Source: Rhodococcus coprophilus NBRC 100603
Lineage (GTDB): Bacteria > Actinomycetota > Actinomycetes > Mycobacteriales > Mycobacteriaceae
Reading direction: 5' to 3'
NCBI RefSeq assembly: GCF_001895045.1
Contig: NZ_BDAM01000011.1
Location: 62,001-126,000, forward strand
Length of the DNA: 64,000 nucleotides
The notes beneath the pieces are model-generated. The model made no database searches. It was not told where the DNA came from and saw nothing but the letters and a program-made list of their open reading frames with translations. Both the position numbers and the translations under genes were made by a program. Within the stretch, counting starts at the first letter, position 1; each line of letters starts with the position of its first letter. This document shows, in pieces, positions 1-64,000 of the stretch.

Positions 1-828
1 CTGCGCCAATCGACGGTGAGTCAGCACGTCGCCAAACTCGAGGCGACCGCGGGCCGCCGGTTGTTCGTGCGCGACACCCACACCGTCGAGCCGACGGCCG
101 ACGGAAGCGCGATGCTCGGTTTCGCACGCGAGATTCTCGACCGCCACGACGCGGCCCAGCGCTACTTCACCGAATCCACCGTGAGCGGTCGCGTGCGATT
201 CGGTGCATCCGACGACCTGGTACTGCACGAGTTGCCGGCGATCCTGGCCGAATTCCGGCGGGGGCACCCACGGGTGGATTTCGAGCTGACTGTCGGACTC
301 AGCGAAAACCTGCATCGAAGCCTCGACAACGGCGAACTCGACCTCATGTTCGGCAAGCGCCGACCGGGTGAGCGGCACGGAGAGCTGATCTTCCGCGACA
401 AGCTCGAGTTCCTCGGCGCCCCGGATTTCGTGCTCGACCCGGACGGTCCGATTCCGCTCGTCACCTACCCACACCCGTCGCTCACGCGGGAGATCGCACT
501 CGACGTACTCCAGCGCTGCGGATACGGGGCCCGGGTGACCTGCGTCGCAGACAGTCTCATCGGTTTGAGTGCGGCCGCCTTGGCGGGCCTGGGCGTCGTC
601 CTGCATGCCAGCAGGCTCCCGCCGGCGGGTCTCGTCCCGGTTCGGTCCGGGGCCCGCCGGTTACCCGACGCCGGCCACCTCGACTTCGTTCTCGTCGCGC
701 GCCGTAGCGTGCTCAGTGAGCCGGAGAGCGCGCTGAGGGCGGCAATTCTTGCCAATGCGGACCGGCTGGTGCGCGAGGCCCGTGACAGCGAGGCTCATTC
801 GGGGAGCAGCATCCACAGTGCGAGATAG
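1..828 (+). CDS. LysR-family transcriptional regulator, 5' truncated by the window
   Basis: The reading frame is open from base 1, so the true start and the first part of the winged helix-turn-helix lie upstream. The visible residues begin inside the recognition helix region (LRQSTVSQHVAKLEATAGRR), which is typical of LysR regulators. The effector-binding domain fills the rest, with the usual charged stretch and the late LSAAALAGLGVVLHA segment. About 275 residues are visible; full-length members are near 300. The stop overlaps the 3' end of the convergent pspC-like gene by about 34 bases. The target genes cannot be inferred, because the usual divergent partner would lie outside the window. 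Confidence 0.88.
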   Translation: MRQSTVSQHVAKLEATAGRRLFVRDTHTVEPTADGSAMLGFAREILDRHDAAQRYFTESTVSGRVRFGASDDLVLHELPAILAEFRRGHPRVDFELTVGLSENLHRSLDNGELDLMFGKRRPGERHGELIFRDKLEFLGAPDFVLDPDGPIPLVTYPHPSLTREIALDVLQRCGYGARVTCVADSLIGLSAAALAGLGVVLHASRLPPAGLVPVRSGARRLPDAGHLDFVLVARRSVLSEPESALRAAILANADRLVREARDSEAHSGSSIHSAR

Positions 829-995
829 ACCAGTATCGCTGTACCGCCGGTGACGAAGGCCGCGAGAACTGCGATCGCGCGGACGAGATTGACGTCCACT
901 CCGAAGTACTCGGCGAGGCCGCCGCAGACACCACCGAGCATGCGCTGCGAGGAGGAACGGACGAAGGGGCGGGGTGTGTTGTTCTCGAATGTCAT
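795..995 (-). CDS. PspC-domain small membrane protein
   Basis: This is a 66-residue protein. Residues 14-66 match the PspC domain: a basic start, the RMLGGVCGGLAEYFGVD signature, then one long hydrophobic helix ending in WMLLPE. Members are inner-membrane proteins linked to envelope stress. I chose the ATG at 995 because MTFENN leads straight into the domain. An in-frame upstream start at 1028 would add an arginine-rich stretch with no domain content. It is convergent with and overlaps the LysR gene. No partner psp genes are visible. Confidence 0.85.
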   Translation of the reverse strand: MTFENNTPRPFVRSSSQRMLGGVCGGLAEYFGVDVNLVRAIAVLAAFVTGGTAILVYLALWMLLPE

Positions 996-1062
996 GAGTC
1001 GATCGTGCCGGTCGCGGACCCGTCGCACATCAGGGCCGAACCCCGATTTCCACCCTGATCTT

Positions 1063-1599
1063 TTTCTCGGTAGCCAGGTCGACTCTGCGCTGTGGAACGA
1101 CGTTCTCGCAGTACAGCTCGCCCACAGGTCGATCCGGAAGTTCCTGCCCGAGAACGTGTCCGAAGATCACCTGCGGGCGATCGCCGGGACGGCCTCGTCG
1201 GCTCCGAGCTCGAGCAACTTGCAATTGTGGAGTGTGATCACCGTGACCGATCGCGATCGGCTCGGCCGCACCGCCGAACTGGGCGCCGAACCGGCCTTGC
1301 CCGACCACAGTTTCGCCGTGGTCGGGCTGGTCATCGGCCATCCCGATCCGGCAGAGTCGCCGGAGGTCAAACCCCGGCTCGGACAGGATGTCGTGCTGCA
1401 TCACGAGCAGTACGACGCTGCAGGGACAGGATGCGGGAGTGCGCGCCTACGAGGGCGAGATCGCGGAGTTCTATCGGCACCAGGGGCTCGCGGACAGCTG
1501 GATCGAACGTGTCCTGGGCCGGTCCGCTTCTCCCGGCGCTCTGGGAGCGGAGAATTGCTTCGAAAAAAGTTGCTACAGAAAGGATTCGGTCTGGATTGA
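1063..1599 (+). pseudogene. Decayed nitroreductase-family oxidoreductase (NfsA/FRP type)
   Basis: Three consecutive segments are recognisable as one NADPH-dependent FMN nitroreductase. The first frame gives LAHRSIRKFLPENVSEDHL and SAPSSSNLQLWSV (flavin-binding start), then VGLVIGHPDPAESPEVKPRL. Near 1415-1435 the homology moves to the second frame (VRAYEGEIAEFYRHQGL, WIERVLGR). Near 1550 it returns to the first frame for the C-terminal LLQKGFGLD. Between about 1284 and 1300 the central 70-90 residues of the family are missing. Two frameshifts plus a deletion make it non-functional. The start is unclear, since no ATG with a ribosome-binding site is visible upstream. Confidence 0.8.
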
Positions 1600-1616
1600 C
1601 GACTGCTCCGGTCGGG

Positions 1617-1937
1617 CTATCGGCACACGATGGTGAGTCCGATTCCTCGCCACACCTCGGTCTCGATCCGCTTGAACACCTTGTCCCCGTGGTCGTACTC
1701 GTAATCGACCTCGGTCCGATTGCCCTTGTCGCGCTGTTCGGTGACGACGCATCGACCCGACAGGTTGCCCGACCGGTTCGTGATCGTGAAGGGGATGTTC
1801 CGCTCGGTAAGGAGCTCGACTGCGGACTGCTGGTTCATGCCCACGACAACAGGTGCGGTTTGTGCTGCGGCAGTGCCGGTTCCGAGGGCGACGGCGGCGG
1901 TTGCGACGAAGAGGGCCCCGATGAGCTTGGTACGCAT
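1617..1937 (-). CDS. Small secreted protein with a PASTA-like segment
   Basis: This is a 106-residue protein with a clear signal peptide: MRTK, a hydrophobic core, then an AAA-Q-T cleavage region at about residues 20-26. The mature part begins VVVGMNQQSAVELLTERNIPFTI, which resembles the start of a PASTA repeat (V-V-G-M-x-x-x-x-A-x-x-x-L). Two cysteines in the mature protein (in GRCVVTE and at the C-terminal IVCR) could form a disulfide. GGGAG lies just upstream of the ATG at 1937, which decides the start. The function is unknown. It is convergent with the nitroreductase pseudogene. Confidence 0.75.
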   Translation of the reverse strand: MRTKLIGALFVATAAVALGTGTAAAQTAPVVVGMNQQSAVELLTERNIPFTITNRSGNLSGRCVVTEQRDKGNRTEVDYEYDHGDKVFKRIETEVWRGIGLTIVCR

Positions 1938-2176
1938 GAATTCTCCCGATGACGAGTGGTCTACGAAAACGATCATGTCGATCGTGCACCGGGTATGCAC
2001 CCGAACACATCCGGGCACACCCCCCATTTGGACCCTGAACCGCGGTCTCGGGGTGGGGGTGGGAGTCCGGGTGCACGCCGTCGAGCCGCGTCCGCCTGCG
2101 CCGCGCATCGACAGGTGCGGGGGCGGGTGCTTCCGAACCCGGGAACGTCGAGCCCGGAACGGCCTACGCTGAGCCG

Positions 2177-3034
2177 GTGGAAACCGTACCGATCCAGCTA
2201 CCCGACGGCACCACCACACCCGTGCGGTTGTTCGCGGGCCCGGGCCACGAGCACGAAGAACGCCGCGACGCGTCCCGGGCCGTCGTCGTGACGGTGCCGG
2301 GCCTCGGTGTTCCGGCGGGGTACTACGAATCGTTCGCCGAGGCGCTCACCGGCTACGGGTTCGATGCAGCGATCTGCGAACTGGCGGGGCAGGGGGACAG
2401 CCGGCCAAGGCCCGGTCCGGATAGCACGTACGGGTACCAAGAGATCGTCGCAGTGCATCTACCTGCGGTGTTCGAGGTGGTGCGGGAGCGTTTCCCCGAT
2501 TCGACGCCCTATCTGCTCGGGCACTCGATGGGTGGCCAGCTCGGTGTCCTCTACGCGTCGCGGATCCGGGGACGGCTCGGCGGGCTGATCCTCGTCGCCG
2601 CGGGCACCCCCTACTACCGGCACTATCGGGGCACCCGCCGTCCCGGGCTCCTGCTGGGTTCGGCAGCGATGTCCCTGACGTCGAGCGTCGCGGGTTTCTG
2701 GCCCGGCGACCGGATCGACGTGGCGGGCTTCGGCAGACAGTCCCGCGTGCTGATCTCCGACTGGGCGCGGCTCGCCCGCGGAGGGCGATTCGAGCCGGCC
2801 GGCGCAGATATCGACTACGAGCAGCGACTGGCACGCCTGTCCCTGCCGGTCCTGTCGATCACGATCGAGGGTGACGATCTGACCCCCGTCGAGTCGGCCG
2901 CGCACCTGCTCGGCAAACTGCCCGCCGCGGACATCACGACGTGGCACAACCCCCGGCGTCTCGGTCACAACGGGTGGATTCGCGACAACGCCGAGACGGT
3001 GGCGAAGGTCGCCGAGTGGCTACGCGACCGCTAG
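2177..3034 (+). CDS. Alpha/beta hydrolase
   Basis: This is a 285-residue soluble hydrolase of the serine aminopeptidase/lysophospholipase-like class. The nucleophile elbow is GHSMGG, with Ser117. A candidate acid lies in the strand ending IEGDD (about 235), and the catalytic His is in LGHNGW (about 264). The oxyanion segment VPGLGVPAGYY is at about 40-50. The start is the GTG at 2177 (METVPIQ). The stop lies in a shared CTAG at 3031-3034 that also holds the stop of the convergent peptidase gene. The substrate is not identifiable. Confidence 0.88.
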   Translation: METVPIQLPDGTTTPVRLFAGPGHEHEERRDASRAVVVTVPGLGVPAGYYESFAEALTGYGFDAAICELAGQGDSRPRPGPDSTYGYQEIVAVHLPAVFEVVRERFPDSTPYLLGHSMGGQLGVLYASRIRGRLGGLILVAAGTPYYRHYRGTRRPGLLLGSAAMSLTSSVAGFWPGDRIDVAGFGRQSRVLISDWARLARGGRFEPAGADIDYEQRLARLSLPVLSITIEGDDLTPVESAAHLLGKLPAADITTWHNPRRLGHNGWIRDNAETVAKVAEWLRDR

Positions 3035-5043
3035 CCCAGTTTGTCCTCGAGGAACGTGAAGGTCAGCGCCGACTTGAACGCCGCCTGGGCGTTGTCGGCA
3101 GCGCCGCCGTGCCCGCCTTCGATGTTCTCGTAGTACCAGACCTCGTGGCCCTGTTCTTCCAGGCGCGCGACCATCTTGCGAGCGTGCCCAGGATGCACGC
3201 GATCGTCGCGGGTGGAGGTGGTGACGAGGATCGGCGGATACTCGGCGGCCGGGTCGGTGTTCTGATACGGCGAGTACCTGGCGAGGAACTCCCACTCCTC
3301 GGCCTTGTCCGGGTCACCGTATTCGGCCATCCAGGACGCGCCCGCGAGAAGGAGGTGGTAACGCTTCATGTCGAGCAGCGGGACCTGGCAGACGATCGCG
3401 CCGAACAACTGCGGGTATCGGGTGAGCATCACACCCATGAGGAGCCCGCCGTTGCTACCGCCCTGTGCGCCGAGCTGCTCCGCTGTGGTGATGCCCCGTG
3501 CGACAAGGTCTTTCGCCACGGCCGCGAAGTCCTCGAAGACCTTGTGCCGGTTCTCCTTCAACGCCTGGGTGTGCCACGCCGGACCGTATTCTCCGCCGCC
3601 CCGGATGTTGGCGATCACGTACGTGTGCCCCTTCTCGAGCCACGCGCGGCCGATCCCGCCGCTGTAGGCAGGCACCATCGAATTCTCGAACCCTCCGTAG
3701 CCGTAGAGCAGGGTGGGTGAGGGGGACGTGATGTTGCGTCCCACCACGAAGTACGGCACCTGGGTGCCGTCGTCGGACGTCGCGAAATGCTGCACGACCG
3801 AGATCCCTGCGGTGTCGAAGAAGGACGGCGCGGCCTTGATTGCTTCGAGCGGGCCGCCGACCGTGCCGGACAGCAGTGTCGCCGGGATCGTGAAACCGCT
3901 CGAATTGAGGAAGAAGTCGTCTCCGGTCAGCGGATCGACGTCGATGATCGACGTGGACGTCGCGTCCGGCACGCCGGGCATGGCCTCGTCCGTCCAGCCG
4001 TCGGCGCCGGGGGTGAGCACACGCATGTCGGTCTGCACGTCGCGCAACGTGACGACGAGCAGGTGGTTCTGTGTCCACGCGTACTGTTCGAGCGACGTGT
4101 GCTCGTCGGGAGTGAACAACACCGTCAGGTCTCGCGAGCCCGCCAGGTACGAGGGATAGTCCGCAGCGAGCAGTGCGCCGGCGGGATGGCCGAGCCACTC
4201 GGAACGGGTCCGGATCAGCAGGTGGTCGCGGTAGACGCTCACCCGTGCGTCATCCGGTACCTCGAGTTCGACGAGGTCGCCGGCCGGGGTCAGTTCGAAA
4301 CGCCGGGCCCGGTAGAAATCGAGCGCGCGATCGACGAAACTGCGCTCGTAACCGGGTGTGTCGTCGTACCAGGCGGAAACTGCGACATCGCCGGTTTCAC
4401 CTTCGAAGACGGTCTTCGCGTCCGCGAGCGGCGTCCCGCGCTTCCAGCGCGCAGCGATGCGGGGATATCCGGAGTCGGTGAGCGATCCATCGCCGAAATC
4501 TGTTCCCACATAGACGGTGTCGGCGTCGATCCAGCCGATGTCGGTCTTCGCCTCCGGCACTTCGAAGCTCTCCGGTCCGGAGACGAATCGGCGTGTGACG
4601 AGATCGAATTCGCGGACCACCGTTGCGTCGGCGCCTCCGCGCGAGAGGCTGACGAGTGCGCGCGTCTGGTCCGGGCGCAGGACCTGCGCACCCGACCACA
4701 CCCAGTTCTCGCCTTCCTCCTCGGCCACCGCGTCGAGGTCGACCAGAACGTCCCACTCCGGGGTGTCGCGGAGGTACTGATCCATCGTCGTGCGACGCCA
4801 CAGCCCGCGCACGTGGTCGGCGTCCCGCCAGTAGTTGTAGAGGTAGTCGCCGCGGCGCCGGGCATAGGGGATACGGGCGTCGGTGTCGAGTACTTCGCGG
4901 ATACCGCTCTCGAGTGCGGAGAAACCGCCGCTGCGGGTGTAGGCGTCGACCGTGCGCTCGTTGTGGGCACGGACCCAGTCGAGTTGCTTGTCGCCCGTGA
5001 CGTCCTCGAGCCAGAGGTAGGGATCGGTCGTGGTGTCGCTCAT
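3031..5043 (-). CDS. Prolyl oligopeptidase family serine peptidase (S9)
   Basis: This is a 670-residue cytosolic peptidase. The N-terminal half (about 60-400) carries the repeating beta-strand pattern of the seven-bladed propeller. The C-terminal alpha/beta-hydrolase domain has GGSNGG with nucleophile Ser530, an Asp in STRDDRVHPGH (about 613) and His645 in EGGHGG. This size and motif set fit prolyl oligopeptidase or the prolyl-oligopeptidase-like S9A group. I chose the ATG at 5043 (MSDTTTDPYLWLED), since DPYxWLED is the usual N-terminus. The gene is divergent from the WS/DGAT-like gene, with only 33 bases between the starts. Confidence 0.92.
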   Translation of the reverse strand: MSDTTTDPYLWLEDVTGDKQLDWVRAHNERTVDAYTRSGGFSALESGIREVLDTDARIPYARRRGDYLYNYWRDADHVRGLWRRTTMDQYLRDTPEWDVLVDLDAVAEEEGENWVWSGAQVLRPDQTRALVSLSRGGADATVVREFDLVTRRFVSGPESFEVPEAKTDIGWIDADTVYVGTDFGDGSLTDSGYPRIAARWKRGTPLADAKTVFEGETGDVAVSAWYDDTPGYERSFVDRALDFYRARRFELTPAGDLVELEVPDDARVSVYRDHLLIRTRSEWLGHPAGALLAADYPSYLAGSRDLTVLFTPDEHTSLEQYAWTQNHLLVVTLRDVQTDMRVLTPGADGWTDEAMPGVPDATSTSIIDVDPLTGDDFFLNSSGFTIPATLLSGTVGGPLEAIKAAPSFFDTAGISVVQHFATSDDGTQVPYFVVGRNITSPSPTLLYGYGGFENSMVPAYSGGIGRAWLEKGHTYVIANIRGGGEYGPAWHTQALKENRHKVFEDFAAVAKDLVARGITTAEQLGAQGGSNGGLLMGVMLTRYPQLFGAIVCQVPLLDMKRYHLLLAGASWMAEYGDPDKAEEWEFLARYSPYQNTDPAAEYPPILVTTSTRDDRVHPGHARKMVARLEEQGHEVWYYENIEGGHGGAADNAQAAFKSALTFTFLEDKLG

Positions 5044-5076
5044 GACCTCATTTCTACCCGGCATTAGGCTGCCCGG

Positions 5077-6417
5077 GTGCAGCTCACCCCCGCGGACGCG
5101 CAGATGTACTGGCTCTCCGAACGGATGCCCAACGACCAGTTCCTGCTGTTCTGCTTCGCTACCGACGCCGATGTGGATGCGGTACGCGAGACGGTGGGCA
5201 GTCGCGTCCGGCGGATGGGGGAGCTGTTGTGTCACGTCCGGGACGTACCCGGACATCTCGACTATCCGTATTGGGCCCCAAGGCGTTTCGGTGAGGATCT
5301 GGTGGTCGGACATCAGCTTTCCGACTCGTCGTGGACCGGCCTGCAGAGCGAATTGGGTGTCCTCGTCGCGACGTCGCTCGACGCGCGCGAGAGCCCGTGG
5401 CGTCTACACGTGTTCCCCGGCGTGCGCGACGCGCCGGGATGCGACGACGCTGCACTCGTGGTCGTGTGGCAGGTCTCTCATGCCTTCGCAGACGGTCGCA
5501 GAGCGACGGAACTGGCCCGGGCACTGTTCGGAACCGGCGAACCGCCGGCCTCGGTTCGACCGCCGCCGGTGCCGTCCACACCCGTCATGCTGGCGCGAGC
5601 GTTCGCGGGCTTCCCCGGGCGCGTCGCACGGACGTTCACGGCAGGACGACGTGCCGCGGACGCCGCACGCGCACTCGACGCGGCCACCGCGGCCGGTGAG
5701 ATTCCACCCCCCGCACCCGGGCGGCCCCTCACCGGTCTCGACACCGATCCGGGCACCGAACGGTCGGTGCGCATGGTGGTGTGCCCCGCAGCCCTCTTCC
5801 GCAGTGGCGGGCACACAATCACCACTGTCGCGTTGACAGCGGTGTCCGTGGCGGTGTCCAGGTTCCTCGCGGCGCGCGGCGAGGACGTCCCGGACCTGCT
5901 CGGTGCAGAGGTCACGATCGCGGTCGGCGCTGTAGGACCCGCTCACAACAACTACCGCAACGCCGGCGTCGAACTGTTCGTCACCGAACCGGACCTGCGC
6001 ATCCGGGCCACCCGGATCGCTGCCGACCTGGCGGAGCGTCGTGCACGAGTGACCCATCCGCTGCCGGCGCAACGCGATGCGGCAACCGAGCACGTTCCCG
6101 CCCCGGCACTGCGGTTCGGGATCGTCCGGTATCCCGCGACGGTACTTCCTGTGACCGTCACCGGTAACACCGTTGTGTCGAGCGTCGACCGCGGTCCTGC
6201 CGACCTTGCGCTCGCCGGCGGACCTGTGATGTTCAGTGCGGGCTTCCCGGGTTTGTCCCCGGCCATGGCGCTGACCCACGGCGTATACGGACTCGGGGAG
6301 ACCGTGACGATCGGAGTGGCGGCCGGAACCCGGGTGGTCCCGGATCTCGACGTGTACGAGCAGATGCTGCGCGCGGCCGTCGAGGAGGTCGGCGCGGCTC
6401 TTGCGCTCGGCGACTGA
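5077..6417 (+). CDS. WS/DGAT-like acyltransferase with degenerate active-site motif
   Basis: This is a 446-residue protein with the fold pattern of wax ester synthase/diacylglycerol acyltransferases: the N-terminal ADAQMYWLSE block, the mid-protein motif, and a C-terminal domain ending in the usual AVEEVGAAL segment. The active-site motif HHxxxDG reads SHAFADG at 134-140. The first His is lost, and the second His (135) and the DG pair are kept. Family members esterify fatty acyl-CoA to alcohols or diacylglycerol for storage lipid. This one may be active, since the second His is the more important residue, or may have another acceptor. The start is a GTG at 5077. Confidence 0.72.
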   Translation: MQLTPADAQMYWLSERMPNDQFLLFCFATDADVDAVRETVGSRVRRMGELLCHVRDVPGHLDYPYWAPRRFGEDLVVGHQLSDSSWTGLQSELGVLVATSLDARESPWRLHVFPGVRDAPGCDDAALVVVWQVSHAFADGRRATELARALFGTGEPPASVRPPPVPSTPVMLARAFAGFPGRVARTFTAGRRAADAARALDAATAAGEIPPPAPGRPLTGLDTDPGTERSVRMVVCPAALFRSGGHTITTVALTAVSVAVSRFLAARGEDVPDLLGAEVTIAVGAVGPAHNNYRNAGVELFVTEPDLRIRATRIAADLAERRARVTHPLPAQRDAATEHVPAPALRFGIVRYPATVLPVTVTGNTVVSSVDRGPADLALAGGPVMFSAGFPGLSPAMALTHGVYGLGETVTIGVAAGTRVVPDLDVYEQMLRAAVEEVGAALALGD

Positions 6418-6506
6418 TCGCCGGGTGGAAAGCCGGCGGTCGCCGCGGTTCCACGCATGTACCGTGCGAAGGAGGATCGAATCGTCGGAAGCGGGGGCAG
6501 CACGGC

Positions 6507-7346
6507 ATGGGCGTATACGCAGTCACGGGATCAGCGTCGGGAATGGGCAAGGCGAGCGCGGAAAGATTGCTCGCCGCTGGTCACACCGTGATCGGAGTGG
6601 ACATCAGGGACGCAGACGTGGTGGCAGACCTGTCCACGCCACAGGGCAGGTCCGATGCCATCCGTGAGACGCTCGCCCTGGCCGGGGGCGCCCTCGACGG
6701 TGCCGTGCTCGCCGCGGGTCTCGGACCTACCCCCGGAAAAGAAGCGCTGATCGCACAGGTCAACGTGCGCGGCGTGATCGACCTCCTGGTGGGGTGGCGT
6801 CCCGCGCTCGCCGCGAGCGGAAACAGCAAGGTCGTGGTGTTCGGCTCCAATTCCACGACCACCACGCCGGGTGTGCCGAACTCCGCGGTCAAGGCTTTTC
6901 TCGCGGGCGACATGGACAAAGGCGTCGCGCGGGCCACCCGGATCGCCAAGTCGGGCCCCCCGTTCACCTACGCGGCTTCGAAGATCGCGGTGACGCGCTG
7001 GGTGCGACGCACGGCGGTGGCACCGGAATGGGCGGGTTCCGGCATCCGGCTCAATGTCCTCGCACCGGGTGCGATCTCGACACCGCTGCTCGACGCGCAA
7101 CTCGACAGCCCGCTGAAGAGAGCGGTCGAGAGTTTCCCCGTTCCGCTCGGCGGATTCGGCGACGCCGCGCAGATCGGGCAATGGGTCGAGTTCATGCTGT
7201 CGCCGGCCGCCGACTTCATGGCCGGCAGTGTCGTTGTCGTCGACGGTGGGACCGAGGCGTATTTCCGGCCGGACGACTGGCCCGTCCGTGTGCCGTTCCG
7301 GTCGATACCCGGATACCTGCGCAAGATGCGAGCTTTCCGCCGCTGA
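6507..7346 (+). CDS. Short-chain dehydrogenase/reductase
   Basis: This is a 279-residue classical SDR. The nucleotide motif TGSASGMG is at residues 7-14, and VIGVDIRDADVVADL follows beta-2, where the Asp suggests NAD. The catalytic Tyr and Lys are in YAASK (about 155), with the Ser in FGSNST. Between them is an insertion of about 30 residues, which places it near the 3-alpha-hydroxysteroid dehydrogenase/carbonyl reductase subgroup. The C-terminal VVVDGGTEAYFRPDDWP is typical. The start is the ATG at 6507. It probably stands alone, and its substrate is unknown. Confidence 0.87.
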   Translation: MGVYAVTGSASGMGKASAERLLAAGHTVIGVDIRDADVVADLSTPQGRSDAIRETLALAGGALDGAVLAAGLGPTPGKEALIAQVNVRGVIDLLVGWRPALAASGNSKVVVFGSNSTTTTPGVPNSAVKAFLAGDMDKGVARATRIAKSGPPFTYAASKIAVTRWVRRTAVAPEWAGSGIRLNVLAPGAISTPLLDAQLDSPLKRAVESFPVPLGGFGDAAQIGQWVEFMLSPAADFMAGSVVVVDGGTEAYFRPDDWPVRVPFRSIPGYLRKMRAFRR

Positions 7347-7458
7347 CTCCTCCCCGCTCGTGATGGGCTGCTCGAAACCGGGCATCCTCCGATCGGGTGA
7401 TCGATCGGGCGACGGTCGGGCGATGTGCCCGCACGGTGCAGTAGGGCACCCTCGCAGC

Positions 7459-8367
7459 ATGCCCATTGTCGAAGTAAGAGGTCTCTACAAACGGTACGGA
7501 GACCGGACCGCCGTCGACGGCGTGAGTTTCGATGTGCGAGAAGGGGAGATCTTCGGGATCCTCGGCTCGAACGGGGCAGGTAAGACCACGACGGCCGAAT
7601 GTGTCTCCGGGCTGCGGAGACCCGACGAGGGCACCGTCCGCGTCGCGGGACTCGACCCGATCGCCGATCGTGTCGCCCTCACGGAATTACTCGGCGCACA
7701 GCTACAGCAGAGTGAACTGCAACCGAAAATGACGGTGCGCGAAGCACTCGAGCTCTACGCGTCCTTCTATCCACACCCGGTGGACGGGATCGCACTCGCC
7801 GAACGACTCGGCCTGGGCCACGCGCTGGGCACCCGCTTCGCGAAGCTCTCGGGTGGTCAGCAACAACGGCTGTTCATCGCGCTCGCCCTGATCGGGGCGC
7901 CCCGCGTCGTGGTGCTGGACGAACTCACCACGGGCCTGGACCCACGCGGACGCCGCGAGACGTGGGAGCTGATCGAGGAGATCCGCGCCTCGGGGGTGAC
8001 GGTGCTGCTGGTCACCCATTTCATGGAAGAGGCACAGCGGTTGTGCGACCGGGTCGCGATCTTCGATTCCGGCAGGATCGAAGCGCTGGGCACACCCACC
8101 GAACTCATCGATCGGACCTCGACCGCGGTCGTCGTGTCGTTCCGCCCGTCCGCTTCGCTCGATCCGGAGGCGCTCAGCGCTCTGCCGGGCGTGCTGGCGG
8201 TGCGGCGCGACCACGATCGGCTTGTCGTCGAAGGCAACGACGAGTCGGTCGAGGCCGTGCTCGCACTTCTCGCCCGCGAGGGGATCTCGCCTCGACGGCT
8301 CCGCATCACCGAAGCCACACTCGACGACGCTTTCCTCGACATCACCGCATCGGAGAAACTGACATGA
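7459..8367 (+). CDS. ABC-2 exporter ATP-binding protein
   Basis: This is a 302-residue nucleotide-binding subunit. Walker A is GSNGAGKTTT at 36-45, the signature is LSGGQQQR (about 131), and Walker B is VVVLDELTTGLDP, with the H-loop in LLVTHFMEEA. The C-terminal extension of about 80 residues is usual for the CcmA/DrrA-like group. It is the first gene of a four-gene run. Its stop overlaps the permease start (ATGA, 8364-8367). Linkage to a DesK-like sensor and its regulator suggests that the exporter is controlled by, or feeds, that two-component system. The export substrate is not predictable. Confidence 0.92.
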   Translation: MPIVEVRGLYKRYGDRTAVDGVSFDVREGEIFGILGSNGAGKTTTAECVSGLRRPDEGTVRVAGLDPIADRVALTELLGAQLQQSELQPKMTVREALELYASFYPHPVDGIALAERLGLGHALGTRFAKLSGGQQQRLFIALALIGAPRVVVLDELTTGLDPRGRRETWELIEEIRASGVTVLLVTHFMEEAQRLCDRVAIFDSGRIEALGTPTELIDRTSTAVVVSFRPSASLDPEALSALPGVLAVRRDHDRLVVEGNDESVEAVLALLAREGISPRRLRITEATLDDAFLDITASEKLT

Positions 8368-9116
8368 CGATCGGGACGAACCCCACCGCCGCGGTGGTAC
8401 GCACCGAAGCCCGCCTGTTCACCCGCGAGCCCGGAGCACTGTTCTGGATCCTTGTGTTTCCCGTGGTGCTGCTGACCATCCTCGGGCTCATTCCCGCCTT
8501 CCGGGAGGCCGATCCGGGACTCGGGGGTCGCCGGGTGATCGATCTGTACGTCCCGATCGCGGTGCTGCTGTCGATGATCGTCGCCGGTATCCAGACCATG
8601 CCGGCGGTGCTGTCGACTTATCGCGAACGCGGAATCCTGCGGAGGCTCTCGGTGACCCCCGCCCGGCCACAGGCACTGCTCCTGGCGCAGATCCTGATCC
8701 ATGCGGTAGCCGTGGCCGCATCGATCGTGCTGGCCCTGCTCGTCGGCCGCGCAGTGTTCGGGGTGGCGTTTCCGGAGCAACCGTGGGGTTACGCGCTGGC
8801 GGTGCTGCTCACACTCGCCGCGGCGCTGAGCATAGGCGCTGCGATTGCAGCCGTGTCGGCGAGCGCGCGGATCGCACAGACGGTGGGCACGATCGTCTTC
8901 TTTCCGATGATGTTCTGCGCCGGCGTGTGGCTGCCCGTCCAGACGATGCCCGATCTGTTGCAGCGGATCGTGGGTGTGACACCGTTCGGTGCCGCATCCG
9001 AGATCCTCGACCAGGCTGCCCGGGGGGAATGGCCGAGTGCCGGTGGGATGGCGGTGGTGGCGTTGTGGGCCGTGGCGCTCACTGTTGTGGCGGTCCGCTG
9101 GTTCCGGTGGGAGTGA
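8364..9116 (+). CDS. ABC-2 type permease
   Basis: This is a 250-residue membrane protein with six predicted helices. The first follows a short amphipathic N-terminus (TEARLFTREPGALFWIL). The central ILRRLSVTPARPQALLLAQ block is the ABC-2 coupling region, and a late helix carries the FFPMMFCAGVWLPVQTMP motif typical of the family. The start is coupled by an ATGA overlap with the ATPase gene, so the two are translated together and form one exporter. Confidence 0.9.
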   Translation: MTIGTNPTAAVVRTEARLFTREPGALFWILVFPVVLLTILGLIPAFREADPGLGGRRVIDLYVPIAVLLSMIVAGIQTMPAVLSTYRERGILRRLSVTPARPQALLLAQILIHAVAVAASIVLALLVGRAVFGVAFPEQPWGYALAVLLTLAAALSIGAAIAAVSASARIAQTVGTIVFFPMMFCAGVWLPVQTMPDLLQRIVGVTPFGAASEILDQAARGEWPSAGGMAVVALWAVALTVVAVRWFRWE

Positions 9117-9178
9117 TCCTGCTGCGGGACTGCCCGTCGAATCCGCTAAGTCCGTTGGCAACTGCGGGGAGACCCGTC

Positions 9179-10429
9179 ATGCTTGAACGCGTGACGACAG
9201 CGCACCCGTCCGACGAGCCGTGGGACCGCTTCTACATGTGGGGGCCATCGACGCTGCTGGTCGTTGCCGCCATCGTGTCCGCAGCCACGGCGACGCTGGT
9301 GATGACTCCCGCCGAATACGTCCCGGCATCGGCGTCGGCCGTTGCGGCGGTGTGCTGGGAAGGGTGGTGGTTGCGGTACGGAGGTGCCGCCGGCCCCACG
9401 GCGCGAGCGGTCTACTTCACGGTGCGGACCGCAGTGGCCTTCGCTCTGAGCTGGTTCAATCCGTTCTTCGCGTTCTACGCCTGTATGGGTTACTTCGACG
9501 CGCATCGAATGCTCCCCGAGCGGTGGGCCCGCGCCGGGATATTCGCGACTGCGCTGAGCCTGGCGGGCTCGCAGTCCGGGGGTCTGCCTCCGAAAAGCCC
9601 CATGATGTGGGTCGGGTTCGGCGCGCTGTTCGTCATCAACGCCTCGATCGCGACCGTGATGTTCCGTATGGGCGAACGCGACCAAGTGCTGGCAGAGGAA
9701 CGGATCGATTCGATCGCAGAACTCGAACGAACGAATCGGCTTTTGGCTCAGGCGCTTTCGGAGAACAAGGCGTTGCACGCGCAGCTCGTGCTCCGCGCGC
9801 GTGAAGCAGGGATCGACGATGAGCGCCGCCGCCTCGCCGCAGAGATCCACGACACTCTGGCGCAGGACCTCACCGGCATCGTCACCCAATTGCAGGCTTC
9901 CCAGGACGCGGTCGATCCCGTCGTGGCGAGGCGGCATGTGGATCGGGCCCAGGCGCTCGCGCGGCGCAGCCTGGGAGGGGCACGTCGCTCCGTGCAGAAC
10001 CTGGTGCCGCAGGCACTCGAACAGTCGTCTCTCGGCGATGCTCTGGCGCAGGTGGTCGCGACATGGTCCGCGGAGTTCGGAGTCCGCGCCGAATTCACCG
10101 TCACGGGCACGGTCGTGCCGTTGCACGACGAACTCGGTGCAACGCTCCTCCGGATCACCCAGGAGGCACTGACCAACGTGGGCAAGCACGCCGCTGCCGA
10201 GCGCGTCGGGGTGACGGTGTCGTACATGGACGACGAGGTGAGCGTGGACGTGCGCGACGACGGGTGCGGTTTCGATGCCGCAGCCGACCCGGCCGGCGGA
10301 TTCGGCTTGCGAGGCATGCAGTCCCGGGCGGCACGGATGGGCGGTACCGTGAACATCGAAACCGAACCGGGTGGGGGGACTGCGGTTTCGGTTCGGGTGC
10401 CACTCGAGCGGGAGGAAGCGGCGTCGTGA
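9179..10429 (+). CDS. Sensor histidine kinase, DesK/LiaS-like (HisKA_3)
   Basis: This is a 416-residue membrane kinase. Residues 25-165 contain four to five hydrophobic helices with no large extracellular loop, so the signal is probably sensed within the membrane. A coiled-coil linker (170-205) leads to the HisKA_3 box DERRRLAAEIHDTLAQ, with phospho-acceptor His224. The ATPase domain follows, with DDGCGFD and GFGLRGMQSRA. I chose the ATG at 9179 because GGGGAG lies 6-10 bases upstream; a GTG at 9191 is possible. The stop overlaps the regulator start. Confidence 0.9.
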   Translation: MLERVTTAHPSDEPWDRFYMWGPSTLLVVAAIVSAATATLVMTPAEYVPASASAVAAVCWEGWWLRYGGAAGPTARAVYFTVRTAVAFALSWFNPFFAFYACMGYFDAHRMLPERWARAGIFATALSLAGSQSGGLPPKSPMMWVGFGALFVINASIATVMFRMGERDQVLAEERIDSIAELERTNRLLAQALSENKALHAQLVLRAREAGIDDERRRLAAEIHDTLAQDLTGIVTQLQASQDAVDPVVARRHVDRAQALARRSLGGARRSVQNLVPQALEQSSLGDALAQVVATWSAEFGVRAEFTVTGTVVPLHDELGATLLRITQEALTNVGKHAAAERVGVTVSYMDDEVSVDVRDDGCGFDAAADPAGGFGLRGMQSRAARMGGTVNIETEPGGGTAVSVRVPLEREEAAS

Positions 10430-11067
10430 GTACCGGGTCGGTCACCGTGCTGATCGTCGACGACCATCCCGTCGTCCGCGACGGCCTGCGCGGAATGTTC
10501 GCCGCCTCTCCGGAATTCGCGGTGGTGGGGGAGGCCTCGTCCGGGCCCGAGGCGGTGGCGGAGACCATCGGCCTCGATCCGGACGTGGTGCTGATGGACC
10601 TGAGGATGCCGCGCGGCGGAGGCGTCGCGGCAATCGCCGAACTCGCCGAGCGGCGCGTCCGCAGCCGCGTGCTCGTTCTCACGACCTACGACACGGACGC
10701 CGACGTCTTCCCCGCGCTCGAAGCCGGCGCGACCGGGTACCTGCTCAAGGACGCGCCCCGGGACGAGTTGTTCGCCGCTGTCCGTGCGGTCGCAGAGGGG
10801 CGAACCGTCCTTCCGTCGGCCGTCGCGACGCGTCTGCTGTCGCGCATGCGGGGCCCGCGGACGGGAACCTCGCGGACGCTGAGCACCCGGGAGCGAGAGG
10901 TCCTGGGGCTCGTCGCGAAGGGAACCTCGAACCGGGTCATCGCGCAGAAACTGTTCATCAGTGAGGCGACGGTCAAGACCCATCTGACCCACATCTTCGG
11001 GAAGCTCGAGGTGGCGGATCGCGCGGCGGCCGTGGCGACCGCCTACGACCGGGGCATTCTGGGCTGA
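10426..11067 (+). CDS. LuxR/NarL-family response regulator
   Basis: This is a 213-residue protein. The receiver domain has the acidic pair in VDDHP, phospho-acceptor Asp58 in VVLMDLR and the conserved Lys in LLKDAP (about 108). The C-terminal LuxR helix-turn-helix includes STREREVLGLVAKGTSNRVIA. The start GTG overlaps the kinase stop (GTGA, 10426-10429), so kinase and regulator form a cognate pair. It probably acts on the exporter operon it belongs to, although no direct-repeat operator was recognised. Confidence 0.92.
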   Translation: MSTGSVTVLIVDDHPVVRDGLRGMFAASPEFAVVGEASSGPEAVAETIGLDPDVVLMDLRMPRGGGVAAIAELAERRVRSRVLVLTTYDTDADVFPALEAGATGYLLKDAPRDELFAAVRAVAEGRTVLPSAVATRLLSRMRGPRTGTSRTLSTREREVLGLVAKGTSNRVIAQKLFISEATVKTHLTHIFGKLEVADRAAAVATAYDRGILG

Positions 11068-11072
11068 AGTCT

Positions 11073-11750
11073 CTACTTCCTCCCGGGGGCGATACCGAAC
11101 AGGAGTGCATCGATGCCGCCGACGAAGGCAGCGTCGTTGTCGAGAGGTTCGGAGGCGCCGCCACCGGCCGCTGCGAACAGCGCGGCGAGATGCGGATAGT
11201 CCCCGTGGGCGAGCATCGCTGCGAGATGCTCGGCACCGCCGCCTGCGTCGGAGACGGTGGCGCCGGCCCCTTCCTGGGTGGCGAAGTTGGTGACCCATCC
11301 CGAGATCAGGGCTACGCCCATCATGGTGGAGGTGGTGTCGAGGCTCGAGGGCGCGAGGGCTCCGACGAGTTGATCGAGGTATCGCACGGCGTTCGGCCCG
11401 AGTTGGGTCTGCTGAACCCGACTCATCCACGGGTGCCGTAGGTAAAGGGCGCGGGACTGCTCGGCGACGGCGAGTACGTCGGTGCGCACGTCGCCCGTCA
11501 GGGGAGCGAAGTCGTACTCGGCCGCTACCCGGTCGGCGATCAGTGCGAGCAGATCGTCTTTGCCCGACACGTAGCGGTAGAGCGCCGCCGCGGAGGTCCC
11601 GAGGGTGTCGGCGACTCGGCGCATCGAGAGTGCGGGCAATCCTTCGGCATCGACGAGTCGGATGCAGGCGTCGGCGATCTCGTCGAGCGTGTGCGCGCGC
11701 CTGGGCCCCGGCCGGGGTTCGTCGGACTGCAGCCACAGTGAGGTCGGCAT
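11073..11750 (-). CDS. TetR-family repressor of the adjacent drug exporter
   Basis: This is a 225-residue protein. The TetR helix-turn-helix lies at about 19-65 (LDEIADACIRLVDAEGL through TSAAALYRYVSGKDDLL). The C-terminal ligand domain ends GGIDALLFGIAPGRK, close to the TetR_C group found with DrrAB exporters. It is divergent from the drrA-like gene. The 93-base gap holds two 7-3-7 inverted repeats that are likely its operators, so it should repress both itself and the exporter. The start is the ATG at 11750. Confidence 0.88.
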   Translation of the reverse strand: MPTSLWLQSDEPRPGPRRAHTLDEIADACIRLVDAEGLPALSMRRVADTLGTSAAALYRYVSGKDDLLALIADRVAAEYDFAPLTGDVRTDVLAVAEQSRALYLRHPWMSRVQQTQLGPNAVRYLDQLVGALAPSSLDTTSTMMGVALISGWVTNFATQEGAGATVSDAGGGAEHLAAMLAHGDYPHLAALFAAAGGGASEPLDNDAAFVGGIDALLFGIAPGRK

Positions 11751-11777
11751 GTGCACAGCATGCCCCAGCTTCCTGGT

Positions 11778-11826
11778 TGCGAACAACGTTCGCAGATGTA
11801 TGCTCGAACTGCGAACGGTGTTCACA
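11778..11826. promoter_or_regulatory. Two TetR operators between the repressor and exporter genes
   Basis: Two inverted repeats share the form TGCGAAC-N3-GTTCGCA. The first, 11778-11794, is perfect. The second, 11810-11826, has one mismatch (GTTCACA). Their centres are 32 bp apart, about three helical turns, so two dimers could bind on the same face. They sit between the divergent start codons and overlap the likely promoters of both genes. The TetR next door is the obvious ligand-responsive binder; that link is inferred. Confidence 0.75.
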
Positions 11827-11843
11827 ATTGACAGGGGGCGGAC

Positions 11844-12794
11844 GTGGATGTCATCGAAACCGAAGGCCTGACCCGGCGCTACGGCAAGCGCACCGTCGTC
11901 GACGGAGTGGACCTCCACGTGCCCGACGGCACCGTGCACGCTCTGCTCGGTCCGAACGGATCGGGCAAGACCACCACGGTGCGCATGCTGGCAACGTTGC
12001 TGCGTCCGACCGCCGGTCATGCTCGCATCCTCGGACACGACACCGTGAGCGACGCTCACCTGGTACGCAGTCGCATCGGACTTGTCGGGCAGTTCCACGC
12101 CGTGGACCCTCGGCTCACCGGCGCCGAAAACCTGATGATGTTTGCCCGGCTCAACGGATTCCGTGCTCGAGATGCGCGTCGGCACGCCCTCGACCTACTC
12201 GAGCGCTTCGACCTCGCCGACGCGGCCGACCAGGCGGTTCGGGAATATTCGGGCGGTATGCGCCGTCGCCTCGACGTCCTCGCGGGTACGGTGGTGCGGC
12301 CCGCAGTGCTTTTCCTGGACGAGCCTTCCACCGGTCTGGATCCGCACAGCCGCAACGAAATCTACAGGCACGTACTCGATTACGTCGCCCAGGGCACAGC
12401 CGTCCTGCTGACCACTCAATACCTGGACGAAGCCGAGCGGCTCGCCGACACGATCACGATTCTCGACGGCGGCCGCACCGTTGCCACCGGGACGCCGTCG
12501 GAGATCGCCTCTGCCGTCGGCACCGGCCTCGACGTGGCGATTGCGCCCGAGGACCGGGATCGCGTAGTGAGTGTTCTCGCACGGTTCGGTGCGAAACAGG
12601 TGGGATCAGCTGCAATACAAGACAATTCGGTGAAGCTGTCGTTCGGGCTCGACCACGATCCGGCCCTGCTGCCGATTCTGCGTGCCCTGGACGCGGAAGG
12701 AATCGACGTGCACGACATCGGCCGGCGCCGCGCGAGTCTAGACGAGGCGTTTCTCGCGCTCACCGGTCATCCCACCGAGAGGACTCCGGCATGA
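11844..12794 (+). CDS. DrrA-type drug exporter ATP-binding protein
   Basis: This is a 316-residue ATPase. Walker A is GPNGSGKTTT at 36-45, followed by the signature YSGGMRRRLD and Walker B AVLFLDEPSTGLDPHSR. LLTTQYLDEAERLAD and the C-terminal domain ending RRASLDEAFLALTGH are hallmarks of daunorubicin-resistance ATPases. The start is a GTG at 11844. The stop overlaps the permease ATG by four bases. The partner is the DrrB-like permease, and the substrate is probably a hydrophobic drug or lipid. Confidence 0.9.
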   Translation: MDVIETEGLTRRYGKRTVVDGVDLHVPDGTVHALLGPNGSGKTTTVRMLATLLRPTAGHARILGHDTVSDAHLVRSRIGLVGQFHAVDPRLTGAENLMMFARLNGFRARDARRHALDLLERFDLADAADQAVREYSGGMRRRLDVLAGTVVRPAVLFLDEPSTGLDPHSRNEIYRHVLDYVAQGTAVLLTTQYLDEAERLADTITILDGGRTVATGTPSEIASAVGTGLDVAIAPEDRDRVVSVLARFGAKQVGSAAIQDNSVKLSFGLDHDPALLPILRALDAEGIDVHDIGRRRASLDEAFLALTGHPTERTPA

Positions 12795-13612
12795 CCACCG
12801 ACATCCACCCCGAGCCGACACCGTCCGTGGGTGCGGCCGCAGCCGCCCGTGTGGTGTTCGAGCGCACCATCGCGATGTACCGGCATGCTCCGGGCCTGCT
12901 CGCGGTCACCCTCGCCGCTCCCCTGGGAATGGTGTTGCTGTTCGGGTTCGTCTTCGGTGGGGCGCTGGCCGGGGACGCCGATCCGTCGGTATATCGCTCG
13001 TATCTGATGCCGGGCGTGTTCGTCCTCGTCGCCGCGATGGGTCTGACCTCGACCGCATCGACTGCCAACGCCGACCTGCACAGTGGTCTGACCGACCGGT
13101 TCCGCGCTCTGCCCATTTCCCGGGCTGCGGTCCCGACGGGACTCGCGCTCGCAGAGACGGTCACAGGTGTCGTCGCCCTCGCCGCCATGATGGGTATCGG
13201 CTACCTCGTCGGCTGGCGCATGGACGCGCCCATCGCCGACATCGTGCTCGCGCTGGTGCTCCTGTGTGCGTTCCGGCACGCGCTGAGTTGGCTGGGGATC
13301 CTCCTCGGTGTCGCGATTAGCGACGAGCGGATGCTGCAGCAGACGGCACCGATGATCTTCGGGCTGATCATGTTCTCCAATGTCTTCACACCGACCGAGG
13401 CGATGCCGTCGGTCGTGCGGACGATCGCGGAGTGGAATCCGGTGAGCGTGGTGGTGGCGGCATCGCGCGAGTTGTTCGGGTCCGGTGGTGTGGCCGGAGT
13501 CGACGCGGCCTGGCCGCTGCGACACCCTGTCGCGGCGGCCTTCGGATGGATTGCGCTGCTCCTCTTCGTGGCGGTTCCGGTCGCGGTGCGGCAGTACGGC
13601 GCGCGGCGGTGA
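12791..13612 (+). CDS. DrrB-type ABC-2 permease
   Basis: This is a 273-residue permease with six predicted helices. The first follows [20 protein letters not shown], and a mid-region [20 protein letters not shown] block is the ABC-2 coupling helix. Late segments [11 protein letters not shown] and [16 protein letters not shown] match the DrrB family closely. Translation is coupled to the ATPase by an ATGA overlap. Expression should depend on the divergent TetR. The 73-base gap before lpd carries a separate regulatory motif. Confidence 0.9.
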
Positions 13613-13629
13613 GCGGACGAAAGAGACCC

Positions 13630-13644
13630 TACCGGTGGGTAACC
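13630..13644 (+). promoter_or_regulatory. 15-bp motif upstream of lpd, shared with aceA
   Basis: The sequence CTACCGGTGGGTAAC lies 41 bases before the lpd start. It differs at one base from CTACCAGTGGGTAAC at 32417-32431 upstream of aceA. It contains an imperfect inverted repeat (TACC...GGTA). Two close copies before two central carbon genes suggest a common regulator, which I cannot name. Confidence 0.5.
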
Positions 13645-13685
13645 AGACCATCGGCAGACAGTCGAATCGGGCAGGACTACCCTCT

Positions 13686-15095
13686 ATGACCGTGACCTCA
13701 CACTATGACGTCGTTGTCCTCGGAGCCGGTCCCGGTGGGTACGTCGCTGCTATCCGCGCGGCACAGCTGGGATTGAGCACCGCCATCATCGAGCAGAAGT
13801 ACTGGGGCGGTGTGTGCCTGAACGTGGGCTGCATTCCCTCCAAGGCGCTTCTCCGAAATGCCGAGTTGGCGCATCTTTTCAACAAAGAGGCGAAGACCTT
13901 CGGCATCTCCGGAGATGTGTCCTTCGACTTCGGTGCCGCCCACGACCGCAGCCGCAAGGTGGCCGACGGTCGCGTCAAGGGCGTGCACTTCCTCATGAAG
14001 AAGAACAAGATCACCGAGTACGACGGTCTGGGCTCGTTCGTCGACGCCAAGACCATCGAAGTTGCGCTCTCCAAGGGCGGAACCGAACAGGTGACCTTCG
14101 ACAACGTCATCATCGCGACCGGTTCGGTCACCAAATTGCTGCCGGGGACGGAGCTCAGCGCAAACGTCGTCACGTACGAGGAGCAGATCCTCACCCGTGA
14201 CCTCCCGGGCTCGATCGTCATCGTCGGTGCGGGTGCCATCGGCATGGAGTTCGGATACGTCCTGAAGAACTACGGTGTCGACGTCACCATCGTCGAGTTC
14301 CTCGACCGCGCGCTGCCCAACGAGGACGCCGACGTCTCCAAGGAGATCGCGAAGGCGTACAAGAAGCTCGGCATCACGATCAAGACCGGCGCAGCCGTCC
14401 AGAAGATCTCCGACAACGGCACGAACGTCACCGTCGAGATCAAGGACAACAAGTCCGGCAACGTCGAGACCATGACCGTCGACAAGGTCCTGCAGTCGGT
14501 GGGATTCGCGCCGCGCATCGAGGGCTACGGCCTCGAGAAGACCGGTGTCGAGTTGACCGATCGCGGTGCGATCGCAATCGACGAGCGGATGCGCACCAAC
14601 GTGGAGGGTATCTACGCGGTCGGTGACGTCACCGCGAAGCTTCAGCTCGCGCACGTCGCCGAGGCACAGGGTGTCGTGGCGGCCGAGACCATCGGCGGTG
14701 CCGAGACCCTCGAGCTCGGCGACTACCGCATGATGCCGCGCGCAACGTTCTGCCAGCCTCAGGTCGCGTCCTTCGGGCTGACCGAGCAGCAGGCGAAGGA
14801 CGAGGGGTACGACATCAAGGTCGCGACCTTCCCGTTCACCGCGAACGGCAAGGCCCACGGTCTGGGCGACCCCACCGGCTTCGTCAAGCTCATCGCCGAC
14901 AAGACCCACGGCGAGCTGATCGGCGGCCACCTCATCGGCCCCGACGTCTCCGAGCTGCTCCCCGAGCTGACCCTTGCCCAGAAGTGGGATCTGACGGTCA
15001 ACGAATTGGCGCGCAACGTCCACACCCACCCGACGCTCAGCGAGGCACTGCAGGAGGCCATCCACGGTCTCGCCGGCCACATGATCAACTTCTGA
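13686..15095 (+). CDS. lpd: Dihydrolipoyl dehydrogenase
   Basis: This 469-residue flavoprotein is the E3 subunit of 2-oxo acid dehydrogenase complexes and reoxidises dihydrolipoamide with NAD. The FAD motif [10 protein letters not shown] is at 13-22, and the redox disulfide is Cys44-Cys49 in [13 protein letters not shown]. The NAD motif is [13 protein letters not shown] motif II is [15 protein letters not shown], and the C-terminal dimer motif [13 protein letters not shown] supplies the catalytic His-Glu pair. In M. tuberculosis the orthologue LpdC (Rv0462) precedes the ramB-icl1 region, as here but closer. The start is the ATG at 13686. A strong hairpin follows the gene. Confidence 0.96.
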
Positions 15096-15144
15096 CCTTC
15101 GGAAAACCTTCCGTGCGGGCGGACCCCCGTTCGGATGTACCGGC

Positions 15145-15180
15145 TCAGCCCGGGGCGACTCGACCGTCGTCCCGGGCTGA
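15145..15180 (+). terminator. Hairpin terminator after lpd
   Basis: The stem is 15 bp: 145-159 pairs with 166-180 around a 6-base loop, built on TCAGCCCGGG and CCCGGGCTGA with one G-U pair. There is no U-tract, which is common in actinobacterial terminators. It lies 50 bases after the lpd stop. Confidence 0.65.
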
Positions 15181-15224
15181 CGTCGTTCCGGTACCGCTGA
15201 GGAGGTGAGGTCCGCCGGATCCCG

Positions 15225-15380
15225 GTGGACGGAGAACCCCACGGAACCCGGACGTCCGCCGGGGATATCCTGCGAGACTCGGATGCACGTGCCAGGGTGC
15301 TGCAGATGCGCTCGAAATTCACGAAGAACGAGAAGAACGTAGTTGCGATCGAGGGCATCCCGAGAAAGAAGGCGGCATGA
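15225..15380 (+). CDS. Small hypothetical protein translationally coupled to a cupin gene
   Basis: This 51-residue frame ends LQMRSKFTKNEKNVVAIEG then IPRKKAA, a basic and ordered-looking C-terminus. Its TGA overlaps the cupin ATG (ATGA, 15377-15380), an arrangement typical of coupled genes and the main support for it being real. The GTG at 15225 is the only start candidate I found after the in-frame stop at 15198. GGAGG at 15201 is rather far away (about 20 bases). No family is recognised. The product has no signal peptide or membrane segment. Confidence 0.5.
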   Translation: MDGEPHGTRTSAGDILRDSDARARVLQMRSKFTKNEKNVVAIEGIPRKKAA

Positions 15381-15712
15381 CGAAATCGGACGGCAAGGAC
15401 GGCAAACTCACCGTCATCGAGGGCGTCGCGACGCTCAACGCACAGAGCGGGGACACCCCGCGGATCGAGAAGCTGGCCGCCGGGACCGGCGCAACGGTGA
15501 TCCGTATCAGCTTCAGCGCGGGACAGACGATGGCCGACCATCAGGCGATGTTCCCGATTCTGGTGCAGACCGTGGTCGGTGACGTCTCCTTCTCGACCGA
15601 GGAGCGCACCGTTTCCCTGGTCCCCGGCACCGTCGTGCACCTCGACGCGGGGATTGTGCATCGTCTCGAGGCCGAGATGGACTCGGTGGTGATGTTGACG
15701 ATCCTGAGGTGA
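15377..15712 (+). CDS. Small cupin-domain protein
   Basis: This is a 111-residue single cupin barrel. The usual metal-binding region is changed: ISFSAGQTMADHQAMFPILVQTVVGD has one His, and the second motif ends VPGTVVHLDAGIVHRLEAEMDS with two. One or more metal ligands may therefore be kept. The short N-terminal lead (VIEGVATL) is shared in flavour with the end of the coupled upstream protein. Small cupins of this type often act as dioxygenases or ligand-binding regulators; nothing here decides between them. Confidence 0.75.
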   Translation: MTKSDGKDGKLTVIEGVATLNAQSGDTPRIEKLAAGTGATVIRISFSAGQTMADHQAMFPILVQTVVGDVSFSTEERTVSLVPGTVVHLDAGIVHRLEAEMDSVVMLTILR

Positions 15713-15774
15713 AGGACGTGGCGGAGCCGTCCGGTTCGTCGTTTACCGGCGATGTTGCGCGTTAAGGTTGCGAG

Positions 15775-16872
15775 ATGGCGGAACGCGGAGCTCGGCCTCA
15801 TGTACATCCGGTTCGCAAATGGCTTCTGCACGCCGTGCGGCGACTGTTCACGCCGCTCGAGCCGGACCACTATCTCGAGATGATCAACCCGCTGTGGTCC
15901 ACCCGCGAGCTGCGCGGACGGGTGGACCGGGTGGTCCCGGAGTGCGAGGACACGGCGTCGATCCTGATCCGGCCGGCCTACGAATGGCCCGGCCACAAAC
16001 CGGGCCAGTACGTGCGCCTCGGGGTCATCATCGACGGCGTCTACCACTGGCGCGCATATTCGCTGACGTCCGATCCCGATCCCCGCGACGGCCTCATCCG
16101 CGTGACCCCGAAACTCGTAGAAGGCGGGGTCGTCTCGCCCTATCTCGTGCGAAAGATCGCACCGGGCGACATCGTGCGACTCGGCGAGGTCGAAGGCGTC
16201 TTCACGCTGCCCGATCCGGTTCCTGCCCGGCTGCTCTTCGTCAGCGCGGGCAGCGGGATCACACCCATCATGAGCATGCTGCGCAGCCTGGACCACCGCG
16301 AACTGGTCGACGACGTCGTGGTGGTGCATTCTGCTTCCACCCCTCAACAGGTCGTGTTCTCTTCGGAACTGCGCGACCTCTCCGACCGCCATCCGGGCAT
16401 GAAGGTGGAAGTGTGGATCAGCGGCGAGAAGGGGCACATCACGCCCGCGGATCTGGACGAGATCTGCCCGGACTGGCGCGAACGGGAAACCTTCGCGTCC
16501 GGGCCGCGCGAACTGCTCGACGTTCTCGAAGAGCACTGGAACGAACACGGCGACCCCGAGCGATTCAACCTCGAACGTTTCCAGCCCGTAATCGGGGGGA
16601 ATGCGGGAAGCGGCGAGGGCGGCACCATCCACTTCCTCGACAGCGAACAGGACGTCGAGTGCGACGGGGGAACCCCGATCCTGGTCGCGGGCGAGAACGC
16701 CGGCCTGAAGCTGCCGTACGGCTGCCGTATCGGCATCTGCCACACCTGTGTGGGGACGTTGCGTTCCGGACAGCTCCGGGATCTGCGGACCGACGAGGTG
16801 AGCGAACCCACCGGGGCTTCGGTGCGTACCTGCATCCACACCGCGGAGGGTGACATCGAAATAGAGCTGTGA
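15775..16872 (+). CDS. Ferredoxin reductase with C-terminal [2Fe-2S] domain (desaturase partner)
   Basis: This 365-residue protein runs FAD-NAD-ferredoxin. The FAD motif is RAYSLTSDP (about 87), the NAD-binding segment is LLFVSAGSGITPIMSML, and the plant-type ferredoxin domain has CRIGICHTC and a later Cys in TCIHT, giving four cluster ligands. It closely resembles the oxidoreductase encoded beside DesA3 in M. tuberculosis (Rv3230c/Rv3229c). The next gene encodes such a desaturase 40 bases downstream, so it most likely passes electrons from NADPH to that enzyme. Confidence 0.9.
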   Translation: MAERGARPHVHPVRKWLLHAVRRLFTPLEPDHYLEMINPLWSTRELRGRVDRVVPECEDTASILIRPAYEWPGHKPGQYVRLGVIIDGVYHWRAYSLTSDPDPRDGLIRVTPKLVEGGVVSPYLVRKIAPGDIVRLGEVEGVFTLPDPVPARLLFVSAGSGITPIMSMLRSLDHRELVDDVVVVHSASTPQQVVFSSELRDLSDRHPGMKVEVWISGEKGHITPADLDEICPDWRERETFASGPRELLDVLEEHWNEHGDPERFNLERFQPVIGGNAGSGEGGTIHFLDSEQDVECDGGTPILVAGENAGLKLPYGCRIGICHTCVGTLRSGQLRDLRTDEVSEPTGASVRTCIHTAEGDIEIEL

Positions 16873-16911
16873 GCGGCGAGCGCTGCGCAGCTCCCGACGA
16901 ATGGGGCACGT

Positions 16912-18318
16912 ATGACGAACACCGAAGAGACGAGCGCACCCGCGTCTCCGGACGTGGAAAGCCCGCTCGCTCATCTGAGCGCAGAGACACTCGATCGTCT
17001 GGCCGAAGAATTCGACGCGATCCACGACGAGGTGTACGCCAGCCTCGGCGACAAGGACCGCAAGTACATCAAATCCGTCATCGCAGCGCAGCGGCAACTC
17101 GTCGTGGCCGGTCGCGTGATCCTGTTCGCGTCCTCGTCGAAGCCCGCATGGGTGGCCGGGACGGCGTGCCTCGGGATGGCGAAGATCCTCGAAAACATGG
17201 AAATCGGCCACAACGTCATGCACGGCCAGTGGGACTGGATGAACGACCCCGACATCCACTCCTCCGTGTGGGACTGGGACACCGCGTCCACGGCCGAAGC
17301 CTGGAAGCATTCGCACAACTACATCCACCACACGTACACCAACATTCGTGGACTGGACAAGGATCTCGGATACGAGATCATGCGGATCGATCCGAAACAG
17401 CGGTGGCATCCGGTCTACCTCGCCCAGCCTTTCTACAACGCCCTGCTCACCGTGCTGTTCGAATGGGGCGTCGCCCTGCACGATCTGGACCTCGAATCGC
17501 TCTGGGCGGGCGAGAAGTCACCCACGCAGGTCCTCGAAGAACTCAAGGGCATCGCCGGAAAAGCGAAAGCCCAGTTCGTGAAGGACTACGTGGGGTGGCC
17601 GCTCGTCAGCGCCGCGGTATTCGGTCTGGCTCAGGTGGCGATGCGCGGGAAGCTGCCGCAGCCCAAGACATCTCGGGTTGCCGGTTTGCTGCGCCGATCC
17701 GGGAGGTGGGGTGCGGGCGCCGACCTCGCCGACCGCTGGCTGCCCGGCGTGGAAAAGACGTTCCTCTCGACCCTGCTCGCGGATGTCACCGCCAACATCA
17801 TCCGCAACGTGTGGGCCCACGCCATCATCTTCTGCGGGCACTTCCCGGACCAGACCTACACGTTCAGCAAGAGGGAAGTGGAGAACGAGACGCGCGGCGG
17901 CTGGTACGTCCGTCAGCTCGTGGGTTCTGCCAACATCGAGGGAAGCCCGCTGTTCCACATCATCAGCGGCAACCTCGGCTACCAGGTGGAACACCACCTG
18001 TTCCCCGACATGCCGAGCACCCGGTACTCCGAGGTGGCACCCAAGATCAAGGACATCTGCGAGCGCTACGACCTGCCGTACAACACCGGGCGGTTCGGGC
18101 AGCAGTGGTGGATGGTGCACCGCACCATCGCACGTCTCGCGTTCCCCGGCGGTAAGGAACGTCCCAAGCCCGGCCCCTACCGCAGTTCCGCCGATCCGAC
18201 GGGAGAGGTCGCACCGAGCGAGGCGGCCCGTTTCCGCAGTAGGATGCCGTCGGATCACCCCGCCGCAGGCCCGGAGCACGAGGGCGGCGGTGTCGCCGTC
18301 GATCCGCCGCCCCGCTGA
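16912..18318 (+). CDS. Membrane acyl-CoA/fatty acid desaturase, DesA3-like
   Basis: This is a 468-residue di-iron membrane enzyme. The three histidine boxes are visible: HNVMHGQ, HSHNYIHH and QVEHH (in GNLGYQVEHHLFPDMPS), plus NVWAHAIIFCGH. Two hydrophobic hairpins lie between the boxes. The family inserts a cis double bond, usually delta-9, into stearoyl-CoA to give oleate for membrane lipid. A tail of about 40 residues rich in Pro, Ser and Ala follows the catalytic domain. The gene is co-transcribed with its reductase. It ends 12 bases from the convergent allophanate hydrolase gene. Confidence 0.92.
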   Translation: MTNTEETSAPASPDVESPLAHLSAETLDRLAEEFDAIHDEVYASLGDKDRKYIKSVIAAQRQLVVAGRVILFASSSKPAWVAGTACLGMAKILENMEIGHNVMHGQWDWMNDPDIHSSVWDWDTASTAEAWKHSHNYIHHTYTNIRGLDKDLGYEIMRIDPKQRWHPVYLAQPFYNALLTVLFEWGVALHDLDLESLWAGEKSPTQVLEELKGIAGKAKAQFVKDYVGWPLVSAAVFGLAQVAMRGKLPQPKTSRVAGLLRRSGRWGAGADLADRWLPGVEKTFLSTLLADVTANIIRNVWAHAIIFCGHFPDQTYTFSKREVENETRGGWYVRQLVGSANIEGSPLFHIISGNLGYQVEHHLFPDMPSTRYSEVAPKIKDICERYDLPYNTGRFGQQWWMVHRTIARLAFPGGKERPKPGPYRSSADPTGEVAPSEAARFRSRMPSDHPAAGPEHEGGGVAVDPPPR

Positions 18319-18330
18319 CTCGTCAGCCTT

Positions 18331-20088
18331 TTACCGCCCCGACCGGCGGTACGCGACCCAGCCGCCGAACTCGGTGATGTCCACCGCGTCGGCGGCTGCG
18401 TCGTGCGTGCACCCGAACCCGACGACGGAGCGACCGTCCGACAGTTCCACACTCGTCAGCGTCATCGGGGCGGGCAGTGCCGCGAGGAAGCGCCCGAGCC
18501 CTGCTTCGGAGAGACGGAACAGTTCGCCCACGATCGGCACTCCCGCTCCCGCACCGTGACGCACCAGGCCGGGCTTGGGCGGTGTGGTGTTCAGGGCCAT
18601 CAGCCGATAGGCATCCGACGTGCGGATCTCTTCCGTGAAACGCGCCCCGAGGCCCTCGAGCTGGAAGTGGAGGGGCTGTCCGCGCAGGTGTGCGCCGAAC
18701 ACGGCGAGATCCACACCGGCATCCACGAAGCGCGGTGCCGCGACGCCCGTGAGAGCCGCCGCGACATCGACCGCGATCTGGTCGTGGAACGCCGGCACGA
18801 CGACCATGATGCCGAAGGGGTTGCCCTCGGCGGTGGGCCGACCGGGCACCGCGACTGCGGCCATGTCCAGCAGGTTGCAGAAGTTCGTGTACGTCCCCAT
18901 GCGGCGGTTGATGCCGAACGGGTCGTCCTCCACGGCGGCGATCGTCGGGTGCTCGGTCGTCGTGGGCAGCAGGAGCCCATCGAACCCTTCGAGTATCTGC
19001 ATCGCCTGCGCCTTTGCGCGGAGGAGGGTGTCGAGGTCCGCGACCAGTTCGTGGGCAGCGGGTTTCTCCGCACCGGCGACGATCGCGGCGACCGTCGGAT
19101 CGGCACCTGCCGGCCCGCCGGAGAGGAACTCGCCCACCGCGGCGTAGCGCTCCGCAACGACCGCGCCGTCGTAGAGCAACGTGGCGGCGTCGAGGAGCGG
19201 GGAGATGTCCACCTCCTCGATCTCGATTCCCGACTGTTGCGCGGCGGCCACCGTCAGCGCGAATGCTTCGCGGTATTCGTCGCACAGAGCGTCGAGATCA
19301 TCCGGCCGGGGCACGGCCAGACGAATCGTCGACGAGGCCGCGAGCCGGACATAGGCGGGCCAGCGCCGGCTGCGCGCGTCGAGCGGGTCGGGCCCGGCCA
19401 TGACACCGGCTGCGGTCGTGGCGAGCGCGAGATCCTGTGCGAAGACCGTCAAGCAGTCGTAGTCGACGCACGCCGGAACGACACCGTGTGTCGGGATGAT
19501 CCCAAGGGTCGCTTTGATTCCGACGATGCCGTGCAGCGCGGCCGGTACCCGACCGGATCCTGCTGTGTCGGTGCCGATTCCGATGTCCGCGATTCCCAGC
19601 GCCACCGCGACGGCCGATCCGGAGCTCGACCCGCCCGAGACTCGATCCGGATCCCACGCGCACCGCACCGCACCGTACGGACTGCGGGTTCCTACCAGCC
19701 CGGTGGCGAACTGGTCGAGATTCGTCTTGCCGAGAACGACCGCGCCCGCCTCGACGAGTCGTGCGATGCCGGTGGCGGTGACCTCGGGCGTGAACGCGAA
19801 TTCGGGACACGCCGCCGTGGTCGGTATCCCCGCGACGTCCACGTTGTCCTTGACGGCGACGAGCAGGCCTGCGAGCGGCAGGTTCTCGCCCGCGACCACC
19901 CGTTCGTCGACCGCCGCGGCGTCGGCGAGAATGTCGTCCGCGTCGCGCAGGGTGATCCACACCTCGGGACGATCCACCTCGTCGATGCGCCGCAACGCAT
20001 TCCGCGCTCTTTCTGTGGCCGTGAGTGCGCTGCCGGAGTTGCCGGTCGTTGCGGTGCGGAAGGTCGCACTTTCGGTGCCCGAGGTCAT
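18331..20088 (-). CDS. atzF: Allophanate hydrolase
   Basis: This 585-residue enzyme hydrolyses allophanate to ammonia and CO2 and is the second step of the urea amidolyase route. The amidase-signature domain holds the Ser-cisSer-Lys set: the Lys in LVAVKDNVDVAG (about 86), GGSSSGSAVAVALG and GTDTAGSGRVPAAL. The C-terminal domain after about residue 460 (LRGQPLHFQLEGLGA and beyond) is the extra domain found in AtzF/DUR1,2 enzymes, which sets it apart from ordinary amidases. The start ATG overlaps the urea carboxylase stop (20085-20088), so the two are coupled. Confidence 0.94.
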   Translation of the reverse strand: MTSGTESATFRTATTGNSGSALTATERARNALRRIDEVDRPEVWITLRDADDILADAAAVDERVVAGENLPLAGLLVAVKDNVDVAGIPTTAACPEFAFTPEVTATGIARLVEAGAVVLGKTNLDQFATGLVGTRSPYGAVRCAWDPDRVSGGSSSGSAVAVALGIADIGIGTDTAGSGRVPAALHGIVGIKATLGIIPTHGVVPACVDYDCLTVFAQDLALATTAAGVMAGPDPLDARSRRWPAYVRLAASSTIRLAVPRPDDLDALCDEYREAFALTVAAAQQSGIEIEEVDISPLLDAATLLYDGAVVAERYAAVGEFLSGGPAGADPTVAAIVAGAEKPAAHELVADLDTLLRAKAQAMQILEGFDGLLLPTTTEHPTIAAVEDDPFGINRRMGTYTNFCNLLDMAAVAVPGRPTAEGNPFGIMVVVPAFHDQIAVDVAAALTGVAAPRFVDAGVDLAVFGAHLRGQPLHFQLEGLGARFTEEIRTSDAYRLMALNTTPPKPGLVRHGAGAGVPIVGELFRLSEAGLGRFLAALPAPMTLTSVELSDGRSVVGFGCTHDAAADAVDITEFGGWVAYRRSGR

Positions 20089-23000
20089 GCTGCTGCTCCG
20101 ATCACGAGGAGTGGGGTACCGGGCGCCACCTTGCTGCCGGGTTCCACGAGGACTTTGAGAACTGTGCCGGCCGTCTCGGCGAGGACAGGCATCTCGAGCT
20201 TCATCGCTTCGAGAATAACGGCGGTGGTACCCGGGGCCACCTCGTCCCCTTCGGCGACTTCGACCCGCCAGACGTTGCCGACCATCGGGGCCTCCACCAC
20301 CGACGCGCCCGCAGGCATTCCTTCGAGCGGGTCAACGGGGGCCGACACCTCGATGGGCTCGGCGTCGATCCGGTCGAATTCGCCGGCCGCGTGCCACGCG
20401 CGTTTCTCGGCTTCGAAGGCATCGGATTGCTTGGCGTCGAACGCGGCGATCGACTCGGCGTTGTCCTCGAGGAAACGGAGATGATCCGCGAGAGCGAATG
20501 TGCCCTCGGATACTTCGGCGTCGAACCGCCCGGCCTTCGATGCGGCCCGGTATTCGAGCAACTGCTCGGGTGTCACCGGTTCCCAGACGATGCGGTCGAA
20601 GAACCGGAACAGCCACGGCTTGCCCTGCTCGAACGGCCCGGTCTGCCGGTAGCCGGACCAGATGGGAATCGTCCGGCCCACCAGTTGATAGCCGCCGGGT
20701 GACTCCATGCCGTAGACGCACAGGTACTTTCCGCCGATGCCGACGGCATCGGACGGGGTCCACGTGCGTGCGGGATTGTACTTGGTGGTCACCAGGCGAT
20801 GACGAGGATCGAGCGGAACAGCCAGGGGTGCACCGAGATACACGTCGCCGAGTCCGAGCACCAGGTACTCGGCATCGAAGACCGCATCGCGCACCTGATC
20901 GACCGACTCCAGTCCGTTGATGCGGCGGATGAATTCGATGTTCGACGGCAGCCACGGCGCGTCGTCGCGCACGCCGCTCCGATACCGGGAGATCGCTTCC
21001 GAGATCGACGGGTCGTCGAACGAGAGCGGAAGCCGGACGGTGCGACTCGGAACCACGAGGTCGCTCGTCGCGGGCAGTTCCGTCTCGAGATCCTGCAGCA
21101 CGCCGAGCAGGCGGTAGGCGGGCAGCACATCCGGATCGAAATGGATGTGCAGCGAGCGCACGCCCGGGGTCACATCCACGATGCCGGGCAGTTTCGTGGC
21201 CGCGAGTGCTTCGGAGAGTGCATGCACGCGCATGCGCAGTCCCAGATCGAGAACCATCTTCCCGTATTCGACGAGGATGTTGTCGTCGCCGCCACGCAGG
21301 TACACGGCCTCGGGCCGGCCCAGGACGGTCTCCGTCCGGCCGAGTCGGCCACCGTCGGACGCGACCTGACGTTCCACAGGCGGAACATCCGCGGCGCGAA
21401 CCTTCCCGGCACGCAGTTCGGCCGCACCCGCGTCGGTAACCGGAACGAACCGGAGTTCGTCACCGGGCCTGATCTGTCCCAGCTTCCACCGGTGACCGGA
21501 CACCACGGTGAGGGGGCATGCGAATCCACCGAGGCTCGGGCCGTCGGGGCCGAGCAGGATCGGGGTGTCACCGGAGACGTTGAGGGCGCCCACGCTGTAC
21601 GGGTTGTCGTGGAGATTCGACGGATGCAGGCCGGCGTCCCCGCCGTCGGTACGCGACCAGGTGGGCTTCGGGCCGTCGAGACGGATACCGGTCCGATTGG
21701 CGTGGCTCTGCACAGTCCAGGTCGTGTCGTAGAACTGCGCGATGTCTTCGGGGGTGAAGTAGTCGGGCGCCGGCTGAGGACCCTCGGTGACCGCGAGGTG
21801 CCAGGTGTGCGTGAACTCGGGCCGCGCGTCGGTGGGGACGGGCGCCGGTGCGCAGTCCGTCGCGGTGTCGGCGACACCGAGGACGTCGCCGGTCGCCACG
21901 GCCCGGCCGGTGGTGCCGCCGAAGCCGCCGAGCGTGAAGGTCGACGCGCTGCCGTGGTACAGCGGCACGTCCAGACCGCCGCGCACTGCGACGTAGGTGC
22001 GTAGGCCGGTGTCAGCGGGCGCACCGACGTCGAGCACCGAACCGGCGGGTACCTCGACCGGTTCCCACATGGGTACCTGCTCGCCGTCCACCGTCACCTC
22101 GGCGGGTGCTCCGGTGACACACACGAAGGTGACGTCCGAGAATTGCAGGCGCGGACCCTGCAGAGTGCATTCGAGACCCGGTGCGCCTTCGGGATTTCCG
22201 ACGGCAACGTTCGCCGCGCGCAGCGACAGATCATCCATCGGCCCGGAGGGCGGTATTCCCACCTCCCACAATCCGGTTCGCCCGGGAAAGTCCTGGATCG
22301 TGGTCATCGTGCCGGCCCGCAACACGTCGATCCGGTGCCCGGTGGCGCGCAGTCCCGCCAGCGTGGACGTGACGTGCTCGGCGGCGAGAACGGGAGCCGC
22401 GGTGCAGATACGCCGAAGCTGGGGGAGGTTCGTCTGGACGCCGTAGAGGTGGGTGTCGTCGAGGGCGTCGGCCAGCGCCGCGAAGGCGGTGCGACGGGAC
22501 TCACCGTGCACGATCACCTTCGCCAGCATCGGGTCGTAGAACGAGCTGACCTCCGTGCCGGTGTCCACCCACGTCTCGACGCGTGTGTGCGCGGGGAACT
22601 CCACCTGGGTGAGCAGGCCCGCGCTCGGCCGATAGTCGTGTCCGGGGTCCTCCGCGTACACGCGTGCCTCGACCGCATGGCCGTTGATCTCGGGGCCGGT
22701 ATCGGGGAGGGCGTCGAGCATGTCGGTCTCACCGCGCGCGAGGCGCAGCATCCATTCGACGAGGTCGACTCCGGTGACCTCCTCGGTCACCGGATGTTCC
22801 ACCTGGAGGCGGGTGTTCATTTCGAGGAAGGACGCTTCGCCGCGGTCGACGTCGTAGACGAACTCGACGGTCCCGGCCGACCGGTACCGCACCGAGTCCG
22901 CCAGCGCACGGGACGACGTCAGCAGCTGTTCGACGACGTGTTCGGGCAGGTTGGGAGCGGGGGCCTCCTCGACGACCTTCTGATTGCGGCGCTGCAGCGA

Positions 23001-23693
23001 GCAGTCGCGGGTACCGAGGCTGAGGGTGCGGCCACGTCCGTCACCGAACACCTGCACTTCGACGTGCCGGGCATTGGCCACGAAGCGTTCGAGAAAGACG
23101 CCGGACGACGAGAAATTGGCTGCTGCCAGGCGCAATACGCGCTCGTAGGCGCTACGGAGATCGTCCGGGCCGTGGCAGGCCTGCATGCCGATGCCACCGC
23201 CGCCGCCGACAGCCTTGAGCATGACCGGGTACCCGATGTCCTCGGCTGCGGTGAGGGCGTCGTCGAGCGAACCGAGCAGGCCGCTGCCCGCGACGAGCGG
23301 AACTCCCACGGCACGGGCGGCTTCTCTGGCGGTGTGCTTGTCGCCGAACACGCGCAACTGTTCGGGAGTCGGCCCGACGAAGGCGATACCCGCTGCTTCG
23401 CACGCTGCCGCAAAATCGGCGTTCTCGGAGAGGAATCCGTAACCCGGATGGATGGCACCGGCGCCGGTCGCCTGTGCGGCTTCGATCACCAGATCGGCGC
23501 GGAGATACGACTCGGCTGCCGGGGCCGGCCCCAGGCGAACGGCGACGTCGGCGAGTTCGACGTGCGCTGCCGATGCGTCGGCATCGGAATACACTGCGAC
23601 GGTCTTGAGCCCGAGTAGATGGGCCGAACGCATGATACGGCAGGCGATCTCACCGCGGTTGGCGACGAGCAGGGTGTCGAAGGCATAGGTCAA
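20085..23693 (-). CDS. uca: Biotin-dependent urea carboxylase
   Basis: This 1202-residue enzyme makes allophanate from urea, bicarbonate and ATP. The domains in order are: biotin carboxylase (LLVANRGEIACRI at the start, GGGGGIGMQ ATP loop, EMNTRLQVEHPVTE); an AHS2/KipA-like domain (GTMTTIQDFPGRTG, GIPPSGPMDDLSLR); an AHS1/KipI-like domain (LHIHFDPDVLP, PLSFDDPS); and a biotinyl domain with the target Lys in EAMKLEMP near the C-terminus. The best start is a TTG at 23693 with GAGGAG about 8 bases upstream. The length is normal. The biotin ligase must lie elsewhere. Confidence 0.94.
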   Translation of the reverse strand: MTYAFDTLLVANRGEIACRIMRSAHLLGLKTVAVYSDADASAAHVELADVAVRLGPAPAAESYLRADLVIEAAQATGAGAIHPGYGFLSENADFAAACEAAGIAFVGPTPEQLRVFGDKHTAREAARAVGVPLVAGSGLLGSLDDALTAAEDIGYPVMLKAVGGGGGIGMQACHGPDDLRSAYERVLRLAAANFSSSGVFLERFVANARHVEVQVFGDGRGRTLSLGTRDCSLQRRNQKVVEEAPAPNLPEHVVEQLLTSSRALADSVRYRSAGTVEFVYDVDRGEASFLEMNTRLQVEHPVTEEVTGVDLVEWMLRLARGETDMLDALPDTGPEINGHAVEARVYAEDPGHDYRPSAGLLTQVEFPAHTRVETWVDTGTEVSSFYDPMLAKVIVHGESRRTAFAALADALDDTHLYGVQTNLPQLRRICTAAPVLAAEHVTSTLAGLRATGHRIDVLRAGTMTTIQDFPGRTGLWEVGIPPSGPMDDLSLRAANVAVGNPEGAPGLECTLQGPRLQFSDVTFVCVTGAPAEVTVDGEQVPMWEPVEVPAGSVLDVGAPADTGLRTYVAVRGGLDVPLYHGSASTFTLGGFGGTTGRAVATGDVLGVADTATDCAPAPVPTDARPEFTHTWHLAVTEGPQPAPDYFTPEDIAQFYDTTWTVQSHANRTGIRLDGPKPTWSRTDGGDAGLHPSNLHDNPYSVGALNVSGDTPILLGPDGPSLGGFACPLTVVSGHRWKLGQIRPGDELRFVPVTDAGAAELRAGKVRAADVPPVERQVASDGGRLGRTETVLGRPEAVYLRGGDDNILVEYGKMVLDLGLRMRVHALSEALAATKLPGIVDVTPGVRSLHIHFDPDVLPAYRLLGVLQDLETELPATSDLVVPSRTVRLPLSFDDPSISEAISRYRSGVRDDAPWLPSNIEFIRRINGLESVDQVRDAVFDAEYLVLGLGDVYLGAPLAVPLDPRHRLVTTKYNPARTWTPSDAVGIGGKYLCVYGMESPGGYQLVGRTIPIWSGYRQTGPFEQGKPWLFRFFDRIVWEPVTPEQLLEYRAASKAGRFDAEVSEGTFALADHLRFLEDNAESIAAFDAKQSDAFEAEKRAWHAAGEFDRIDAEPIEVSAPVDPLEGMPAGASVVEAPMVGNVWRVEVAEGDEVAPGTTAVILEAMKLEMPVLAETAGTVLKVLVEPGSKVAPGTPLLVIGAAA

Positions 23694-23731
23694 GACGAGC
23701 TCCTCGGATAGGGCGGGGCGGCAGCGGGTGC

Positions 23732-24427
23732 TCAGTCGGCGAGCGACATTGCGGTGACCGCGCGGGTCACCTTGTCGAGAACGACCGAGAGCGATTCGCC
23801 GATGTGGCGGTGAAGCAGGGTGCGGGCGGTCGGCAGATCCTCGTCGATGACGGCGTCGAGAATGCCGAGATGTTCGGCGATCGACGTCTCGATCCGGCTG
23901 TTGACCATGAAGTCGTACATGCGGACGTGGCGGATCCGGGAGTTGACGGATTCGAGAGCGGTGACCAGTTCGGCGTTGCCGGACGACGCCAGCAGGGCCA
24001 GGTGGAATTCCTCGTCGGTGACCACGAATTGCGGTTCCTGCGCGGGCGGGTCGGCGGCGAGTGCGCGCCACCGCGTGCGTTCGGACTCGAGCGCCGCCCG
24101 GTCGTGACGCACGGAAGGATCCTCGATTGCGCGGGTGATGCCCTGCAGCTCCAGCGTGATTCGCAGTTCGTACAGATTCCGGACGCGGGGAATACTGGGC
24201 GGTTGCGGTGAGAAACCGTAGTCTTCCCGGCGGATCAGACCGTCGGATGCGAGCATCGCGAGCGCCTCGCGGACCGGAGTACGCGAGATGCCGAATCGTG
24301 CAGCGAGTTTCGGTTCGGTCATGCGATCGCCGACACGGACCGACCCGTTCATGAGATCGTCTCGCAGCTGTCGATAGACCTGGAGCCGAAGCGGCTCCGG
24401 TGTCCCTGTGTCCGTTTCTGTCGACAT
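23732..24427 (-). CDS. GntR/FadR-type (FCD) regulator, proximal to urea carboxylase
   Basis: This is a 231-residue protein. The winged helix includes KLAARFGISRTPVREALAML, and the FCD effector domain has the metal/ligand residues in DEEFHLALLASSGN, EHLGILDAVID and HRHIGES. It resembles the second GntR protein encoded at 25079-25768 (shared SRTPVREAL, LYELRITLELxGIxRA, RMxD). GTATAC at 24432 sits 5 bases before its start and recurs before urtA, so it may control itself and the transporter. It is the first gene of the gntR-uca-atzF unit. The effector could be urea, allophanate or a related amide. Confidence 0.9.
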   Translation of the reverse strand: MSTETDTGTPEPLRLQVYRQLRDDLMNGSVRVGDRMTEPKLAARFGISRTPVREALAMLASDGLIRREDYGFSPQPPSIPRVRNLYELRITLELQGITRAIEDPSVRHDRAALESERTRWRALAADPPAQEPQFVVTDEEFHLALLASSGNAELVTALESVNSRIRHVRMYDFMVNSRIETSIAEHLGILDAVIDEDLPTARTLLHRHIGESLSVVLDKVTRAVTAMSLAD

Positions 24428-24430
24428 AGC

Positions 24431-24438
24431 TGTATACG
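24431..24438. promoter_or_regulatory. GTATAC palindrome at the gntR-uca-atzF start
   Basis: TGTATACG lies 4-11 bases upstream of the gntR start codon. The same GTATAC core recurs before urtA at 30641-30646. FadR-like GntR proteins often bind short palindromes with a GTATAC or GTnnnAC core, so it is a likely operator for one or both GntR proteins of this locus. Confidence 0.55.
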
Positions 24439-24462
24439 CTATTGACCTGCGATGACGCGGCT

Positions 24463-24488
24463 GTGACGCTGTGTTACGTCCGAGTTAG
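24463..24488. promoter_or_regulatory. GlnR-box-like repeats upstream of gntR-uca-atzF
   Basis: GTGAC (463), GTTAC (473) and GTTAG (484) are spaced 10 and 11 bases apart. The wider block, from GATGACGCGG to GTTAC, is strikingly similar to the block upstream of urtA at 30717-30752. Actinobacterial GlnR boxes are built from GTnAC half-sites about 11 bp apart, and nitrogen-scavenging genes are classic targets. The assignment is by pattern only. Confidence 0.45.
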
Positions 24489-24525
24489 AGGATGCTCACA
24501 CGCTGTTGCGTGCAGCGGGGGGCGG

Positions 24526-25059
24526 CTAACCGAAGTCGCGGTCCAGGCGGAGAGTGCCGATCGTGGTGGCCAGACTGTCGTATTGGGTTACCAGCAAGCA
24601 GAATTCGATGAGTTTTCGATCGTCGAGATGATCCGCGAGCGCCGACCACGTGTCGTCGGAAAGATCCTTCGTCGACACCAGTTCGTCGACCGCGCGAAGG
24701 ATCGTGCGGTGACGGTCGCTCCAGCCCTCGGCGTCCGGTCCGGTAACGATCCGCGAGTGCAGGTCTTCGGTGATGCCGGCGCGACGGCCCAGCCGGATGT
24801 GATGATCGGTTTCGTATGCCGAACCGCGCAGGTGCGCGACGCGCAGGATGATCATCTCCCCCTCGAATCGGCCGAACCTGCCGAAGGGCATCAACATGCC
24901 GGAATAGTGCAACCACCCACGGAACAACCGCCCGGTCCGTCCGAGGGTGCTGAAGAGGTGCGCGTCGCCGGTCCCCGCGGCCTTCGACAGTGTCTTCCAC
25001 GCGACCCAGTTCACGGGGCCGAGTTCCCTCGAACGACCGGGCCTGATGCGGGGCGTCAT
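24526..25059 (-). CDS. Carboxymuconolactone decarboxylase (AhpD-like) family protein
   Basis: This is a 177-residue all-helical protein of the CMD family. GEMIILRVAHLRGSAYETDHH (about 70-90) is the family core. The redox Cys-x-x-Cys of AhpD is absent, so it is more likely of the hydrolase/decarboxylase-like branch. I recall a similar protein encoded by Rv0464c next to ramB in M. tuberculosis, so it may be a core-region gene caught inside the urea operon rather than part of urea metabolism. The ATG at 25059 leaves 19 bases after the upstream gntR. Confidence 0.82.
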   Translation of the reverse strand: MTPRIRPGRSRELGPVNWVAWKTLSKAAGTGDAHLFSTLGRTGRLFRGWLHYSGMLMPFGRFGRFEGEMIILRVAHLRGSAYETDHHIRLGRRAGITEDLHSRIVTGPDAEGWSDRHRTILRAVDELVSTKDLSDDTWSALADHLDDRKLIEFCLLVTQYDSLATTIGTLRLDRDFG

Positions 25060-25078
25060 GCCCGCCAGTGTCGCACGA

Positions 25079-25768
25079 TCAACCGCGTACCGCCCGGGCA
25101 AGCCGTGCCATGCTCAGCGCCTCCTCGGCGCGCTGCACCACCACCGTCCGCGACGTGCCGATGTGCTCGAGCAGTACCCGGTGCGCGTCGTCGAGTCTGT
25201 CGTCGAGGATCAGTTCCGCCACCGTGATGTGCTCGTCGACGGTGTCGGAGATGCGATCCGGGGTGAGGTAGTCGAACATGCGTACCGGCCGGACCTTCTG
25301 GTTGACCACGGCCAGTGCGTCGCACAGGGCGCGGTTGCCCGACGACTCCAGCATCGTGAGGTGGAACTGCTCGTCGAGTGTGACGAAACCTGCGTCGGGG
25401 TCCGGAAGGTTACGTCGGATGCGGTACCAGCGGTCCAGTTCGGGCCCGAGCACATCGACGTCGTGACGGATGGAGTCGTCTTCCCGGGCGCGGCGGATTC
25501 CCCTCAGCTCCAAAGTGATCCGCAGTTCGTAGAGGCCCGCGAGGTCTTCGAGGCGTGGGCGGTACGGATACAGCCCGTGTTCCCGCCGTTCGACGAGCCC
25601 GTCGGAGACGAGCCGGGCCAGGGCCTCGCGCACCGGAGTGCGTGACACCCCGTGGCGCTCGGCGAGCCGTTCTTCGCTGAGGCGTTCGTCCGGGGTGAGA
25701 TCACCGGACATCAGCTCGGTGCGCAATGCTCGGTAGACCTGCTCTCGGCGGGTGACGCCGGACGGCAT
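25079..25768 (-). CDS. GntR/FadR-type (FCD) regulator at the end of urtABCDE
   Basis: This is a 229-residue protein. The winged helix includes RLAERHGVSRTPVREALARL. The FCD domain has DEQFHLTMLESSGN, EHITVAELILDD and EHIGTS. It is a paralogue of the GntR protein at 23732-24427, with the same lengths and the same spacing of motifs. The start overlaps the urtE stop by one base (TGATG), so it is translated with the transporter. With two sister regulators in one locus, one may sense external urea and the other a pathway intermediate, but this is a guess. Confidence 0.9.
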   Translation of the reverse strand: MPSGVTRREQVYRALRTELMSGDLTPDERLSEERLAERHGVSRTPVREALARLVSDGLVERREHGLYPYRPRLEDLAGLYELRITLELRGIRRAREDDSIRHDVDVLGPELDRWYRIRRNLPDPDAGFVTLDEQFHLTMLESSGNRALCDALAVVNQKVRPVRMFDYLTPDRISDTVDEHITVAELILDDRLDDAHRVLLEHIGTSRTVVVQRAEEALSMARLARAVRG

Positions 25769-26460
25769 CAGATCGCCATCGCGGCGCGCACCGTTGTTGC
25801 GGCGTCCGCGCCTCCGTCTCCCGTGGACGTCACGCGCCCGGATTCGAGCACGTAGTAGTGGTGAGCATTGTCGAGGGCGAAACCGATGTGCTGCTCGACG
25901 AGCAGAACGCCGAGGTCGCCGCTCCGGCTGAGTTCGACGATGGTGTTCTCGATCTCCGCGACCACCGACGGCTGGATGCCCTCGGTCGGTTCGTCGAGGA
26001 TGAGCATCCGGGGTTCGGTGATGAGGGCACGCGCGATCGCGAGTTGCTGACGCTGGCCACCCGAGAGCAGGCCGGCCCGGCGGTCGAGAAGCGGTACGAG
26101 CGCGGGGAACAAGTCGAGCATGTCCGCGACGAGTTCCTTACCGTTCCTGCGGCCGTCCGCGACGACCTGAAGGTTTTCACTGCACGTGAGCTGGCCGAAC
26201 GACTGCTGCCCTTGCGGCACGTAGGCGAGTCCCCGTGCGACGCGGGCTGCGGGACGCAACCCGCTGATGTCCTGCCCGTCGAAGAGGATCTTGCCGGAGG
26301 AGATCGGAAGGAGGCCGACGGCGGCGCGCAGCAGCGTGGTCTTCCCGGCGCCGTTGTGTCCCATCACGGCGGCGACACCGTCGGACGGAACGGTGACCGA
26401 GACACCGTGGATGACTTCGGTGCGGCCGTAACCGGCTCGCACGTCGACGAGTTCGAGCAT
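25768..26460 (-). CDS. urtE: Urea ABC transporter ATP-binding protein UrtE
   Basis: This is a 230-residue LivF-type ATPase. Walker A is GHNGAGKTTLLRA (about 34), the Q-loop lies in YVPQGQQSFGQLT, the signature is LSGGQRQQLAIARAL, and Walker B is MLILDEPTEGIQP. GIQPSVVAEIENTI and LVEQHIGFALD are typical of UrtE. Two adjacent ATGs exist (26463 and 26460). The second is better spaced from AGGAGG and gives a TGATG overlap with urtD. With UrtD it powers urea import. Confidence 0.93.
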   Translation of the reverse strand: MLELVDVRAGYGRTEVIHGVSVTVPSDGVAAVMGHNGAGKTTLLRAAVGLLPISSGKILFDGQDISGLRPAARVARGLAYVPQGQQSFGQLTCSENLQVVADGRRNGKELVADMLDLFPALVPLLDRRAGLLSGGQRQQLAIARALITEPRMLILDEPTEGIQPSVVAEIENTIVELSRSGDLGVLLVEQHIGFALDNAHHYYVLESGRVTSTGDGGADAATTVRAAMAI

Positions 26461-27266
26461 CATGCCTCCTGGAACGTGTCGGTGCCGTCGGCTCCGACCG
26501 CGGCTGCGGTGCCGAGGTAGACCTCTTGGACCTGCGGATCGTTCTGCACTTCTTCGACGGTGCCCTCCGCGATGACCTTGCCGCGGGCCAGCACCGTGAC
26601 CGAGGTGGCGAAGGCGCGCATGAAGTCCATGTCGTGCTCGACCACCACGACGGTGCGTTGTGCTCCGATGCGGCGGAGCAATCGGCCGGTTTCCTCGCGT
26701 TCGTCGCCGCTCATACCGGCGACCGGTTCGTCGAGCAGCAGCACGTCGGCGTTCTGGACGAGCAGCATTCCGATCTCGAGCCACTGTTTCTGGCCGTGCG
26801 CGAGGATGCCGGCCGGGGTGTCACGATGGGCGGACAGCCCGATCGTCTCGAGCGCTTCCTCGATTTCGGGCAGTACATCCTTGCGTCGACGCAGCAACTG
26901 CCACGGTGAGCGCCCGGCGCCCGCGGCGATGTCGAGGTTCTGGAGCACCGACAACTCTTCGAACACGGAGGCCGTCTGGAAGGTCCGCCCGACACCGAGG
27001 CGGGCGATCTTGTGAGTCTTCTTGCCCACGAGTTCGATTCCGGACTTGGTGATGGAACCGGTCGCGGGAACCAGTCCGGTGACCGCGTCGACGAGGGTCG
27101 TCTTGCCGGCACCGTTCGGGCCGATCAGGAACCGCAGGTCCCCTTGCAACAGGGTGAGGTCGACTCCGTCGACGGCGTGGAAACCGTCGAAGGTGACTCG
27201 CAGATCGCGGATTTCGAGGTAGTCGCTGGCCATTCCGGCGTTGCCGCCGTAGACGGGTGCGTTCAT
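26460..27266 (-). CDS. urtD: Urea ABC transporter ATP-binding protein UrtD
   Basis: This is a 268-residue LivG-type ATPase. Walker A is GPNGAGKTTLVDAVTG, Walker B is LLLDEPVAGM, and the switch is VVVEHDMDFMR. The signature reads LAHGQKQWLEIGMLL, the LxHGQKQ variant that is normal for UrtD/LivG. The ATG at 27266 overlaps the urtC stop by four bases (ATGA). Its stop overlaps the urtE start. Confidence 0.93.
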   Translation of the reverse strand: MNAPVYGGNAGMASDYLEIRDLRVTFDGFHAVDGVDLTLLQGDLRFLIGPNGAGKTTLVDAVTGLVPATGSITKSGIELVGKKTHKIARLGVGRTFQTASVFEELSVLQNLDIAAGAGRSPWQLLRRRKDVLPEIEEALETIGLSAHRDTPAGILAHGQKQWLEIGMLLVQNADVLLLDEPVAGMSGDEREETGRLLRRIGAQRTVVVVEHDMDFMRAFATSVTVLARGKVIAEGTVEEVQNDPQVQEVYLGTAAAVGADGTDTFQEA

Positions 27267-28387
27267 CGTGCCGGCTCCAATTCGGTCTTTTCTGTCGATA
27301 CGTCGTCGGCGGGCGGTTCGGTGCGGGACCGGCGGCGGCGTCGTAGGCCGGCGAGTCCGGCGAGGCCGGCCGGGAAGAATCCGACCACCACGATGAACAG
27401 AAGGCCCTGGGCGTAGGTCCAGGCCGACGGGAAGTTCTCCGACAGCGCGGTCTGGGCCCATGCCACGCCGATCGCACCGAGAACCGGACCGAGCAGCGTG
27501 TTGCGACCGCCGATGGCGACACCGATGAGGAAAGCGATGGACGGGACGATTCCGATGTCGGCGGGGGAGATGATGCCGACGATGGGGACGAACATCGCGC
27601 CGGCGATACCGGCGAAGAACGCGGCGACGGTGTAGGCGACCACCTTGATATTGGCGGGGTCGTAACCGAGGAACCGGACGCGTTCCTCCTGGTCGCGCAC
27701 CGCGACCAGCAGCTCTCCGTACCGCGACTGCATCAGTTGCCGCGTGGCGGCGACGACGAGCAGCAGGATCGCCGCAACGATGAAGAACAACATCCGCTTG
27801 TTGACGGGGTCGGACAGTTCGAAGCCGAAGAAGGTGCGGAAACGATTGAGTCCGTTGGAGCCACCGGTCGTTTGCTGACCCACGAGCAGGATCGCGAAGG
27901 CGGCTGCGAGAGCCTGGGACAGGATCGCGAAGTACGCGCCCTTCACCCGGCGTTTGAACACGCCCAGGCCGAGCAGGGCTGCGAGCAACCCCGGGATCAC
28001 CAGGATCGCCAGGACCGCGACGAACGGCGAGGTGAACGGCACCCAGTAGGCGGGGAGTTCGCGGATTCCCGCGATCTGCATGAAATCGGGTACCGAGTCC
28101 TCGCGCAGTTGTGCGTCGGCGATCTTGAGGTGCATTGCCATGATGTAGGCGCCGAGCCCGAAGAACACACCCTGTCCGAGGGTGAGCATGCCGCCGCGTC
28201 CCCAGGCGAGGCCGATACCGACGGCGACGATTGCGAAGCACAGGAACTTGCCGAGGAGACCGAGCCGGAAGTCGGACAGGAACGCCGGCGCGAGGCCGAA
28301 CAACACCAGGGCGGCGAGCGCGAATCCTGCTGCGGTGCGCGCAGGTCCGGGTTGTGTCAGGGATCGGGGGGAGAACGTCACAGACAT
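27263..28387 (-). CDS. urtC: Urea ABC transporter permease UrtC
   Basis: This 374-residue integral membrane protein of the LivM type has about ten hydrophobic helices. The family block GIGLAWGRGGMLTLGQGVFFGLGAYIMAMHL is at about 57-87. The coupling segment is LLVAVRDQEERVRFLGYDP. The C-terminus is basic and cytoplasmic (RRRRRSRTEPP). It pairs with UrtB to form the channel. It overlaps urtB by one base and urtD by four. Confidence 0.92.
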   Translation of the reverse strand: MSVTFSPRSLTQPGPARTAAGFALAALVLFGLAPAFLSDFRLGLLGKFLCFAIVAVGIGLAWGRGGMLTLGQGVFFGLGAYIMAMHLKIADAQLREDSVPDFMQIAGIRELPAYWVPFTSPFVAVLAILVIPGLLAALLGLGVFKRRVKGAYFAILSQALAAAFAILLVGQQTTGGSNGLNRFRTFFGFELSDPVNKRMLFFIVAAILLLVVAATRQLMQSRYGELLVAVRDQEERVRFLGYDPANIKVVAYTVAAFFAGIAGAMFVPIVGIISPADIGIVPSIAFLIGVAIGGRNTLLGPVLGAIGVAWAQTALSENFPSAWTYAQGLLFIVVVGFFPAGLAGLAGLRRRRRSRTEPPADDVSTEKTELEPAR

Positions 28388-29271
28388 CAGACCAGGCTCC
28401 TCGTCTTGACGGCGAACAGGCCTTGTGGACGGACCTGCAGGAAGATCACGATGATCACGAAGACGATCACCTTCGCGATCGAGGCGGTGGTGGAGTATTC
28501 GATGAAGGAGTTGAGCAGGCCCAGCGCGACGGCAGCGAGTACCGCACCTTCGATCCGGCCGAGCCCCCCGATGACGACGACGAGGAACGCGTCGATCAGG
28601 TAGGCCTGTCCGATGGTCGGGCTGGTCGATCCGATCAGTGTCAGTGCGACCCCGGCGAGTCCGGCGAGCCCGGAGCCGAGGAAGAACGTGGTGATATCTG
28701 TTCTGCGGGAGGAAATTCCGACGGTTTCGGCGAGGTCGCGGTTCTGCACGACCGCGCGGATGCGCCGGCCCATCGGAGTGAACTTCATTGCGGCGATGAG
28801 CGCGATCACGCAGAGTACCGACAACGCCAGGATGAAGAGGCGGGTTTTCGGTACCACCGCGCCGAGGATCTCGACGCCACCGGACAGCCAGGCCGGTGCC
28901 ACGACGTTGACGGCGGGCGCACCGAAGATGTCGCGTGCGGCCTGCTGGAGCAGCAGGCCCACACCGAAGGTGACCAGCAGGGTGTCGAGTGGGCGGTGGT
29001 ACATGCGGCGGATGAGGGTGACCTCGAGGAGGACACCCATCGCACCACCGACCAGGAAACCGACGAGCAACGAGACGAACAAGGACACGCCTGCAGACGA
29101 GATCACCTGCTGGACGACGAACGCGGTGTAACTGCCCGCCATGATGAATTCGCCGTGGGCCATGTTGATCACGCCCATCTGACCGAACGTCAGCGACAGG
29201 CCCAGTGCCGCCAGCAGCAGGATCGAGCCGATGCTCAACCCGGTGAACAATTGTCCTACAAGGACATCCAT
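28387..29271 (-). CDS. urtB: Urea ABC transporter permease UrtB
   Basis: This is a 294-residue LivH-type permease with about eight helices. The hallmark LGLSLTFGQMGVINMAHGEFIMAGSYTAF is near the N-terminus (23-51). The coupling loop is RAVVQNRDLAETVGISSRRTD. It ends in VFVIIVIFLQVRPQGLFA. It starts 34 bases after urtA and is translationally coupled to urtC. Confidence 0.92.
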   Translation of the reverse strand: MDVLVGQLFTGLSIGSILLLAALGLSLTFGQMGVINMAHGEFIMAGSYTAFVVQQVISSAGVSLFVSLLVGFLVGGAMGVLLEVTLIRRMYHRPLDTLLVTFGVGLLLQQAARDIFGAPAVNVVAPAWLSGGVEILGAVVPKTRLFILALSVLCVIALIAAMKFTPMGRRIRAVVQNRDLAETVGISSRRTDITTFFLGSGLAGLAGVALTLIGSTSPTIGQAYLIDAFLVVVIGGLGRIEGAVLAAVALGLLNSFIEYSTTASIAKVIVFVIIVIFLQVRPQGLFAVKTRSLV

Positions 29272-29305
29272 GGTGTCTCCCTCGTCGGTTTCCCGGTCGC
29301 GAGCG

Positions 29306-30586
29306 TTAGTTTCCGGACAGGCCCGCAGCCCAGTCGTAGGACTCGAGGTAGGGGTCGGGGTCGACCGGTCCGTCGGACTTCCACACGGTGTAGATCAGGC
29401 CGTCGCCGCGGATCTCACCGATTCGGGCGGTCTTGGTGATGTGGTGGTTGTCGCCATCGATCGTCACCGTGCCCTCGGGAGCATCGAAAGAAACTCCGCC
29501 GGAGGCTGTTACGACGTCCTCGACCGCGAACGAACCGGCCTTCTCGACACTGTTCTTCCACAGGTGGACGGACGTGTACGCGGCTTCCATCGGGTCGGAC
29601 GTCGGCTTGTCGGCGCCGTACTTCGCCTTGTATGCCTCGACGAACGCGGTGTTATCGGGCGAATCGACGGTCTGGTAGTAGTTCCAGGCGGTCAGCTGGC
29701 CCTCGATGTTCTGGGCGCCGATACCCACCACTTCTTCTTCGGCGATGGACACCGAGACGACGGGCATGTCCTTCGCGTTGAGACCCGCGTTGGTGTACTC
29801 GCGGAAGAAGGCGACGTTGGAATCGCCGTTGAGCGTGTTGAATACGGCATCCGCATCGGCGGTGCGAACCTTGTTCACGATGGTGGAGAAGTCGGTCGAA
29901 CCGAGCGGGGTGTAGTCCTCACCCTTGATCTCGATGCCGTTGGCCTCGGCGTACGCCTTGATGATCCGGTTGGCGGTCTGCGGGAACACGTAGTCGCTGC
30001 CGACCAGGTACAGGGACTTGACGCCCTGTTCCTTCAAGTAGTCCAGCGCCGGCACGATCTGCTGGTTGGTGGTCGCCCCGGTGTAGAAGATGTTCGACGA
30101 CGACTCGAGTCCCTCGTACTGCACGGGGTAGTACAGCAGCGCGTTGCGATCCTCGAACACCGGGAGCATCGCCTTGCGGCTCGACGACGTCCAGCCGCCG
30201 AATACAGCTGCGACACAGTCGGAGCTGATGAGCTTCTCGGCCTTCTCCGCGAACACCGTCGGCTCCGACGCGCCGTCCTCGGCGACGATCTGGATCTGCT
30301 TGCCCAGGACACCACCGTCCGCGTTGATCTGCTCCACTGCGAGAGCGATCGAGTCGCGCACCGTGACCTCGGAGATGGCCATCGTGCCCGAGAGGGAGTT
30401 CAGCGAGCCGACCTTGATGGTGTCGCCCGAGGTGTCGACACACGACGTGTCGCCGGAGGCGCCGGCGGAGGTGTCCGGGGTATCTCCTGCTCGGCTTCCA
30501 CACGCGGTCAGCACGAGACCGACTGCGACCAGCGCGGCGGGCGCCGCGACGGCGCGAGTGGCGAACTTGGACCTGGCAACTGACAT
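29306..30586 (-). CDS. urtA: Urea ABC transporter substrate-binding lipoprotein UrtA
   Basis: This is a 426-residue lipoprotein. The signal peptide ends in the lipobox LTAC, with acylated Cys29. It is followed by a Gly/Ser/Thr-rich tether and a two-lobed binding protein of the amide/urea group ([63 protein letters not shown]). [10 protein letters not shown] and YYPVQYEG are strongly conserved in UrtA and FmdD proteins, so urea or a short amide is the ligand. It leads the operon. The region upstream holds GTATAC repeats and GlnR-box-like repeats. Confidence 0.94.
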
Positions 30587-30628
30587 GAAGGTGCCCTTCC
30601 TTCGAAGGTGGGACCGGAGAGGACCGGT

Positions 30629-30658
30629 GTATCCGGCGGCGTATACAACTCTGTATCC
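30629..30658. promoter_or_regulatory. Three GTAT(A/C)C repeats, 12 bp apart, upstream of urtA
   Basis: GTATCC (30629), GTATAC (30641) and GTATCC (30653) follow one another at exactly 12-bp steps, starting 43 bases before the urtA start codon. The middle copy is a palindrome and is shared with the site at 24432. The arrangement suggests cooperative binding of a GntR dimer array near the urtA promoter. Confidence 0.55.
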
Positions 30659-30705
30659 GCGAGGCCAAACACTAGAAGGGCGTTGTTGCGTCGGAATATC
30701 GCCCG

Positions 30706-30752
30706 GTCACAGTTGTATGACGCGGGTGACGACTGTGTTACATCGTCCTTAC
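30706..30752. promoter_or_regulatory. GlnR-box-like repeats upstream of urtA
   Basis: GTCAC (706), GTGAC (726), GTTAC (737) and CTTAC (748) occur. The last three lie at exact 11-bp steps, the half-site spacing of actinobacterial GlnR boxes. The core block GATGAC/TATGAC-GCGG...GTGTTAC is repeated upstream of gntR-uca-atzF. They are 120-165 bases before urtA, a reasonable place for an activator. Confidence 0.45.
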
Positions 30753-30783
30753 GGGCGGCGCTTGCGCGCGGTGACGCGTCCCG

Positions 30784-32196
30784 TCAGCGGACGAGATAGG
30801 GCGAGACCGAACTGCGATGCTCGTTGATGTCGATCTCCTTGCCGAGCGGCGGGAAGGCGCGCTGCGGGCAGTTGACGCGTTCGCACACCCGGCAGCCCGA
30901 ACCGATCGGGGTGCCGGGGTTGCTTTCGTCGAGGTCGAGTCCGTCGGCGTAGACGAGTCGGTGGGCGTGGCGCAGTTCGCAACCCAGTCCGATCGCGAAC
31001 GTCTTCGACGGCTGGCCGTATCGGGCCGCACGACGTTCGACGGTGCGCGCGACCCAGAGGTAACGTCGCCCGTCGGGCATCTGCGCGATCTGCGTCATGA
31101 TCTTGCCGGGGTAGGCGAACGTCTCGTACACGTTCCACAGCGGACAGGTGCCACCGCTGGTCGAGAAATGGAACCCGGTAGCGGACTGTCGTTTCGACAT
31201 GTTGCCGGCGCGGTCGACGCGGACGAAGGAGAACGGCACACCGCGTAGCTTGGGGCGCTGCAGTGTGGAAAGTCGGTGGGCGATCGTCTCGTAGCTCACG
31301 CCGTAGAAGGCGGAGAGCCGTTCGATGTCGTACCGGAAGTTCTCGGAGATCTCGTGGAACTGCGTGTACGGCAGGAGCAGTGCGGCAGCCCAGTAGTTGG
31401 CCAGGCCCAGGCGGGCGAGAGCGCGCGACGCGTCGCTCGTGAACGCGCCTTCGTCGACGAGGCGGTCGATGAGGTCTCCGCACTCGAGATATGCGAGTTC
31501 GATGGCGAGCTTGAACACCTGCTGGCCGCCCGACAGTTGCGGCGCCACCTCGAGGATCCGGGTCTCCGGGTCGTAGCGGTGCAGGATGTTCTCACCGAGG
31601 TCGATGCGCTTGACGATCTGGACGTCGTGCGCGGTCTGCATGCGCTTGGCGATTTCCCCGCCGACGTCGCCCCGGTGGAACCGGATCCGGTTGGCGAGTT
31701 CCTCGGCTGCCGTGTCCAGGTCGTGCAGGTAGTTGTGACGTTGGTAGAAGTAGTCGCGGACTTCTTCGTGCGGCATCGTGATGGCGCCGCTGCCGCTGCC
31801 GTCGCTGTATCGATCTTCGGTGGCCGCGGCGAGTTGCGCGGTGGTGTTCCGGAACCGGCGGTGCATGTTGACCATCGCGCGCGCCAGGTTGGGATGCGCC
31901 GCGACCATCTCCGCGATCTCCTGGGCGTCGGTCTCGATGCCCATCTCCTGGTCGAGTGCCACCTCTCGCATCTCTGCGATGAGCCGGGTGTCGTCCTGGG
32001 AGGAGAAGAACGTGGTGTCGACGCCGAACACTTCGCTGATGCGCAGCAGCACCGGCACGGTGAGAGGCCGGACATCGTGTTCGATCTGGTTCAGGTAGCT
32101 GGCGGAGATCTCGAGCGTCTTGGCGAGTGCGGCCTGGCTCAGTCCCCGTTCCGTGCGCAACTGGCGCAAGCGGGCGCCGACGAAGGTCTTGGCCAT
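30784..32196 (-). CDS. ramB: XRE-family regulator RamB (short-chain fatty acyl-CoA regulator)
   Basis: This is a 470-residue regulator. An N-terminal XRE helix-turn-helix (RLRQLRTERGLSQAALAKTL, LNQIEHDVRPLTVP) is followed by the IrrE-like central domain, here without a complete HExxH, and the C-terminal ScfR domain. That last domain has Cys-rich SGCRVCERVNCPQRAF. RamB represses acetate and glyoxylate genes in corynebacteria and mycobacteria, and its gene is divergent from icl1 there as here. The start is the ATG at 32196. Candidate binding sites lie at 32470-32485. Confidence 0.93.
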   Translation of the reverse strand: MAKTFVGARLRQLRTERGLSQAALAKTLEISASYLNQIEHDVRPLTVPVLLRISEVFGVDTTFFSSQDDTRLIAEMREVALDQEMGIETDAQEIAEMVAAHPNLARAMVNMHRRFRNTTAQLAAATEDRYSDGSGSGAITMPHEEVRDYFYQRHNYLHDLDTAAEELANRIRFHRGDVGGEIAKRMQTAHDVQIVKRIDLGENILHRYDPETRILEVAPQLSGGQQVFKLAIELAYLECGDLIDRLVDEGAFTSDASRALARLGLANYWAAALLLPYTQFHEISENFRYDIERLSAFYGVSYETIAHRLSTLQRPKLRGVPFSFVRVDRAGNMSKRQSATGFHFSTSGGTCPLWNVYETFAYPGKIMTQIAQMPDGRRYLWVARTVERRAARYGQPSKTFAIGLGCELRHAHRLVYADGLDLDESNPGTPIGSGCRVCERVNCPQRAFPPLGKEIDINEHRSSVSPYLVR

Positions 32197-32407
32197 TCGC
32201 CCAGGGTAAAGGGCGGCCGATTGCTTCGCAACGTCTCGTTCGCAGGTTGTTAAGAACGGGGGCCCCTGACCGCCCTCGGGGTGCCTCGCAGCGACTCGCA
32301 TCGATGTGAGTGCCCTCACAGGTGCCCACCTTCGGGGCGACCCTGGGCGGCGTTCGGCCGCTCGCGTTCCGCTCAGCGGGAAGAGGTGTGGAGCGAGCAA
32401 AAGCCGA

Positions 32408-32431
32408 GGTAGGAACCTACCAGTGGGTAAC
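32408..32431. promoter_or_regulatory. Palindrome and shared 15-bp motif upstream of aceA
   Basis: GGTAGGAACCTACC (408-421) is a perfect inverted repeat. It overlaps CTACCAGTGGGTAAC (417-431), which matches the motif before lpd at 13630-13644 in 14 of 15 positions. The overlap suggests two binding units side by side for one regulator. Confidence 0.5.
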
Positions 32432-32469
32432 TTTGGCCGCTTGAGTCAAGTCGTTGGCGAGCCCACTTA

Positions 32470-32485
32470 TTTGCAATCTTTGCAA
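32470..32485. promoter_or_regulatory. Tandem RamB-type TTTGCAA sites
   Basis: TTTGCAA occurs at 32470-32476 and again at 32479-32485. The known RamB half-motif in Corynebacterium centres on TTTGCAAA. The sites lie between the divergent ramB and aceA genes, so autoregulation and aceA repression are both possible. Confidence 0.6.
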
Positions 32486-32656
32486 CAGCGGGCGCGAACC
32501 TAGCCAAGATTGGCATTAGCTACAGGTAGACGGGGTTTTTCAGCTGTGTCATTGTCGAGTGGTACATCCGAAAAGGAACGCGAAGGATGTGAAGCCGTAC
32601 ACACGTACTGCTGAGCGTTCCATGGCGGATTCAGATCGAGAGAGTGGAGCTTTTTG

Positions 32657-33946
32657 ATGTCGACCACCGGCACCCCGCGTACCGCTGAGGAAATTCAGAA
32701 GGATTGGGACACCAACCCCCGCTGGAAGGGCGTTACCCGTAACTACACGGCCGAGCAGGTCGTGAAGCTGCAGGGCACCGTCGTCGAAGAGGCAACGCTC
32801 GCTCGTCGCGGCTCGGAGATCCTCTGGGACCTCGTCAACAACGAGGACTACATCAACTCCCTGGGCGCCCTCACCGGCAACCAGGCTGTGCAGCAGGTCC
32901 GCGCGGGCCTGAAGGCCATCTACCTGTCCGGCTGGCAGGTCGCCGGCGATGCGAACCTCTCGGGACACACCTACCCGGACCAGTCGCTCTACCCGGCCAA
33001 CTCCGTGCCGCAGGTCGTGCGCCGCATCAACAACGCGCTGCTGCGCGCCGACGAGATCGCCAAGGTCGAGGGTGACACCTCGGTCGAGAACTGGCTCGCT
33101 CCGATCGTCGCCGACGGCGAGGCCGGCTTCGGTGGCGCCCTCAACGTCTACGAGCTGCAGAAGGCCATGATCGCCGCAGGCGTCGCCGGCTCCCACTGGG
33201 AGGACCAGCTCGCGTCCGAGAAGAAGTGCGGCCACCTCGGTGGCAAGGTGCTCATCCCGACGCAGCAGCACATCCGCACCCTGACCTCGGCGCGTCTCGC
33301 CGCCGACGTCGCGGACGTCCCGACGGTCGTCATCGCCCGCACCGACGCCGAGGCTGCCACGCTGATCACCTCCGACGTCGACGAGCGTGACCGCGAGTTC
33401 CTCGACGGCACCCGTACCGCCGAGGGCTTCTACGGTGTGAAGAACGGCATCGAGCCCTGCATCGCTCGTGCGAAGGCCTACGCCCCGTACTCCGACCTCA
33501 TCTGGATGGAGACCGGCGTGCCGGACCTCGAGGTCGCGAAGAAGTTCGCCGAGGCCGTCCGCAGCGAGTTCCCGGACCAGCTGCTGGCCTACAACTGCTC
33601 CCCGTCCTTCAACTGGAAGGCACACCTGGACGACGCGACCATCGCGAAGTTCCAGAAGGAGCTCGGCGCGATGGGCTTCAAGTTCCAGTTCATCACCCTC
33701 GCCGGTTTCCACTCGCTCAACTACGGCATGTTCGACCTGGCGCACGGCTACGCCCGTGAGGGCATGACCGCCTTCGTCGACCTGCAGGAGCGCGAGTTCA
33801 AGGCTGCCGCAGAGCGTGGCTTCACCGCCATCAAGCACCAGCGCGAGGTCGGCGCCGGCTACTTCGACTCGATCGCCACCACGGTCGACCCCAACACCTC
33901 CACGGCTGCCCTGAAGGGCTCCACCGAGGAAGGCCAGTTCCACTAG
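32657..33946 (+). CDS. aceA: Isocitrate lyase
   Basis: This 429-residue enzyme cleaves isocitrate to glyoxylate and succinate, the first step of the glyoxylate shunt, for growth on fatty acids and acetate. The catalytic KKCGHLGGK loop (about 190-198) carries the active Cys. WIxMETG, the NCSPSFNW segment and the Mg-binding [10 protein letters not shown] are all intact. The size matches the short Icl1 type (428 in M. tuberculosis). I chose the ATG at 32657; a TTG directly before it is less likely. Codon use is strongly biased to C/G-ending optimal codons, suggesting high expression. RamB is the divergent regulator. Confidence 0.97.
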
Positions 33947-33968
33947 GAACAAGCGCCAGACAGGTCCA

Positions 33969-34012
33969 CCCCGCGGCGGGATCCCTCAGGTCCCCGATAT
34001 CCCGCCGCGGGG
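33969..34012 (+). terminator. Terminator after aceA
   Basis: A perfect 14-bp stem, CCCCGCGGCGGGAT with its complement at 33999-34012, closes a 16-base loop. It lies 22 bases after the aceA stop, so readthrough into fadB2 is probably partial or fadB2 has its own promoter. Confidence 0.75.
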
Positions 34013-34066
34013 TGCGCGCTTTCTGCGACGACCTCTCACGACCCCGACAAACGAGAAGGAGCTGAC

Positions 34067-34963
34067 GTGACCAGCGAAAAGATTCAGCGCGTCGGCGTGA
34101 TCGGCGCCGGCATCATGGGCGCAGGTATCGCCGAGGTGTGCGCACGCGCTCATGTCGACGTACTCGTGTTCGAGCAGACCCGCGAACTCGCGGCGGCCGG
34201 ACGCGCCCGCATCCTCCGGTCGCTCGACCGTGGGGTGAGCACCGGCAAGATCACCGAACGCGAGCGGGAGCAGGCCGCATGGCGGCTGCGCTTCACCTCC
34301 GACCTGGGTGACTTCGCCGACCGTCAGCTCGTCGTGGAGGCCGTCGTCGAGGACGAGAAGGTCAAGAGCGAGATCTTCGCCGAACTCGACAAGATCGTCA
34401 CCGATCCCAATGCGGTGCTGGCGTCCAACACGTCGTCGATCCCGATCATGAAGCTCGGCATCGCGACCGCGGCCCCCGAGCGGGTCATCGGAATGCACTT
34501 CTTCAATCCGGTGCCGGTGCTCCCGCTCGTCGAGCTCGTCACGACGCTGAAGACCGGTTCCACGGTCGCCCGGCGCGCCGAGGCGTTCGCGGCCGACGTG
34601 CTGGGCAAGCAGGTCGTCCGTTCGTCGGACCGCGCCGGCTTCATCGCCAACGCGCTGCTCGTGCCGTACCTGCTGTCGGCGATCCGGATGGTCGAATCCG
34701 GGTTCGCGACCAAGGACGACATCGACAAGACGATGGTGCTGGGTTGTGCTCATCCGATGGGCCCGCTCGCACTGACCGACCTGGTCGGTCTCGACACGGT
34801 CAAGGCAATCGCCGACTCGATGTACGAAGAGTTCAAGGAGCCGCTGTACTCGGCTCCGCCGCTCCTCCAGCGGATGGTCGAGGCGGGGCTCGTCGGAAAG
34901 AAGTCGGGCGCCGGCTTCTACGAATACGCCGACAAGGGCCGCACGATCAAGAAGGCCAGCTAG
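34067..34963 (+). CDS. fadB2: 3-hydroxybutyryl-CoA dehydrogenase
   Basis: This is a 298-residue NAD(P)-dependent enzyme of beta-oxidation or its reverse. The Rossmann motif is GVIGAGIMGAGIAEVCA (about 9-25). The catalytic His is in IGMHFFNPVPVLPLVE (about 143), with SNTSSIPI before it, and the C-terminal helical domain has HPMGPLALTDLVGLDT. The start is a GTG at 34067 with GAAGGAG upstream. It follows aceA as fadB2 follows icl1 in M. tuberculosis. Confidence 0.95.
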   Translation: MTSEKIQRVGVIGAGIMGAGIAEVCARAHVDVLVFEQTRELAAAGRARILRSLDRGVSTGKITEREREQAAWRLRFTSDLGDFADRQLVVEAVVEDEKVKSEIFAELDKIVTDPNAVLASNTSSIPIMKLGIATAAPERVIGMHFFNPVPVLPLVELVTTLKTGSTVARRAEAFAADVLGKQVVRSSDRAGFIANALLVPYLLSAIRMVESGFATKDDIDKTMVLGCAHPMGPLALTDLVGLDTVKAIADSMYEEFKEPLYSAPPLLQRMVEAGLVGKKSGAGFYEYADKGRTIKKAS

Positions 34964-34978
34964 CCAGTCAGCACCAAC

Positions 34979-35046
34979 GTACTTCGGCGCCCGTGCTCCG
35001 ACGCAGTGCTTCACGCACAGGCCGTCGGTGCACGGGCGCGAAGTGC
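34979..35046 (+). terminator. Very long imperfect hairpin between fadB2 and the metE-like gene
   Basis: The left arm at about 34979-35003 and the right arm at 35023-35046 pair over about 22-24 bp, with one bulged base and one T-T mismatch. The core is GCGCCCGTGC with GCACGGGCGC, and CCGACG with CGTCGG. The loop is about 19 bases. The right arm ends 23 bases before the metE-like ATG. It may terminate fadB2 transcription, or it may be an attenuator or repressor-binding structure in the metE leader. Confidence 0.55.
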
Positions 35047-35069
35047 ATGAGGGAAAGGTCGACTCCGAC

Positions 35070-37361
35070 ATGGCAACTCCTGCCGACGGATACGGGTCAA
35101 GCATCCTCGGGTATCCGCGTATCGGGCCCCGCCGTGAACTCAAGCGTGCTCTCGAGTCCTACTGGCACGGCACGAGCACGCGCGACGAACTCGTCGCCGT
35201 CGCTCGCGACCTGCAGGAAGACACCTGGCGCGAACTCGCGGCGACCGGTCTCACCCAGGTTCCCGGTAACACGTTCTCCTACTACGACCATGTGCTCGAC
35301 AACGCCCTGTTGTTCGGTGCGGTCCCCGAGCGGTTCCGTCCCCTGCTGGGCGAACTCGACCCGCTCGATTTCTACTTCACGCTCTGCCGCGGACGCGAGG
35401 ATTTCCCGCCTCTCGAACTCGTGCGCTGGTTCGGTAGCAACTACCACTACCGCCAGCCGGAACTCGACGAGAACACTGTCTTCGAACTGAACTCGGCGGC
35501 CGTGCTCGACGAGTTCGAGCGGGCGAAGGCCGAAGGGATCGAACTCCGGCCCGTCGTGCTCGGCCCGCTCTCGCTGCTGCTGCTGTCGAAGGTCGCGCCG
35601 ACCTCCGAGAAGGACGGTTTCCGGACCCTCGACCTTCTCGATTCGCTGCTGCCGCAGTACGAGAAGCTGTTCGATCAGCTTGCGCGCGCCGGCGCCACCT
35701 GCGTCCAGCTCGACGAGCCGTCGTTCACCGAGGATCGCAGCCAAGAGGAGCTGGAGGCGTTCCGCCGGGCGTACGACGTGCTCTCACACGCGCCGCTGCG
35801 TCCGCGCATCCTCGTCACCGGGCCGTACGGATCCTTCGGTGAGGCACTTCCGATCCTCGCGGCGTCGAAAGTCGAGGCGATCGGTCTCGATCTCGTCAAC
35901 GGCAGAATGAGCGCCGCCGAGTTCGCTGCCGTGCCCGGCCTCAAGCGCAAGCGGATCTACGCCGGTGTGGTCGACGGCCGCAACGTCTGGAAGTCGGATC
36001 GGCGTCGCACCCTCGAATACATCCAGTCGATCGCGGCGGTCGCCCCGGACCTGGTCGTCTCGACGTCCTGCTCGTTGCTGCACGTGCCGTACGACGTGCT
36101 CGTCGAGTACGACATTCCCGGCGACGTCGCCGACCGTCTCGCGTTCGCGAAGCAGAAGGTCGGTGAGGTGGTCTCGCTCGCGAAGGCGCTGACCACCGGC
36201 GCGGAGGAGCGTTGGCGGAAGCCGCCGGTGTCGGTGCATTTCAAGCAGAAGCACACAATCCGGGCGCGGATGAACGCACTGACGCCCGAGCATCGTCGGC
36301 GCGCACCGTACGAGGAGCGGCGTGCGGTGCAGCAGGCACGCCTGAACCTTCCGCCCGTCACCACCACGACCCTGGGGTCCTTTCCTCAGACCGACGAGAT
36401 CCGCAAGGCTCGTTACGATCTGGGGCAGGGACGTCTGTCCTGGGACGAGTACGTCAAGCGCATCCAGGAGACGATCGAGTCCACTATCCGTCTGCAGGAG
36501 GACATCGGACTCGACGTTCTCGTGCACGGTGAGCACGAGCGCAACGACATGGTGCAGTACTTCGCCGAACTGCTGGAAGGGTTCGCGACGACGCACTACG
36601 GGTGGGTGCAGGCGTACGGTTCGCGGTGCACGCGTCCGCCGATTCTGTACGGCGACATCGTCCGCCCGAAACCCATGACGGTGGAGTGGATTTCGTTCGC
36701 GCAGTCGTTGACCGACAAGCCGGTCAAGGGCATGCTCACCGGTCCGGTGACCATGCTGGCCCGTTCGTACATGCGGCAGGATCAGCCGTTGCACGAGACG
36801 GCCGATCAGCTGGCTCTCGCGATCCGCGACGAGATCAGCGATCTCGAGCGTGCGGGTATCGCGATCATCCAGGTCGACGAGCCGGCCATCCGCGAGTTGC
36901 TTCCGCTGCGCCAGGACGGCCGGGCCGAATACCTGGACTGGGCGGTCGATGCGTTCCGTCTCGCAACCGGCGGGGCCAAGCCTGAAACGCAGATCCACAC
37001 CCACCTGACCTATTCGGGTCAGGAGTCGGTGGTCGATGCGATCGAGCGACTCGACGCGGACGTCACGGCCATCGTGGCGACGCGATCGATCGGCTGGGTT
37101 CTCGAAGCCATCAAGGACCGGCCGCTGTCCCACGGTGTCGGACCGGGTGTGTACGAATCCCGATCCGCGCGTATTCCGGATATCGACGAACTCGACGAAC
37201 TACTGTCCGAGGCAGCAGAATCCGTGGAGCTCGACCGCTTGTGGGCGAATCCGGACGGTGGGCTCAAGACACGCCATTACTGGCAGCTCGAGCCTTCGCT
37301 CCGCAACCTGGTGGCTGCGGCCCGGCGACTCCGCCGGCGAGCAGCGGCGGACGACGCGTAA
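35070..37361 (+). CDS. MetE homologue lacking the catalytic zinc site
   Basis: This 763-residue protein is full-length and colinear with cobalamin-independent methionine synthase. The N-terminal folate domain (LGYPRIGPRRELKRALESYW) and the C-terminal barrel (LGSFPQTDEIR, HGEHERNDMVQYF, IQVDEPAIRE) are present. The zinc site is not. Of E. coli His641, Cys643, Glu665 and Cys726, only the His remains (His645); the others are Thr647, Val669 and Gly730, aligned without gaps. The His of the usual GVYDIHSP motif is Arg698. Methionine synthesis by the known mechanism looks impossible, so it may have another function. The ATG at 35070 gives the family length; an upstream in-frame start at 35028 lies inside the hairpin. 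Confidence 0.85.
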   Translation: MATPADGYGSSILGYPRIGPRRELKRALESYWHGTSTRDELVAVARDLQEDTWRELAATGLTQVPGNTFSYYDHVLDNALLFGAVPERFRPLLGELDPLDFYFTLCRGREDFPPLELVRWFGSNYHYRQPELDENTVFELNSAAVLDEFERAKAEGIELRPVVLGPLSLLLLSKVAPTSEKDGFRTLDLLDSLLPQYEKLFDQLARAGATCVQLDEPSFTEDRSQEELEAFRRAYDVLSHAPLRPRILVTGPYGSFGEALPILAASKVEAIGLDLVNGRMSAAEFAAVPGLKRKRIYAGVVDGRNVWKSDRRRTLEYIQSIAAVAPDLVVSTSCSLLHVPYDVLVEYDIPGDVADRLAFAKQKVGEVVSLAKALTTGAEERWRKPPVSVHFKQKHTIRARMNALTPEHRRRAPYEERRAVQQARLNLPPVTTTTLGSFPQTDEIRKARYDLGQGRLSWDEYVKRIQETIESTIRLQEDIGLDVLVHGEHERNDMVQYFAELLEGFATTHYGWVQAYGSRCTRPPILYGDIVRPKPMTVEWISFAQSLTDKPVKGMLTGPVTMLARSYMRQDQPLHETADQLALAIRDEISDLERAGIAIIQVDEPAIRELLPLRQDGRAEYLDWAVDAFRLATGGAKPETQIHTHLTYSGQESVVDAIERLDADVTAIVATRSIGWVLEAIKDRPLSHGVGPGVYESRSARIPDIDELDELLSEAAESVELDRLWANPDGGLKTRHYWQLEPSLRNLVAAARRLRRRAAADDA

Positions 37362-37380
37362 CCGTCACCACTGCCGAAAC

Positions 37381-37417
37381 GTCACCGCCCCGACCGGAAT
37401 CCGGTCGGGGCGGTGAC
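37381..37417. terminator. Bidirectional terminator between the metE-like gene and sigF
   Basis: A perfect 17-bp stem (37381-37397 with 37401-37417) encloses a 3-base AAT loop. The core is CGCCCCGACCGG. It sits between two convergent genes and would stop both. Confidence 0.85.
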
Positions 37418-37434
37418 ATGTTCGGTGCCAGCGG

Positions 37435-38217
37435 TCAGAAGTTCTCGCCGAGTTGTTCGCGCAGTTGCGCGAGGGTCTTCGTGAGCAGGCGGGAGACGTG
37501 CATCTGCGACACCCCGACCCGCTCTGCGATCTGGGTCTGCGTCATGTTCCCGAAGAACCGGAGCAGCACCACTGTGCGCTCGCGCGCGGGGAGTGCCTCG
37601 AGAAGGGGACGCAGCGCCTCGTGGTTCTCGACCTCGTCGAGAGCTGCGTCGTAGTCACCGAGCGTGTCCGCGAGGGTCAGGCCGTCGTCCCCCGACGGCG
37701 ACGAACGGTCCACGGACACGGTCTGGTACGCGTTACCGGCGACCAGACCCTGCATGACCTCTTCCTGATCGATGCCCAGTTCCTCCGCGAGTTCCGCTGC
37801 GGTGGGAGCCCGGCCCAGGTGCTGGGAGAGTTCGGAAGTGGCCTTGCTCAAGGACAGGTGAAGCTCTTTCATGCGCCGCGGTACGCGCACTGCCCATCCG
37901 GTGTCGCGGAAGTGGCGGCGCACCTCGCCCATGATGGTGGGCACAGCGAACGAGACGAAGTCCGATCCTCGTTCGGTGTCGAACCGGTCGACGGCATTGA
38001 CGAGGCCGAGGCGGGCGACCTGAAGAAGATCCTCGAATGCCTCGCCGCGGCCGTCGAACCGCCGCGCGATGTGCTCGGCGAGGGGCAGGCACCGTTCGAC
38101 GACGGCATCGCGGATCGCCGAACGCTCGGGATCGTCCGGGCCGAGGGTGAGCAGCTTGCTCAGGGTTTCGGTGACGTCGGCGTATTCGTCGCTCGATCTT
38201 GCTGGATTTCGGCTCAC
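37435..38217 (-). CDS. sigF: Stress sigma factor SigF
   Basis: This is a 260-residue group 3 sigma factor. Region 2 includes LPLAEHIARRFDGRGEAFEDLLQVARLGLVNAVDRFD and SFAVPTIMGEVRRHFRD. Region 3 covers the AELAEELGIDQEEV part. Region 4 is LPARERTVVLLRFFGNMTQTQIAERVGVSQMHVSRLL. It directs RNA polymerase to GTTT-N15-17-GGGTA promoters, and many such sites lie in the next 17 kb. It overlaps the anti-sigma gene by four bases (ATGA), so the pair is made together. A SigF-type promoter precedes the operon, which points to autoregulation. Confidence 0.94.
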   Translation of the reverse strand: MSRNPARSSDEYADVTETLSKLLTLGPDDPERSAIRDAVVERCLPLAEHIARRFDGRGEAFEDLLQVARLGLVNAVDRFDTERGSDFVSFAVPTIMGEVRRHFRDTGWAVRVPRRMKELHLSLSKATSELSQHLGRAPTAAELAEELGIDQEEVMQGLVAGNAYQTVSVDRSSPSGDDGLTLADTLGDYDAALDEVENHEALRPLLEALPARERTVVLLRFFGNMTQTQIAERVGVSQMHVSRLLTKTLAQLREQLGENF

Positions 38218-38645
38218 CGAGCGGCACTACCTTCCACGATCGACATGTCGATAGTGGAAACGGTGCCACCTTCCCGCTCTTCCGACGACACCGAGATCGA
38301 GTCCGTCAGGGAGTTGAGTACGTGCCAGCCGAACGAGCGGGGCTGCCCGATCGCGGCGGCATTCTCGGTGGGAGCGGCCAGGGCGACGCGGAGTCGCCCG
38401 GGCACCAGCTGGAAGCTGCACGACAAGGTGGCGTCGTCGGGCGCGCCCATGATCAGGCGGGTCGCAGCCTCGTCCACGGCGAGTTTCACATCGGCCACCG
38501 TATCGAGATCGAAGTCGTGCTGTAGGGCGATCGCCGCAGCAACCGCACGTAGTACGGAGAGCTGGGCGGGGTCGGCCTGGACTCGCAGTTCTACTACCGG
38601 GGTTGTGTGGTCGCGTGCCGATTCGATCGACGCGGAATTGGCCAT
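38214..38645 (-). CDS. rsbW: RsbW/UsfX-like anti-sigma factor of SigF
   Basis: This is a 143-residue protein with a GHKL-like fold. Residues 30-65 (VLRAVAAAIALQHDFDLDTVADVKLAVDEAATRLI) match the RsbW start. The N-box Asn of kinases is replaced (DEAATRL), and the G1 box DxGxG is not recognisable. It therefore probably binds and blocks SigF without phosphorylating an antagonist, as proposed for mycobacterial UsfX. It is co-translated with sigF. The start is the ATG at 38645. Confidence 0.85.
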   Translation of the reverse strand: MANSASIESARDHTTPVVELRVQADPAQLSVLRAVAAAIALQHDFDLDTVADVKLAVDEAATRLIMGAPDDATLSCSFQLVPGRLRVALAAPTENAAAIGQPRSFGWHVLNSLTDSISVSSEEREGGTVSTIDMSIVEGSAAR

Positions 38646-38716
38646 GAGGTTCTGATCTCCATGCAGGGGGGAAGAAGCAGGTCAAGGGGGTCGTTTCTTC
38701 GGTGTCCAGGGCAAGG

Positions 38717-38742
38717 CTACCCACACTGTCAGGAATTCAACC
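38717..38742 (-). promoter_or_regulatory. SigF-type promoter of rsbW-sigF
   Basis: On the minus strand GGTTG-N15-GGGTAG lies about 70 bases upstream of the rsbW start. This is close to the SigF consensus GGTTT-N15-17-GGGTAT and implies that SigF drives its own operon. Confidence 0.7.
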
Positions 38743-38939
38743 GCCCGCATCCCTACATCGGGGGTGGCACATATGTCCGTTACGGTTGAGACCTGCCGCC
38801 CGGTGCACTACTGTTGGGCGAAGGTTGAGCACACAGCCGGGAACTCGAAAGCGCCACGCGGCCGCGAGGTTTTTCGGCACGTAGCCGGAGTGCCACCGTT
38901 GTCGTCGCGCTTACAACATCGTCTGTGTTGGGAAGTGTC

Positions 38940-39383
38940 ATGACAGTTTCTCAGCGAAGCGCATCGCCTCATCTCAGGTCTACGACCTGGCCCGTTCACC
39001 CGGCGCCCTCGGACGCTTCGGACGAACAGTCGTTCGGAGCAGAATTCAGAGCACGAGCGATCGGATCCGACGTGATCCAGATCTCCGTCGTCGGAGATGT
39101 CGATATTCGCAACGCCCTCGCATTACGCGACTTCACCTGCCGTTACCTCGAATCGTCACGGCTCGTCCTGGACCTCTCGGAGGTCGATTTCTTCGGCGCC
39201 GCAGGCCTCAGAGTGGTCGAAGACCTGGAGGTGTGCAGCGCCCGTAGCGGATATCGCTGGGCGCTGGTCGGAGGCAGGCCCGTACAGCGGTTGTTCCGCG
39301 TGCTCGGGCCGACGCTCCCGATCGCCGCGCATAGCTCGCTCGACGGCGCTCTCGTCGCACTCGCTCTCGGCCACGCGTCCTGA
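38940..39383 (+). CDS. STAS-domain anti-anti-sigma factor with altered phosphosite
   Basis: This 147-residue protein has a disordered N-terminus of about 35 residues, then one STAS domain (VIQISVVGDVDIRNALALRDF, LVLDLSEVDFFGAAGLRVV). The Ser/Thr normally phosphorylated after the DxS loop (DSSG in SpoIIAA/RsbV) reads GAAG at 86-89. It also has Cys67 and Cys99, placed much as the two redox cysteines of mycobacterial RsfA. It is divergent from rsbW-sigF and is the best candidate antagonist of that anti-sigma factor, perhaps switched by redox. The ATG at 38940 is preferred over upstream TTG codons. Confidence 0.82.
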   Translation: MTVSQRSASPHLRSTTWPVHPAPSDASDEQSFGAEFRARAIGSDVIQISVVGDVDIRNALALRDFTCRYLESSRLVLDLSEVDFFGAAGLRVVEDLEVCSARSGYRWALVGGRPVQRLFRVLGPTLPIAAHSSLDGALVALALGHAS

Positions 39384-39417
39384 CTGAGGCTCCGCGCGCC
39401 GAACTCAGGCTCGGGCA

Positions 39418-39777
39418 TCAGGTCGCGATCCCCACGGCGAAGCTTCCGTAGACGATCATCAGCACGAGGAGCGCCCATCCGGCGCCCTGCCAAATCTGCC
39501 ATCTGCCGGCAGACTGCCAAACCCGGTAGGTCTGCACGAACGCTCCCAGTCCGCCGAGGAGCAGGACGAGCGTCGGTCCGAATGCCAGGATCGCGCGAGC
39601 GGGATCTGTGCAGACCGCAAAATCCGCGTCGGCGCACGCATCGCCGGTGCTGAGTGCCGACCACACGATCACACCGGCTGCGATCGTTGCGGCGAGCACG
39701 ATCACTCCCGCGGCGTACCACACGGCACGGCGTGCGACCTGGGACTCCTGTCGAAGGCTCTTCACTTCAGGTGTCAT
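39418..39777 (-). CDS. Hypothetical membrane protein with three helices
   Basis: This 119-residue protein has a basic N-terminus (KSLRQESQVARRAVWY), then helices at about 20-41, 62-81 and 97-117. The loop between the first two carries Cys residues (DACADADFAVC) that could form a disulfide outside the membrane. Homologues are common in Corynebacteriales, but I know no function. Its upstream region contains an 18-bp tandem duplication. No SigF promoter was found for it. Confidence 0.72.
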   Translation of the reverse strand: MTPEVKSLRQESQVARRAVWYAAGVIVLAATIAAGVIVWSALSTGDACADADFAVCTDPARAILAFGPTLVLLLGGLGAFVQTYRVWQSAGRWQIWQGAGWALLVLMIVYGSFAVGIAT

Positions 39778-39787
39778 GGAATATCCT

Positions 39788-39823
39788 GTGCTGAAAGTGT
39801 TTTCGGTGCTGAAAGTGTTTTCG
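39788..39823. repeat. Perfect 18-bp tandem duplication in the leader of a membrane protein gene
   Basis: The unit GTGCTGAAAGTGTTTTCG occurs twice in a row (39788-39805 and 39806-39823). It lies 10 bases upstream of the ATG at 39777 on the minus strand, where it should fall in the promoter or 5' leader. Copy number could alter expression. Confidence 0.85.
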
Positions 39824-39993
39824 GTCGGGATCCTTCCGACGAATTCTCCGGCCCGCTCGGGGATCGGGCCATCCGTACAAAAGGGTTGTAGTGGGGGACT
39901 ACCCGGTGGGCAGCGACTTAATCACGCGGCGCCCGACCGACGCGCGTGGCGGTCATCGTCGCGGTACTCCTCTGACGGACGCAGCCGATCCGC

Positions 39994-40671
39994 TCAGTCG
40001 CCGACGACTCGTTCGTGGAGTGTCATGAGCAGGTGGTCGAACGCTGCCCGGCTCATCGCTTCGGTGCCCGGGCCGGAGGTGATGTCGGCAACGAGTTGCT
40101 CGGCGAGCGTGCGGAGTTTGACGTTGGTTTCCTGGGATCGCCAGGCAAGAACTTCGAAGGCGTGCTGAGCCGAGATGCAGTACACCAGCATGAGTGCGCC
40201 CTTGGCCTGTTCGATCACGGCGCGGGACTCTGCGAGGGCGTTGACCGCCAGGTCGACGCCCTCGCGGACTTCCTCTTCGAAGGCGTCCGACAGATCCAGA
40301 TAGAACCCTGACGTTCCGAGCAGCGTGCCGTCCTCGTCGAGCAGCCGATCTCCGATCACGGCGACATGTTTCACCTGTCCGGCTGTGTCGATGATGCGAT
40401 GCCGGCTACTGAACGGCTTGCCCACCGAACGCACAGCTTCCAGAACGACCGCGATGTGCTCTTTGTCGTCCGGATGCTTGTGCTGCAGCAGCAATTCGGT
40501 GGTGGGGGAGACGGTGCCGGGTTCGTAGCCGTGCATCCGGGCGACGGCATCCGACCACTCCCAGGTGTCGTCCGCGAGCAGGTACCTGAAGCTCCCGACG
40601 TGCTGGGTGGCGCCGTCCCCGATAGTGCCGTCCGCCGGAGACGGGTCATTGGTGCTGCTGCGGTCCGCCAT
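39994..40671 (-). CDS. PAS-ANTAR RNA-binding regulator
   Basis: This is a 225-residue protein. A PAS_3-like domain (about 25-115) includes WEWSDAVARMHGYEPGTVSPTTELLLQHKHPDD. A short coiled linker follows, then a C-terminal ANTAR domain (ALAESRAVIEQAKGALMLVYCISAQHAFEVLAWRSQETNVKLR). ANTAR proteins bind paired hexaloops in mRNA leaders and prevent termination. The PAS domain probably sets activity. Its target hairpins were not identified. The ATG at 40671 is preferred; a GTG at 40710 in the same frame is possible, and neither has a strong ribosome-binding site. Confidence 0.88.
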   Translation of the reverse strand: MADRSSTNDPSPADGTIGDGATQHVGSFRYLLADDTWEWSDAVARMHGYEPGTVSPTTELLLQHKHPDDKEHIAVVLEAVRSVGKPFSSRHRIIDTAGQVKHVAVIGDRLLDEDGTLLGTSGFYLDLSDAFEEEVREGVDLAVNALAESRAVIEQAKGALMLVYCISAQHAFEVLAWRSQETNVKLRTLAEQLVADITSGPGTEAMSRAAFDHLLMTLHERVVGD

Positions 40672-40804
40672 GGGCTCGATTATGCGATATACGCCGTGGT
40701 CCGACGCCACCGCCTCGAGCAGAGCGGTGACGCCGGAGCACGGCGATTGTGAGGCGGGATGCCGAATACAAAGTTTGTGACGGGCGTCCCGGGTGGGCGG
40801 TCGG

Positions 40805-42223
40805 TCAGCGGTCCTCGGTGAGCTGAGCGAGGAACGAGTTCGCCCAGCGATCCACGTCGTGCGTCATCACGTGTCTGTGCATGGACCGCATCCGCCGGGC
40901 GGCGCTCGCGCGCTCTTCCCCGACGGCACTGACCACGGCGCGTTTGACGTCCTCGAGATCGTGCGGGTTCACGACGTGTGCACGTCGCAGCTCGGCAGCG
41001 GCGCCCGCGAATTCGCTGAGGACGAGTGCTCCGCTCCCGTCGCCGTGACAGGCCACGTACTCCTTGGCGACCAGATTCATGCCGTCCCGGAAGGGGGTGA
41101 CGACCATGACATCCGCTCCGGTGTACATCGCCACCAGCTCTTCGCGGTCGACTGGGCGGTGCAGATAGTGCACTACCGGCCGGCCGAGTTGCCCGAATTC
41201 TCCGTTGATGTTGCCGACCTGGCGTTCGATGTCGTCTCGCAAAGTGGCATAGGCCGAAAGCCGCTCGCGGCTGGGGGTCGCGAGCTGGACCATGACGACC
41301 TTCTCTGGGTCGAGTGTGCCCTCCACGAGCAGTTCGCGCAGTGCCTCGAGACGGACGCTGATTCCCTTGGTGTAATCGAGCCGGTCGACACCGAGCAGAA
41401 TCGTCTCCGGATCGCCCAACTCGGCGCGTATCTCCTTCGCGCGCAGCTTTGTGGCTGCGGCAACCGATTGATCGCGCAGTTGGGTGGAGTCGATGGAGAT
41501 CGGGTAGGCGCCGACACGTACCCGGCGATCGCCGAGATCGATGGTGCCGCCCCCGGTCGTTCCGCGAGGTGAACTCGGCAGGTCGAGGAGACGGCGGGCG
41601 AGGTACAAGAAGTTCTCCGCACCACCGGGGAGATGGAAGCCGACGAGGTCTGCCCCCATGAGGCCTTCGAGGATCTCCTTACGCCACGGCAGCTGGAGGA
41701 ACAGTTCGGTAGGGGGAAACGGGATGTGCAGGAAGTACCCGATCCGCAGGTCGGGCCGCAGGTCGCGCAGCATGCGGGGGACAAGTTGCAGCTGATAGTC
41801 GTGCACCCACACCGTCGCCCCCGGCGCCGCGGCGCGCGCCGCCGCTTCGGCGAATCGGCGGTTGACCTTCTCGTAGGTGCGCCACCAGTCGCGGTCGAAC
41901 GTCGGCGCGATCACCGCGTCGTGGTAGAGCGGCCACAAGGTCGCGTTGGAAAATCCTTCGTAGTACTCCGTGACCTCCGCTTCGCTCAGCTGCACGGGAT
42001 GAAGAGTCAGACCCTCTTCGACGAAGGGCTCGAGGTCGACGTCGGGAGTACCCGGCCAGCCGACCCAGGCTCCGGCGACGGACCGGAGTACCGGCTCGAG
42101 GGCGGTCACCAGGCCGCCCGGGCTACGGCGCCACACTCCGGGCCCGCCGTCCGGCGAAGCCTCCAGATCCACCGGCAGCCGATTGGCCACCACCACGAAC
42201 TCGTTCGACGACGTCTCACTCAT
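40805..42223 (-). CDS. otsA: Trehalose-6-phosphate synthase
   Basis: This 472-residue GT20 glycosyltransferase joins UDP- or ADP-glucose to glucose-6-phosphate. [38 protein letters not shown], the acceptor-site [15 protein letters not shown] and the donor-site [26 protein letters not shown] are all intact. The length is normal. Trehalose is both a stress solute and the precursor of the mycolate carrier lipids in this order. The otsB phosphatase gene is not in the window. It may be co-transcribed with the small gene and pfpI upstream. Confidence 0.96.
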
Positions 42224-42272
42224 CGTGTTCCACTTTCGGGGTAATACAGGCAGGTGGGGTGCACTTCGGGCG

Positions 42273-42425
42273 TCACGCCTCCAGCCGCTTCACTTCGACG
42301 GCCTGCACCTCGTCGAACATGGCGTCTATCCGGCGCTTGATCTCGGCGGTGCTGAAACGTACGCCAAGCGCCCCGGGCGAGGGCGTTCCTGCTTGGTGGC
42401 CTGGGAGGGCATCGACCTCAACCAT
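42273..42425 (-). CDS. Small hypothetical protein upstream of otsA
   Basis: This is a 50-residue acidic protein with a Pro/Gly N-terminus. The C-terminal helix [28 protein letters not shown] looks amphipathic. The ATG at 42425 follows AAAGGAAT at a reasonable distance; a longer in-frame start at 42467 is less supported. It lies between pfpI and otsA on the same strand with gaps of 68 and 49 bases. No family is recognised. It could assist OtsA or act alone. Confidence 0.5.
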
Positions 42426-42493
42426 CGTCGAGGATTCCTTTCTGTCACAACACGGAGGAGCAGACATCGGGCGTGTGGTCAGTCTTACGCCGG

Positions 42494-43066
42494 TCAGGCC
42501 CGGCTCGGCCCTGCTTCGGCGATCACGTCGACGACGGCCGCGCAGAATGCGGGCAGATCGTCGGGATTACGGCTCGATACGAGGTTGCGGTCGATCACCA
42601 CTTCTTTGTCCACCACGGTTCCACCCGCGTTGCGAATGTCGGTGCGCACACTCGGGTAGGAGGTCAACGTGCGGCCGTTCACCACTCCGGCCTCCACCAG
42701 AGTCCACGGGCCGTGACAGATGACGCCCACCGGCTTGTCCGCCTCGACGAATTCCCGCACGAATGCCACCGCGTCGGGGTCCTGCCGGAGCTGATCCGGG
42801 TTCGTCGTACCGCCGGGCAGCAACAACCCGTCGAAATCCGAGACCGCCGCGTCGGCGACCGTCCGGTCCACGGCATACCTGTCCGCGTTGTTCACGTCCT
42901 GCTTCATCGCCTGGATCTCACCGTTCTTCAGCGACAGCAGTTCGACGGTGGCACCTTCGTGCTCGACTGCTTTCCTGGGCTCGACGAGCTCTACCTCTTC
43001 GACTCCGTCGGTGGCGAGAATCGCAATCCTGCGTCCTGCGAGACGGCCTTGTTGCGCTGTGGTCAT
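42494..43066 (-). CDS. DJ-1/PfpI-family protein
   Basis: This is a 190-residue protein. GRRIAILATDGVEEVELVEPRKAVEHEGATVELLS is the PfpI start. The nucleophile is Cys117 in GVICHGPW, with the conserved Glu in the first motif (DGVEEVE). The family includes deglycases and chaperones of damaged proteins, common in general stress regulons. A good SigF-type promoter lies 35-60 bases upstream. The start is the ATG at 43066. Confidence 0.92.
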   Translation of the reverse strand: MTTAQQGRLAGRRIAILATDGVEEVELVEPRKAVEHEGATVELLSLKNGEIQAMKQDVNNADRYAVDRTVADAAVSDFDGLLLPGGTTNPDQLRQDPDAVAFVREFVEADKPVGVICHGPWTLVEAGVVNGRTLTSYPSVRTDIRNAGGTVVDKEVVIDRNLVSSRNPDDLPAFCAAVVDVIAEAGPSRA

Positions 43067-43100
43067 GTATTCATCCGGCCTTTCTTCGATCAGATCCCGT

Positions 43101-43125
43101 TTACCCCGGATGCGTGCCCGGAAAC
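43101..43125 (-). promoter_or_regulatory. SigF-type promoter of pfpI
   Basis: The minus-strand sequence is GTTT-N15-GGGTAA. The -35 is at 43122-43125 and the -10 at 43101-43106, giving a leader of about 30 bases. Confidence 0.7.
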
Positions 43126-43133
43126 GTCGCCGA

Positions 43134-44672
43134 TCATCGACGATGCAGATCACTCGTCGCGGGTCCTTCGAGCAGGGTGCCGTCCGCGGCGAATCGGGAG
43201 GCGTGCAACGGGCAATCCCACGAGGCCTCTGCGTCGTTCCAGCGCAGAATCCCGCCGAGGTGCGGGCAGACCGCCGACACCCGTTGCGTCCGGCCGCCGA
43301 CCGTCGAGACACCCACCGGCCGGCCGCAGTCCCTCACGACTCGCCCCTCGCCCTCCGCAGGCGACGATTCAGGGTCGGTGCGGGTCTCGGCGGTCCACCA
43401 TCCGCGGGCGAGATTGACGCCCACCCCCACGTTGAGCTTCACGGCGCTCGGGACATCGAAAACCTGGGACGGGCTCCACGCCGCGTATGCCGGGGCCCAC
43501 TTCTCCACCTGTGGGTCATGCGCGCCGGTGATCCGGGTCGTCAACAGGTGTGCGGCCGCGACGGCGTTCGTCATGCCCCATTTGCCGTATCCGGTGGCGA
43601 CCCACAACCGCTCGCTCGTCGGGAGCAGCGGGCCCGCGTACGGCAGAGAGTCGAGCGTGCTGTAATCCTGGGCCGACCACTGCGCGACCTGCTTCGCTCC
43701 GGGAAAATGACGTTGGGTCCACGCGACGAGGTCCGCCACCGCAGCGCTGGTCGACCCCTGTTGCCGGCCCACCACGTGGCCGTTGCCGCCGACGAGGAGA
43801 AGGCGCCCACCGTCACGGGCGGAGTCTCCGGCACGAGCCGTCGCGGGCGCGGTGCGGAGTGAGCGGGTCGGGGAGTCCGCCGACAGGTACATGCCGGTCG
43901 GCGGTGGCTCGGGTACCTCGAAGGCGATCGCGTACGAGCGTTCCGGTTCGAGTCGCGCGAAGAACGCGCCGCGATCGAGGATCGGCGTGCCGGTAGCCAG
44001 CACGACGTGTGCGGCGCGCACGCTCCCGGATCCGGTCTCGACGGTGCATCCGGCCTTGTCCGTCTTCACCGAACGGGCCCGAATCCCCGTGAACAGCTCA
44101 CTGTTGGCGGCCCGAACCTCCCGGACGGCAGCGCGGAGCATCGGCATGGGGTCGAACTGCAACTGGTTCGGCACCACGACCGCGGAGGTGACGGGATAGG
44201 GCAACTCGGTCTCGGTCACGAGCCGGGCGGGCAGGCCCGCTGCGAGGCAACTGCGATGCTCCGCCTCCACCGAGCTCACACTCTCGCTGCTCGTCGCGTA
44301 GGTGTAGGCGTCGGCGGTTTCCGTCGGCACATGGTTGTTCCTGCAGAAGTCTGCCACCCACTCCTGCGCTCGGAGGTTGCCGTCCACGTACGCCTGCACG
44401 ACCGGCCGCGAATGCCTCCGCGAGATCTGGGACAGGGCGGTTCCCTGCAGCACGCTCACCTTCGCCGTGGTGTTGCCGGTGGTCACTGCTCCCACGTCGC
44501 GTGCTTCCAGGATTGCGACCCGCTGCCCGGATCTGGCGAGGAGCAGGGCCGTGACGACTCCGGTCAATCCGGCGCCGACGACGACGGTGTCGTAGGCCTC
44601 GCGTCGTTGCGTCCAATCGTCGCCGGGCTCGATGCCGGCCTCGGCGTCGCGTGCAAGCCACAATGAAGTCAC
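43134..44672 (-). CDS. FAD-dependent oxidoreductase fused to a Rieske domain
   Basis: This is a 512-residue protein. The DAO-type FAD domain begins DTVVVGAGLTGVVTALLLARSG, and KWGMTNAVAAAHLL is near its end. After a linker at about 390-430, a C-terminal Rieske [2Fe-2S] domain (about 440-505) carries CPHLGG and CPLHASRF, giving the Cys-His and Cys-His ligand pairs. Such DAO-Rieske fusions are widespread but poorly characterised and often stress-linked. It is divergent from the zinc dehydrogenase, with SigF-type promoters on both strands between them. Confidence 0.9.
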   Translation of the reverse strand: MTSLWLARDAEAGIEPGDDWTQRREAYDTVVVGAGLTGVVTALLLARSGQRVAILEARDVGAVTTGNTTAKVSVLQGTALSQISRRHSRPVVQAYVDGNLRAQEWVADFCRNNHVPTETADAYTYATSSESVSSVEAEHRSCLAAGLPARLVTETELPYPVTSAVVVPNQLQFDPMPMLRAAVREVRAANSELFTGIRARSVKTDKAGCTVETGSGSVRAAHVVLATGTPILDRGAFFARLEPERSYAIAFEVPEPPPTGMYLSADSPTRSLRTAPATARAGDSARDGGRLLLVGGNGHVVGRQQGSTSAAVADLVAWTQRHFPGAKQVAQWSAQDYSTLDSLPYAGPLLPTSERLWVATGYGKWGMTNAVAAAHLLTTRITGAHDPQVEKWAPAYAAWSPSQVFDVPSAVKLNVGVGVNLARGWWTAETRTDPESSPAEGEGRVVRDCGRPVGVSTVGGRTQRVSAVCPHLGGILRWNDAEASWDCPLHASRFAADGTLLEGPATSDLHRR

Positions 44673-44741
44673 GTGCGATCTCCTTCGTTGCTGGAATCAG
44701 GCGGGTGCGTGTCGGCCGGTCCGCGATCTCACCCTCGCCGG

Positions 44742-44765
44742 ATACCCGGATCGGCGAGGTTAACC
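44742..44765 (-). promoter_or_regulatory. SigF-type promoter of the FAD-Rieske gene
   Basis: The minus strand reads GGTT-N14-GGGTAT, with its -35 inside the palindrome GGTTAACC at 44758-44765. That palindrome also supplies the -35 of the divergent promoter. The 14-base spacer is one short of the usual range. Confidence 0.6.
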
Positions 44766-44783
44766 CCGGTAGGTGTCGGGTAG
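44758..44783 (+). promoter_or_regulatory. SigF-type promoter of the zinc alcohol dehydrogenase gene
   Basis: The plus strand reads GGTT-N16-GGGTAG, ending 37 bases before the start codon. It shares its -35 palindrome GGTTAACC with the divergent promoter. Confidence 0.7.
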
Positions 44784-44820
44784 CCGGGAACCACCTGCAA
44801 TCCACAGCGGAGGAGTCCCG

Positions 44821-46002
44821 ATGAAAGCAGTGACATGGCAGGGCCGGCGCAAGGTCAGCGTCGACAATGTCCCGGACGCCAAGATCGAGAAACCGACCGA
44901 CGCCGTCATTCGCATCACGACCACCAACATCTGCGGGTCCGACCTGCATCTGTACGAGGTGCTCGGGGCTTTCATGACGCCCGGCGACATTCTCGGGCAC
45001 GAACCGATGGGGATCGTGGAAGAAGTCGGCGCCGGTGTCACGAACTTGACCCCAGGCGACCGGGTGGTTATCCCGTTCCAGATGTCGTGCGGCAGTTGCT
45101 TCATGTGCGATCACGGGCTCCAGTCCCAGTGCGAGACCACTCAGGTGCGCGAAGAAGGCAGCGGCGCAGCACTTTTCGGTTACTCCAAGCTGTACGGCAG
45201 TGTGCCGGGAGGCCAGGCCGAGTATCTTCGGGTGCCGCTCGCCGACTCGACCCACATCAAGGTGCCCGAAGGCCCGGCGGACGACCGATTCTCCTATCTC
45301 TCCGACGTCCTGCCCACCGCCTGGCAGGCAGTGGAGTACGCGGAGATCCCGGACGGCGGCACGGTGGCGGTGCTCGGACTCGGGCCGATCGGCGAGATGG
45401 CCGGGCGCATCGCAATGCACCGTGGTGCCCGCGTGATCGCAGTCGATCTCGTGCCCGAAAGGCTTGCGCGGGCCTCTGCGCGCGGAATGGAGACGATCGA
45501 TCTCCGCGAGGCCGGTGGCGATCTCGGCGACATCGTTCGCGACCGCACCGACGGGCGCGGGGCCGATTCGGTCATCGATGCGGTGGGGATGGAAGCGCAC
45601 GGATCACCCATCGCCAAGTTCGCTCAGACCGCGGCAGGCTTCCTGCCGTCGGTGGTCGCCGAACCTGTCATGGAAAGGGCCGGAGTCGACAGGCTCCACG
45701 CGTTGTACACGGCCATCGATATCGTGCGACGAGGCGGCACGATCTCGCTGAGCGGCGTATACGGCGGGATGGCCGACCCCATGCCGATGATGACGATGTT
45801 CGACAAGCAGATCCGTCTGCGGATGGGGCAGGCGAACGTACTGCACTGGGTGCCGCAGATCCTTCCACTGCTGACCGACGACGATCCGCTCGGCGTGGAC
45901 ACCTTCGCCACCCATCGGCTGTCTCTGGACGACGCACCGCACGCCTACGAGATCTTTCAGAAGAAACAGGACGGTGCCATCAAGATCGCTCTGCGCCCCT
46001 GA
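44821..46002 (+). CDS. Zinc-dependent alcohol dehydrogenase (glutathione-independent FDH-like)
   Basis: This is a 393-residue medium-chain dehydrogenase. The catalytic zinc ligands are Cys in NICGSDLHLYE (about 39) and HEPMG (about 61). The structural zinc loop has CGSCFMCDHGLQSQC. The NAD motif is GLGPIGEMAGRIA. The subfamily resembles glutathione-independent formaldehyde dehydrogenase, but the true substrate is unknown. I chose the ATG at 44821 because MKAVTWQG is the standard family start and GGAGGAG precedes it. Confidence 0.92.
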   Translation: MKAVTWQGRRKVSVDNVPDAKIEKPTDAVIRITTTNICGSDLHLYEVLGAFMTPGDILGHEPMGIVEEVGAGVTNLTPGDRVVIPFQMSCGSCFMCDHGLQSQCETTQVREEGSGAALFGYSKLYGSVPGGQAEYLRVPLADSTHIKVPEGPADDRFSYLSDVLPTAWQAVEYAEIPDGGTVAVLGLGPIGEMAGRIAMHRGARVIAVDLVPERLARASARGMETIDLREAGGDLGDIVRDRTDGRGADSVIDAVGMEAHGSPIAKFAQTAAGFLPSVVAEPVMERAGVDRLHALYTAIDIVRRGGTISLSGVYGGMADPMPMMTMFDKQIRLRMGQANVLHWVPQILPLLTDDDPLGVDTFATHRLSLDDAPHAYEIFQKKQDGAIKIALRP

Positions 46003-46023
46003 TCGCTTCTCCTCGGACGAAAA

Positions 46024-46057
46024 CGCGCCCCACGTCGAGCAAGACGTGGGGCGCGTC
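46024..46057. terminator. Bidirectional terminator between the dehydrogenase gene and surE
   Basis: A perfect 14-bp stem, ACGCGCCCCACGTC with its complement at 46044-46057, has a 6-base loop. It is preceded by AAAA and lies between convergent genes. Confidence 0.85.
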
Positions 46058-46074
46058 CGAGTTTCCGGGCGGAC

Positions 46075-46884
46075 TCAGGAAACGGTTTCACCGTCCCGGG
46101 AGAATTCGAGGCCGCCGAGGTCGGACCCCGCCACCTCGAACGGCATCTGCAGGACGGTCGCGGTGGCCCATCCCCGGCTCAGCAACACCGCGTCGGTGTC
46201 GTCGGGACCGTGGATGTCGATCGATCGGAACGACACCGTCACGGTGCGCGTGCCGTCGTCCTCCTCGTTGTCGTCGTAATCCTCGTCCGATTCGGTGATC
46301 TCGGCCTGCACCGCACCGAATTCGGCCAGCGACGCGGCGCGCAGCCCCAGCAGGTCGTCGACAGGAACATCGGGAATGTTCACGTTGAGGACCTCGCCGG
46401 GTTCGAGGTGCTCCATCGCCCACCGCACGGCACGCTCCGCGACGTGCTCGGCAGTTTCCCACCCCGAGCTACCGAGTCCGTTGAGCGACAAAGCCACCGA
46501 ACGCACGCCGTGGGCGGACGCTGTGAGGGCCGCGCCGACGGTCCCGGAATGAAGGATCGCGCGGCCGGTGTTGGGTCCGAGGTTGATCCCGGACAACACG
46601 ATGTCCGGAGTCTCGCCGAAAGCGCCGTACGACGCGACGAAAGTGATCAGCGCGGGCGACCCGTGGACAGCGAGAACTTCCACGTCGGGCAGCCCCGCGA
46701 TGGACCGGCGGGAGACCTCGAGTCTCCCGTCGTCCTCGAGCGCCGTCAACGATGCGCTCGCGCCGCTCCGCTCGATGTGGGGTGCGGCGACCCGGACGTC
46801 CAATCCGGCCTCGACAGCCACCCGGGCCAGGGCGGCCAATCCAGGGCTGTCGACCCCATCGTCGTTGACGATCAGCGCCTTCAT
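46075..46884 (-). CDS. surE: 5'/3'-nucleotidase SurE
   Basis: This 269-residue metal-dependent nucleotidase acts in stress survival. ALIVNDDGVDSPG carries the metal Asp pair (8 and 9). SGASASLT and SGINLGPNTGRAILHSGTVGAA are the active-site loops. It has an acidic insertion near residue 210 (ESDEDYDDNEEDDG). The start ATG overlaps the kinase stop by four bases, so the two are coupled. Substrate range is broad in the family. Confidence 0.93.
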   Translation of the reverse strand: MKALIVNDDGVDSPGLAALARVAVEAGLDVRVAAPHIERSGASASLTALEDDGRLEVSRRSIAGLPDVEVLAVHGSPALITFVASYGAFGETPDIVLSGINLGPNTGRAILHSGTVGAALTASAHGVRSVALSLNGLGSSGWETAEHVAERAVRWAMEHLEPGEVLNVNIPDVPVDDLLGLRAASLAEFGAVQAEITESDEDYDDNEEDDGTRTVTVSFRSIDIHGPDDTDAVLLSRGWATATVLQMPFEVAGSDLGGLEFSRDGETVS

Positions 46885-47861
46885 GCGTGATCCTTCTCCA
46901 GCCGTCGAACCTGCACGTTTTCGGTCATCTTCTCGATGGCCTCCCGCTGGCCCGTGGCCAGTCCTCGCCGGGTGACATTCACTGCGCCCGCAGCCGCACC
47001 GAGCCTGAGAGCGTCCTCGAAATCGAGACCCTTCGCATAGGCCGCGGCGAGACCCGCGGTCATCGAGTCGCCGGCGCCGCGGTGGTCCACCGACTGCACG
47101 GGCGGCGTCTCCACCTCCCAGACCACCCCGTCGTGCAGTGCAATCGCAGGATCGGCGGCACGCGAGATCACGACGCTCCGGGCGCCCTCCTTGTGAAGCG
47201 AATGCATGGCGGCGATGAGATCGTCGAGATCGTCCGACGCGGCGCGGCCGTCCTCGATGAGGTCTTCGTGACTCACCTTCAGCAGTGCGACCCCGCCCTC
47301 GAGTGCGGCACCGAGTGTGGGACCCGAAAGATCGGCGACGACAGGCACGTTCAGAGCACTGAGGTCGGCGCACAGTCGCATGTAGACGTCGGTGGGTACC
47401 GCATCGTCACAGTGCGGCCCGCCGAGCACGGCCACGTCGGCCGACATGCCTGCCCCGAGCGACGCGCTGAACAGATCGTCGATCTCGTGGCGGCTGAGAG
47501 TGGGAGGCGAGATATCCACAACCGCTTCGCGTTCCCCTTCACGGCGGTCGTGGACGTACGAACCGTTGTCGGAGGCCGAGGCGACCGGGTGCACCGTGAT
47601 GCCTTCACGGTTGATGAGATCGACGAGGATTCCCCCGGACTCGCCGCCGAAGGGACCGCACAGGTGCACATCCATTCCCAGGATGGACGCCATTCGCCCG
47701 ATCCAGAAGCCCTGTCCGCCAGGATGCACGTGCAATTCGGCGGTGCCGTTCGGCGCCTGTTCGATGGTGACGGTGAGGAGGGGTGAGGGAGCGAACACGA
47801 AAGCGTTTGCTCGGGGTCGTGAGTCGTCGGAGATGGTGCGTTCGTTCCTGTCTGCGGGCAT
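46881..47861 (-). CDS. PfkB-family carbohydrate kinase (phosphofructokinase-like)
   Basis: This is a 326-residue ribokinase-fold enzyme. The N-terminal sugar lid includes HPGGQGFWIGRMASILG. The C-terminal PfkB signature is VDHRGAGDSMTAGLAAAYA, with the catalytic Asp in GAGD (about 270). It is nearest to 1-phosphofructokinase or tagatose-6-phosphate kinase in motif spacing, but the sugar is not certain. The ATG at 47861 lies 9 bases from a SigF-type -10 element, so the message may be nearly leaderless. Confidence 0.87.
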   Translation of the reverse strand: MPADRNERTISDDSRPRANAFVFAPSPLLTVTIEQAPNGTAELHVHPGGQGFWIGRMASILGMDVHLCGPFGGESGGILVDLINREGITVHPVASASDNGSYVHDRREGEREAVVDISPPTLSRHEIDDLFSASLGAGMSADVAVLGGPHCDDAVPTDVYMRLCADLSALNVPVVADLSGPTLGAALEGGVALLKVSHEDLIEDGRAASDDLDDLIAAMHSLHKEGARSVVISRAADPAIALHDGVVWEVETPPVQSVDHRGAGDSMTAGLAAAYAKGLDFEDALRLGAAAGAVNVTRRGLATGQREAIEKMTENVQVRRLEKDHA

Positions 47862-47870
47862 GCCGGTCAG

Positions 47871-47896
47871 GTACCCTTCCCGTCCTCGTCTCACAC
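47871..47896 (-). promoter_or_regulatory. SigF-like promoter of the kinase-surE operon (weak -35)
   Basis: The minus strand reads GTGT-N16-GGGTAC. The -10 matches well; the -35 has one change from GTTT. The predicted start of transcription lies about 3 bases before the ATG. Confidence 0.5.
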
Positions 47897-47914
47897 CCGC
47901 AAAATCGACAGCCG

Positions 47915-47940
47915 GTGTGGGGCGCAGCGGTGGCGGGTAT
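47915..47940 (+). promoter_or_regulatory. SigF-like promoter of the SRPBCC-oxidase operon
   Basis: The plus strand reads GTGT-N16-GGGTAT, with a perfect -10. It is 53 bases before the ATG at 47994 and back to back with the kinase promoter. Confidence 0.6.
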
Positions 47941-47993
47941 GACCTCAGGCAGAAACCGGATCCGGGTCCACGCACGAGGAGGGGAGCCGCGCG

Positions 47994-48452
47994 ATGACCA
48001 GAGTCGCCCGCAAGCAGACGAGTGCGCCGCCGAGCCGGGTCTGGGAAGTCCTGGCGGACGGGTGGAACTATGCGACCTGGGTCGTCGGTGCCTCCCGGAT
48101 CCGCAAGGTCGATGCGGCATGGCCGGCGGAAGGCAGCCGCATCCACCATTCGGTCGGCTTGTGGCCCGCCTTGCTCGACGACCGCACCGCGGTACTCGCC
48201 GCGACGCCCGACCGCAGACTCGTTCTGCGTGCTCGCGCGTGGCTCTTCGGGCAGGCCGAGATCGAGCTGAGGATCGAACCCGCGCCGGGCGGGGGTTCCA
48301 CGGTGACGATGTCCGAGCACGTGGTGACGGGGCTGCCGAGTCTTCTTCCCGACTTCGTTCAGGAACAGGCCGTGTGGCCGAGAAACCAGGAGTGCCTCTC
48401 GCGCCTGGCCCTGCTCGCGGAACGTGCGACTCCTGACGGACCGGCTGCATGA
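47994..48452 (+). CDS. SRPBCC-family (START-like) protein
   Basis: This is a 152-residue polyketide_cyc2-type protein. SAPPSRVWEVLADGWNYATWVVGASRIRKVD is the family start, and the C-terminal helix is EQAVWPRNQECLSRLALLAE. These proteins have a hydrophobic cavity for lipids or ring compounds. It is coupled by ATGA to a CrtI-like oxidase gene, so it may present or protect that enzyme's substrate. GAGGAGGGGA precedes the ATG. Confidence 0.88.
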   Translation: MTRVARKQTSAPPSRVWEVLADGWNYATWVVGASRIRKVDAAWPAEGSRIHHSVGLWPALLDDRTAVLAATPDRRLVLRARAWLFGQAEIELRIEPAPGGGSTVTMSEHVVTGLPSLLPDFVQEQAVWPRNQECLSRLALLAERATPDGPAA

Positions 48453-50038
48453 CCGCGGAAACGGTCGACGCCGTCGTCATCGGTGCCGGCCCCAACGGGC
48501 TCACGGGCGCCGCGGCACTCGCCGATGCGGGCTGGGATGTCCTCGTGCTCGAGGAACAGCCGGAACCCGGTGGAGCCGTGCGAAGCGCCGAACTCTACCC
48601 GGGATTCCGGGCCGACTTATTCAGCGCGTTCTATCCGCTGGGGGCGGTCTCCCCGGCTTTCGCCGCTCTCGACCTCGAATCCCACGGTCTGCAGTGGAGC
48701 CGGTCGCCGAACTCGTTCGGCCATCCTCTCGGGCCCGCCGACGAGGACGCGGTGGTGGTCGCACGTGAGGCGGCGGACACCGCAGCCGATCTCGAGCGGC
48801 GCTGCGCGGGGGACGGAGAAGCGTGGACGAAACTCGTCGACCAGTGGAACGAGGTGCGCAGCGCACTGCTGCAACTGCTGCTTTCCCCGTTTCCGCCGGT
48901 TCGGGGTTCCGCGTCGCTGCTGCGCGCACTGGGACCGGCAGAAGCGCTCCGGTTCGCCCGGATGCTGGCACTTCCCGTCAGGCGGATGAGCGAAGAACTG
49001 TTCGGCGGAGAAGCCGCTCGGCTCCTCCTGCTCGGCAACGCCATGCACTCCGACATCCCGCCCGACGCCCCGGGTAGTGGCGTGATGGGGTACATCTTGA
49101 CGATGCTCGCCCAGGACGTGGGTTTTCCGTCTCCGGTCGGCGGTGCGAGCGCGCTCACCGACGCGTTGGTGCGCCGCGGCGAGCATGCCGGAATGCAGGT
49201 GCGGTGCGGCAGCAGGGTCACCGCGGTCGACGTCGAAGACGGCAGCGCGGTAGCGGTTTGCACCGCGAGCGGGGAGCGGATCAAGGTTCGCCGGGCCGTC
49301 CTCGCGGACGTTTCGGCACCCGCGTTGTACGGGACGCTGCTCGCCGACTCCGCAGCCGCCGACCGCGCGCGCGACGACCTGCGCGGATTCGAATGGGACA
49401 CGCCGGTGGTCAAGGTGAACTACGCGCTCGGCAGTCCGGTTCCGTGGCGCTCGCCGTCGTTGTCCCGGACCGGCACCGTCCACGTCGGTGCCGACACGAA
49501 TGCGATGGCCCGGTGGTCCGCCGAACTGTCGACGGGGGTGATCCCGGAATCGCCGTTTCTGTTGTTCGGGCAGATGACCACCACCGATCCCACGAGATCA
49601 CCCGCCGGTACCGAAAGTGCTTGGGCGTACACCCATCTGCCCCGGGGTATCACCGACGACGAGTCGGCCGACGTTCTCGCGGAGAGGGTCGACGCCCAGC
49701 TCGAGGCGTATGCGCCCGGTTTCCGGGACACGGTTCTCGATCGGGCCGTGCAGCGTCCCTCGGATCTCGAATCGGCCGACGCAAACCTCGTCGGCGGCGC
49801 GGTCAACGGTGGCACCGCCCAGATCCACCAGCAGTTGTTCCTACGACCGGCACCCGGGCTCGGAGGTTCACGAACTCCGGTGGGAAAGCTGTATCTCGCC
49901 AGTGCGGGGACACACCCCGGCGGAGGTGTCCACGGAATGTGCGGCTGGAACGCCGCCGCCGCCGCACTCCAGGACCAGAAGAGGACGGGCCCGCTGCGTC
50001 GCGGTCTCCACACCTTGGGCCGCCGGGTGATGTCATGA
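48449..50038 (+). CDS. CrtI-like FAD-dependent oxidoreductase/desaturase
   Basis: This 529-residue flavoprotein of the phytoene-desaturase-like amine oxidase group has the N-terminal DAVVIGAGPNGLTGAAALADAGWDVLVLE and the C-terminal GGGVHGMCGWNAAAAAL that closes the FAD site. Such NAD(P)/FAD proteins are often annotated as carotenoid enzymes, but no other carotenoid gene is here. Pairing with an SRPBCC protein suggests a hydrophobic substrate. The start overlaps the upstream stop by four bases. Confidence 0.87.
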   Translation: MTAETVDAVVIGAGPNGLTGAAALADAGWDVLVLEEQPEPGGAVRSAELYPGFRADLFSAFYPLGAVSPAFAALDLESHGLQWSRSPNSFGHPLGPADEDAVVVAREAADTAADLERRCAGDGEAWTKLVDQWNEVRSALLQLLLSPFPPVRGSASLLRALGPAEALRFARMLALPVRRMSEELFGGEAARLLLLGNAMHSDIPPDAPGSGVMGYILTMLAQDVGFPSPVGGASALTDALVRRGEHAGMQVRCGSRVTAVDVEDGSAVAVCTASGERIKVRRAVLADVSAPALYGTLLADSAAADRARDDLRGFEWDTPVVKVNYALGSPVPWRSPSLSRTGTVHVGADTNAMARWSAELSTGVIPESPFLLFGQMTTTDPTRSPAGTESAWAYTHLPRGITDDESADVLAERVDAQLEAYAPGFRDTVLDRAVQRPSDLESADANLVGGAVNGGTAQIHQQLFLRPAPGLGGSRTPVGKLYLASAGTHPGGGVHGMCGWNAAAAALQDQKRTGPLRRGLHTLGRRVMS

Positions 50039-50065
50039 CGAAGTCGCGCGCTGCGTAAACACCAG

Positions 50066-50091
50066 GTTTCGCGGGGCGAAGTGCCGGGTAC
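50066..50091 (+). promoter_or_regulatory. SigF-type promoter upstream of the methyltransferase-CDGSH operon
   Basis: The plus strand reads GTTT-N16-GGGTAC. The -10 ends 8 bases before an ATG at 50100 that opens a 41-codon frame, and 141 bases before the methyltransferase GTG. Confidence 0.7.
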
Positions 50092-50099
50092 TCGCGCCC

Positions 50100-50225
50100 A
50101 TGACCGAAGACCCGGCCGGCGGACCCTCGTGGTCGATGTCGTCGGGAAGGTGCGCCTCAGCACGGTCGGCTCAGGCATTGGCTGCTGCGGGGTCGCGGAC
50201 TCCCGCACATGGAACTCCGGGGTGA
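50100..50225 (+). CDS. Candidate leaderless 41-residue ORF
   Basis: The ATG at 50100 lies about 2 bases after the predicted SigF transcription start. It opens MTEDPAGGPSWSMSSGR and ends PAHGTPG before TGA at 50223-50225. The composition is low-complexity (Ser, Ala, Gly) and no family is recognised. Its stop falls 7 bases before the methyltransferase GTG at 50233, so it could act as a coupled leader peptide. It may equally be chance. Confidence 0.3.
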   Translation: MTEDPAGGPSWSMSSGRCASARSAQALAAAGSRTPAHGTPG

Positions 50226-50232
50226 TGTAACC

Positions 50233-50907
50233 GTGACCACTTCTCCAGTTCTGGACCGGCCGAATACGCCACGTGTGTGGCGCCTTCCCGGTGTATACCG
50301 TCCACAAGAGGATTCGTTCCTGCTGGCTCGGGCACTCCACGACGCCGGAGGAGCACAGGACGCGAAGGTACTCGACTTCTGTACCGGGAGCGGTTTTCTC
50401 GCGATCACGGCCGCCAAGGCCGGAGCCGGTGCGGTAACCGCACTCGACATCTCCCGGAGGGCTGTTCTCACCGCCCGGGCCAATGCTCTCTCACGTCGGC
50501 TGCCGATCTCGGTGCTTCGCGGAAGTCTGGACAAGGCTGTGGAGCACGGACCCTTCGATGTCGTTCTGTCCAATCCTCCGTACGTGCCGGTGGACGGCGA
50601 AGGCAAGGACCCCCGTTGGGATGCCGGCCCGGACGGACGATCCGTTCTGGACCCGCTCTGCGATTCCTTGCCGACGCTCTTGTCTCCCGACGGCTTCGCG
50701 CTGCTCGTGCACTCGGAATTCACCGGCGTCGAAGAGACTTTGGAGCGCGTGCAAGCCGCCGGACTCGCGGGCTCGGTCGTCGCGCGTGAACGAATCCCGT
50801 TCGGCCCGGTACTGCAGCGCCGTCTGAGTTATCTGCAAGAAGTCGAACTCGCGGAACGCGGTGTCGACAGCGAAGAGGTGGTGGTCATCCGTGCAGCCCG
50901 GATCTGA
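50233..50907 (+). CDS. HemK-like SAM-dependent methyltransferase
   Basis: This is a 224-residue class I methyltransferase. The SAM motif is VLDFCTGSGFLAITAA and the catalytic NPPY motif is in DVVLSNPPYVPVDG, as in N5-glutamine and HemK2-type enzymes. The substrate could be a protein, but short members like this are not proven release-factor enzymes. I prefer the GTG at 50233 because GGTGAT lies 7-8 bases upstream; an ATG at 50209 would add eight residues. The 3' end overlaps the CDGSH gene. Confidence 0.85.
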   Translation: MTTSPVLDRPNTPRVWRLPGVYRPQEDSFLLARALHDAGGAQDAKVLDFCTGSGFLAITAAKAGAGAVTALDISRRAVLTARANALSRRLPISVLRGSLDKAVEHGPFDVVLSNPPYVPVDGEGKDPRWDAGPDGRSVLDPLCDSLPTLLSPDGFALLVHSEFTGVEETLERVQAAGLAGSVVARERIPFGPVLQRRLSYLQEVELAERGVDSEEVVVIRAARI

Positions 50908-51133
50908 GGGCGGTCGTCGCGTAGTGCACGCGACCACCGGCAACGCGGAAGACGTCACGGTCGTCCGCAAGGTGAAAGGGGGGCCGATGCTCGTCAACGG
51001 CCCGGTCCGGATCCTGACGGACGACGGCGCCGAGACGGAATCGGACCGCTTCGTGGTCGCGGTGTGCCGGTGCCGGCGCAGCGCGCTGTACCCGTTGTGC
51101 GACACCAGTCATCGGCGTCCCGCCCGAGGCTGA
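50891..51133 (+). CDS. CDGSH-type iron-sulfur protein
   Basis: This is an 80-residue protein. The cluster motif CRCRRSALYPLCDTSH has the three Cys and one His that hold a [2Fe-2S] cluster in mitoNEET-like proteins, with Thr in place of the Gly of CDGSH. The upstream beta segment (GPMLVNGPVRILTDDG) is the usual fold. It overlaps the methyltransferase gene by 17 bases. In actinobacteria such genes often lie near the diiron protein family encoded at 54087-55127. The role is probably redox sensing or electron transfer under stress. Confidence 0.88.
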   Translation: MQPGSEGGRRVVHATTGNAEDVTVVRKVKGGPMLVNGPVRILTDDGAETESDRFVVAVCRCRRSALYPLCDTSHRRPARG

Positions 51134-51247
51134 TACTCGCGTTCCGACGCTGACCGCGAGCTCTGGAAGTCTGTTGCCGGAGTAGTCGGGGTCTTCGGCG
51201 TCGTGCGCGGTGGTGCGAGGAGCTTTCACGCTGTTCCGATACCCGGA

Positions 51248-51293
51248 AACAGCAGAAAGTCCGGACGCCGCAGCGTCCGGACTTTCTGCTGTT
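51248..51293. terminator. Bidirectional terminator after the CDGSH gene
   Basis: A perfect 20-bp stem (51248-51267 with 51274-51293) has a 6-base loop. The core is AAAGTCCGGACG. It lies between convergent genes. Confidence 0.88.
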
Positions 51294-51300
51294 CTGAAGG

Positions 51301-51456
51301 TCAGTACCAGTGGGCGCGACCACCGACGGCCTTGCCGGATGCTCCCAGGATCGCCATGATGACGCCGATCACCAGAAGGATGACACCCAGTGTCGTCAGG
51401 ATCGAGATGCCGGTGAAGAATCCGACTACGAGAAGAATCAGGCCCAGAACAATCAT
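51301..51456 (-). CDS. DUF6131-like small membrane protein
   Basis: This is a 51-residue protein. Two hydrophobic helices (MIVLGLILLVVGFFTGI and TLGVILLVIGVIMAILG) are followed by the basic tail GGRAHWY. This pattern is typical of DUF6131 proteins in actinobacteria, which have no known function. A near-perfect SigF promoter lies 56-80 bases upstream. The start is the ATG at 51456. Confidence 0.82.
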   Translation of the reverse strand: MIVLGLILLVVGFFTGISILTTLGVILLVIGVIMAILGASGKAVGGRAHWY

Positions 51457-51511
51457 TGCGTCCACCTCGCTGTCTTGTCCGATGCCGAGCGGCTCCGGAT
51501 CCAAGTCCTGA

Positions 51512-51536
51512 ATACCCGGATTGTCCGCATCGAAAC
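51512..51536 (-). promoter_or_regulatory. SigF promoter of the DUF6131 gene
   Basis: The minus strand reads GTTT-N15-GGGTAT, a full match to the core SigF consensus and the best in the window. Confidence 0.8.
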
Positions 51537-51615
51537 ACACGAGGAAAAAAATTTCTCGAGTCGTTCCTCCGAGGGTGATCGACGTCCCGGAGCATCGCGT
51601 TCCCGCTCGTCCAGG

Positions 51616-51640
51616 GATTGACCGCCTACCTCGCGGGTAG
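51616..51640 (+). promoter_or_regulatory. SigF-like promoter of DUF2243-ctaG (poor -35)
   Basis: The -10 GGGTAG at 51635-51640 is good. The -35, GATT at 51616-51619, is weak. The ATG at 51651 would be within about 4 bases of the transcription start. Confidence 0.4.
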
Positions 51641-51650
51641 TCCATTGATC

Positions 51651-52145
51651 ATGACGCAGCGTGACGTGGAGGGCTCGGCCGGTTCGCGCCGACCCGAAAG
51701 AGGCAGGAACGTGTTGGCCGGTGCCTTTCTCGGCTTGGGTGCGGTAGCCATGATGGACGAAGTGCTCTTCCACCAGATACTTCACTGGCATCACTTCTAC
51801 GACAAATCGACAACCTCGGCCGGCTTGGTCTCCGACGGCCTGTTCCACGCCTTCAGCTGGTTCGCCACGGTGGCCGGGTTCTATCTGGTGGTGATGTCTG
51901 TCCGTGACGGGAAGTTGTGGGTACGTGCCCTGCTCGGTGGCTTCGTGACCGGGGTAGGCGCGTTCCAGCTGTACGACGGGCTGGTCCAGCACAAGCTGTT
52001 CGGTCTTCATCAGATCCGTTACGAAGTCGATCTCCTGCCGTACGACCTGACCTGGAACATTCTGGCAGGCGCACTGCTGGTGGTCGGGCTGACGATCATC
52101 GCGTCCACCTACCGGCAGGCGTCGCCGTCGGTGGCTTCGCAATGA
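51651..52145 (+). CDS. DUF2243 membrane protein
   Basis: This is a 164-residue protein with four predicted helices. The hallmarks LGLGAVAMMDEVLFHQILHWHH and LGGFVTGVGAFQLYDGLVQHKLFG are clear, with several His residues at membrane edges that could bind metal or haem. It pairs with a CtaG-like protein in many genomes. The start is the ATG at 51651. The stop overlaps the ctaG-like start by ATGA. Confidence 0.88.
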   Translation: MTQRDVEGSAGSRRPERGRNVLAGAFLGLGAVAMMDEVLFHQILHWHHFYDKSTTSAGLVSDGLFHAFSWFATVAGFYLVVMSVRDGKLWVRALLGGFVTGVGAFQLYDGLVQHKLFGLHQIRYEVDLLPYDLTWNILAGALLVVGLTIIASTYRQASPSVASQ

Positions 52146-52924
52146 CGACCCTCGTCCTACTCGGCGTAGGGATCTGCGCCGTGGTCGTCTACGTGGCTGC
52201 GGCGGCGAGAGCGCAGTCGTGGCCTGTCGCGCGCACTCTGAGCTGGACCGCAGGGTGGGTGGCGCTCGTCGCGGCACTGTTGAACTCTGCGTCCGCCCAC
52301 GGAGGGGGACACGGACACGGCGCGCACCACTCCTTCGACTTCGTGGGGCACATGGTCTCGCACGTCGTGGTGGGCATGGCGGTGCCGCTGTTGCTCGTGC
52401 TCGCAGCCCCCGTGGCCCTTGCGCTCCGCGTACTGCCCGTGTCGGCGGCGCGTCGCGTCTCGCGAGTGCTGCGGTCGCGACCCGCCGAAGTGCTGACCCA
52501 CCCCCTCGTCGCGGCGACGCTCAACATCGGCGGCCTGTGGCTTCTGTACCGGACGTGGTTGTTCGAGTACATGCTTGGCGGCACCTGGGTGGCGTGGCTG
52601 ATCGAGTTCCACATCGTCGCGGCCGGTTACCTGTTCACCTATTCCCTGGTGGGCGTGGATCCGTCTCCGCACCGCACCTCCTTCGGTCTTCGCGCAGCGG
52701 TGCTGGTCCTGTCGATCGCCGCACACAACATCCTTGCCAAGACTCTCTACGTGGACCCACCTTCCGGCGTCTCCACGGCGCAAGCCGAAACGGGCAGCCA
52801 GGTGATGTATTACGGGGGCATACCGTTCGAATTGGCGCTCGTCGTACTGCTGATTCACCGGTGGGCAGCGCGTGCCCGTCACCGGAGTGGAATGTCCGGT
52901 CCCGATCTCCTCCGCTCGACCTGA
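52142..52924 (+). CDS. CtaG-like cytochrome c oxidase assembly membrane protein
   Basis: This is a 260-residue protein of the CtaG_Bacillus (caa3_CtaG) family with seven or so helices. HMVSHVVVGMAVPLLLVLAAPVALALR and HNILAKTLY are family blocks. A His/Gly-rich loop at about 52-64 (HGGGHGHGAHH) could bind copper. It is co-translated with DUF2243. Together they may help copper delivery to an oxidase, but no oxidase gene lies here. Confidence 0.86.
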   Translation: MTTLVLLGVGICAVVVYVAAAARAQSWPVARTLSWTAGWVALVAALLNSASAHGGGHGHGAHHSFDFVGHMVSHVVVGMAVPLLLVLAAPVALALRVLPVSAARRVSRVLRSRPAEVLTHPLVAATLNIGGLWLLYRTWLFEYMLGGTWVAWLIEFHIVAAGYLFTYSLVGVDPSPHRTSFGLRAAVLVLSIAAHNILAKTLYVDPPSGVSTAQAETGSQVMYYGGIPFELALVVLLIHRWAARARHRSGMSGPDLLRST

Positions 52925-52948
52925 GGCAGGTAGCTGCGGTCGCGAAGT

Positions 52949-52975
52949 GTTTGAGCAATGTCCCGCGCGGGGTAC
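52949..52975 (+). promoter_or_regulatory. SigF-type promoter of dps
   Basis: GTTT-N17-GGGTAC ends 41 bases before the dps ATG. Confidence 0.6.
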
Positions 52976-53016
52976 TCGAAGGCCACGCAACCAGATAGCA
53001 CTTGGAGGAATCGCAC

Positions 53017-53556
53017 ATGTCGAAATACACGGTGCCCGGTTTGAGCGGCAAAGACGGCGCGAAAGTTGCCCGTGTTCTGCAGGAGCGTTTGAGCGCGTAC
53101 AACGACCTGCACCTCACTCTCAAGCACATCCACTGGAACGTTGTCGGTCCCAACTTCATCGGTGTGCACGAAATGATCGATCCCCAGGTGGAACTCGTAC
53201 GCGGATACGCCGACGAGGTTGCGGAACGCATCGCGACTCTCGGTGAATCGCCCAAGGGCACGCCGGGGGCGATCGAGAAGAACCGGACCTGGGACGACTA
53301 CTCGGTGGGACGCGACACCGCCCAGGCACACCTCGCGGCTCTCGATCTGGTCTACGACGGTGTGATCACCGACAACCGTAAGGCGATCGAAGAAGTCGGC
53401 GACATCGATCCGATCACGGAAGACGTCCTCATCGGGCATACCGGGCAGCTGGAGAAGTTCCAGTGGTTCGTGCGAGCGCACCTGGAGAACGCTTCGGGCG
53501 CTCTGAGCCACGGCAAAGCTTCCACCGAGAAGGAAGCTGCGGCCAAGGCCCGCTGA
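53017..53556 (+). CDS. dps: Dps DNA-binding ferritin
   Basis: This 179-residue ferritin-like protein oxidises and stores iron and protects DNA. Ferroxidase residues His39, His51, Asp66 and Glu70 are in place (HIHWNVVGPNFIGVHEMID, YADEVAERI), at the same numbers as in M. smegmatis Dps1. The C-terminus is basic and short (KASTEKEAAAKAR) and may bind DNA. I chose the ATG at 53017 because GGAGGAA precedes it. It is a classic general-stress protein, and a SigF-type promoter precedes it. Confidence 0.95.
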   Translation: MSKYTVPGLSGKDGAKVARVLQERLSAYNDLHLTLKHIHWNVVGPNFIGVHEMIDPQVELVRGYADEVAERIATLGESPKGTPGAIEKNRTWDDYSVGRDTAQAHLAALDLVYDGVITDNRKAIEEVGDIDPITEDVLIGHTGQLEKFQWFVRAHLENASGALSHGKASTEKEAAAKAR

Positions 53557-53581
53557 CCGAACCGGACTTCCGAATCACAGG

Positions 53582-53613
53582 GGCCGCGTTCCGGATACCT
53601 CCGGAACGCGGCC
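53582..53613 (+). terminator. Terminator after dps
   Basis: A perfect 14-bp stem, GGCCGCGTTCCGGA with its complement, has a 4-base loop, followed by a short T/C-rich stretch. It lies 26 bases after the stop. Confidence 0.85.
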
Positions 53614-53742
53614 ACTTTCCTTTGCGCGGGGCATAGTTTCCGCTGGCGTCCCGCGGTTCCGCACCCTCGGTTCGCGGGGTTCCACGCCTGCCTGTCGATG
53701 ATCCGGATCACGCTGCGGCGGAGGTCGATTCCCGTTGAGCGA

Positions 53743-53769
53743 GTTTTGTCCGGCCGACCGAACGGGTAC
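53743..53769 (+). promoter_or_regulatory. SigF-type promoter of the small membrane protein gene
   Basis: GTTT-N17-GGGTAC ends 8 bases before the ATG at 53778. The predicted transcript begins about 2 bases before the start codon. Confidence 0.6.
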
Positions 53770-53777
53770 AAACCACT

Positions 53778-54047
53778 ATGACCAACACAACGAGGCACGA
53801 GCGGCCGACCACGGGTTCCCGGATAGCGGGATGGATCGGCTACGCATGCGTTCTTGCAAGCATCGCCGTCGTGGCCATGGCACTGTTCGCCGCGGGTGAC
53901 GGGTACGCGGGCTGGACGGTGGTCGCCGTCGTGATCGCCGCAGCCCTGCTCTCGACCGGCGTGGCCCTGATCACGGTCAACCTCCGCCACCGTCGGCTGC
54001 GTGGTTCGGGTGGAACCTCGACGCACGAGCCGGGTGTCCTCGACTGA
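53778..54047 (+). CDS. Small two-helix membrane protein
   Basis: This 89-residue protein has helices at about 17-39 and 45-68, then a basic tail (NLRHRRLRGSGG). It resembles the protein at 58102-58323 in layout (hydrophobic pair with GYxxVLxxIxxVAxAL, then RR-rich tail). No function is known. There is no ribosome-binding site, in line with a leaderless SigF-driven message. Confidence 0.75.
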   Translation: MTNTTRHERPTTGSRIAGWIGYACVLASIAVVAMALFAAGDGYAGWTVVAVVIAAALLSTGVALITVNLRHRRLRGSGGTSTHEPGVLD

Positions 54048-54086
54048 CCGCCCGCCGGCCTCCTCGTCCGGCCGCTCCGGTGGATA

Positions 54087-55127
54087 TCAGCCCACGGGCT
54101 GGTCCACCGGAGCTTTCTCGTCGAGGGGGGAGAGGAGCGAAGTGGTGCCTGCCGTCCAGCTGTCGAGCAGGTGCCGGGCGAGCCGCCCCTCGAGGTACTC
54201 CGCAGCCTCGGCACCGAAGACGATGTCGGAGGCGCACTCCGGATCAGCGGTGACCATCTCGCCGACGACATCGTGACGCAGCACCAGTTCGTGAACCGCG
54301 TCCGCCTCGATGTGCTCGGTGTAGAACAGGATGCACGCGGGGTCGGCGCCGAGACGCTCGAGCGCCGCGGCCATCCGCCGGGCGCTCGGGGCCGTGGTGA
54401 TCTCCGCGGCGGTGAACATCCCGACGAGCATCGGCATACGAGCACGGTGCAGTCCGCACAGTGACATGAAGTTGACTGTCGCGAGGGTGACGGCCGGGAC
54501 GACATCGAGGTAGCGGAGGTACGCGTCGTCGAGATCGGCGGCTTTCAGCAGATCGGCGTACAAGCGGGAATGCATCTTGTCTGCCCGGCCCCCGCCGTAC
54601 TCGTCGAATTCCACTGCGACGAGTGCTGCCTTCGCTCGTCCTCGCAGGCGGGGGATGGCGAAGGCGTGCGGGTCGGCTTCCTTGAGGTGGTAGATGGAGC
54701 GGTGTACGAAGAACTCCCGGATGTGCTCCCACGTGCCGCGTTCTGCCAATTCGTGCGAGACGCCCCATGCGTCCTTCGGTTCGCGGTAGAGCGCGTCGAA
54801 CGTCGCATCCGTGTCGTCGGTGACCGGGACGTCCGCGCGCAACCGGTCGAGGAAGACTCGCTCGAGCTCGGCGCGGAGCCCCAGCGGGCCTGCCATCCAC
54901 TCCCACGACGCGTCGACGCCGTCGTATCCGCGGTAGTGCAGCTCGTAGAGCATCGTCAAGGCGAGCTGGACGTCGTCGCCGTACGGATCGGCGTCCCCGA
55001 CCGTCACCGGCCAGGGAGCAGCATCGGCGGGTGCGGAAAGCCGCTCTACGACGGCAGCGGAGATCGGACCCCGGGGGGTGGGGAGGGACGCGGCGGACAG
55101 ATCGCAGGGCCGGATCACATCAGACAT
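54087..55127 (-). CDS. Haem-oxygenase-like diiron protein (iron-containing redox enzyme family)
   Basis: This is a 346-residue, mostly helical protein. Segments such as MLYELHYRGYDG, REFFVHRSIYHLKEADPHAFAIPRL, EFDEYGGGRADKMHS and YTEHIEADAVHELVLRHDVV carry the spaced Glu, Asp and His residues of haem-oxygenase-like diiron oxidases. The reaction is unknown. It is often found near CDGSH proteins, as here. The start ATG is about 3 bases from a predicted SigF transcription start. Confidence 0.85.
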   Translation of the reverse strand: MSDVIRPCDLSAASLPTPRGPISAAVVERLSAPADAAPWPVTVGDADPYGDDVQLALTMLYELHYRGYDGVDASWEWMAGPLGLRAELERVFLDRLRADVPVTDDTDATFDALYREPKDAWGVSHELAERGTWEHIREFFVHRSIYHLKEADPHAFAIPRLRGRAKAALVAVEFDEYGGGRADKMHSRLYADLLKAADLDDAYLRYLDVVPAVTLATVNFMSLCGLHRARMPMLVGMFTAAEITTAPSARRMAAALERLGADPACILFYTEHIEADAVHELVLRHDVVGEMVTADPECASDIVFGAEAAEYLEGRLARHLLDSWTAGTTSLLSPLDEKAPVDQPVG

Positions 55128-55136
55128 ACGAGCCGG

Positions 55137-55162
55137 TTACCCGTGGAAAGCCGGTGAGAAAC
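55137..55162 (-). promoter_or_regulatory. SigF-type promoter of the diiron protein gene
   Basis: The minus strand reads GTTT-N16-GGGTAA. The ATG lies 9 bases beyond the -10. Confidence 0.7.
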
Positions 55163-55168
55163 GAGTGC

Positions 55169-55193
55169 GTGTGGTGGCCGGCCCTCGGGGTAA
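55169..55193 (+). promoter_or_regulatory. SigF-like promoter of the SDR pseudogene
   Basis: The plus strand reads GTGT-N15-GGGTAA, back to back with the diiron gene promoter and 10 bases before the pseudogene ATG at 55204. Confidence 0.5.
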
Positions 55194-55203
55194 TCGCTCC
55201 ATT

Positions 55204-55815
55204 ATGAGCGACGACAAGGAACGGAAACCTCAATCCATCGGCTGTCCGGGCGACACGGCGGATATCGCGGAGCGTCCGCGGACGAGATGCGCGACTATCG
55301 CGGCAGGGAGTTGCTCTCCGGACGCAAGGCCTTGATCACCGGTGGAGATTCGGGCGTCGGGCGGGCGTTCGCGAAGGAGGGTGCAGACGTAGCTATCGCC
55401 TATCTGGTGGACATCGTCGTCAACAGCGTCGGTACCCAGCAACCCGTCGACGACTTCGCAGACCTCGACGACGAGCGGTGCGCCGGACCTGCGCCGTCAA
55501 TATCGACAGCTTCTTCCACGTCACCAAGGCGGCGCTTGCCCACCTGCCCCGGGGCGCCGCGGTCATCAACACGGCGTCGATCAAGTCGATCAACAGGTTG
55601 CGCGGCAACAAGACCCTGATCGACTACTCGGCCACCAAGGGTGCGGTCATTGCCCTGACTTACTCGCTCGCGCAGGCGCTTCGGGACCGCACGGCCGGGC
55701 GGCGCAGCCCGACGAGATCGCCCCGTCCTACGTATTCTTCGCCTCCGAAATGATGTCCTCGTACTACAGCGGGGAAGTGCTCGCTCCCATCGGAGGCGAG
55801 ACACTGCCGGGCTGA
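55204..55815 (+). pseudogene. Decayed SDR oxidoreductase (YghA/general-stress type)
   Basis: The fragments in order are: [14 protein letters not shown] (frame 1); [40 protein letters not shown] and [14 protein letters not shown] (frame 3); [20 protein letters not shown] and DYSATKGAVIALTYSLAQAL (frame 2); then QPDEIAPSYVFFASE and SSYYSGEVLAPIGGETLPG (frame 1). At least three frameshifts are present. Deletions remove about 6 residues after GVGRA, about 60 residues after AIAYL, and the stretch before QPDEIAPS. It is non-functional, although a SigF-like promoter remains. Confidence 0.9.
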
Positions 55816-55887
55816 CGTCCACACTGCGGGCGGGATTCGGCAAGAACGATCAAGCGGTACCACCGGTGAAAGCGTCAGAATTGGTGC

Positions 55888-56835
55888 ATGTCCGAACCAC
55901 GGCGTGACCGGCTTCGTGAGTTACTCGACGCGGTACTCGACGAGAACAACGTCAATCTCGAACAGATGGCGCAGGGCGCATACGCATCGCCCTGGTATTT
56001 CACCCGCCAGTTCGGCGCCGGTACCGGCGAGTCCCCGGTCGCGTTGCGCCGGAGAGTGATGCTCGAACGCGCTGCGTGGCAACTGCGGCGCGGCGCGGCC
56101 GTCACGGATACGGCGTTCGCCGCCGGATACAACAGCGTGGAAGGCTTCGGGCGCGCGTTCGCCCGGGCGTACGGATATCCGCCCGGTGCGACCGCGCGCG
56201 CCGAAGAATGGGGCAGCCGATCCCACTGGTTGCCGGCACCCAACGGAGTGCACTTCCATCCGCCCATGAACCTCTGGGTCGAGGACGGGACGGCGCCCTC
56301 GCCCGCAGGGCAGTCCGCGTCGGAGGTCGTGGCCCGCCTCGTGCATCACGATCTCGACGACACGCGCGCGCTGCTCCACCTCGCCCGCGATCTGGAGGAG
56401 GCGGAGTACGAGCGCATCCGCTTCCCCGGACTTGTGGTGCTCGAATGGGACGGCCCGGAGGAGTCGATCGGCCAGGTACTCGAGAACCTGGTGTGGACCA
56501 AGGAGGTCTGGCTGTCGTCGATGTCGGGAGGGGACCAGCCGACTCGGGATGGGCACGGCCGGGAGGCGCTGCCCACCCGGTTCGACGAGGTTGCTCCGCG
56601 ATGGGCCGACGCGGTCCGGGACATCGATCGGCGCGGCGCGTGGGGAGACCGGTTGATCGACGCGCTGTGTGATCCGCCGGAGAGCTTCGTACTCGGCGGC
56701 GTGATCTCCCATGTGCTCACATTCTCGGCCCATCGGCGGCAACTGGTACGTCACATGCTCCGGGCCGCCGGTCGCACCGTCGACCACGGGGATCCCCTCG
56801 AATGGCCACTCGAACACGAAAGGACCACCCGATGA
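55888..56835 (+). CDS. AraC-type helix-turn-helix protein with DinB-like domain
   Basis: This is a 315-residue protein. The N-terminal 100 residues form an AraC double helix-turn-helix (MAQGAYASPWYFTRQF, VTDTAFAAGYNSVEGFGRAFARAYGYPP). Residues 140-310 look like a DinB/MDMPI four-helix bundle, with His residues in VHHDLDDTR and SAHRRQLVRHML that could bind metal. It is coupled by ATGA to a RibD-C reductase gene and is likely to regulate it or act with it. The inducer is unknown. Confidence 0.85.
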   Translation: MSEPRRDRLRELLDAVLDENNVNLEQMAQGAYASPWYFTRQFGAGTGESPVALRRRVMLERAAWQLRRGAAVTDTAFAAGYNSVEGFGRAFARAYGYPPGATARAEEWGSRSHWLPAPNGVHFHPPMNLWVEDGTAPSPAGQSASEVVARLVHHDLDDTRALLHLARDLEEAEYERIRFPGLVVLEWDGPEESIGQVLENLVWTKEVWLSSMSGGDQPTRDGHGREALPTRFDEVAPRWADAVRDIDRRGAWGDRLIDALCDPPESFVLGGVISHVLTFSAHRRQLVRHMLRAAGRTVDHGDPLEWPLEHERTTR

Positions 56836-57386
56836 CCCGCATGACGTACTTCACCGCCAGCACACTCGACGGTTTCCTCGCGACACCCGACGATTCGCTC
56901 GACTGGCTTCTCACGCGGGAGACCGACGACGGTGGCCCGGCGGGATACGAGGAGTTCATCGGCGGTATCGGGGCGATGGCGATGGGGGCGTCCACCTACC
57001 GCTGGGTGCTGGACCATGAGGGAATCGACAAGTGGGAGTACGACATTCCGTGCTGGGTCTTCACCCATCGCGACGACCTTCCGACGGCGAGCGGACCGAA
57101 CGGACCGGGCGACATCCGTTTCACACAGAACGACGTGCGCGAGGTGTTCGCGGAGATGGCCGAGGCGGCGGAAGGGCGGGACCTGTGGATGGTGGGTGGC
57201 GGTGGACTCGCGGGCGAGTTCGCCGAACACGGTCTTCTGCACGAAGTGATCGTGTCCTTCGCGCCGGTGACGATCGGGGCGGGAAAACCTCTGCTGCCCA
57301 AGCACATCGAGATGCGTTTGAGAGAAGTCGGCCGCAACGGAGAGTTCGCCGTCCTCCGCTACGACGTGCTGCCCGGTGAGCAGTGA
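56832..57386 (+). CDS. Dihydrofolate reductase-like (RibD C-terminal domain) protein
   Basis: This is a 184-residue RibD_C-fold protein. RMTYFTASTLDGFLATPDDSLDWL is the family start, followed by MGASTYRWVL and DLWMVGGGGLAGEFAEHGLLHEVIV, with the NADPH-binding GGGGLA. These stand-alone domains are annotated as dihydrofolate reductase but are seldom tested. The start overlaps the upstream regulator stop. Confidence 0.88.
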   Translation: MTRMTYFTASTLDGFLATPDDSLDWLLTRETDDGGPAGYEEFIGGIGAMAMGASTYRWVLDHEGIDKWEYDIPCWVFTHRDDLPTASGPNGPGDIRFTQNDVREVFAEMAEAAEGRDLWMVGGGGLAGEFAEHGLLHEVIVSFAPVTIGAGKPLLPKHIEMRLREVGRNGEFAVLRYDVLPGEQ

Positions 57387-57397
57387 CGACCGACCGG

Positions 57398-57417
57398 CGG
57401 GCGGTGCGCGCCGCCCG
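57398..57417. terminator. Short GC hairpin between convergent genes
   Basis: A 7-bp GC stem (CGGGCGG with CCGCCCG) has a 6-base loop. It lies between the reductase stop and the convergent DUF6328 gene. It is weak compared with the other hairpins in the window. Confidence 0.4.
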
Positions 57418-57426
57418 GCTCGGATC

Positions 57427-57972
57427 TCAGAAACCGTCGAGAGGGCCGTGCGAGCGGGTTCGAGCCCGGAACCACCACGGGTAAAGCCCCCACGCTCCGA
57501 CGAACAGTAGCGTGCTCGCCGCCCCGCAGATGAAGGCGACGGTGTCGCCGAGCATGATTCCGACCACCAGGACGACTGCACCGGTGAGTGCGATGCCGAG
57601 GAACACGATGCCTGCGATCGTGAATCGATGTGCGGCCGCGACCAGGCGCGGAAGTTGTCCGCGGCGGAACAGGAGGCGGTGCATGACGACGGGCGCGACG
57701 AGGAAGACGGTCGCGCAGACGGACGCGAGCAACGTCACGAGGTACACGCCGTATTGGTAGGAGGTCAGGTCCTCGAAGCGGCCCTGGAAGGGGAGTGTGA
57801 GGAGCAGTCCGGTGAGGACCTGGACGCCCGTCTGTACCACCCGTAGTTCCTGGAGCAGGCTCGCCCAGTTCCGGTCCAGGCGTTCGAGTGGGGTTTCGTG
57901 GCGGCCACCCCACGCGACGTGGCCGTAACCCGACCCCGGGGGATCTCGACGTGAATCGTCGGGAGTGCTCAC
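57427..57972 (-). CDS. DUF6328 membrane protein
   Basis: This is a 181-residue protein with four predicted helices. An RNWASLLQELRVVQTGVQVLTGLLLTLPFQ block and LTSYQYGVYLVTLLASVCATVFLVAPVVMHRLLFRRG are the family hallmarks. The function is unknown. I chose the GTG at 57972 (VSTPDDS); an upstream ATG at 58014 would add 14 residues. No convincing SigF promoter precedes it: the closest match has GGGTCA and sits too near the start. Confidence 0.85.
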   Translation of the reverse strand: MSTPDDSRRDPPGSGYGHVAWGGRHETPLERLDRNWASLLQELRVVQTGVQVLTGLLLTLPFQGRFEDLTSYQYGVYLVTLLASVCATVFLVAPVVMHRLLFRRGQLPRLVAAAHRFTIAGIVFLGIALTGAVVLVVGIMLGDTVAFICGAASTLLFVGAWGLYPWWFRARTRSHGPLDGF

Positions 57973-58101
57973 CGGGTGACCCGAGGCAGCGCCGGGCGCA
58001 AACAGTACATACAACCGTATGGTGCCACCTTGTGACGCGGCTCACCCGCGGGTACCGTCGGCGACAACGGAAGACGTCCCTCGCTGGGAAGGAGACCGGC
58101 C

Positions 58102-58323
58102 GTGAAGCTCAACCTTTTTGTCGCGTGGGTCGGATACGGATTGGTACTGATCGCGATTCTGATGGTCGCCCTGGCGCTGGTCGCGGCGGGTAGCGGCCAC
58201 GAAGCAGGAGCGCTGGCCAGTGCGGTCGCCGTGATCGTGGCCCTGGCGCTGGCTGTGGGTATGGTCGCCGGGACCATCCGCCGGGACCGCAGGAAACATC
58301 TCGACACGCCGCACATCTTCTGA
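58102..58323 (+). CDS. Small two-helix membrane protein
   Basis: This is a 73-residue protein with helices at about 5-29 and 36-56, then a basic tail ending LDTPHIF. GAAGGAG precedes the GTG at 58102. It is similar in layout to the protein at 53778-54047. GGGTAC at 58050 has no good -35, so a SigF promoter is doubtful. Confidence 0.72.
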   Translation: MKLNLFVAWVGYGLVLIAILMVALALVAAGSGHEAGALASAVAVIVALALAVGMVAGTIRRDRRKHLDTPHIF

Positions 58324-58336
58324 TCGACGACGACAG

Positions 58337-58365
58337 CTCGCGGAGGCCGCTCAGGCCTTCGCGAG
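58337..58365. terminator. Hairpin at the convergent ends of the small membrane gene and ppk2
   Basis: CTCGCGGAGGCC pairs with GGCCTTCGCGAG over 12 bp with one G-U pair and a 5-base loop. One arm lies inside the last codons of ppk2. Confidence 0.6.
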
Positions 58366-59211
58366 TCGCCGTTTCTCCACTTCGATGTCGAAGGTGGGGT
58401 CGGGCCAGTCCAGGTCGAGCCGTTCGAACACGTCGATGAGCAACTCGGTGACCGCGATTCGGCTGTACCACTTGCGGTCGCACGGAATGACGTACCACGG
58501 CGCGTTCTCGGTGTTCGTCTTGTCGAGCATGTCCTGGTAGGCCTCCTGGTATTGCGGCCACAGCGCACGCTCGGACACGTCCGACGGGTCGTACTTCCAG
58601 TACTTGTCGCGGCGCTCGAGCCGCTCGGAGAGCCGCTTCTTCTGCTCGTCGAGCGAGACGAACATCGCCACCTTCACGAGGGTGGTTCCCGTCGCGGTGA
58701 TTTCGCTTTCGAACTGGTTGATTTCGTCGTACCTCCTGCGCCAGACGTTCTCGGGGACGAGCGACCGCACGCGTGCGACGAGCACGTCTTCGTAATGCGA
58801 CCGGTCGAAGACGCCGAGCTGGCCGCCGCGGGGAAGGGCTTTGACGATGCGCCAGAGGAAGTGGTGGCGCTTCTCTTCGGCGGTGGGGACTCCGAACGCG
58901 GTGTGGTCGACCCCCTGGGGATCGACGTGACCGATCACGTGACGCACCATCCCGCCCTTGCCGGCGGTGTCCATGCCCTGCAGGATCAGCAACACCGATC
59001 GGGGGTCTCCGATACGCCCGTTGGCGAACAGCTTTCCCTGGAGGTCGGACAGGGCGGCGCCGCGTTCCACGAGCAAACGTTCCGCGAGGGCCTTGTCGCC
59101 CTCGAAACCCGGCGTGCCGTTCGTGTCGAGCTCCGAGACCCGGGTGCCGGGACCCGCTCGCAGCGACTCGACAACCGGAGTGTGCCAGGGCGCTTCGCTT
59201 TTCGTTCCCAT
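58351..59211 (-). CDS. Polyphosphate kinase 2 family protein
   Basis: This is a 286-residue PPK2 enzyme. Walker A is QGMDTAGKGG (about 78-87). FDRSHYEDVLVARV carries the Walker B Asp, and LERRDKYWKYDPSDVSER is the lid. It phosphorylates nucleoside mono- or diphosphates with polyphosphate; the class cannot be set from sequence by eye. It lies 28 bases after the DUF4873 gene and probably forms an operon with it. The start is the ATG at 59211. Confidence 0.93.
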   Translation of the reverse strand: MGTKSEAPWHTPVVESLRAGPGTRVSELDTNGTPGFEGDKALAERLLVERGAALSDLQGKLFANGRIGDPRSVLLILQGMDTAGKGGMVRHVIGHVDPQGVDHTAFGVPTAEEKRHHFLWRIVKALPRGGQLGVFDRSHYEDVLVARVRSLVPENVWRRRYDEINQFESEITATGTTLVKVAMFVSLDEQKKRLSERLERRDKYWKYDPSDVSERALWPQYQEAYQDMLDKTNTENAPWYVIPCDRKWYSRIAVTELLIDVFERLDLDWPDPTFDIEVEKRRLAKA

Positions 59212-59239
59212 GGGGCGAGCCTGCCATACGGGACGAGGA

Positions 59240-59566
59240 TCAGGCGGGACGCTCTCCGTAAGGGGGGCGGGAGATCCCGTCGACCATGTGACTTCCCCAC
59301 AGGTCGATTTCGGTGATGCGGGCCAGTGCGGGTTCGTCGGATCCGGGCACGACGATGGTCACCTCGGTGCCCGGAGCGAGGTCGACGCCGGGCAGCGAGC
59401 CGGAGAGGTCCCGTAGCCGCCCGCGCCACACGTGGCGGCCGCGAAGCGGGTCGAACCGGCCGGACAGTTGCACGTCGACGGTCGCGTGCTCGTCGTGCAC
59501 GGTGATGTCGGCGGGGCCGCGGTAGCCCGCGTCGTGGGCGGGGTGGTCGGATTCGGGCTCGGGCAT
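59240..59566 (-). CDS. DUF4873-domain protein
   Basis: This is a 108-residue soluble beta-rich protein. GYRGPADITVHDEHATVDVQLSG and FDPLRGRHVWRGRLRD are DUF4873 hallmarks. The domain is often fused to flavin monooxygenases; here it stands alone. The function is unknown. The start is the ATG at 59566. Confidence 0.85.
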   Translation of the reverse strand: MPEPESDHPAHDAGYRGPADITVHDEHATVDVQLSGRFDPLRGRHVWRGRLRDLSGSLPGVDLAPGTEVTIVVPGSDEPALARITEIDLWGSHMVDGISRPPYGERPA

Positions 59567-59635
59567 ACCCGGACTATACGTGCAACTTTGGGTAACAGTA
59601 AAGATCCTGGGGACCCGTGGGAAGGGCGCGACGGG

Positions 59636-60364
59636 TCACTCGGGCAGCAACGGATGCGGCTGAGATTTGAACCTTTTCGGAGATCCGGCCACCGCTGCGA
59701 TCCCCGTGATGCCACCCCACACCATCATCGTGAGGTAGTCGATGAGGTCCTCGGCGGTCATCGACTTGTTGGAGATCCACCAGTGGGTGGCGAGTTGGAT
59801 CGACCCGACGATGCCGTACGCCCAGGGCACCGACCCGCCCGAGTCCATCTCGAGCAGGCGAAGCCGTTCGCCCAGAACCGTCGCGACCAGTTCGGCGATC
59901 ATCCGTTCGGAGTCCGCGACGACGTCCCTGCTCGCCGACGAACTGTTGGACATCACGTACAGATACACTTCCGGATCCGTGCCGACCGTCTCGACATAAG
60001 CCGAGATGGCGACGCGTGTCAGTCCGTACTCGTCGAGATCCTCGGCGACAGCGGCGTAGATCCGCGGAGCGAGAATCGTCTCGACGTAGCGCATCATCGT
60101 TGCGCTCGTGAGGTCGTTCTTGTCCGTGAAATACCGGTACAGCACGGTTTTCGAGACACCGATCTCCGTCGCTATCTCGTCCATGCCGATGTCGTGGCCG
60201 CGCGCGCGGATGGCGTTGATGGTGCCGTCCACGAGTTCCTCACGCCGGGCGATCTTGTGTTCGTGCCAGCGGCGTTTCCGGCCGTCCTGCTTCGTCGGTA
60301 AGTCCTCGGAGGCGCGGGAGGACGAAGGCGTCTGGGGCAGGTTGCTTGACACTGGGCGGCACAT
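59636..60364 (-). CDS. TetR-family regulator (Rv0472c-like position)
   Basis: This is a 242-residue regulator. A basic Ser/Pro-rich N-terminus of about 45 residues precedes the helix-turn-helix (MDEIATEIGVSKTVLYRYFTDKNDL, about 61-85). The C-terminal ligand domain includes WWISNKSMTAEDLIDYLTMMVWGGITG. It is divergent from the DUF445 gene, as Rv0472c is from Rv0473. The ATG at 60364 and a GTG at 60352 are both possible starts. The N-terminal extension may be over-called if translation begins later. Confidence 0.87.
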   Translation of the reverse strand: MCRPVSSNLPQTPSSSRASEDLPTKQDGRKRRWHEHKIARREELVDGTINAIRARGHDIGMDEIATEIGVSKTVLYRYFTDKNDLTSATMMRYVETILAPRIYAAVAEDLDEYGLTRVAISAYVETVGTDPEVYLYVMSNSSSASRDVVADSERMIAELVATVLGERLRLLEMDSGGSVPWAYGIVGSIQLATHWWISNKSMTAEDLIDYLTMMVWGGITGIAAVAGSPKRFKSQPHPLLPE

Positions 60365-60477
60365 CCGTTCGGTCGATCGTCGGCTCAGTCTACGGTGGCT
60401 GCTCGGTGCGCACTCGGCGTGCGCCGCGCTTCCGCGCCCGCGCCGGGGAACTTGGGCACAATCGAGGAGTGCAGTTC

Positions 60478-61731
60478 ATGGATATCGAAGATGACGTCAA
60501 ACGCCGCGACCTCCGCCGGATGAAGGCAGTCGCAACCGGGTTTCTGATCGTGGCCGCCGGCGTCTACCTGTTCTGTCGGTGGCAGGAGAGTCGCGGTGCA
60601 GGCGCCTGGGTGGGTTATGTGCGCGCGGCTTCGGAAGCCGGCATGGTCGGCGCGCTGGCGGACTGGTTCGCCGTGACCGCCCTCTTCCGGCATCCCCTCC
60701 GCATTCCGGTGCCCCACACCGCGATCATCAAGAGGAAGAAGGATCAGCTCGGTGCGAGTCTGAGTTCGTTCGTCGGTACCAATTTCCTGGCGCCCGAAGT
60801 CGTCTCGGCGAAGGTCGAATCTGCGCAGATCCCGCTACGCGTCGGCACCTGGATGGCCGAACCCGCTCATGCGGAACGCGTGGCGAAGGAGACTTCCACG
60901 ATCCTGCGCGGAATTGTCGGTATCCTCCGCGAGGACGACATCCAGCAGATCATCGACAACACGATCGTGAAGCGGATCGCCGAACCCGAATGGGGGCCTC
61001 CGCTCGGTCGTGTGCTCTCGGAACTGATCGACGAGAACCGGCACCTGCCGTTGGTCGACATGCTTTCCGAGCGGGCTCACCAGTGGGCCTTGGGCAGCCA
61101 GGAGACGATCGACCGGGTCATCAGCCGGGACTCGCCGTCGTGGTCGCCCAAGTTCGTCGATCTCCTGCTGGGAGAGCGGATCCACCGTGAACTCGTCGAG
61201 TTCACGTGGAAGGTCCGGTCCAACCCGGATCACGAAGTTCGGTTGGCGGTCAACAAATTCCTCGCCGACTATGCGCGCGATCTGCAGAGCGATCCGGTGA
61301 CGATCGCGAAGGCCGAAAAGGTCAAAGCCGAGATCATGGGCCGCGACGAGGTGACGCAGCTCGCGGGCGCAACGTGGCGCACGGCCAAGCGGATGATCCT
61401 CGATTCCGTCGACGATCCGCACAGCACGCTCCGGACGAAGGTGGCGGAGAACGTCATGGCCTTCGGTATCCGGTTGCGGGAGGACCGCGAGTTGCGGGCG
61501 AAAGTCGACGGCTGGTTGCTGGACGCGGTGCGCTTCGTCGCCGCCAACTACGCCGACGAGATCACGTCGGTGATCCGGGAGACCGTCGAACGCTGGGATG
61601 CCGAAGAGGCGAGCCGCAAGATCGAACTCGCGGTGGGCCGGGACCTGCAGTTCATCCGGATCAACGGCACGGTGGTCGGGTCCCTCGCGGGCCTGGCTAT
61701 TTACACGATTTCGGAATTGTTGTTCGCGTGA
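60478..61731 (+). CDS. DUF445 membrane protein
   Basis: This is a 417-residue protein. It has a helix at about 13-30 and the family block GALADWFAVTALFRHPLRIPVPHTAIIKRKKDQLG (60-95). A long helical, probably cytoplasmic, central region follows, and it ends in a helix (VVGSLAGLAIYTISELLF). DUF445/YjiN proteins are conserved but unassigned. GAGGAG 8 bases upstream supports the ATG at 60478 over a GTG at 60469. Confidence 0.92.
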   Translation: MDIEDDVKRRDLRRMKAVATGFLIVAAGVYLFCRWQESRGAGAWVGYVRAASEAGMVGALADWFAVTALFRHPLRIPVPHTAIIKRKKDQLGASLSSFVGTNFLAPEVVSAKVESAQIPLRVGTWMAEPAHAERVAKETSTILRGIVGILREDDIQQIIDNTIVKRIAEPEWGPPLGRVLSELIDENRHLPLVDMLSERAHQWALGSQETIDRVISRDSPSWSPKFVDLLLGERIHRELVEFTWKVRSNPDHEVRLAVNKFLADYARDLQSDPVTIAKAEKVKAEIMGRDEVTQLAGATWRTAKRMILDSVDDPHSTLRTKVAENVMAFGIRLREDRELRAKVDGWLLDAVRFVAANYADEITSVIRETVERWDAEEASRKIELAVGRDLQFIRINGTVVGSLAGLAIYTISELLFA

Positions 61732-61742
61732 TACCGGTCACA

Positions 61743-61771
61743 TGCTAACAGAGCGCTTGCTATAGCTAGCA
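61743..61771. promoter_or_regulatory. Operator-like TGCTA/TAGCA repeats upstream of the XRE gene
   Basis: TGCTA occurs at 61743 and 61758, and TAGCA at 61767. TGCTA-TAGC-TAGCA is a 5-4-5 inverted repeat and holds the palindrome GCTATAGC. TATAGC may be the -10 element, so binding there should block transcription. The XRE protein encoded just downstream is the likely binder. Confidence 0.5.
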
Positions 61772-61783
61772 CCCGTCCGTAGC

Positions 61784-62329
61784 GTGGGGGACGTGCCCAC
61801 CGATGAAAGACGCGACGACCCCGGATCGGATCCCGGCACCGCCGAGGATCCGGGCGACCGGCCCCACGCCGACAGTGAGGCCGATGGCAACGAAGGGCCC
61901 GGGGACATCGCCGCACGCGTGGTGAATTCTGCTGCGCAGGACATCGGAAGCTTCATTCGGGCGCAGCGCGAAGGGGCGCAGGTCTCGCTTCGGCAGTTGT
62001 CGAAGCTCGCCGGCGTCAGCAACCCGTACCTGAGTCAGATCGAGCGTGGCTTGCGCAAGCCTTCTGCGGAAGTGCTTGCGCAGATCGCAAAAGGACTCCG
62101 GTTGTCGGCGGAGGTGCTCTATGTACGGGCCGGGATTCTCGAAGACCGTCCGCAGAGTGCCTTCCGGGATGCATTGCTCGGCGATCCCGTACTGACCGAG
62201 CGGCAGCGACAGGTTCTGTTCGACATCTACGACTCGTTCTGCCGTGAGAACCAGGCGGCTCCCACCGAGACGGCATCAGACGCCGGGAGCGACATCCGGC
62301 ACCACACAGACTTCGACGAGGAGAACTGA
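61784..62329 (+). CDS. XRE-family transcriptional regulator (Rv0474-like)
   Basis: This is a 181-residue protein. An acidic, disordered N-terminus of about 45 residues precedes a helix-turn-helix (SFIRAQREGAQVSLRQLSKLAGVSNPYLSQIERGLRKPSAEVLAQIAKGL). A C-terminal helix ends in RHHTDFDEEN. Start codons GTG at 61784 and 61793 are possible. It is one base from being contiguous with the hbhA-like gene, as Rv0474 precedes hbhA in M. tuberculosis. Confidence 0.88.
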   Translation: MGDVPTDERRDDPGSDPGTAEDPGDRPHADSEADGNEGPGDIAARVVNSAAQDIGSFIRAQREGAQVSLRQLSKLAGVSNPYLSQIERGLRKPSAEVLAQIAKGLRLSAEVLYVRAGILEDRPQSAFRDALLGDPVLTERQRQVLFDIYDSFCRENQAAPTETASDAGSDIRHHTDFDEEN

Positions 62330-62330
62330 C

Positions 62331-63203
62331 ATGACCGATCCGAATGCAGCAATCCGTACCTCCCTGTTCGCCGCCGTCGGCGCGGGCGATGCCGTGGTGC
62401 ACGCCGTGGCAGACGTCGTCGCGCAGGTTCGCGAGCGTGCCGAGAACGCACAGGGCGACGTGAACGATCGCGTCGGAACCGCGCGCGACAAAATCAACGC
62501 ACTTCCCGCCGATCTGACGGAGGCCGTGGAGTCGCTCCGCGAGCGTCTCGCGGGACTGCCGTCCGAGCTTCCCGAGGACATCGCAGAATTGCGCGAGCGT
62601 TTCACCGCCGACGAACTCCGCAGCGTCGCCGAGGCATACCTCAAGGTTGCGTCCGACCTGTACACCGCGCTCGCAGAGCGAGGCGAACAGACGATCGAGC
62701 GGCTCCGCAAGCAGCCCGCCGTCGAAGAAGGACTCGGCCGGGCCGAGGCAGCGTTCGGGGATGCCGTCGAGCTCACCGAAGAAACGTTGGGGACCGTCGC
62801 CCGGCAGACCCGCGCCATCGGCGAGCAGGCCGCCATGCTTGCAGGCCTTGCCGCAGGCCGGATCTCCGACACCAGCGAGGGTGTGGGCGATGCCATTTCC
62901 GATGCCGGCGACGAGGCCGCCTTGCGGGTGCTCGAACTCGGTGATCAGGCCCGCGACGCCGGTTCCGAAGCGGCCGACCGCGTGGACGCTGCCAAGTCGG
63001 ATATCGGCAAGACTGCCCATGACGTCGCCGAGTCGGTCGAGAACACGGTAAAGCCCACGCCGCCGGTCACGAAGACGCCGGCCAAGAAGGCTCCGGCAAA
63101 GCCGGCCGCGAAGAGCCCGGCTCAGGCTGCTGCCAAGGCTCCCGCGCGTGCCGCGAAGGCGCCCGCCAAGAAGGCTGCGCCCCGCAAGTCCAGCGGCTCC
63201 TGA
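62331..63203 (+). CDS. hbhA: HbhA-like heparin-binding haemagglutinin homologue
   Basis: This is a 290-residue, highly helical protein. The N-terminal coiled-coil region (about 15-140, heptad-rich with ERLAGLPSELPEDIAELRERF) matches HbhA. The C-terminus has Lys/Ala/Pro repeats (KTPAKKAPAKPAAKSPAQ, APARAAKAPAKKAAPRK), the part that binds sulfated sugars in mycobacteria. It is about 90 residues longer than M. tuberculosis HbhA because of a Gly/Ala/Asp-rich segment at about 140-240. The protein is known to be surface-exposed or membrane-linked and may bind lipid inclusions. The start is the ATG at 62331. Confidence 0.88.
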   Translation: MTDPNAAIRTSLFAAVGAGDAVVHAVADVVAQVRERAENAQGDVNDRVGTARDKINALPADLTEAVESLRERLAGLPSELPEDIAELRERFTADELRSVAEAYLKVASDLYTALAERGEQTIERLRKQPAVEEGLGRAEAAFGDAVELTEETLGTVARQTRAIGEQAAMLAGLAAGRISDTSEGVGDAISDAGDEAALRVLELGDQARDAGSEAADRVDAAKSDIGKTAHDVAESVENTVKPTPPVTKTPAKKAPAKPAAKSPAQAAAKAPARAAKAPAKKAAPRKSSGS

Positions 63204-63253
63204 GGCCCCCGCCCGGCACGCCGGGCGCAGACCGTGTCGGCCCTGCGGATATC

Positions 63254-63287
63254 ACCGGCTCCCGCGCCACTTGGCGTGGGAGCCGGT
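63254..63287 (+). terminator. Hairpin after the hbhA-like gene
   Basis: ACCGGCTCCC pairs with GGGAGCCGGT. The stem extends with one G-U pair to about 15 bp and a 4-base loop. It ends 18 bases before the DUF2516 start, so it may attenuate rather than fully stop transcription. Confidence 0.65.
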
Positions 63288-63304
63288 TCTCGTAGACTGG
63301 GGGA

Positions 63305-63595
63305 GTGACGAATGTCGATTCTCTCGCCGGTTTGATCATCCTCGTGCTGCAGGTCATCGCGATCGCGGGAGCCGGGTTTGCGCTCTTCCATGCTGTTCGC
63401 CAGCCTTCCGAGGCGTTTCCCGCAGTCGACAAGCTCACCAAGCCCGTGTGGCTCGGCATCCTGATCGCCGCGTTGCTGGTGCTGATTCTGCTCGGGGCGG
63501 TCGGACTGCTGGGCATCATCGCGGTGGTGGCGGTGTGCGTGTATCTGGTGGACGTGCGGCCGCGTGTCGAAGAGGTTCAGCGCCGCCGCTGGTAG
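63305..63595 (+). CDS. DUF2516 membrane protein (Rv0476-like)
   Basis: This is a 96-residue protein with three hydrophobic helices at about 8-29, 47-66 and 65-82. FHAVRQPSEAFPAVDKLTKPVWL is the family block, and the C-terminus is basic (VRPRVEEVQRRRW). GGGGGAG precedes the GTG at 63305. It follows hbhA as Rv0476 does. The function is unknown. Confidence 0.9.
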   Translation: MTNVDSLAGLIILVLQVIAIAGAGFALFHAVRQPSEAFPAVDKLTKPVWLGILIAALLVLILLGAVGLLGIIAVVAVCVYLVDVRPRVEEVQRRRW

Positions 63596-63640
63596 TCGCC
63601 CCGCACCGCCCGATTGCGATCTCGCGGGTGAGCTCGTGCC

Positions 63641-63670
63641 TTGACAAGTGTGATCCAGATAATGACACTT
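63641..63670 (+). promoter_or_regulatory. Promoter with overlapping AAGTGT...ACACTT operator
   Basis: TTGACA (63641) is a good -35. AAGTGT at 63646-63651 and ACACTT at 63665-63670 form a 6-13-6 inverted repeat, with ATs at matching inner positions. It overlaps the promoter of the diiron oxygenase gene. A TetR-type repressor is likely, perhaps encoded just outside the window. Confidence 0.5.
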
Positions 63671-63708
63671 CGAGTAACGGGTACATCTTCGAGACGAGGC
63701 GGTCGGCC

Positions 63709-64000
63709 ATGACTCTCACCCGCACGAACCGAGCAGGCGACGCCCGGACGGGTGCCGCGACGATCGGCAGTGATGGCGAGCGGCAGGAAACCGCGCAACG
63801 GCTTCTCGATTCCTCCGCACGGCTGTCCTACGACCCGGCCTTCGAGATCGACTGGGAAGCCCCCCTCGCCGAGGGGCGATACGGCATGACCCCCGAATGG
63901 TGCAGCCTCTACGGCACGGACCTGTGGGAGCGCATGACCGAGGACCAGCGCATCACCCTCACCAATCACGAGGCGGCGAGTATCGCCGGCACGGGTATCT
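63709..64000 (+). CDS. AurF-like diiron oxygenase, 3' end beyond the window
   Basis: The frame is open from the ATG at 63709 to the window edge (97 codons). LYGTDLWERMTEDQRITLTNHEAASIAGTGI is typical of the start of AurF/p-aminobenzoate N-oxygenase-type diiron enzymes, where Glu and His in the NHE segment begin the metal site. The N-terminal 25 residues are variable. The function cannot be narrowed without the rest of the protein. Confidence 0.75.
   Translation, partial: MTLTRTNRAGDARTGAATIGSDGERQETAQRLLDSSARLSYDPAFEIDWEAPLAEGRYGMTPEWCSLYGTDLWERMTEDQRITLTNHEAASIAGTGI

Follow-up and report, generated by a model that had tools for sequence, protein, structure and literature searches.

Arrays of a Mycobacterium smegmatis ΔsigF strain reported in PMC4694148 found 28 genes, from MSMEG_1758 to MSMEG_1804, to be down in both growth phases. 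This stretch of the chromosome adjoins and includes sigF itself (PMC4694148). The window analyzed here is 64,000 nucleotides of Rhodococcus coprophilus DNA. Judged from its sequence, the part that begins with rsbW-sigF and extends to about 55.2 kb is very probably a SigF regulon cluster, with a gene content that changes fast at this position. The clustering itself is confirmed, and M. smegmatis has a published counterpart (MSMEG_1758-1804).

Sites were scored with a weight matrix trained solely on published promoters of M. smegmatis, which belongs to another genus than the Rhodococcus host. The training set was 53 of the 57 promoter strings marked 'a' in the first part of Table 1 of PMC4694148 (the second part was not used), and the four remaining strings were excluded for unusual spacers or boxes. 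A first-pass annotation had claimed 13 SigF-like promoters in the region. A match was present at all 13 places, at most one base from the coordinate given, and one further site at 39900 (GATT, score 11.6), ahead of the small membrane-protein gene mem39k, had been overlooked. Of these 14 sites, 11 scored 14 or more (strong) and thereby have the form of SigF-dependent promoters, i.e., a GTTT-like -35 box, 15-17 bp and a GGGTA -10 box. The three others are weak (11.2-11.6). The -35 forms proposed earlier (GTTT, GGTT, or GTGT) did not fit two of the weak sites, 44743 (GGGT) and 51616 (GATT), although the sites themselves are present. The features are listed below with coordinates and strand. For each site the matrix score is followed by the number of orthologues with an upstream site of 11 or more and, after the semicolon, by the number at the stricter score of 13 or more.

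37435..38217, minus: sigF, RNA polymerase sigma factor SigF (NF005514, TIGR02980, Pfam sigma70 r2, r3, r4)
38214..38645, minus: rsbW, anti-sigma factor, HATPase_c_2 (PF13581)
38718..38742, minus: predicted SigF-type promoter GGTT-N16-GGGTAG, 73 bp upstream of rsbW-sigF, 14.6 (16/16; 3)
38925..39383, plus: STAS-domain protein of the anti-sigma antagonist type (PF01740), without a conserved SigF site
39418..39777, minus: mem39k, small membrane protein, an ORF with no Pfam match and orthologues in 16 congeners
39900..39923, minus: weak SigF-type site GATT-N15-GGGTAG, mem39k, 11.6 (16/16; 8)
39994..43066, minus: pfpI, orf64, otsA and PAS-ANTAR genes (PF01965, PF00982, PF08447, PF03861)
43102..43125, minus: predicted SigF-type promoter GTTT-N15-GGGTAA, pfpI, 18.8 (14/15; 14)
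43134..44672, minus: FAD-dependent oxidoreductase with Rieske domain (PF01266, PF00355)
44743..44766, minus: weak SigF-type site GGGT-N15-GGGTAT, FAD-Rieske, 11.2 (10/10; 3)
44758..44782, plus: predicted SigF-type promoter GGTT-N16-GGGTAG, Zn-ADH, 14.6 (7/8; 7)
44821..46002, plus: zinc-type alcohol dehydrogenase, Zn-ADH (PF08240, PF00107)
46075..47861, minus: pfkB-family kinase and surE (PF00294, PF01975)
47872..47896, minus: predicted SigF-type promoter GTGT-N16-GGGTAC, pfkB-surE, 15.1 (8/11; 8)
47915..47939, plus: predicted SigF-type promoter GTGT-N16-GGGTAT, SRPBCC-oxidase, 15.1 (11/11; 11)
47994..50038, plus: SRPBCC protein and FAD oxidase related to carotenoid ketolases/desaturases (PF10604, PF01593)
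50066..50090, plus: predicted SigF-type promoter GTTT-N16-GGGTAC, methyltransferase-CDGSH, 18.6 (14/14; 14)
50209..51133, plus: HemK2/MTQ2-type methyltransferase (TIGR00537, 119 bits, cut-off 87) and CDGSH iron-sulfur protein (PF09360)
51301..51459, minus: DUF6131 small membrane protein (PF19626)
51513..51536, minus: predicted SigF-type promoter GTTT-N15-GGGTAT, DUF6131, 18.8 (only 6/13; 6)
51616..51639, plus: weak SigF-type site GATT-N15-GGGTAG, DUF2243-ctaG, 11.6 (single orthologue, 1/1; 0)
51651..52924, plus: DUF2243 membrane protein and CtaG-like protein (PF10002, PF09678)
52949..52974, plus: predicted SigF-type promoter GTTT-N17-GGGTAC, dps, 16.2 (11/12; 11)
53017..53556, plus: dps, ferritin-like DNA-protection protein (PF00210)
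53743..53768, plus: predicted SigF-type promoter GTTT-N17-GGGTAC, small membrane protein, 16.2 (11/11; 11)
53778..54047, plus: small membrane protein, an ORF with orthologues in 11 congeners
54087..55127, minus: iron-containing redox enzyme, Haem_oxygenas_2, here 'diiron protein' (PF14518, 189 bits)
55138..55162, minus: predicted SigF-type promoter GTTT-N16-GGGTAA, diiron gene, 18.6 (14/14; 13)
55169..55192, plus: predicted SigF-type promoter GTGT-N15-GGGTAA, broken SDR, 15.2 (7/13; 6)
55287..55753, plus: remains of a short-chain dehydrogenase (SDR) in two frames (PF00106 on the second fragment)
55888..59211: conserved right-hand anchor (AraC-DinB, RibD, DUF6328, PPK2), SigF sites being rare from here on

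The sigma factor passes the NCBI curated SigF model NF005514 with 428.9 bits (cut-off 372), scores 310 bits against TIGR02980, and is the single homologue of itself found in the genome at E ≤ 1e-60. The rsbW gene is located directly upstream with a 4 bp overlap with the sigF start, and its product matched the NCBIfam RsbW/SpoIIAB models below cut-off only. In 13 of the 16 congeners the site ahead of rsbW-sigF carries GATT. A partner switch of the kinase type RsbW/RsbV is expected to have Asn in the RsbW N-box and Ser at the phosphorylation site of the STAS protein. The former position was Arg in all 17 aligned rows, and the latter Ala, Pro, or Val in all 15 rows, which does not fit a switch of this type.

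The genes pfpI, orf64, otsA, and PAS-ANTAR are on a single strand with gaps of 26, 49, and 94 bp (starts as used), and are a probable operon driven by the pfpI promoter. Sites 53743 and 55138 are located 10 and 11 bp from the starts of the small membrane protein gene and the diiron gene, respectively. Matches of the FAD oxidase to NF045689 and TIGR02734 fall below cut-off. The SDR family was called in nine congeners with a median length of 297 aa.

The sites best kept by orthologues were those of rsbW, pfpI, FAD-Rieske, Zn-ADH, SRPBCC, the methyltransferase, dps, the small membrane protein, the diiron gene, and mem39k, while those of pfkB, SDR, and DUF6131 were less well kept. Neighbouring genes without a site of their own served as controls and had one in 0/14 (otsA), 0/8 (orf64), 1/13 (PAS-ANTAR), and 4/16 (STAS) orthologues. 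Between orthologous sites with equal spacer the nine motif bases were identical in 544 of 558 cases compared to 333 of 996 for the spacer, a comparison limited to places found by the scan and thereby favouring the motif columns.

We compared the interval between rsbW-sigF and the conserved anchor in 17 of 18 genomes of the genus. The intervals contained 208 strong sites in 351 kb (17 genomes), compared to four in 243 kb beyond the anchor (the 16 genomes showing it), the counts not being independent because the genomes share ancestry. Downstream of sigF, 92 kb from 11 loci of the clade contained two sites. Genes were called by a simple custom script, and the following counts are therefore uncertain as to starts, units, and some of the small families. 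A site of 11 or more preceded 155 of 248 units in the interval and 6 of 133 in the flank; at a score of 13 the genus count was 122 of 248, and that for the unit heads of R. coprophilus itself just 7 of 11. SigF sites preceded 38 of 60 units headed by genes found in four genomes or fewer and 80 of 123 headed by common genes (flank, 9 of 130). The sigF locus holds its position and neighbours across the genus. The interval ranges from 3.4 kb in congener G051, where it is almost empty with one strong site, to 33 kb with 18 in G049, and its 390 called proteins fall into 81 families, of which many occur in few genomes and 22 in a single one. Among nine congeners searched, exact consensus sites were fewest in G051 (17 compared to 31-49), which is also the smallest genome, and rRNA copies add up to 8 hits in closed genomes.

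Outside the genus the arrangements differ and sites are mostly fewer (from 0 to 9 per roughly 18 kb). In 6 of 23 such genomes some sigF homologue is found no more than 20 kb from the diiron gene, and at four loci (L152, L154, L161, and L164) a strong SigF-type site precedes the diiron gene and the 10 kb examined contain no sigF. Thus a promoter seems to remain with its gene, as opposed to inheritance of the whole block. Four genomes (g28) we take to be Mycobacterium; in two of them the families F18, F41, FAD-Rieske, and PAS-ANTAR are found beside sigF, and in the other two none of these.

That the sites are chance matches in GC-rich intergenic DNA is hardly credible. The motif is short, and the 4.55 Mb contain 30 copies of its exact form, GTTT-N14-17-GGGTA, 6 of which fall in a 12-kb part of this region; of the other 24, 2 are in an rRNA operon (every rRNA operon contains two), and of the remaining 22, 8 are in coding DNA and 12 lie between genes, upstream of a called one. 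Against chance, 38646-55210 (16.6 kb) has 11 strong sites compared to 14 in 400 kb sampled from this genome, a per-base density about 19-fold higher, and 9 compared to 5 are both intergenic and upstream of a gene. The scan against shuffled sequence which the first-pass annotation had suggested yielded 0.5 strong sites on average and 2 at most over 60 dinucleotide shuffles of the island, and the equal density elsewhere that it regarded as damaging to its proposal was not seen in the sampled rest. Together with site retention by orthologues and the control genes, this refutes a chance origin of the strong sites as a group, a result that does not cover 39900, 44743, and 51616 singly. Reading of true promoters by another sigma factor is very improbable. 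The genome does have, ECF factors aside, two more sigma genes with 33-37% identity, but the matrix derives from SigF-dependent genes of M. smegmatis, and the presumed promoter-reading stretches of SigF are identical to those of the four g28 genomes at 35-36 of 42 and 23-25 of 29 positions. SigF dependence of these units is predicted from sequence. The long catalase gene of R. coprophilus sits away from the cluster behind a SigF site at C7:271368, whereas three congeners have a gene of the same kind inside the cluster.

A recently acquired mobile genomic island bringing its own sigma factor would agree with contents that differ sharply from species to species, and with the adjoining of the diiron gene and sigF homologues in several distant genomes. 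However, the sigF locus is constant in place and neighbours, and in none of the 16 genomes with the anchor does interval GC differ from that of the flank by more than 4 percentage points. No tRNA was found in the window, no integrase, transposase, or phage gene among its genes at 34-59 kb (Pfam scan), and no mobile gene in 20 sampled accessory families (three without Pfam match). Within 37-60 kb of the window, no good direct repeat of at least 20 nt pairs the two borders. We consider recent acquisition of this kind quite improbable. Alternatively, an ordinary ancestral cluster may have come to differ between species solely by differential loss, which overlaps with our preferred reading but differs from it on gain. 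At least one island family is found near sigF in 44 of 69 named non-genus loci and none in 20 control stretches of R. coprophilus, and glycosyltransferase F18 is found in 30 of 90 loci (some genomes counted twice, one genus member among them). G051 lost nearly everything: its genome has no methyltransferase relative at E ≤ 1e-20 and a dps relative at only 35% identity. The many families restricted to few genomes and the different arrangements in other genera speak against loss as the sole cause, which is possible but in our view rather unlikely. Since SigF sites are roughly as frequent ahead of rare genes as ahead of common ones, GC is flank-like, and no mobile gene was found in the families sampled, we favour a fast-changing regulon cluster that is probably not a mobile island. 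The earlier description as a co-inherited stress module with its own sigma factor holds for the sigma factor, while a fixed block needs correcting: the syntenic position is kept and the contents change greatly.

For the fast-changing cluster we suggest that SigF would be held by RsbW without stress. Once freed by stress it would transcribe its own operon from 38718 in a positive feedback, and also the adjoining redox and iron units (dps, CDGSH, Rieske, diiron, and Zn-ADH), DJ-1/PfpI and, probably via the pfpI promoter, trehalose synthesis (otsA). Genes would join or quit the interval together with their SigF promoters, and those remaining together could be kept by joint usefulness or joint transfer without a mobile element. 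We tentatively raise the further idea, doubtful as it is, that the neighbourhood of the sigma gene is a regulon-bound collecting site with a fast turnover of genes, where those that settle are, or come to be, transcribed by the local sigma factor, closeness itself is selected, and membership partly follows position. The series from G051 to G049 offers natural material on why regulons gather near their regulator, be it through joint transfer, common usefulness, or sigma factor being supplied locally. The cluster also points to a set of Rhodococcus genes likely to act in general stress, several of which have no assigned function (DUF6131, DUF2243, the diiron protein, and small membrane proteins).

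As in M. smegmatis, many SigF-preceded units are found beside rsbW-sigF. Two of the g28 genomes, which judging by ORF sizes are presumably tuberculosis-like in gene order, differ in this respect: over 18 kb one has a single strong site and the other has two. The usfX-sigF locus of M. tuberculosis, where an rsbW-type gene is cotranscribed with sigF (PMC7693655), resembles that of R. coprophilus. Streptomyces coelicolor has related stress-response sigma factors but, unlike here, these are nine SigB homologues with cross-recognition (PMC8346170). The closest likeness is to MSMEG_1758-1804, where many neighbours numbered just before rsbW-sigF have GTTT-like-N15-17-GGGTA promoters, and where a methylase, a type I topoisomerase, and a dehydrogenase are kinds present in Rhodococcus clusters too (PMC4694148). 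Expression was shown there, whereas in Rhodococcus it is predicted. In addition, the SigF-dependent decarboxylase, catalase, hemerythrin, and SurE genes listed for M. smegmatis have far-off locus numbers (PMC4694148), while genes of these kinds, a likeness by kind of gene, are found inside the cluster in some Rhodococcus.

For the SigF matrix, 53 promoter strings from M. smegmatis genes that depend on SigF were used, and no Rhodococcus sequence. The strings were taken from the first part of Table 1 in PMC4694148 and are 53 of the 57 rows marked there ('a') as also found by an earlier study; the other 4 were dropped before the matrix was made, because their boxes were unusual or their spacers measured 14, 18 or 19. 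With this matrix, 11 sites scoring at least 14 (strong sites) were found in the island, 38646-55210, compared to 14 in 400 kb of the same genome, sampled as twenty 20-kb stretches from six contigs. When only intergenic sites upstream of a gene were counted, the numbers were nine and five, respectively. Sixty shuffles of the island, a comparison proposed in the first-pass annotation, gave a mean of 0.5 and a maximum of 2 strong sites, and a chance origin of the strong sites was rejected. The observation of the first-pass annotation holds, and more strongly than it was put there. With a score of at least 11, the island had 16 sites and the 400 kb had 89. The exact consensus occurred 30 times in the 4.55-Mb genome, six of them in the island. 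Two of the 24 remote matches fell within the rRNA operon that makes up contig C20 and were set aside for that reason, while the other 22 comprised 12 that were intergenic and upstream of a gene, 8 within coding sequence and 2 that were intergenic with no gene start behind them.

The first-pass annotation described the -35 element as GTTT, GGTT or GTGT. This holds except for the weak sites of the FAD-Rieske gene (GGGT) and the DUF2243 gene (GATT). The rsbW promoter carries GATT in this position in 13 of the 16 congeners, so Rhodococcus SigF probably tolerates this variant. An additional weak site, missed earlier, was located at 39900. The site at 38649 upstream of the STAS gene (score 11.0) was dropped, being present in only 4 of 16 orthologues, and those at 41482 (inside otsA) and 43099 (opposite pfpI) were not counted because they are coding or antisense. 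No SigF-type site of their own was found for otsA, orf64 and the PAS-ANTAR gene; these follow pfpI tightly on the same strand and are therefore probably served by the pfpI promoter. The start codons used for the diiron gene, the small membrane protein gene and pfkB are 10-11 bp away from their sites, which suggests leaderless or nearly leaderless messages. The start of pfkB is uncertain, since its site falls within the projected start in most congeners.

Two further features were observed. A perfect inverted repeat of 21 nt around a 4-nt loop (51248-51293), located between the converging CDGSH and DUF6131 genes, is probably a two-way terminator. The SDR gene at the cluster's right end (55287-55753) is split into two frames but retains its SigF-type promoter at 55169; an SDR family with a median of 297 aa was called in nine congeners.

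The SigF protein shares 98% identity with its counterpart in Rhodococcus sp. 105337 and 92% with the one in R. gordoniae, which places the strain in this group of Rhodococcus. Orthologues of the island genes in up to 16 congeners mostly retain their SigF-type sites at similar distances, and four neighbouring genes that lack a site here mostly lack one in the congeners too. Between orthologous sites with equal spacers, the nine motif bases were identical in 544 of 558 comparisons and spacer bases in 333 of 996, with G047 excluded as too close; the motif columns are favoured in this comparison, since the scan itself picked the sites.

We read the interval outward from sigF in 17 of 18 genomes of the genus; G044 was excluded, as its sigF contig appeared too fragmentary. 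The interval is closed by a conserved anchor (AraC-DinB, RibD, DUF6328, o58102 and PPK2), except in G046, where it is cut by a contig end. Genus-wide there were 208 strong sites in 351 kb inside the interval compared to 4 in 243 kb past the anchor, and 155 of 248 unit heads inside had a site scoring at least 11 compared to 6 of 133 past it. On the opposite side of sigF two strong sites were found in 92 kb (11 loci). The interval itself ranged from 3,448 bp (G051) to 33,347 bp (G049) and held 390 called proteins in 81 families, 35 of which had a member directly behind a site scoring at least 13. Units were SigF-preceded in 80 of 123 cases when the head family occurred in at least 10 genomes, in 54 of 65 for five to nine genomes, and in 38 of 60 for at most 4, compared to 9 of 130 in the flank, although the genomes are related and the counts non-independent. 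Accessory products included a long catalase, Cu/Zn superoxide dismutase, hemerythrin, topoisomerase IB, an Orn/Lys/Arg decarboxylase, Nramp, a Ppx/GppA phosphatase and a multicopper oxidase.

Such turnover could be read as a recently arrived mobile island. This is unlikely: there is no tRNA within the window, no good direct repeat pairs the two borders in 37-60 kb, the GC content of the interval is near that of the flank, and no mobile gene occurred in 20 sampled accessory families. The first-pass annotation regarded the block as a co-inherited stress module with its own sigma factor. The SigF-type sites agree with this, but the changing content of the interval speaks against a fixed block. 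On sequence grounds, a neighbourhood bound to SigF and changing fast in content would describe the "module" better.

The strain with the shortest interval, G051, had 17 exact consensus sites genome-wide compared to 31 to 49 in the other eight congeners searched; among the matches listed, 8 in each of G039 and G040 were identical in sequence to the rRNA matches. As no methyltransferase relative was found in G051 at E <= 1e-20 and its best dps match was 35% identical, both genes look lost rather than moved.

In 20 further genomes of the family, 0 to 9 strong sites were found in about 18 kb next to the canonical sigF. Locus L143:1-20000 (G111, genus g21) had nine, and seven of the island families occur there among many other genes. 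In 69 named loci outside the clade there were 2.1 strong sites per 10 kb on the rsbW side, partly sigF's own promoter, compared to 1.0 on the opposite side. At least one island family was present beside sigF in 59 of 90 loci overall and in 44 of the 69 named non-genus loci.

The diiron gene was searched for in 35 named genomes and matched in 33. In 6 of the 23 non-genus genomes among these (G013, G015, G017, G029, G030 and G032), no more than 20 kb separated it from a sigF homologue, with about 0.3 expected at an assumed 1.4% each, and contig ends may conceal more. Some of these sigF genes, at 42-64% identity, are second copies. The diiron gene of several further genomes had no sigF in the 10 kb covered and was often found beside the methyltransferase gene with strong SigF sites. 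Not all relatives belong here, since L158, L160, L162, L165, L168 and L169 had a different context and few sites. In L170:1-10001 (a Nocardiaceae MAG) and L171:1-10001 (Smaragdicoccus) a second sigF, 48% identical, is found about 50 bp from the diiron gene, and many SigF sites surround them; this is a separate sigF-bound cluster. The long catalase gene lies outside the cluster in R. coprophilus, behind a SigF site, and inside it in three congeners. A second, small group of three exact SigF consensus matches is present at L184:2518-6592 (G000:C7:264800-274000), spread over about 4 kb; each precedes a called gene, in one case a long catalase.

Kinase-type RsbW proteins need an Asn (N-box), and the STAS partner normally carries a phosphorylatable Ser. 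The RsbW encoded at 38214-38645 has Arg at that position (17 of 17 rows), and its STAS neighbour (38925-39383) lacks the usual Ser (15 of 15 rows); a non-phosphorylating switch is therefore likely. RsbW would hold SigF, and release of SigF would feed back on rsbW-sigF and switch on the neighbouring units. The residues of RsbW and STAS fit with M. smegmatis RsbW1, which was shown to lack kinase activity on RsfB (PMC7693655).

In the titles and abstract openings of the best literature matches, few of them subscription papers, neither SigF promoters around Rhodococcus sigF nor a shifting cluster at sigF was described. In another species, R. erythropolis, the SigF protein is reported to increase 2.38-fold under light, a result that comes with no promoter data (PMC9416670). 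A parallel cluster at the side of sigF has already been published for M. smegmatis (PMC4694148), so this kind of arrangement is already known; what is added here is the presence of similar predicted promoters across changing gene content.
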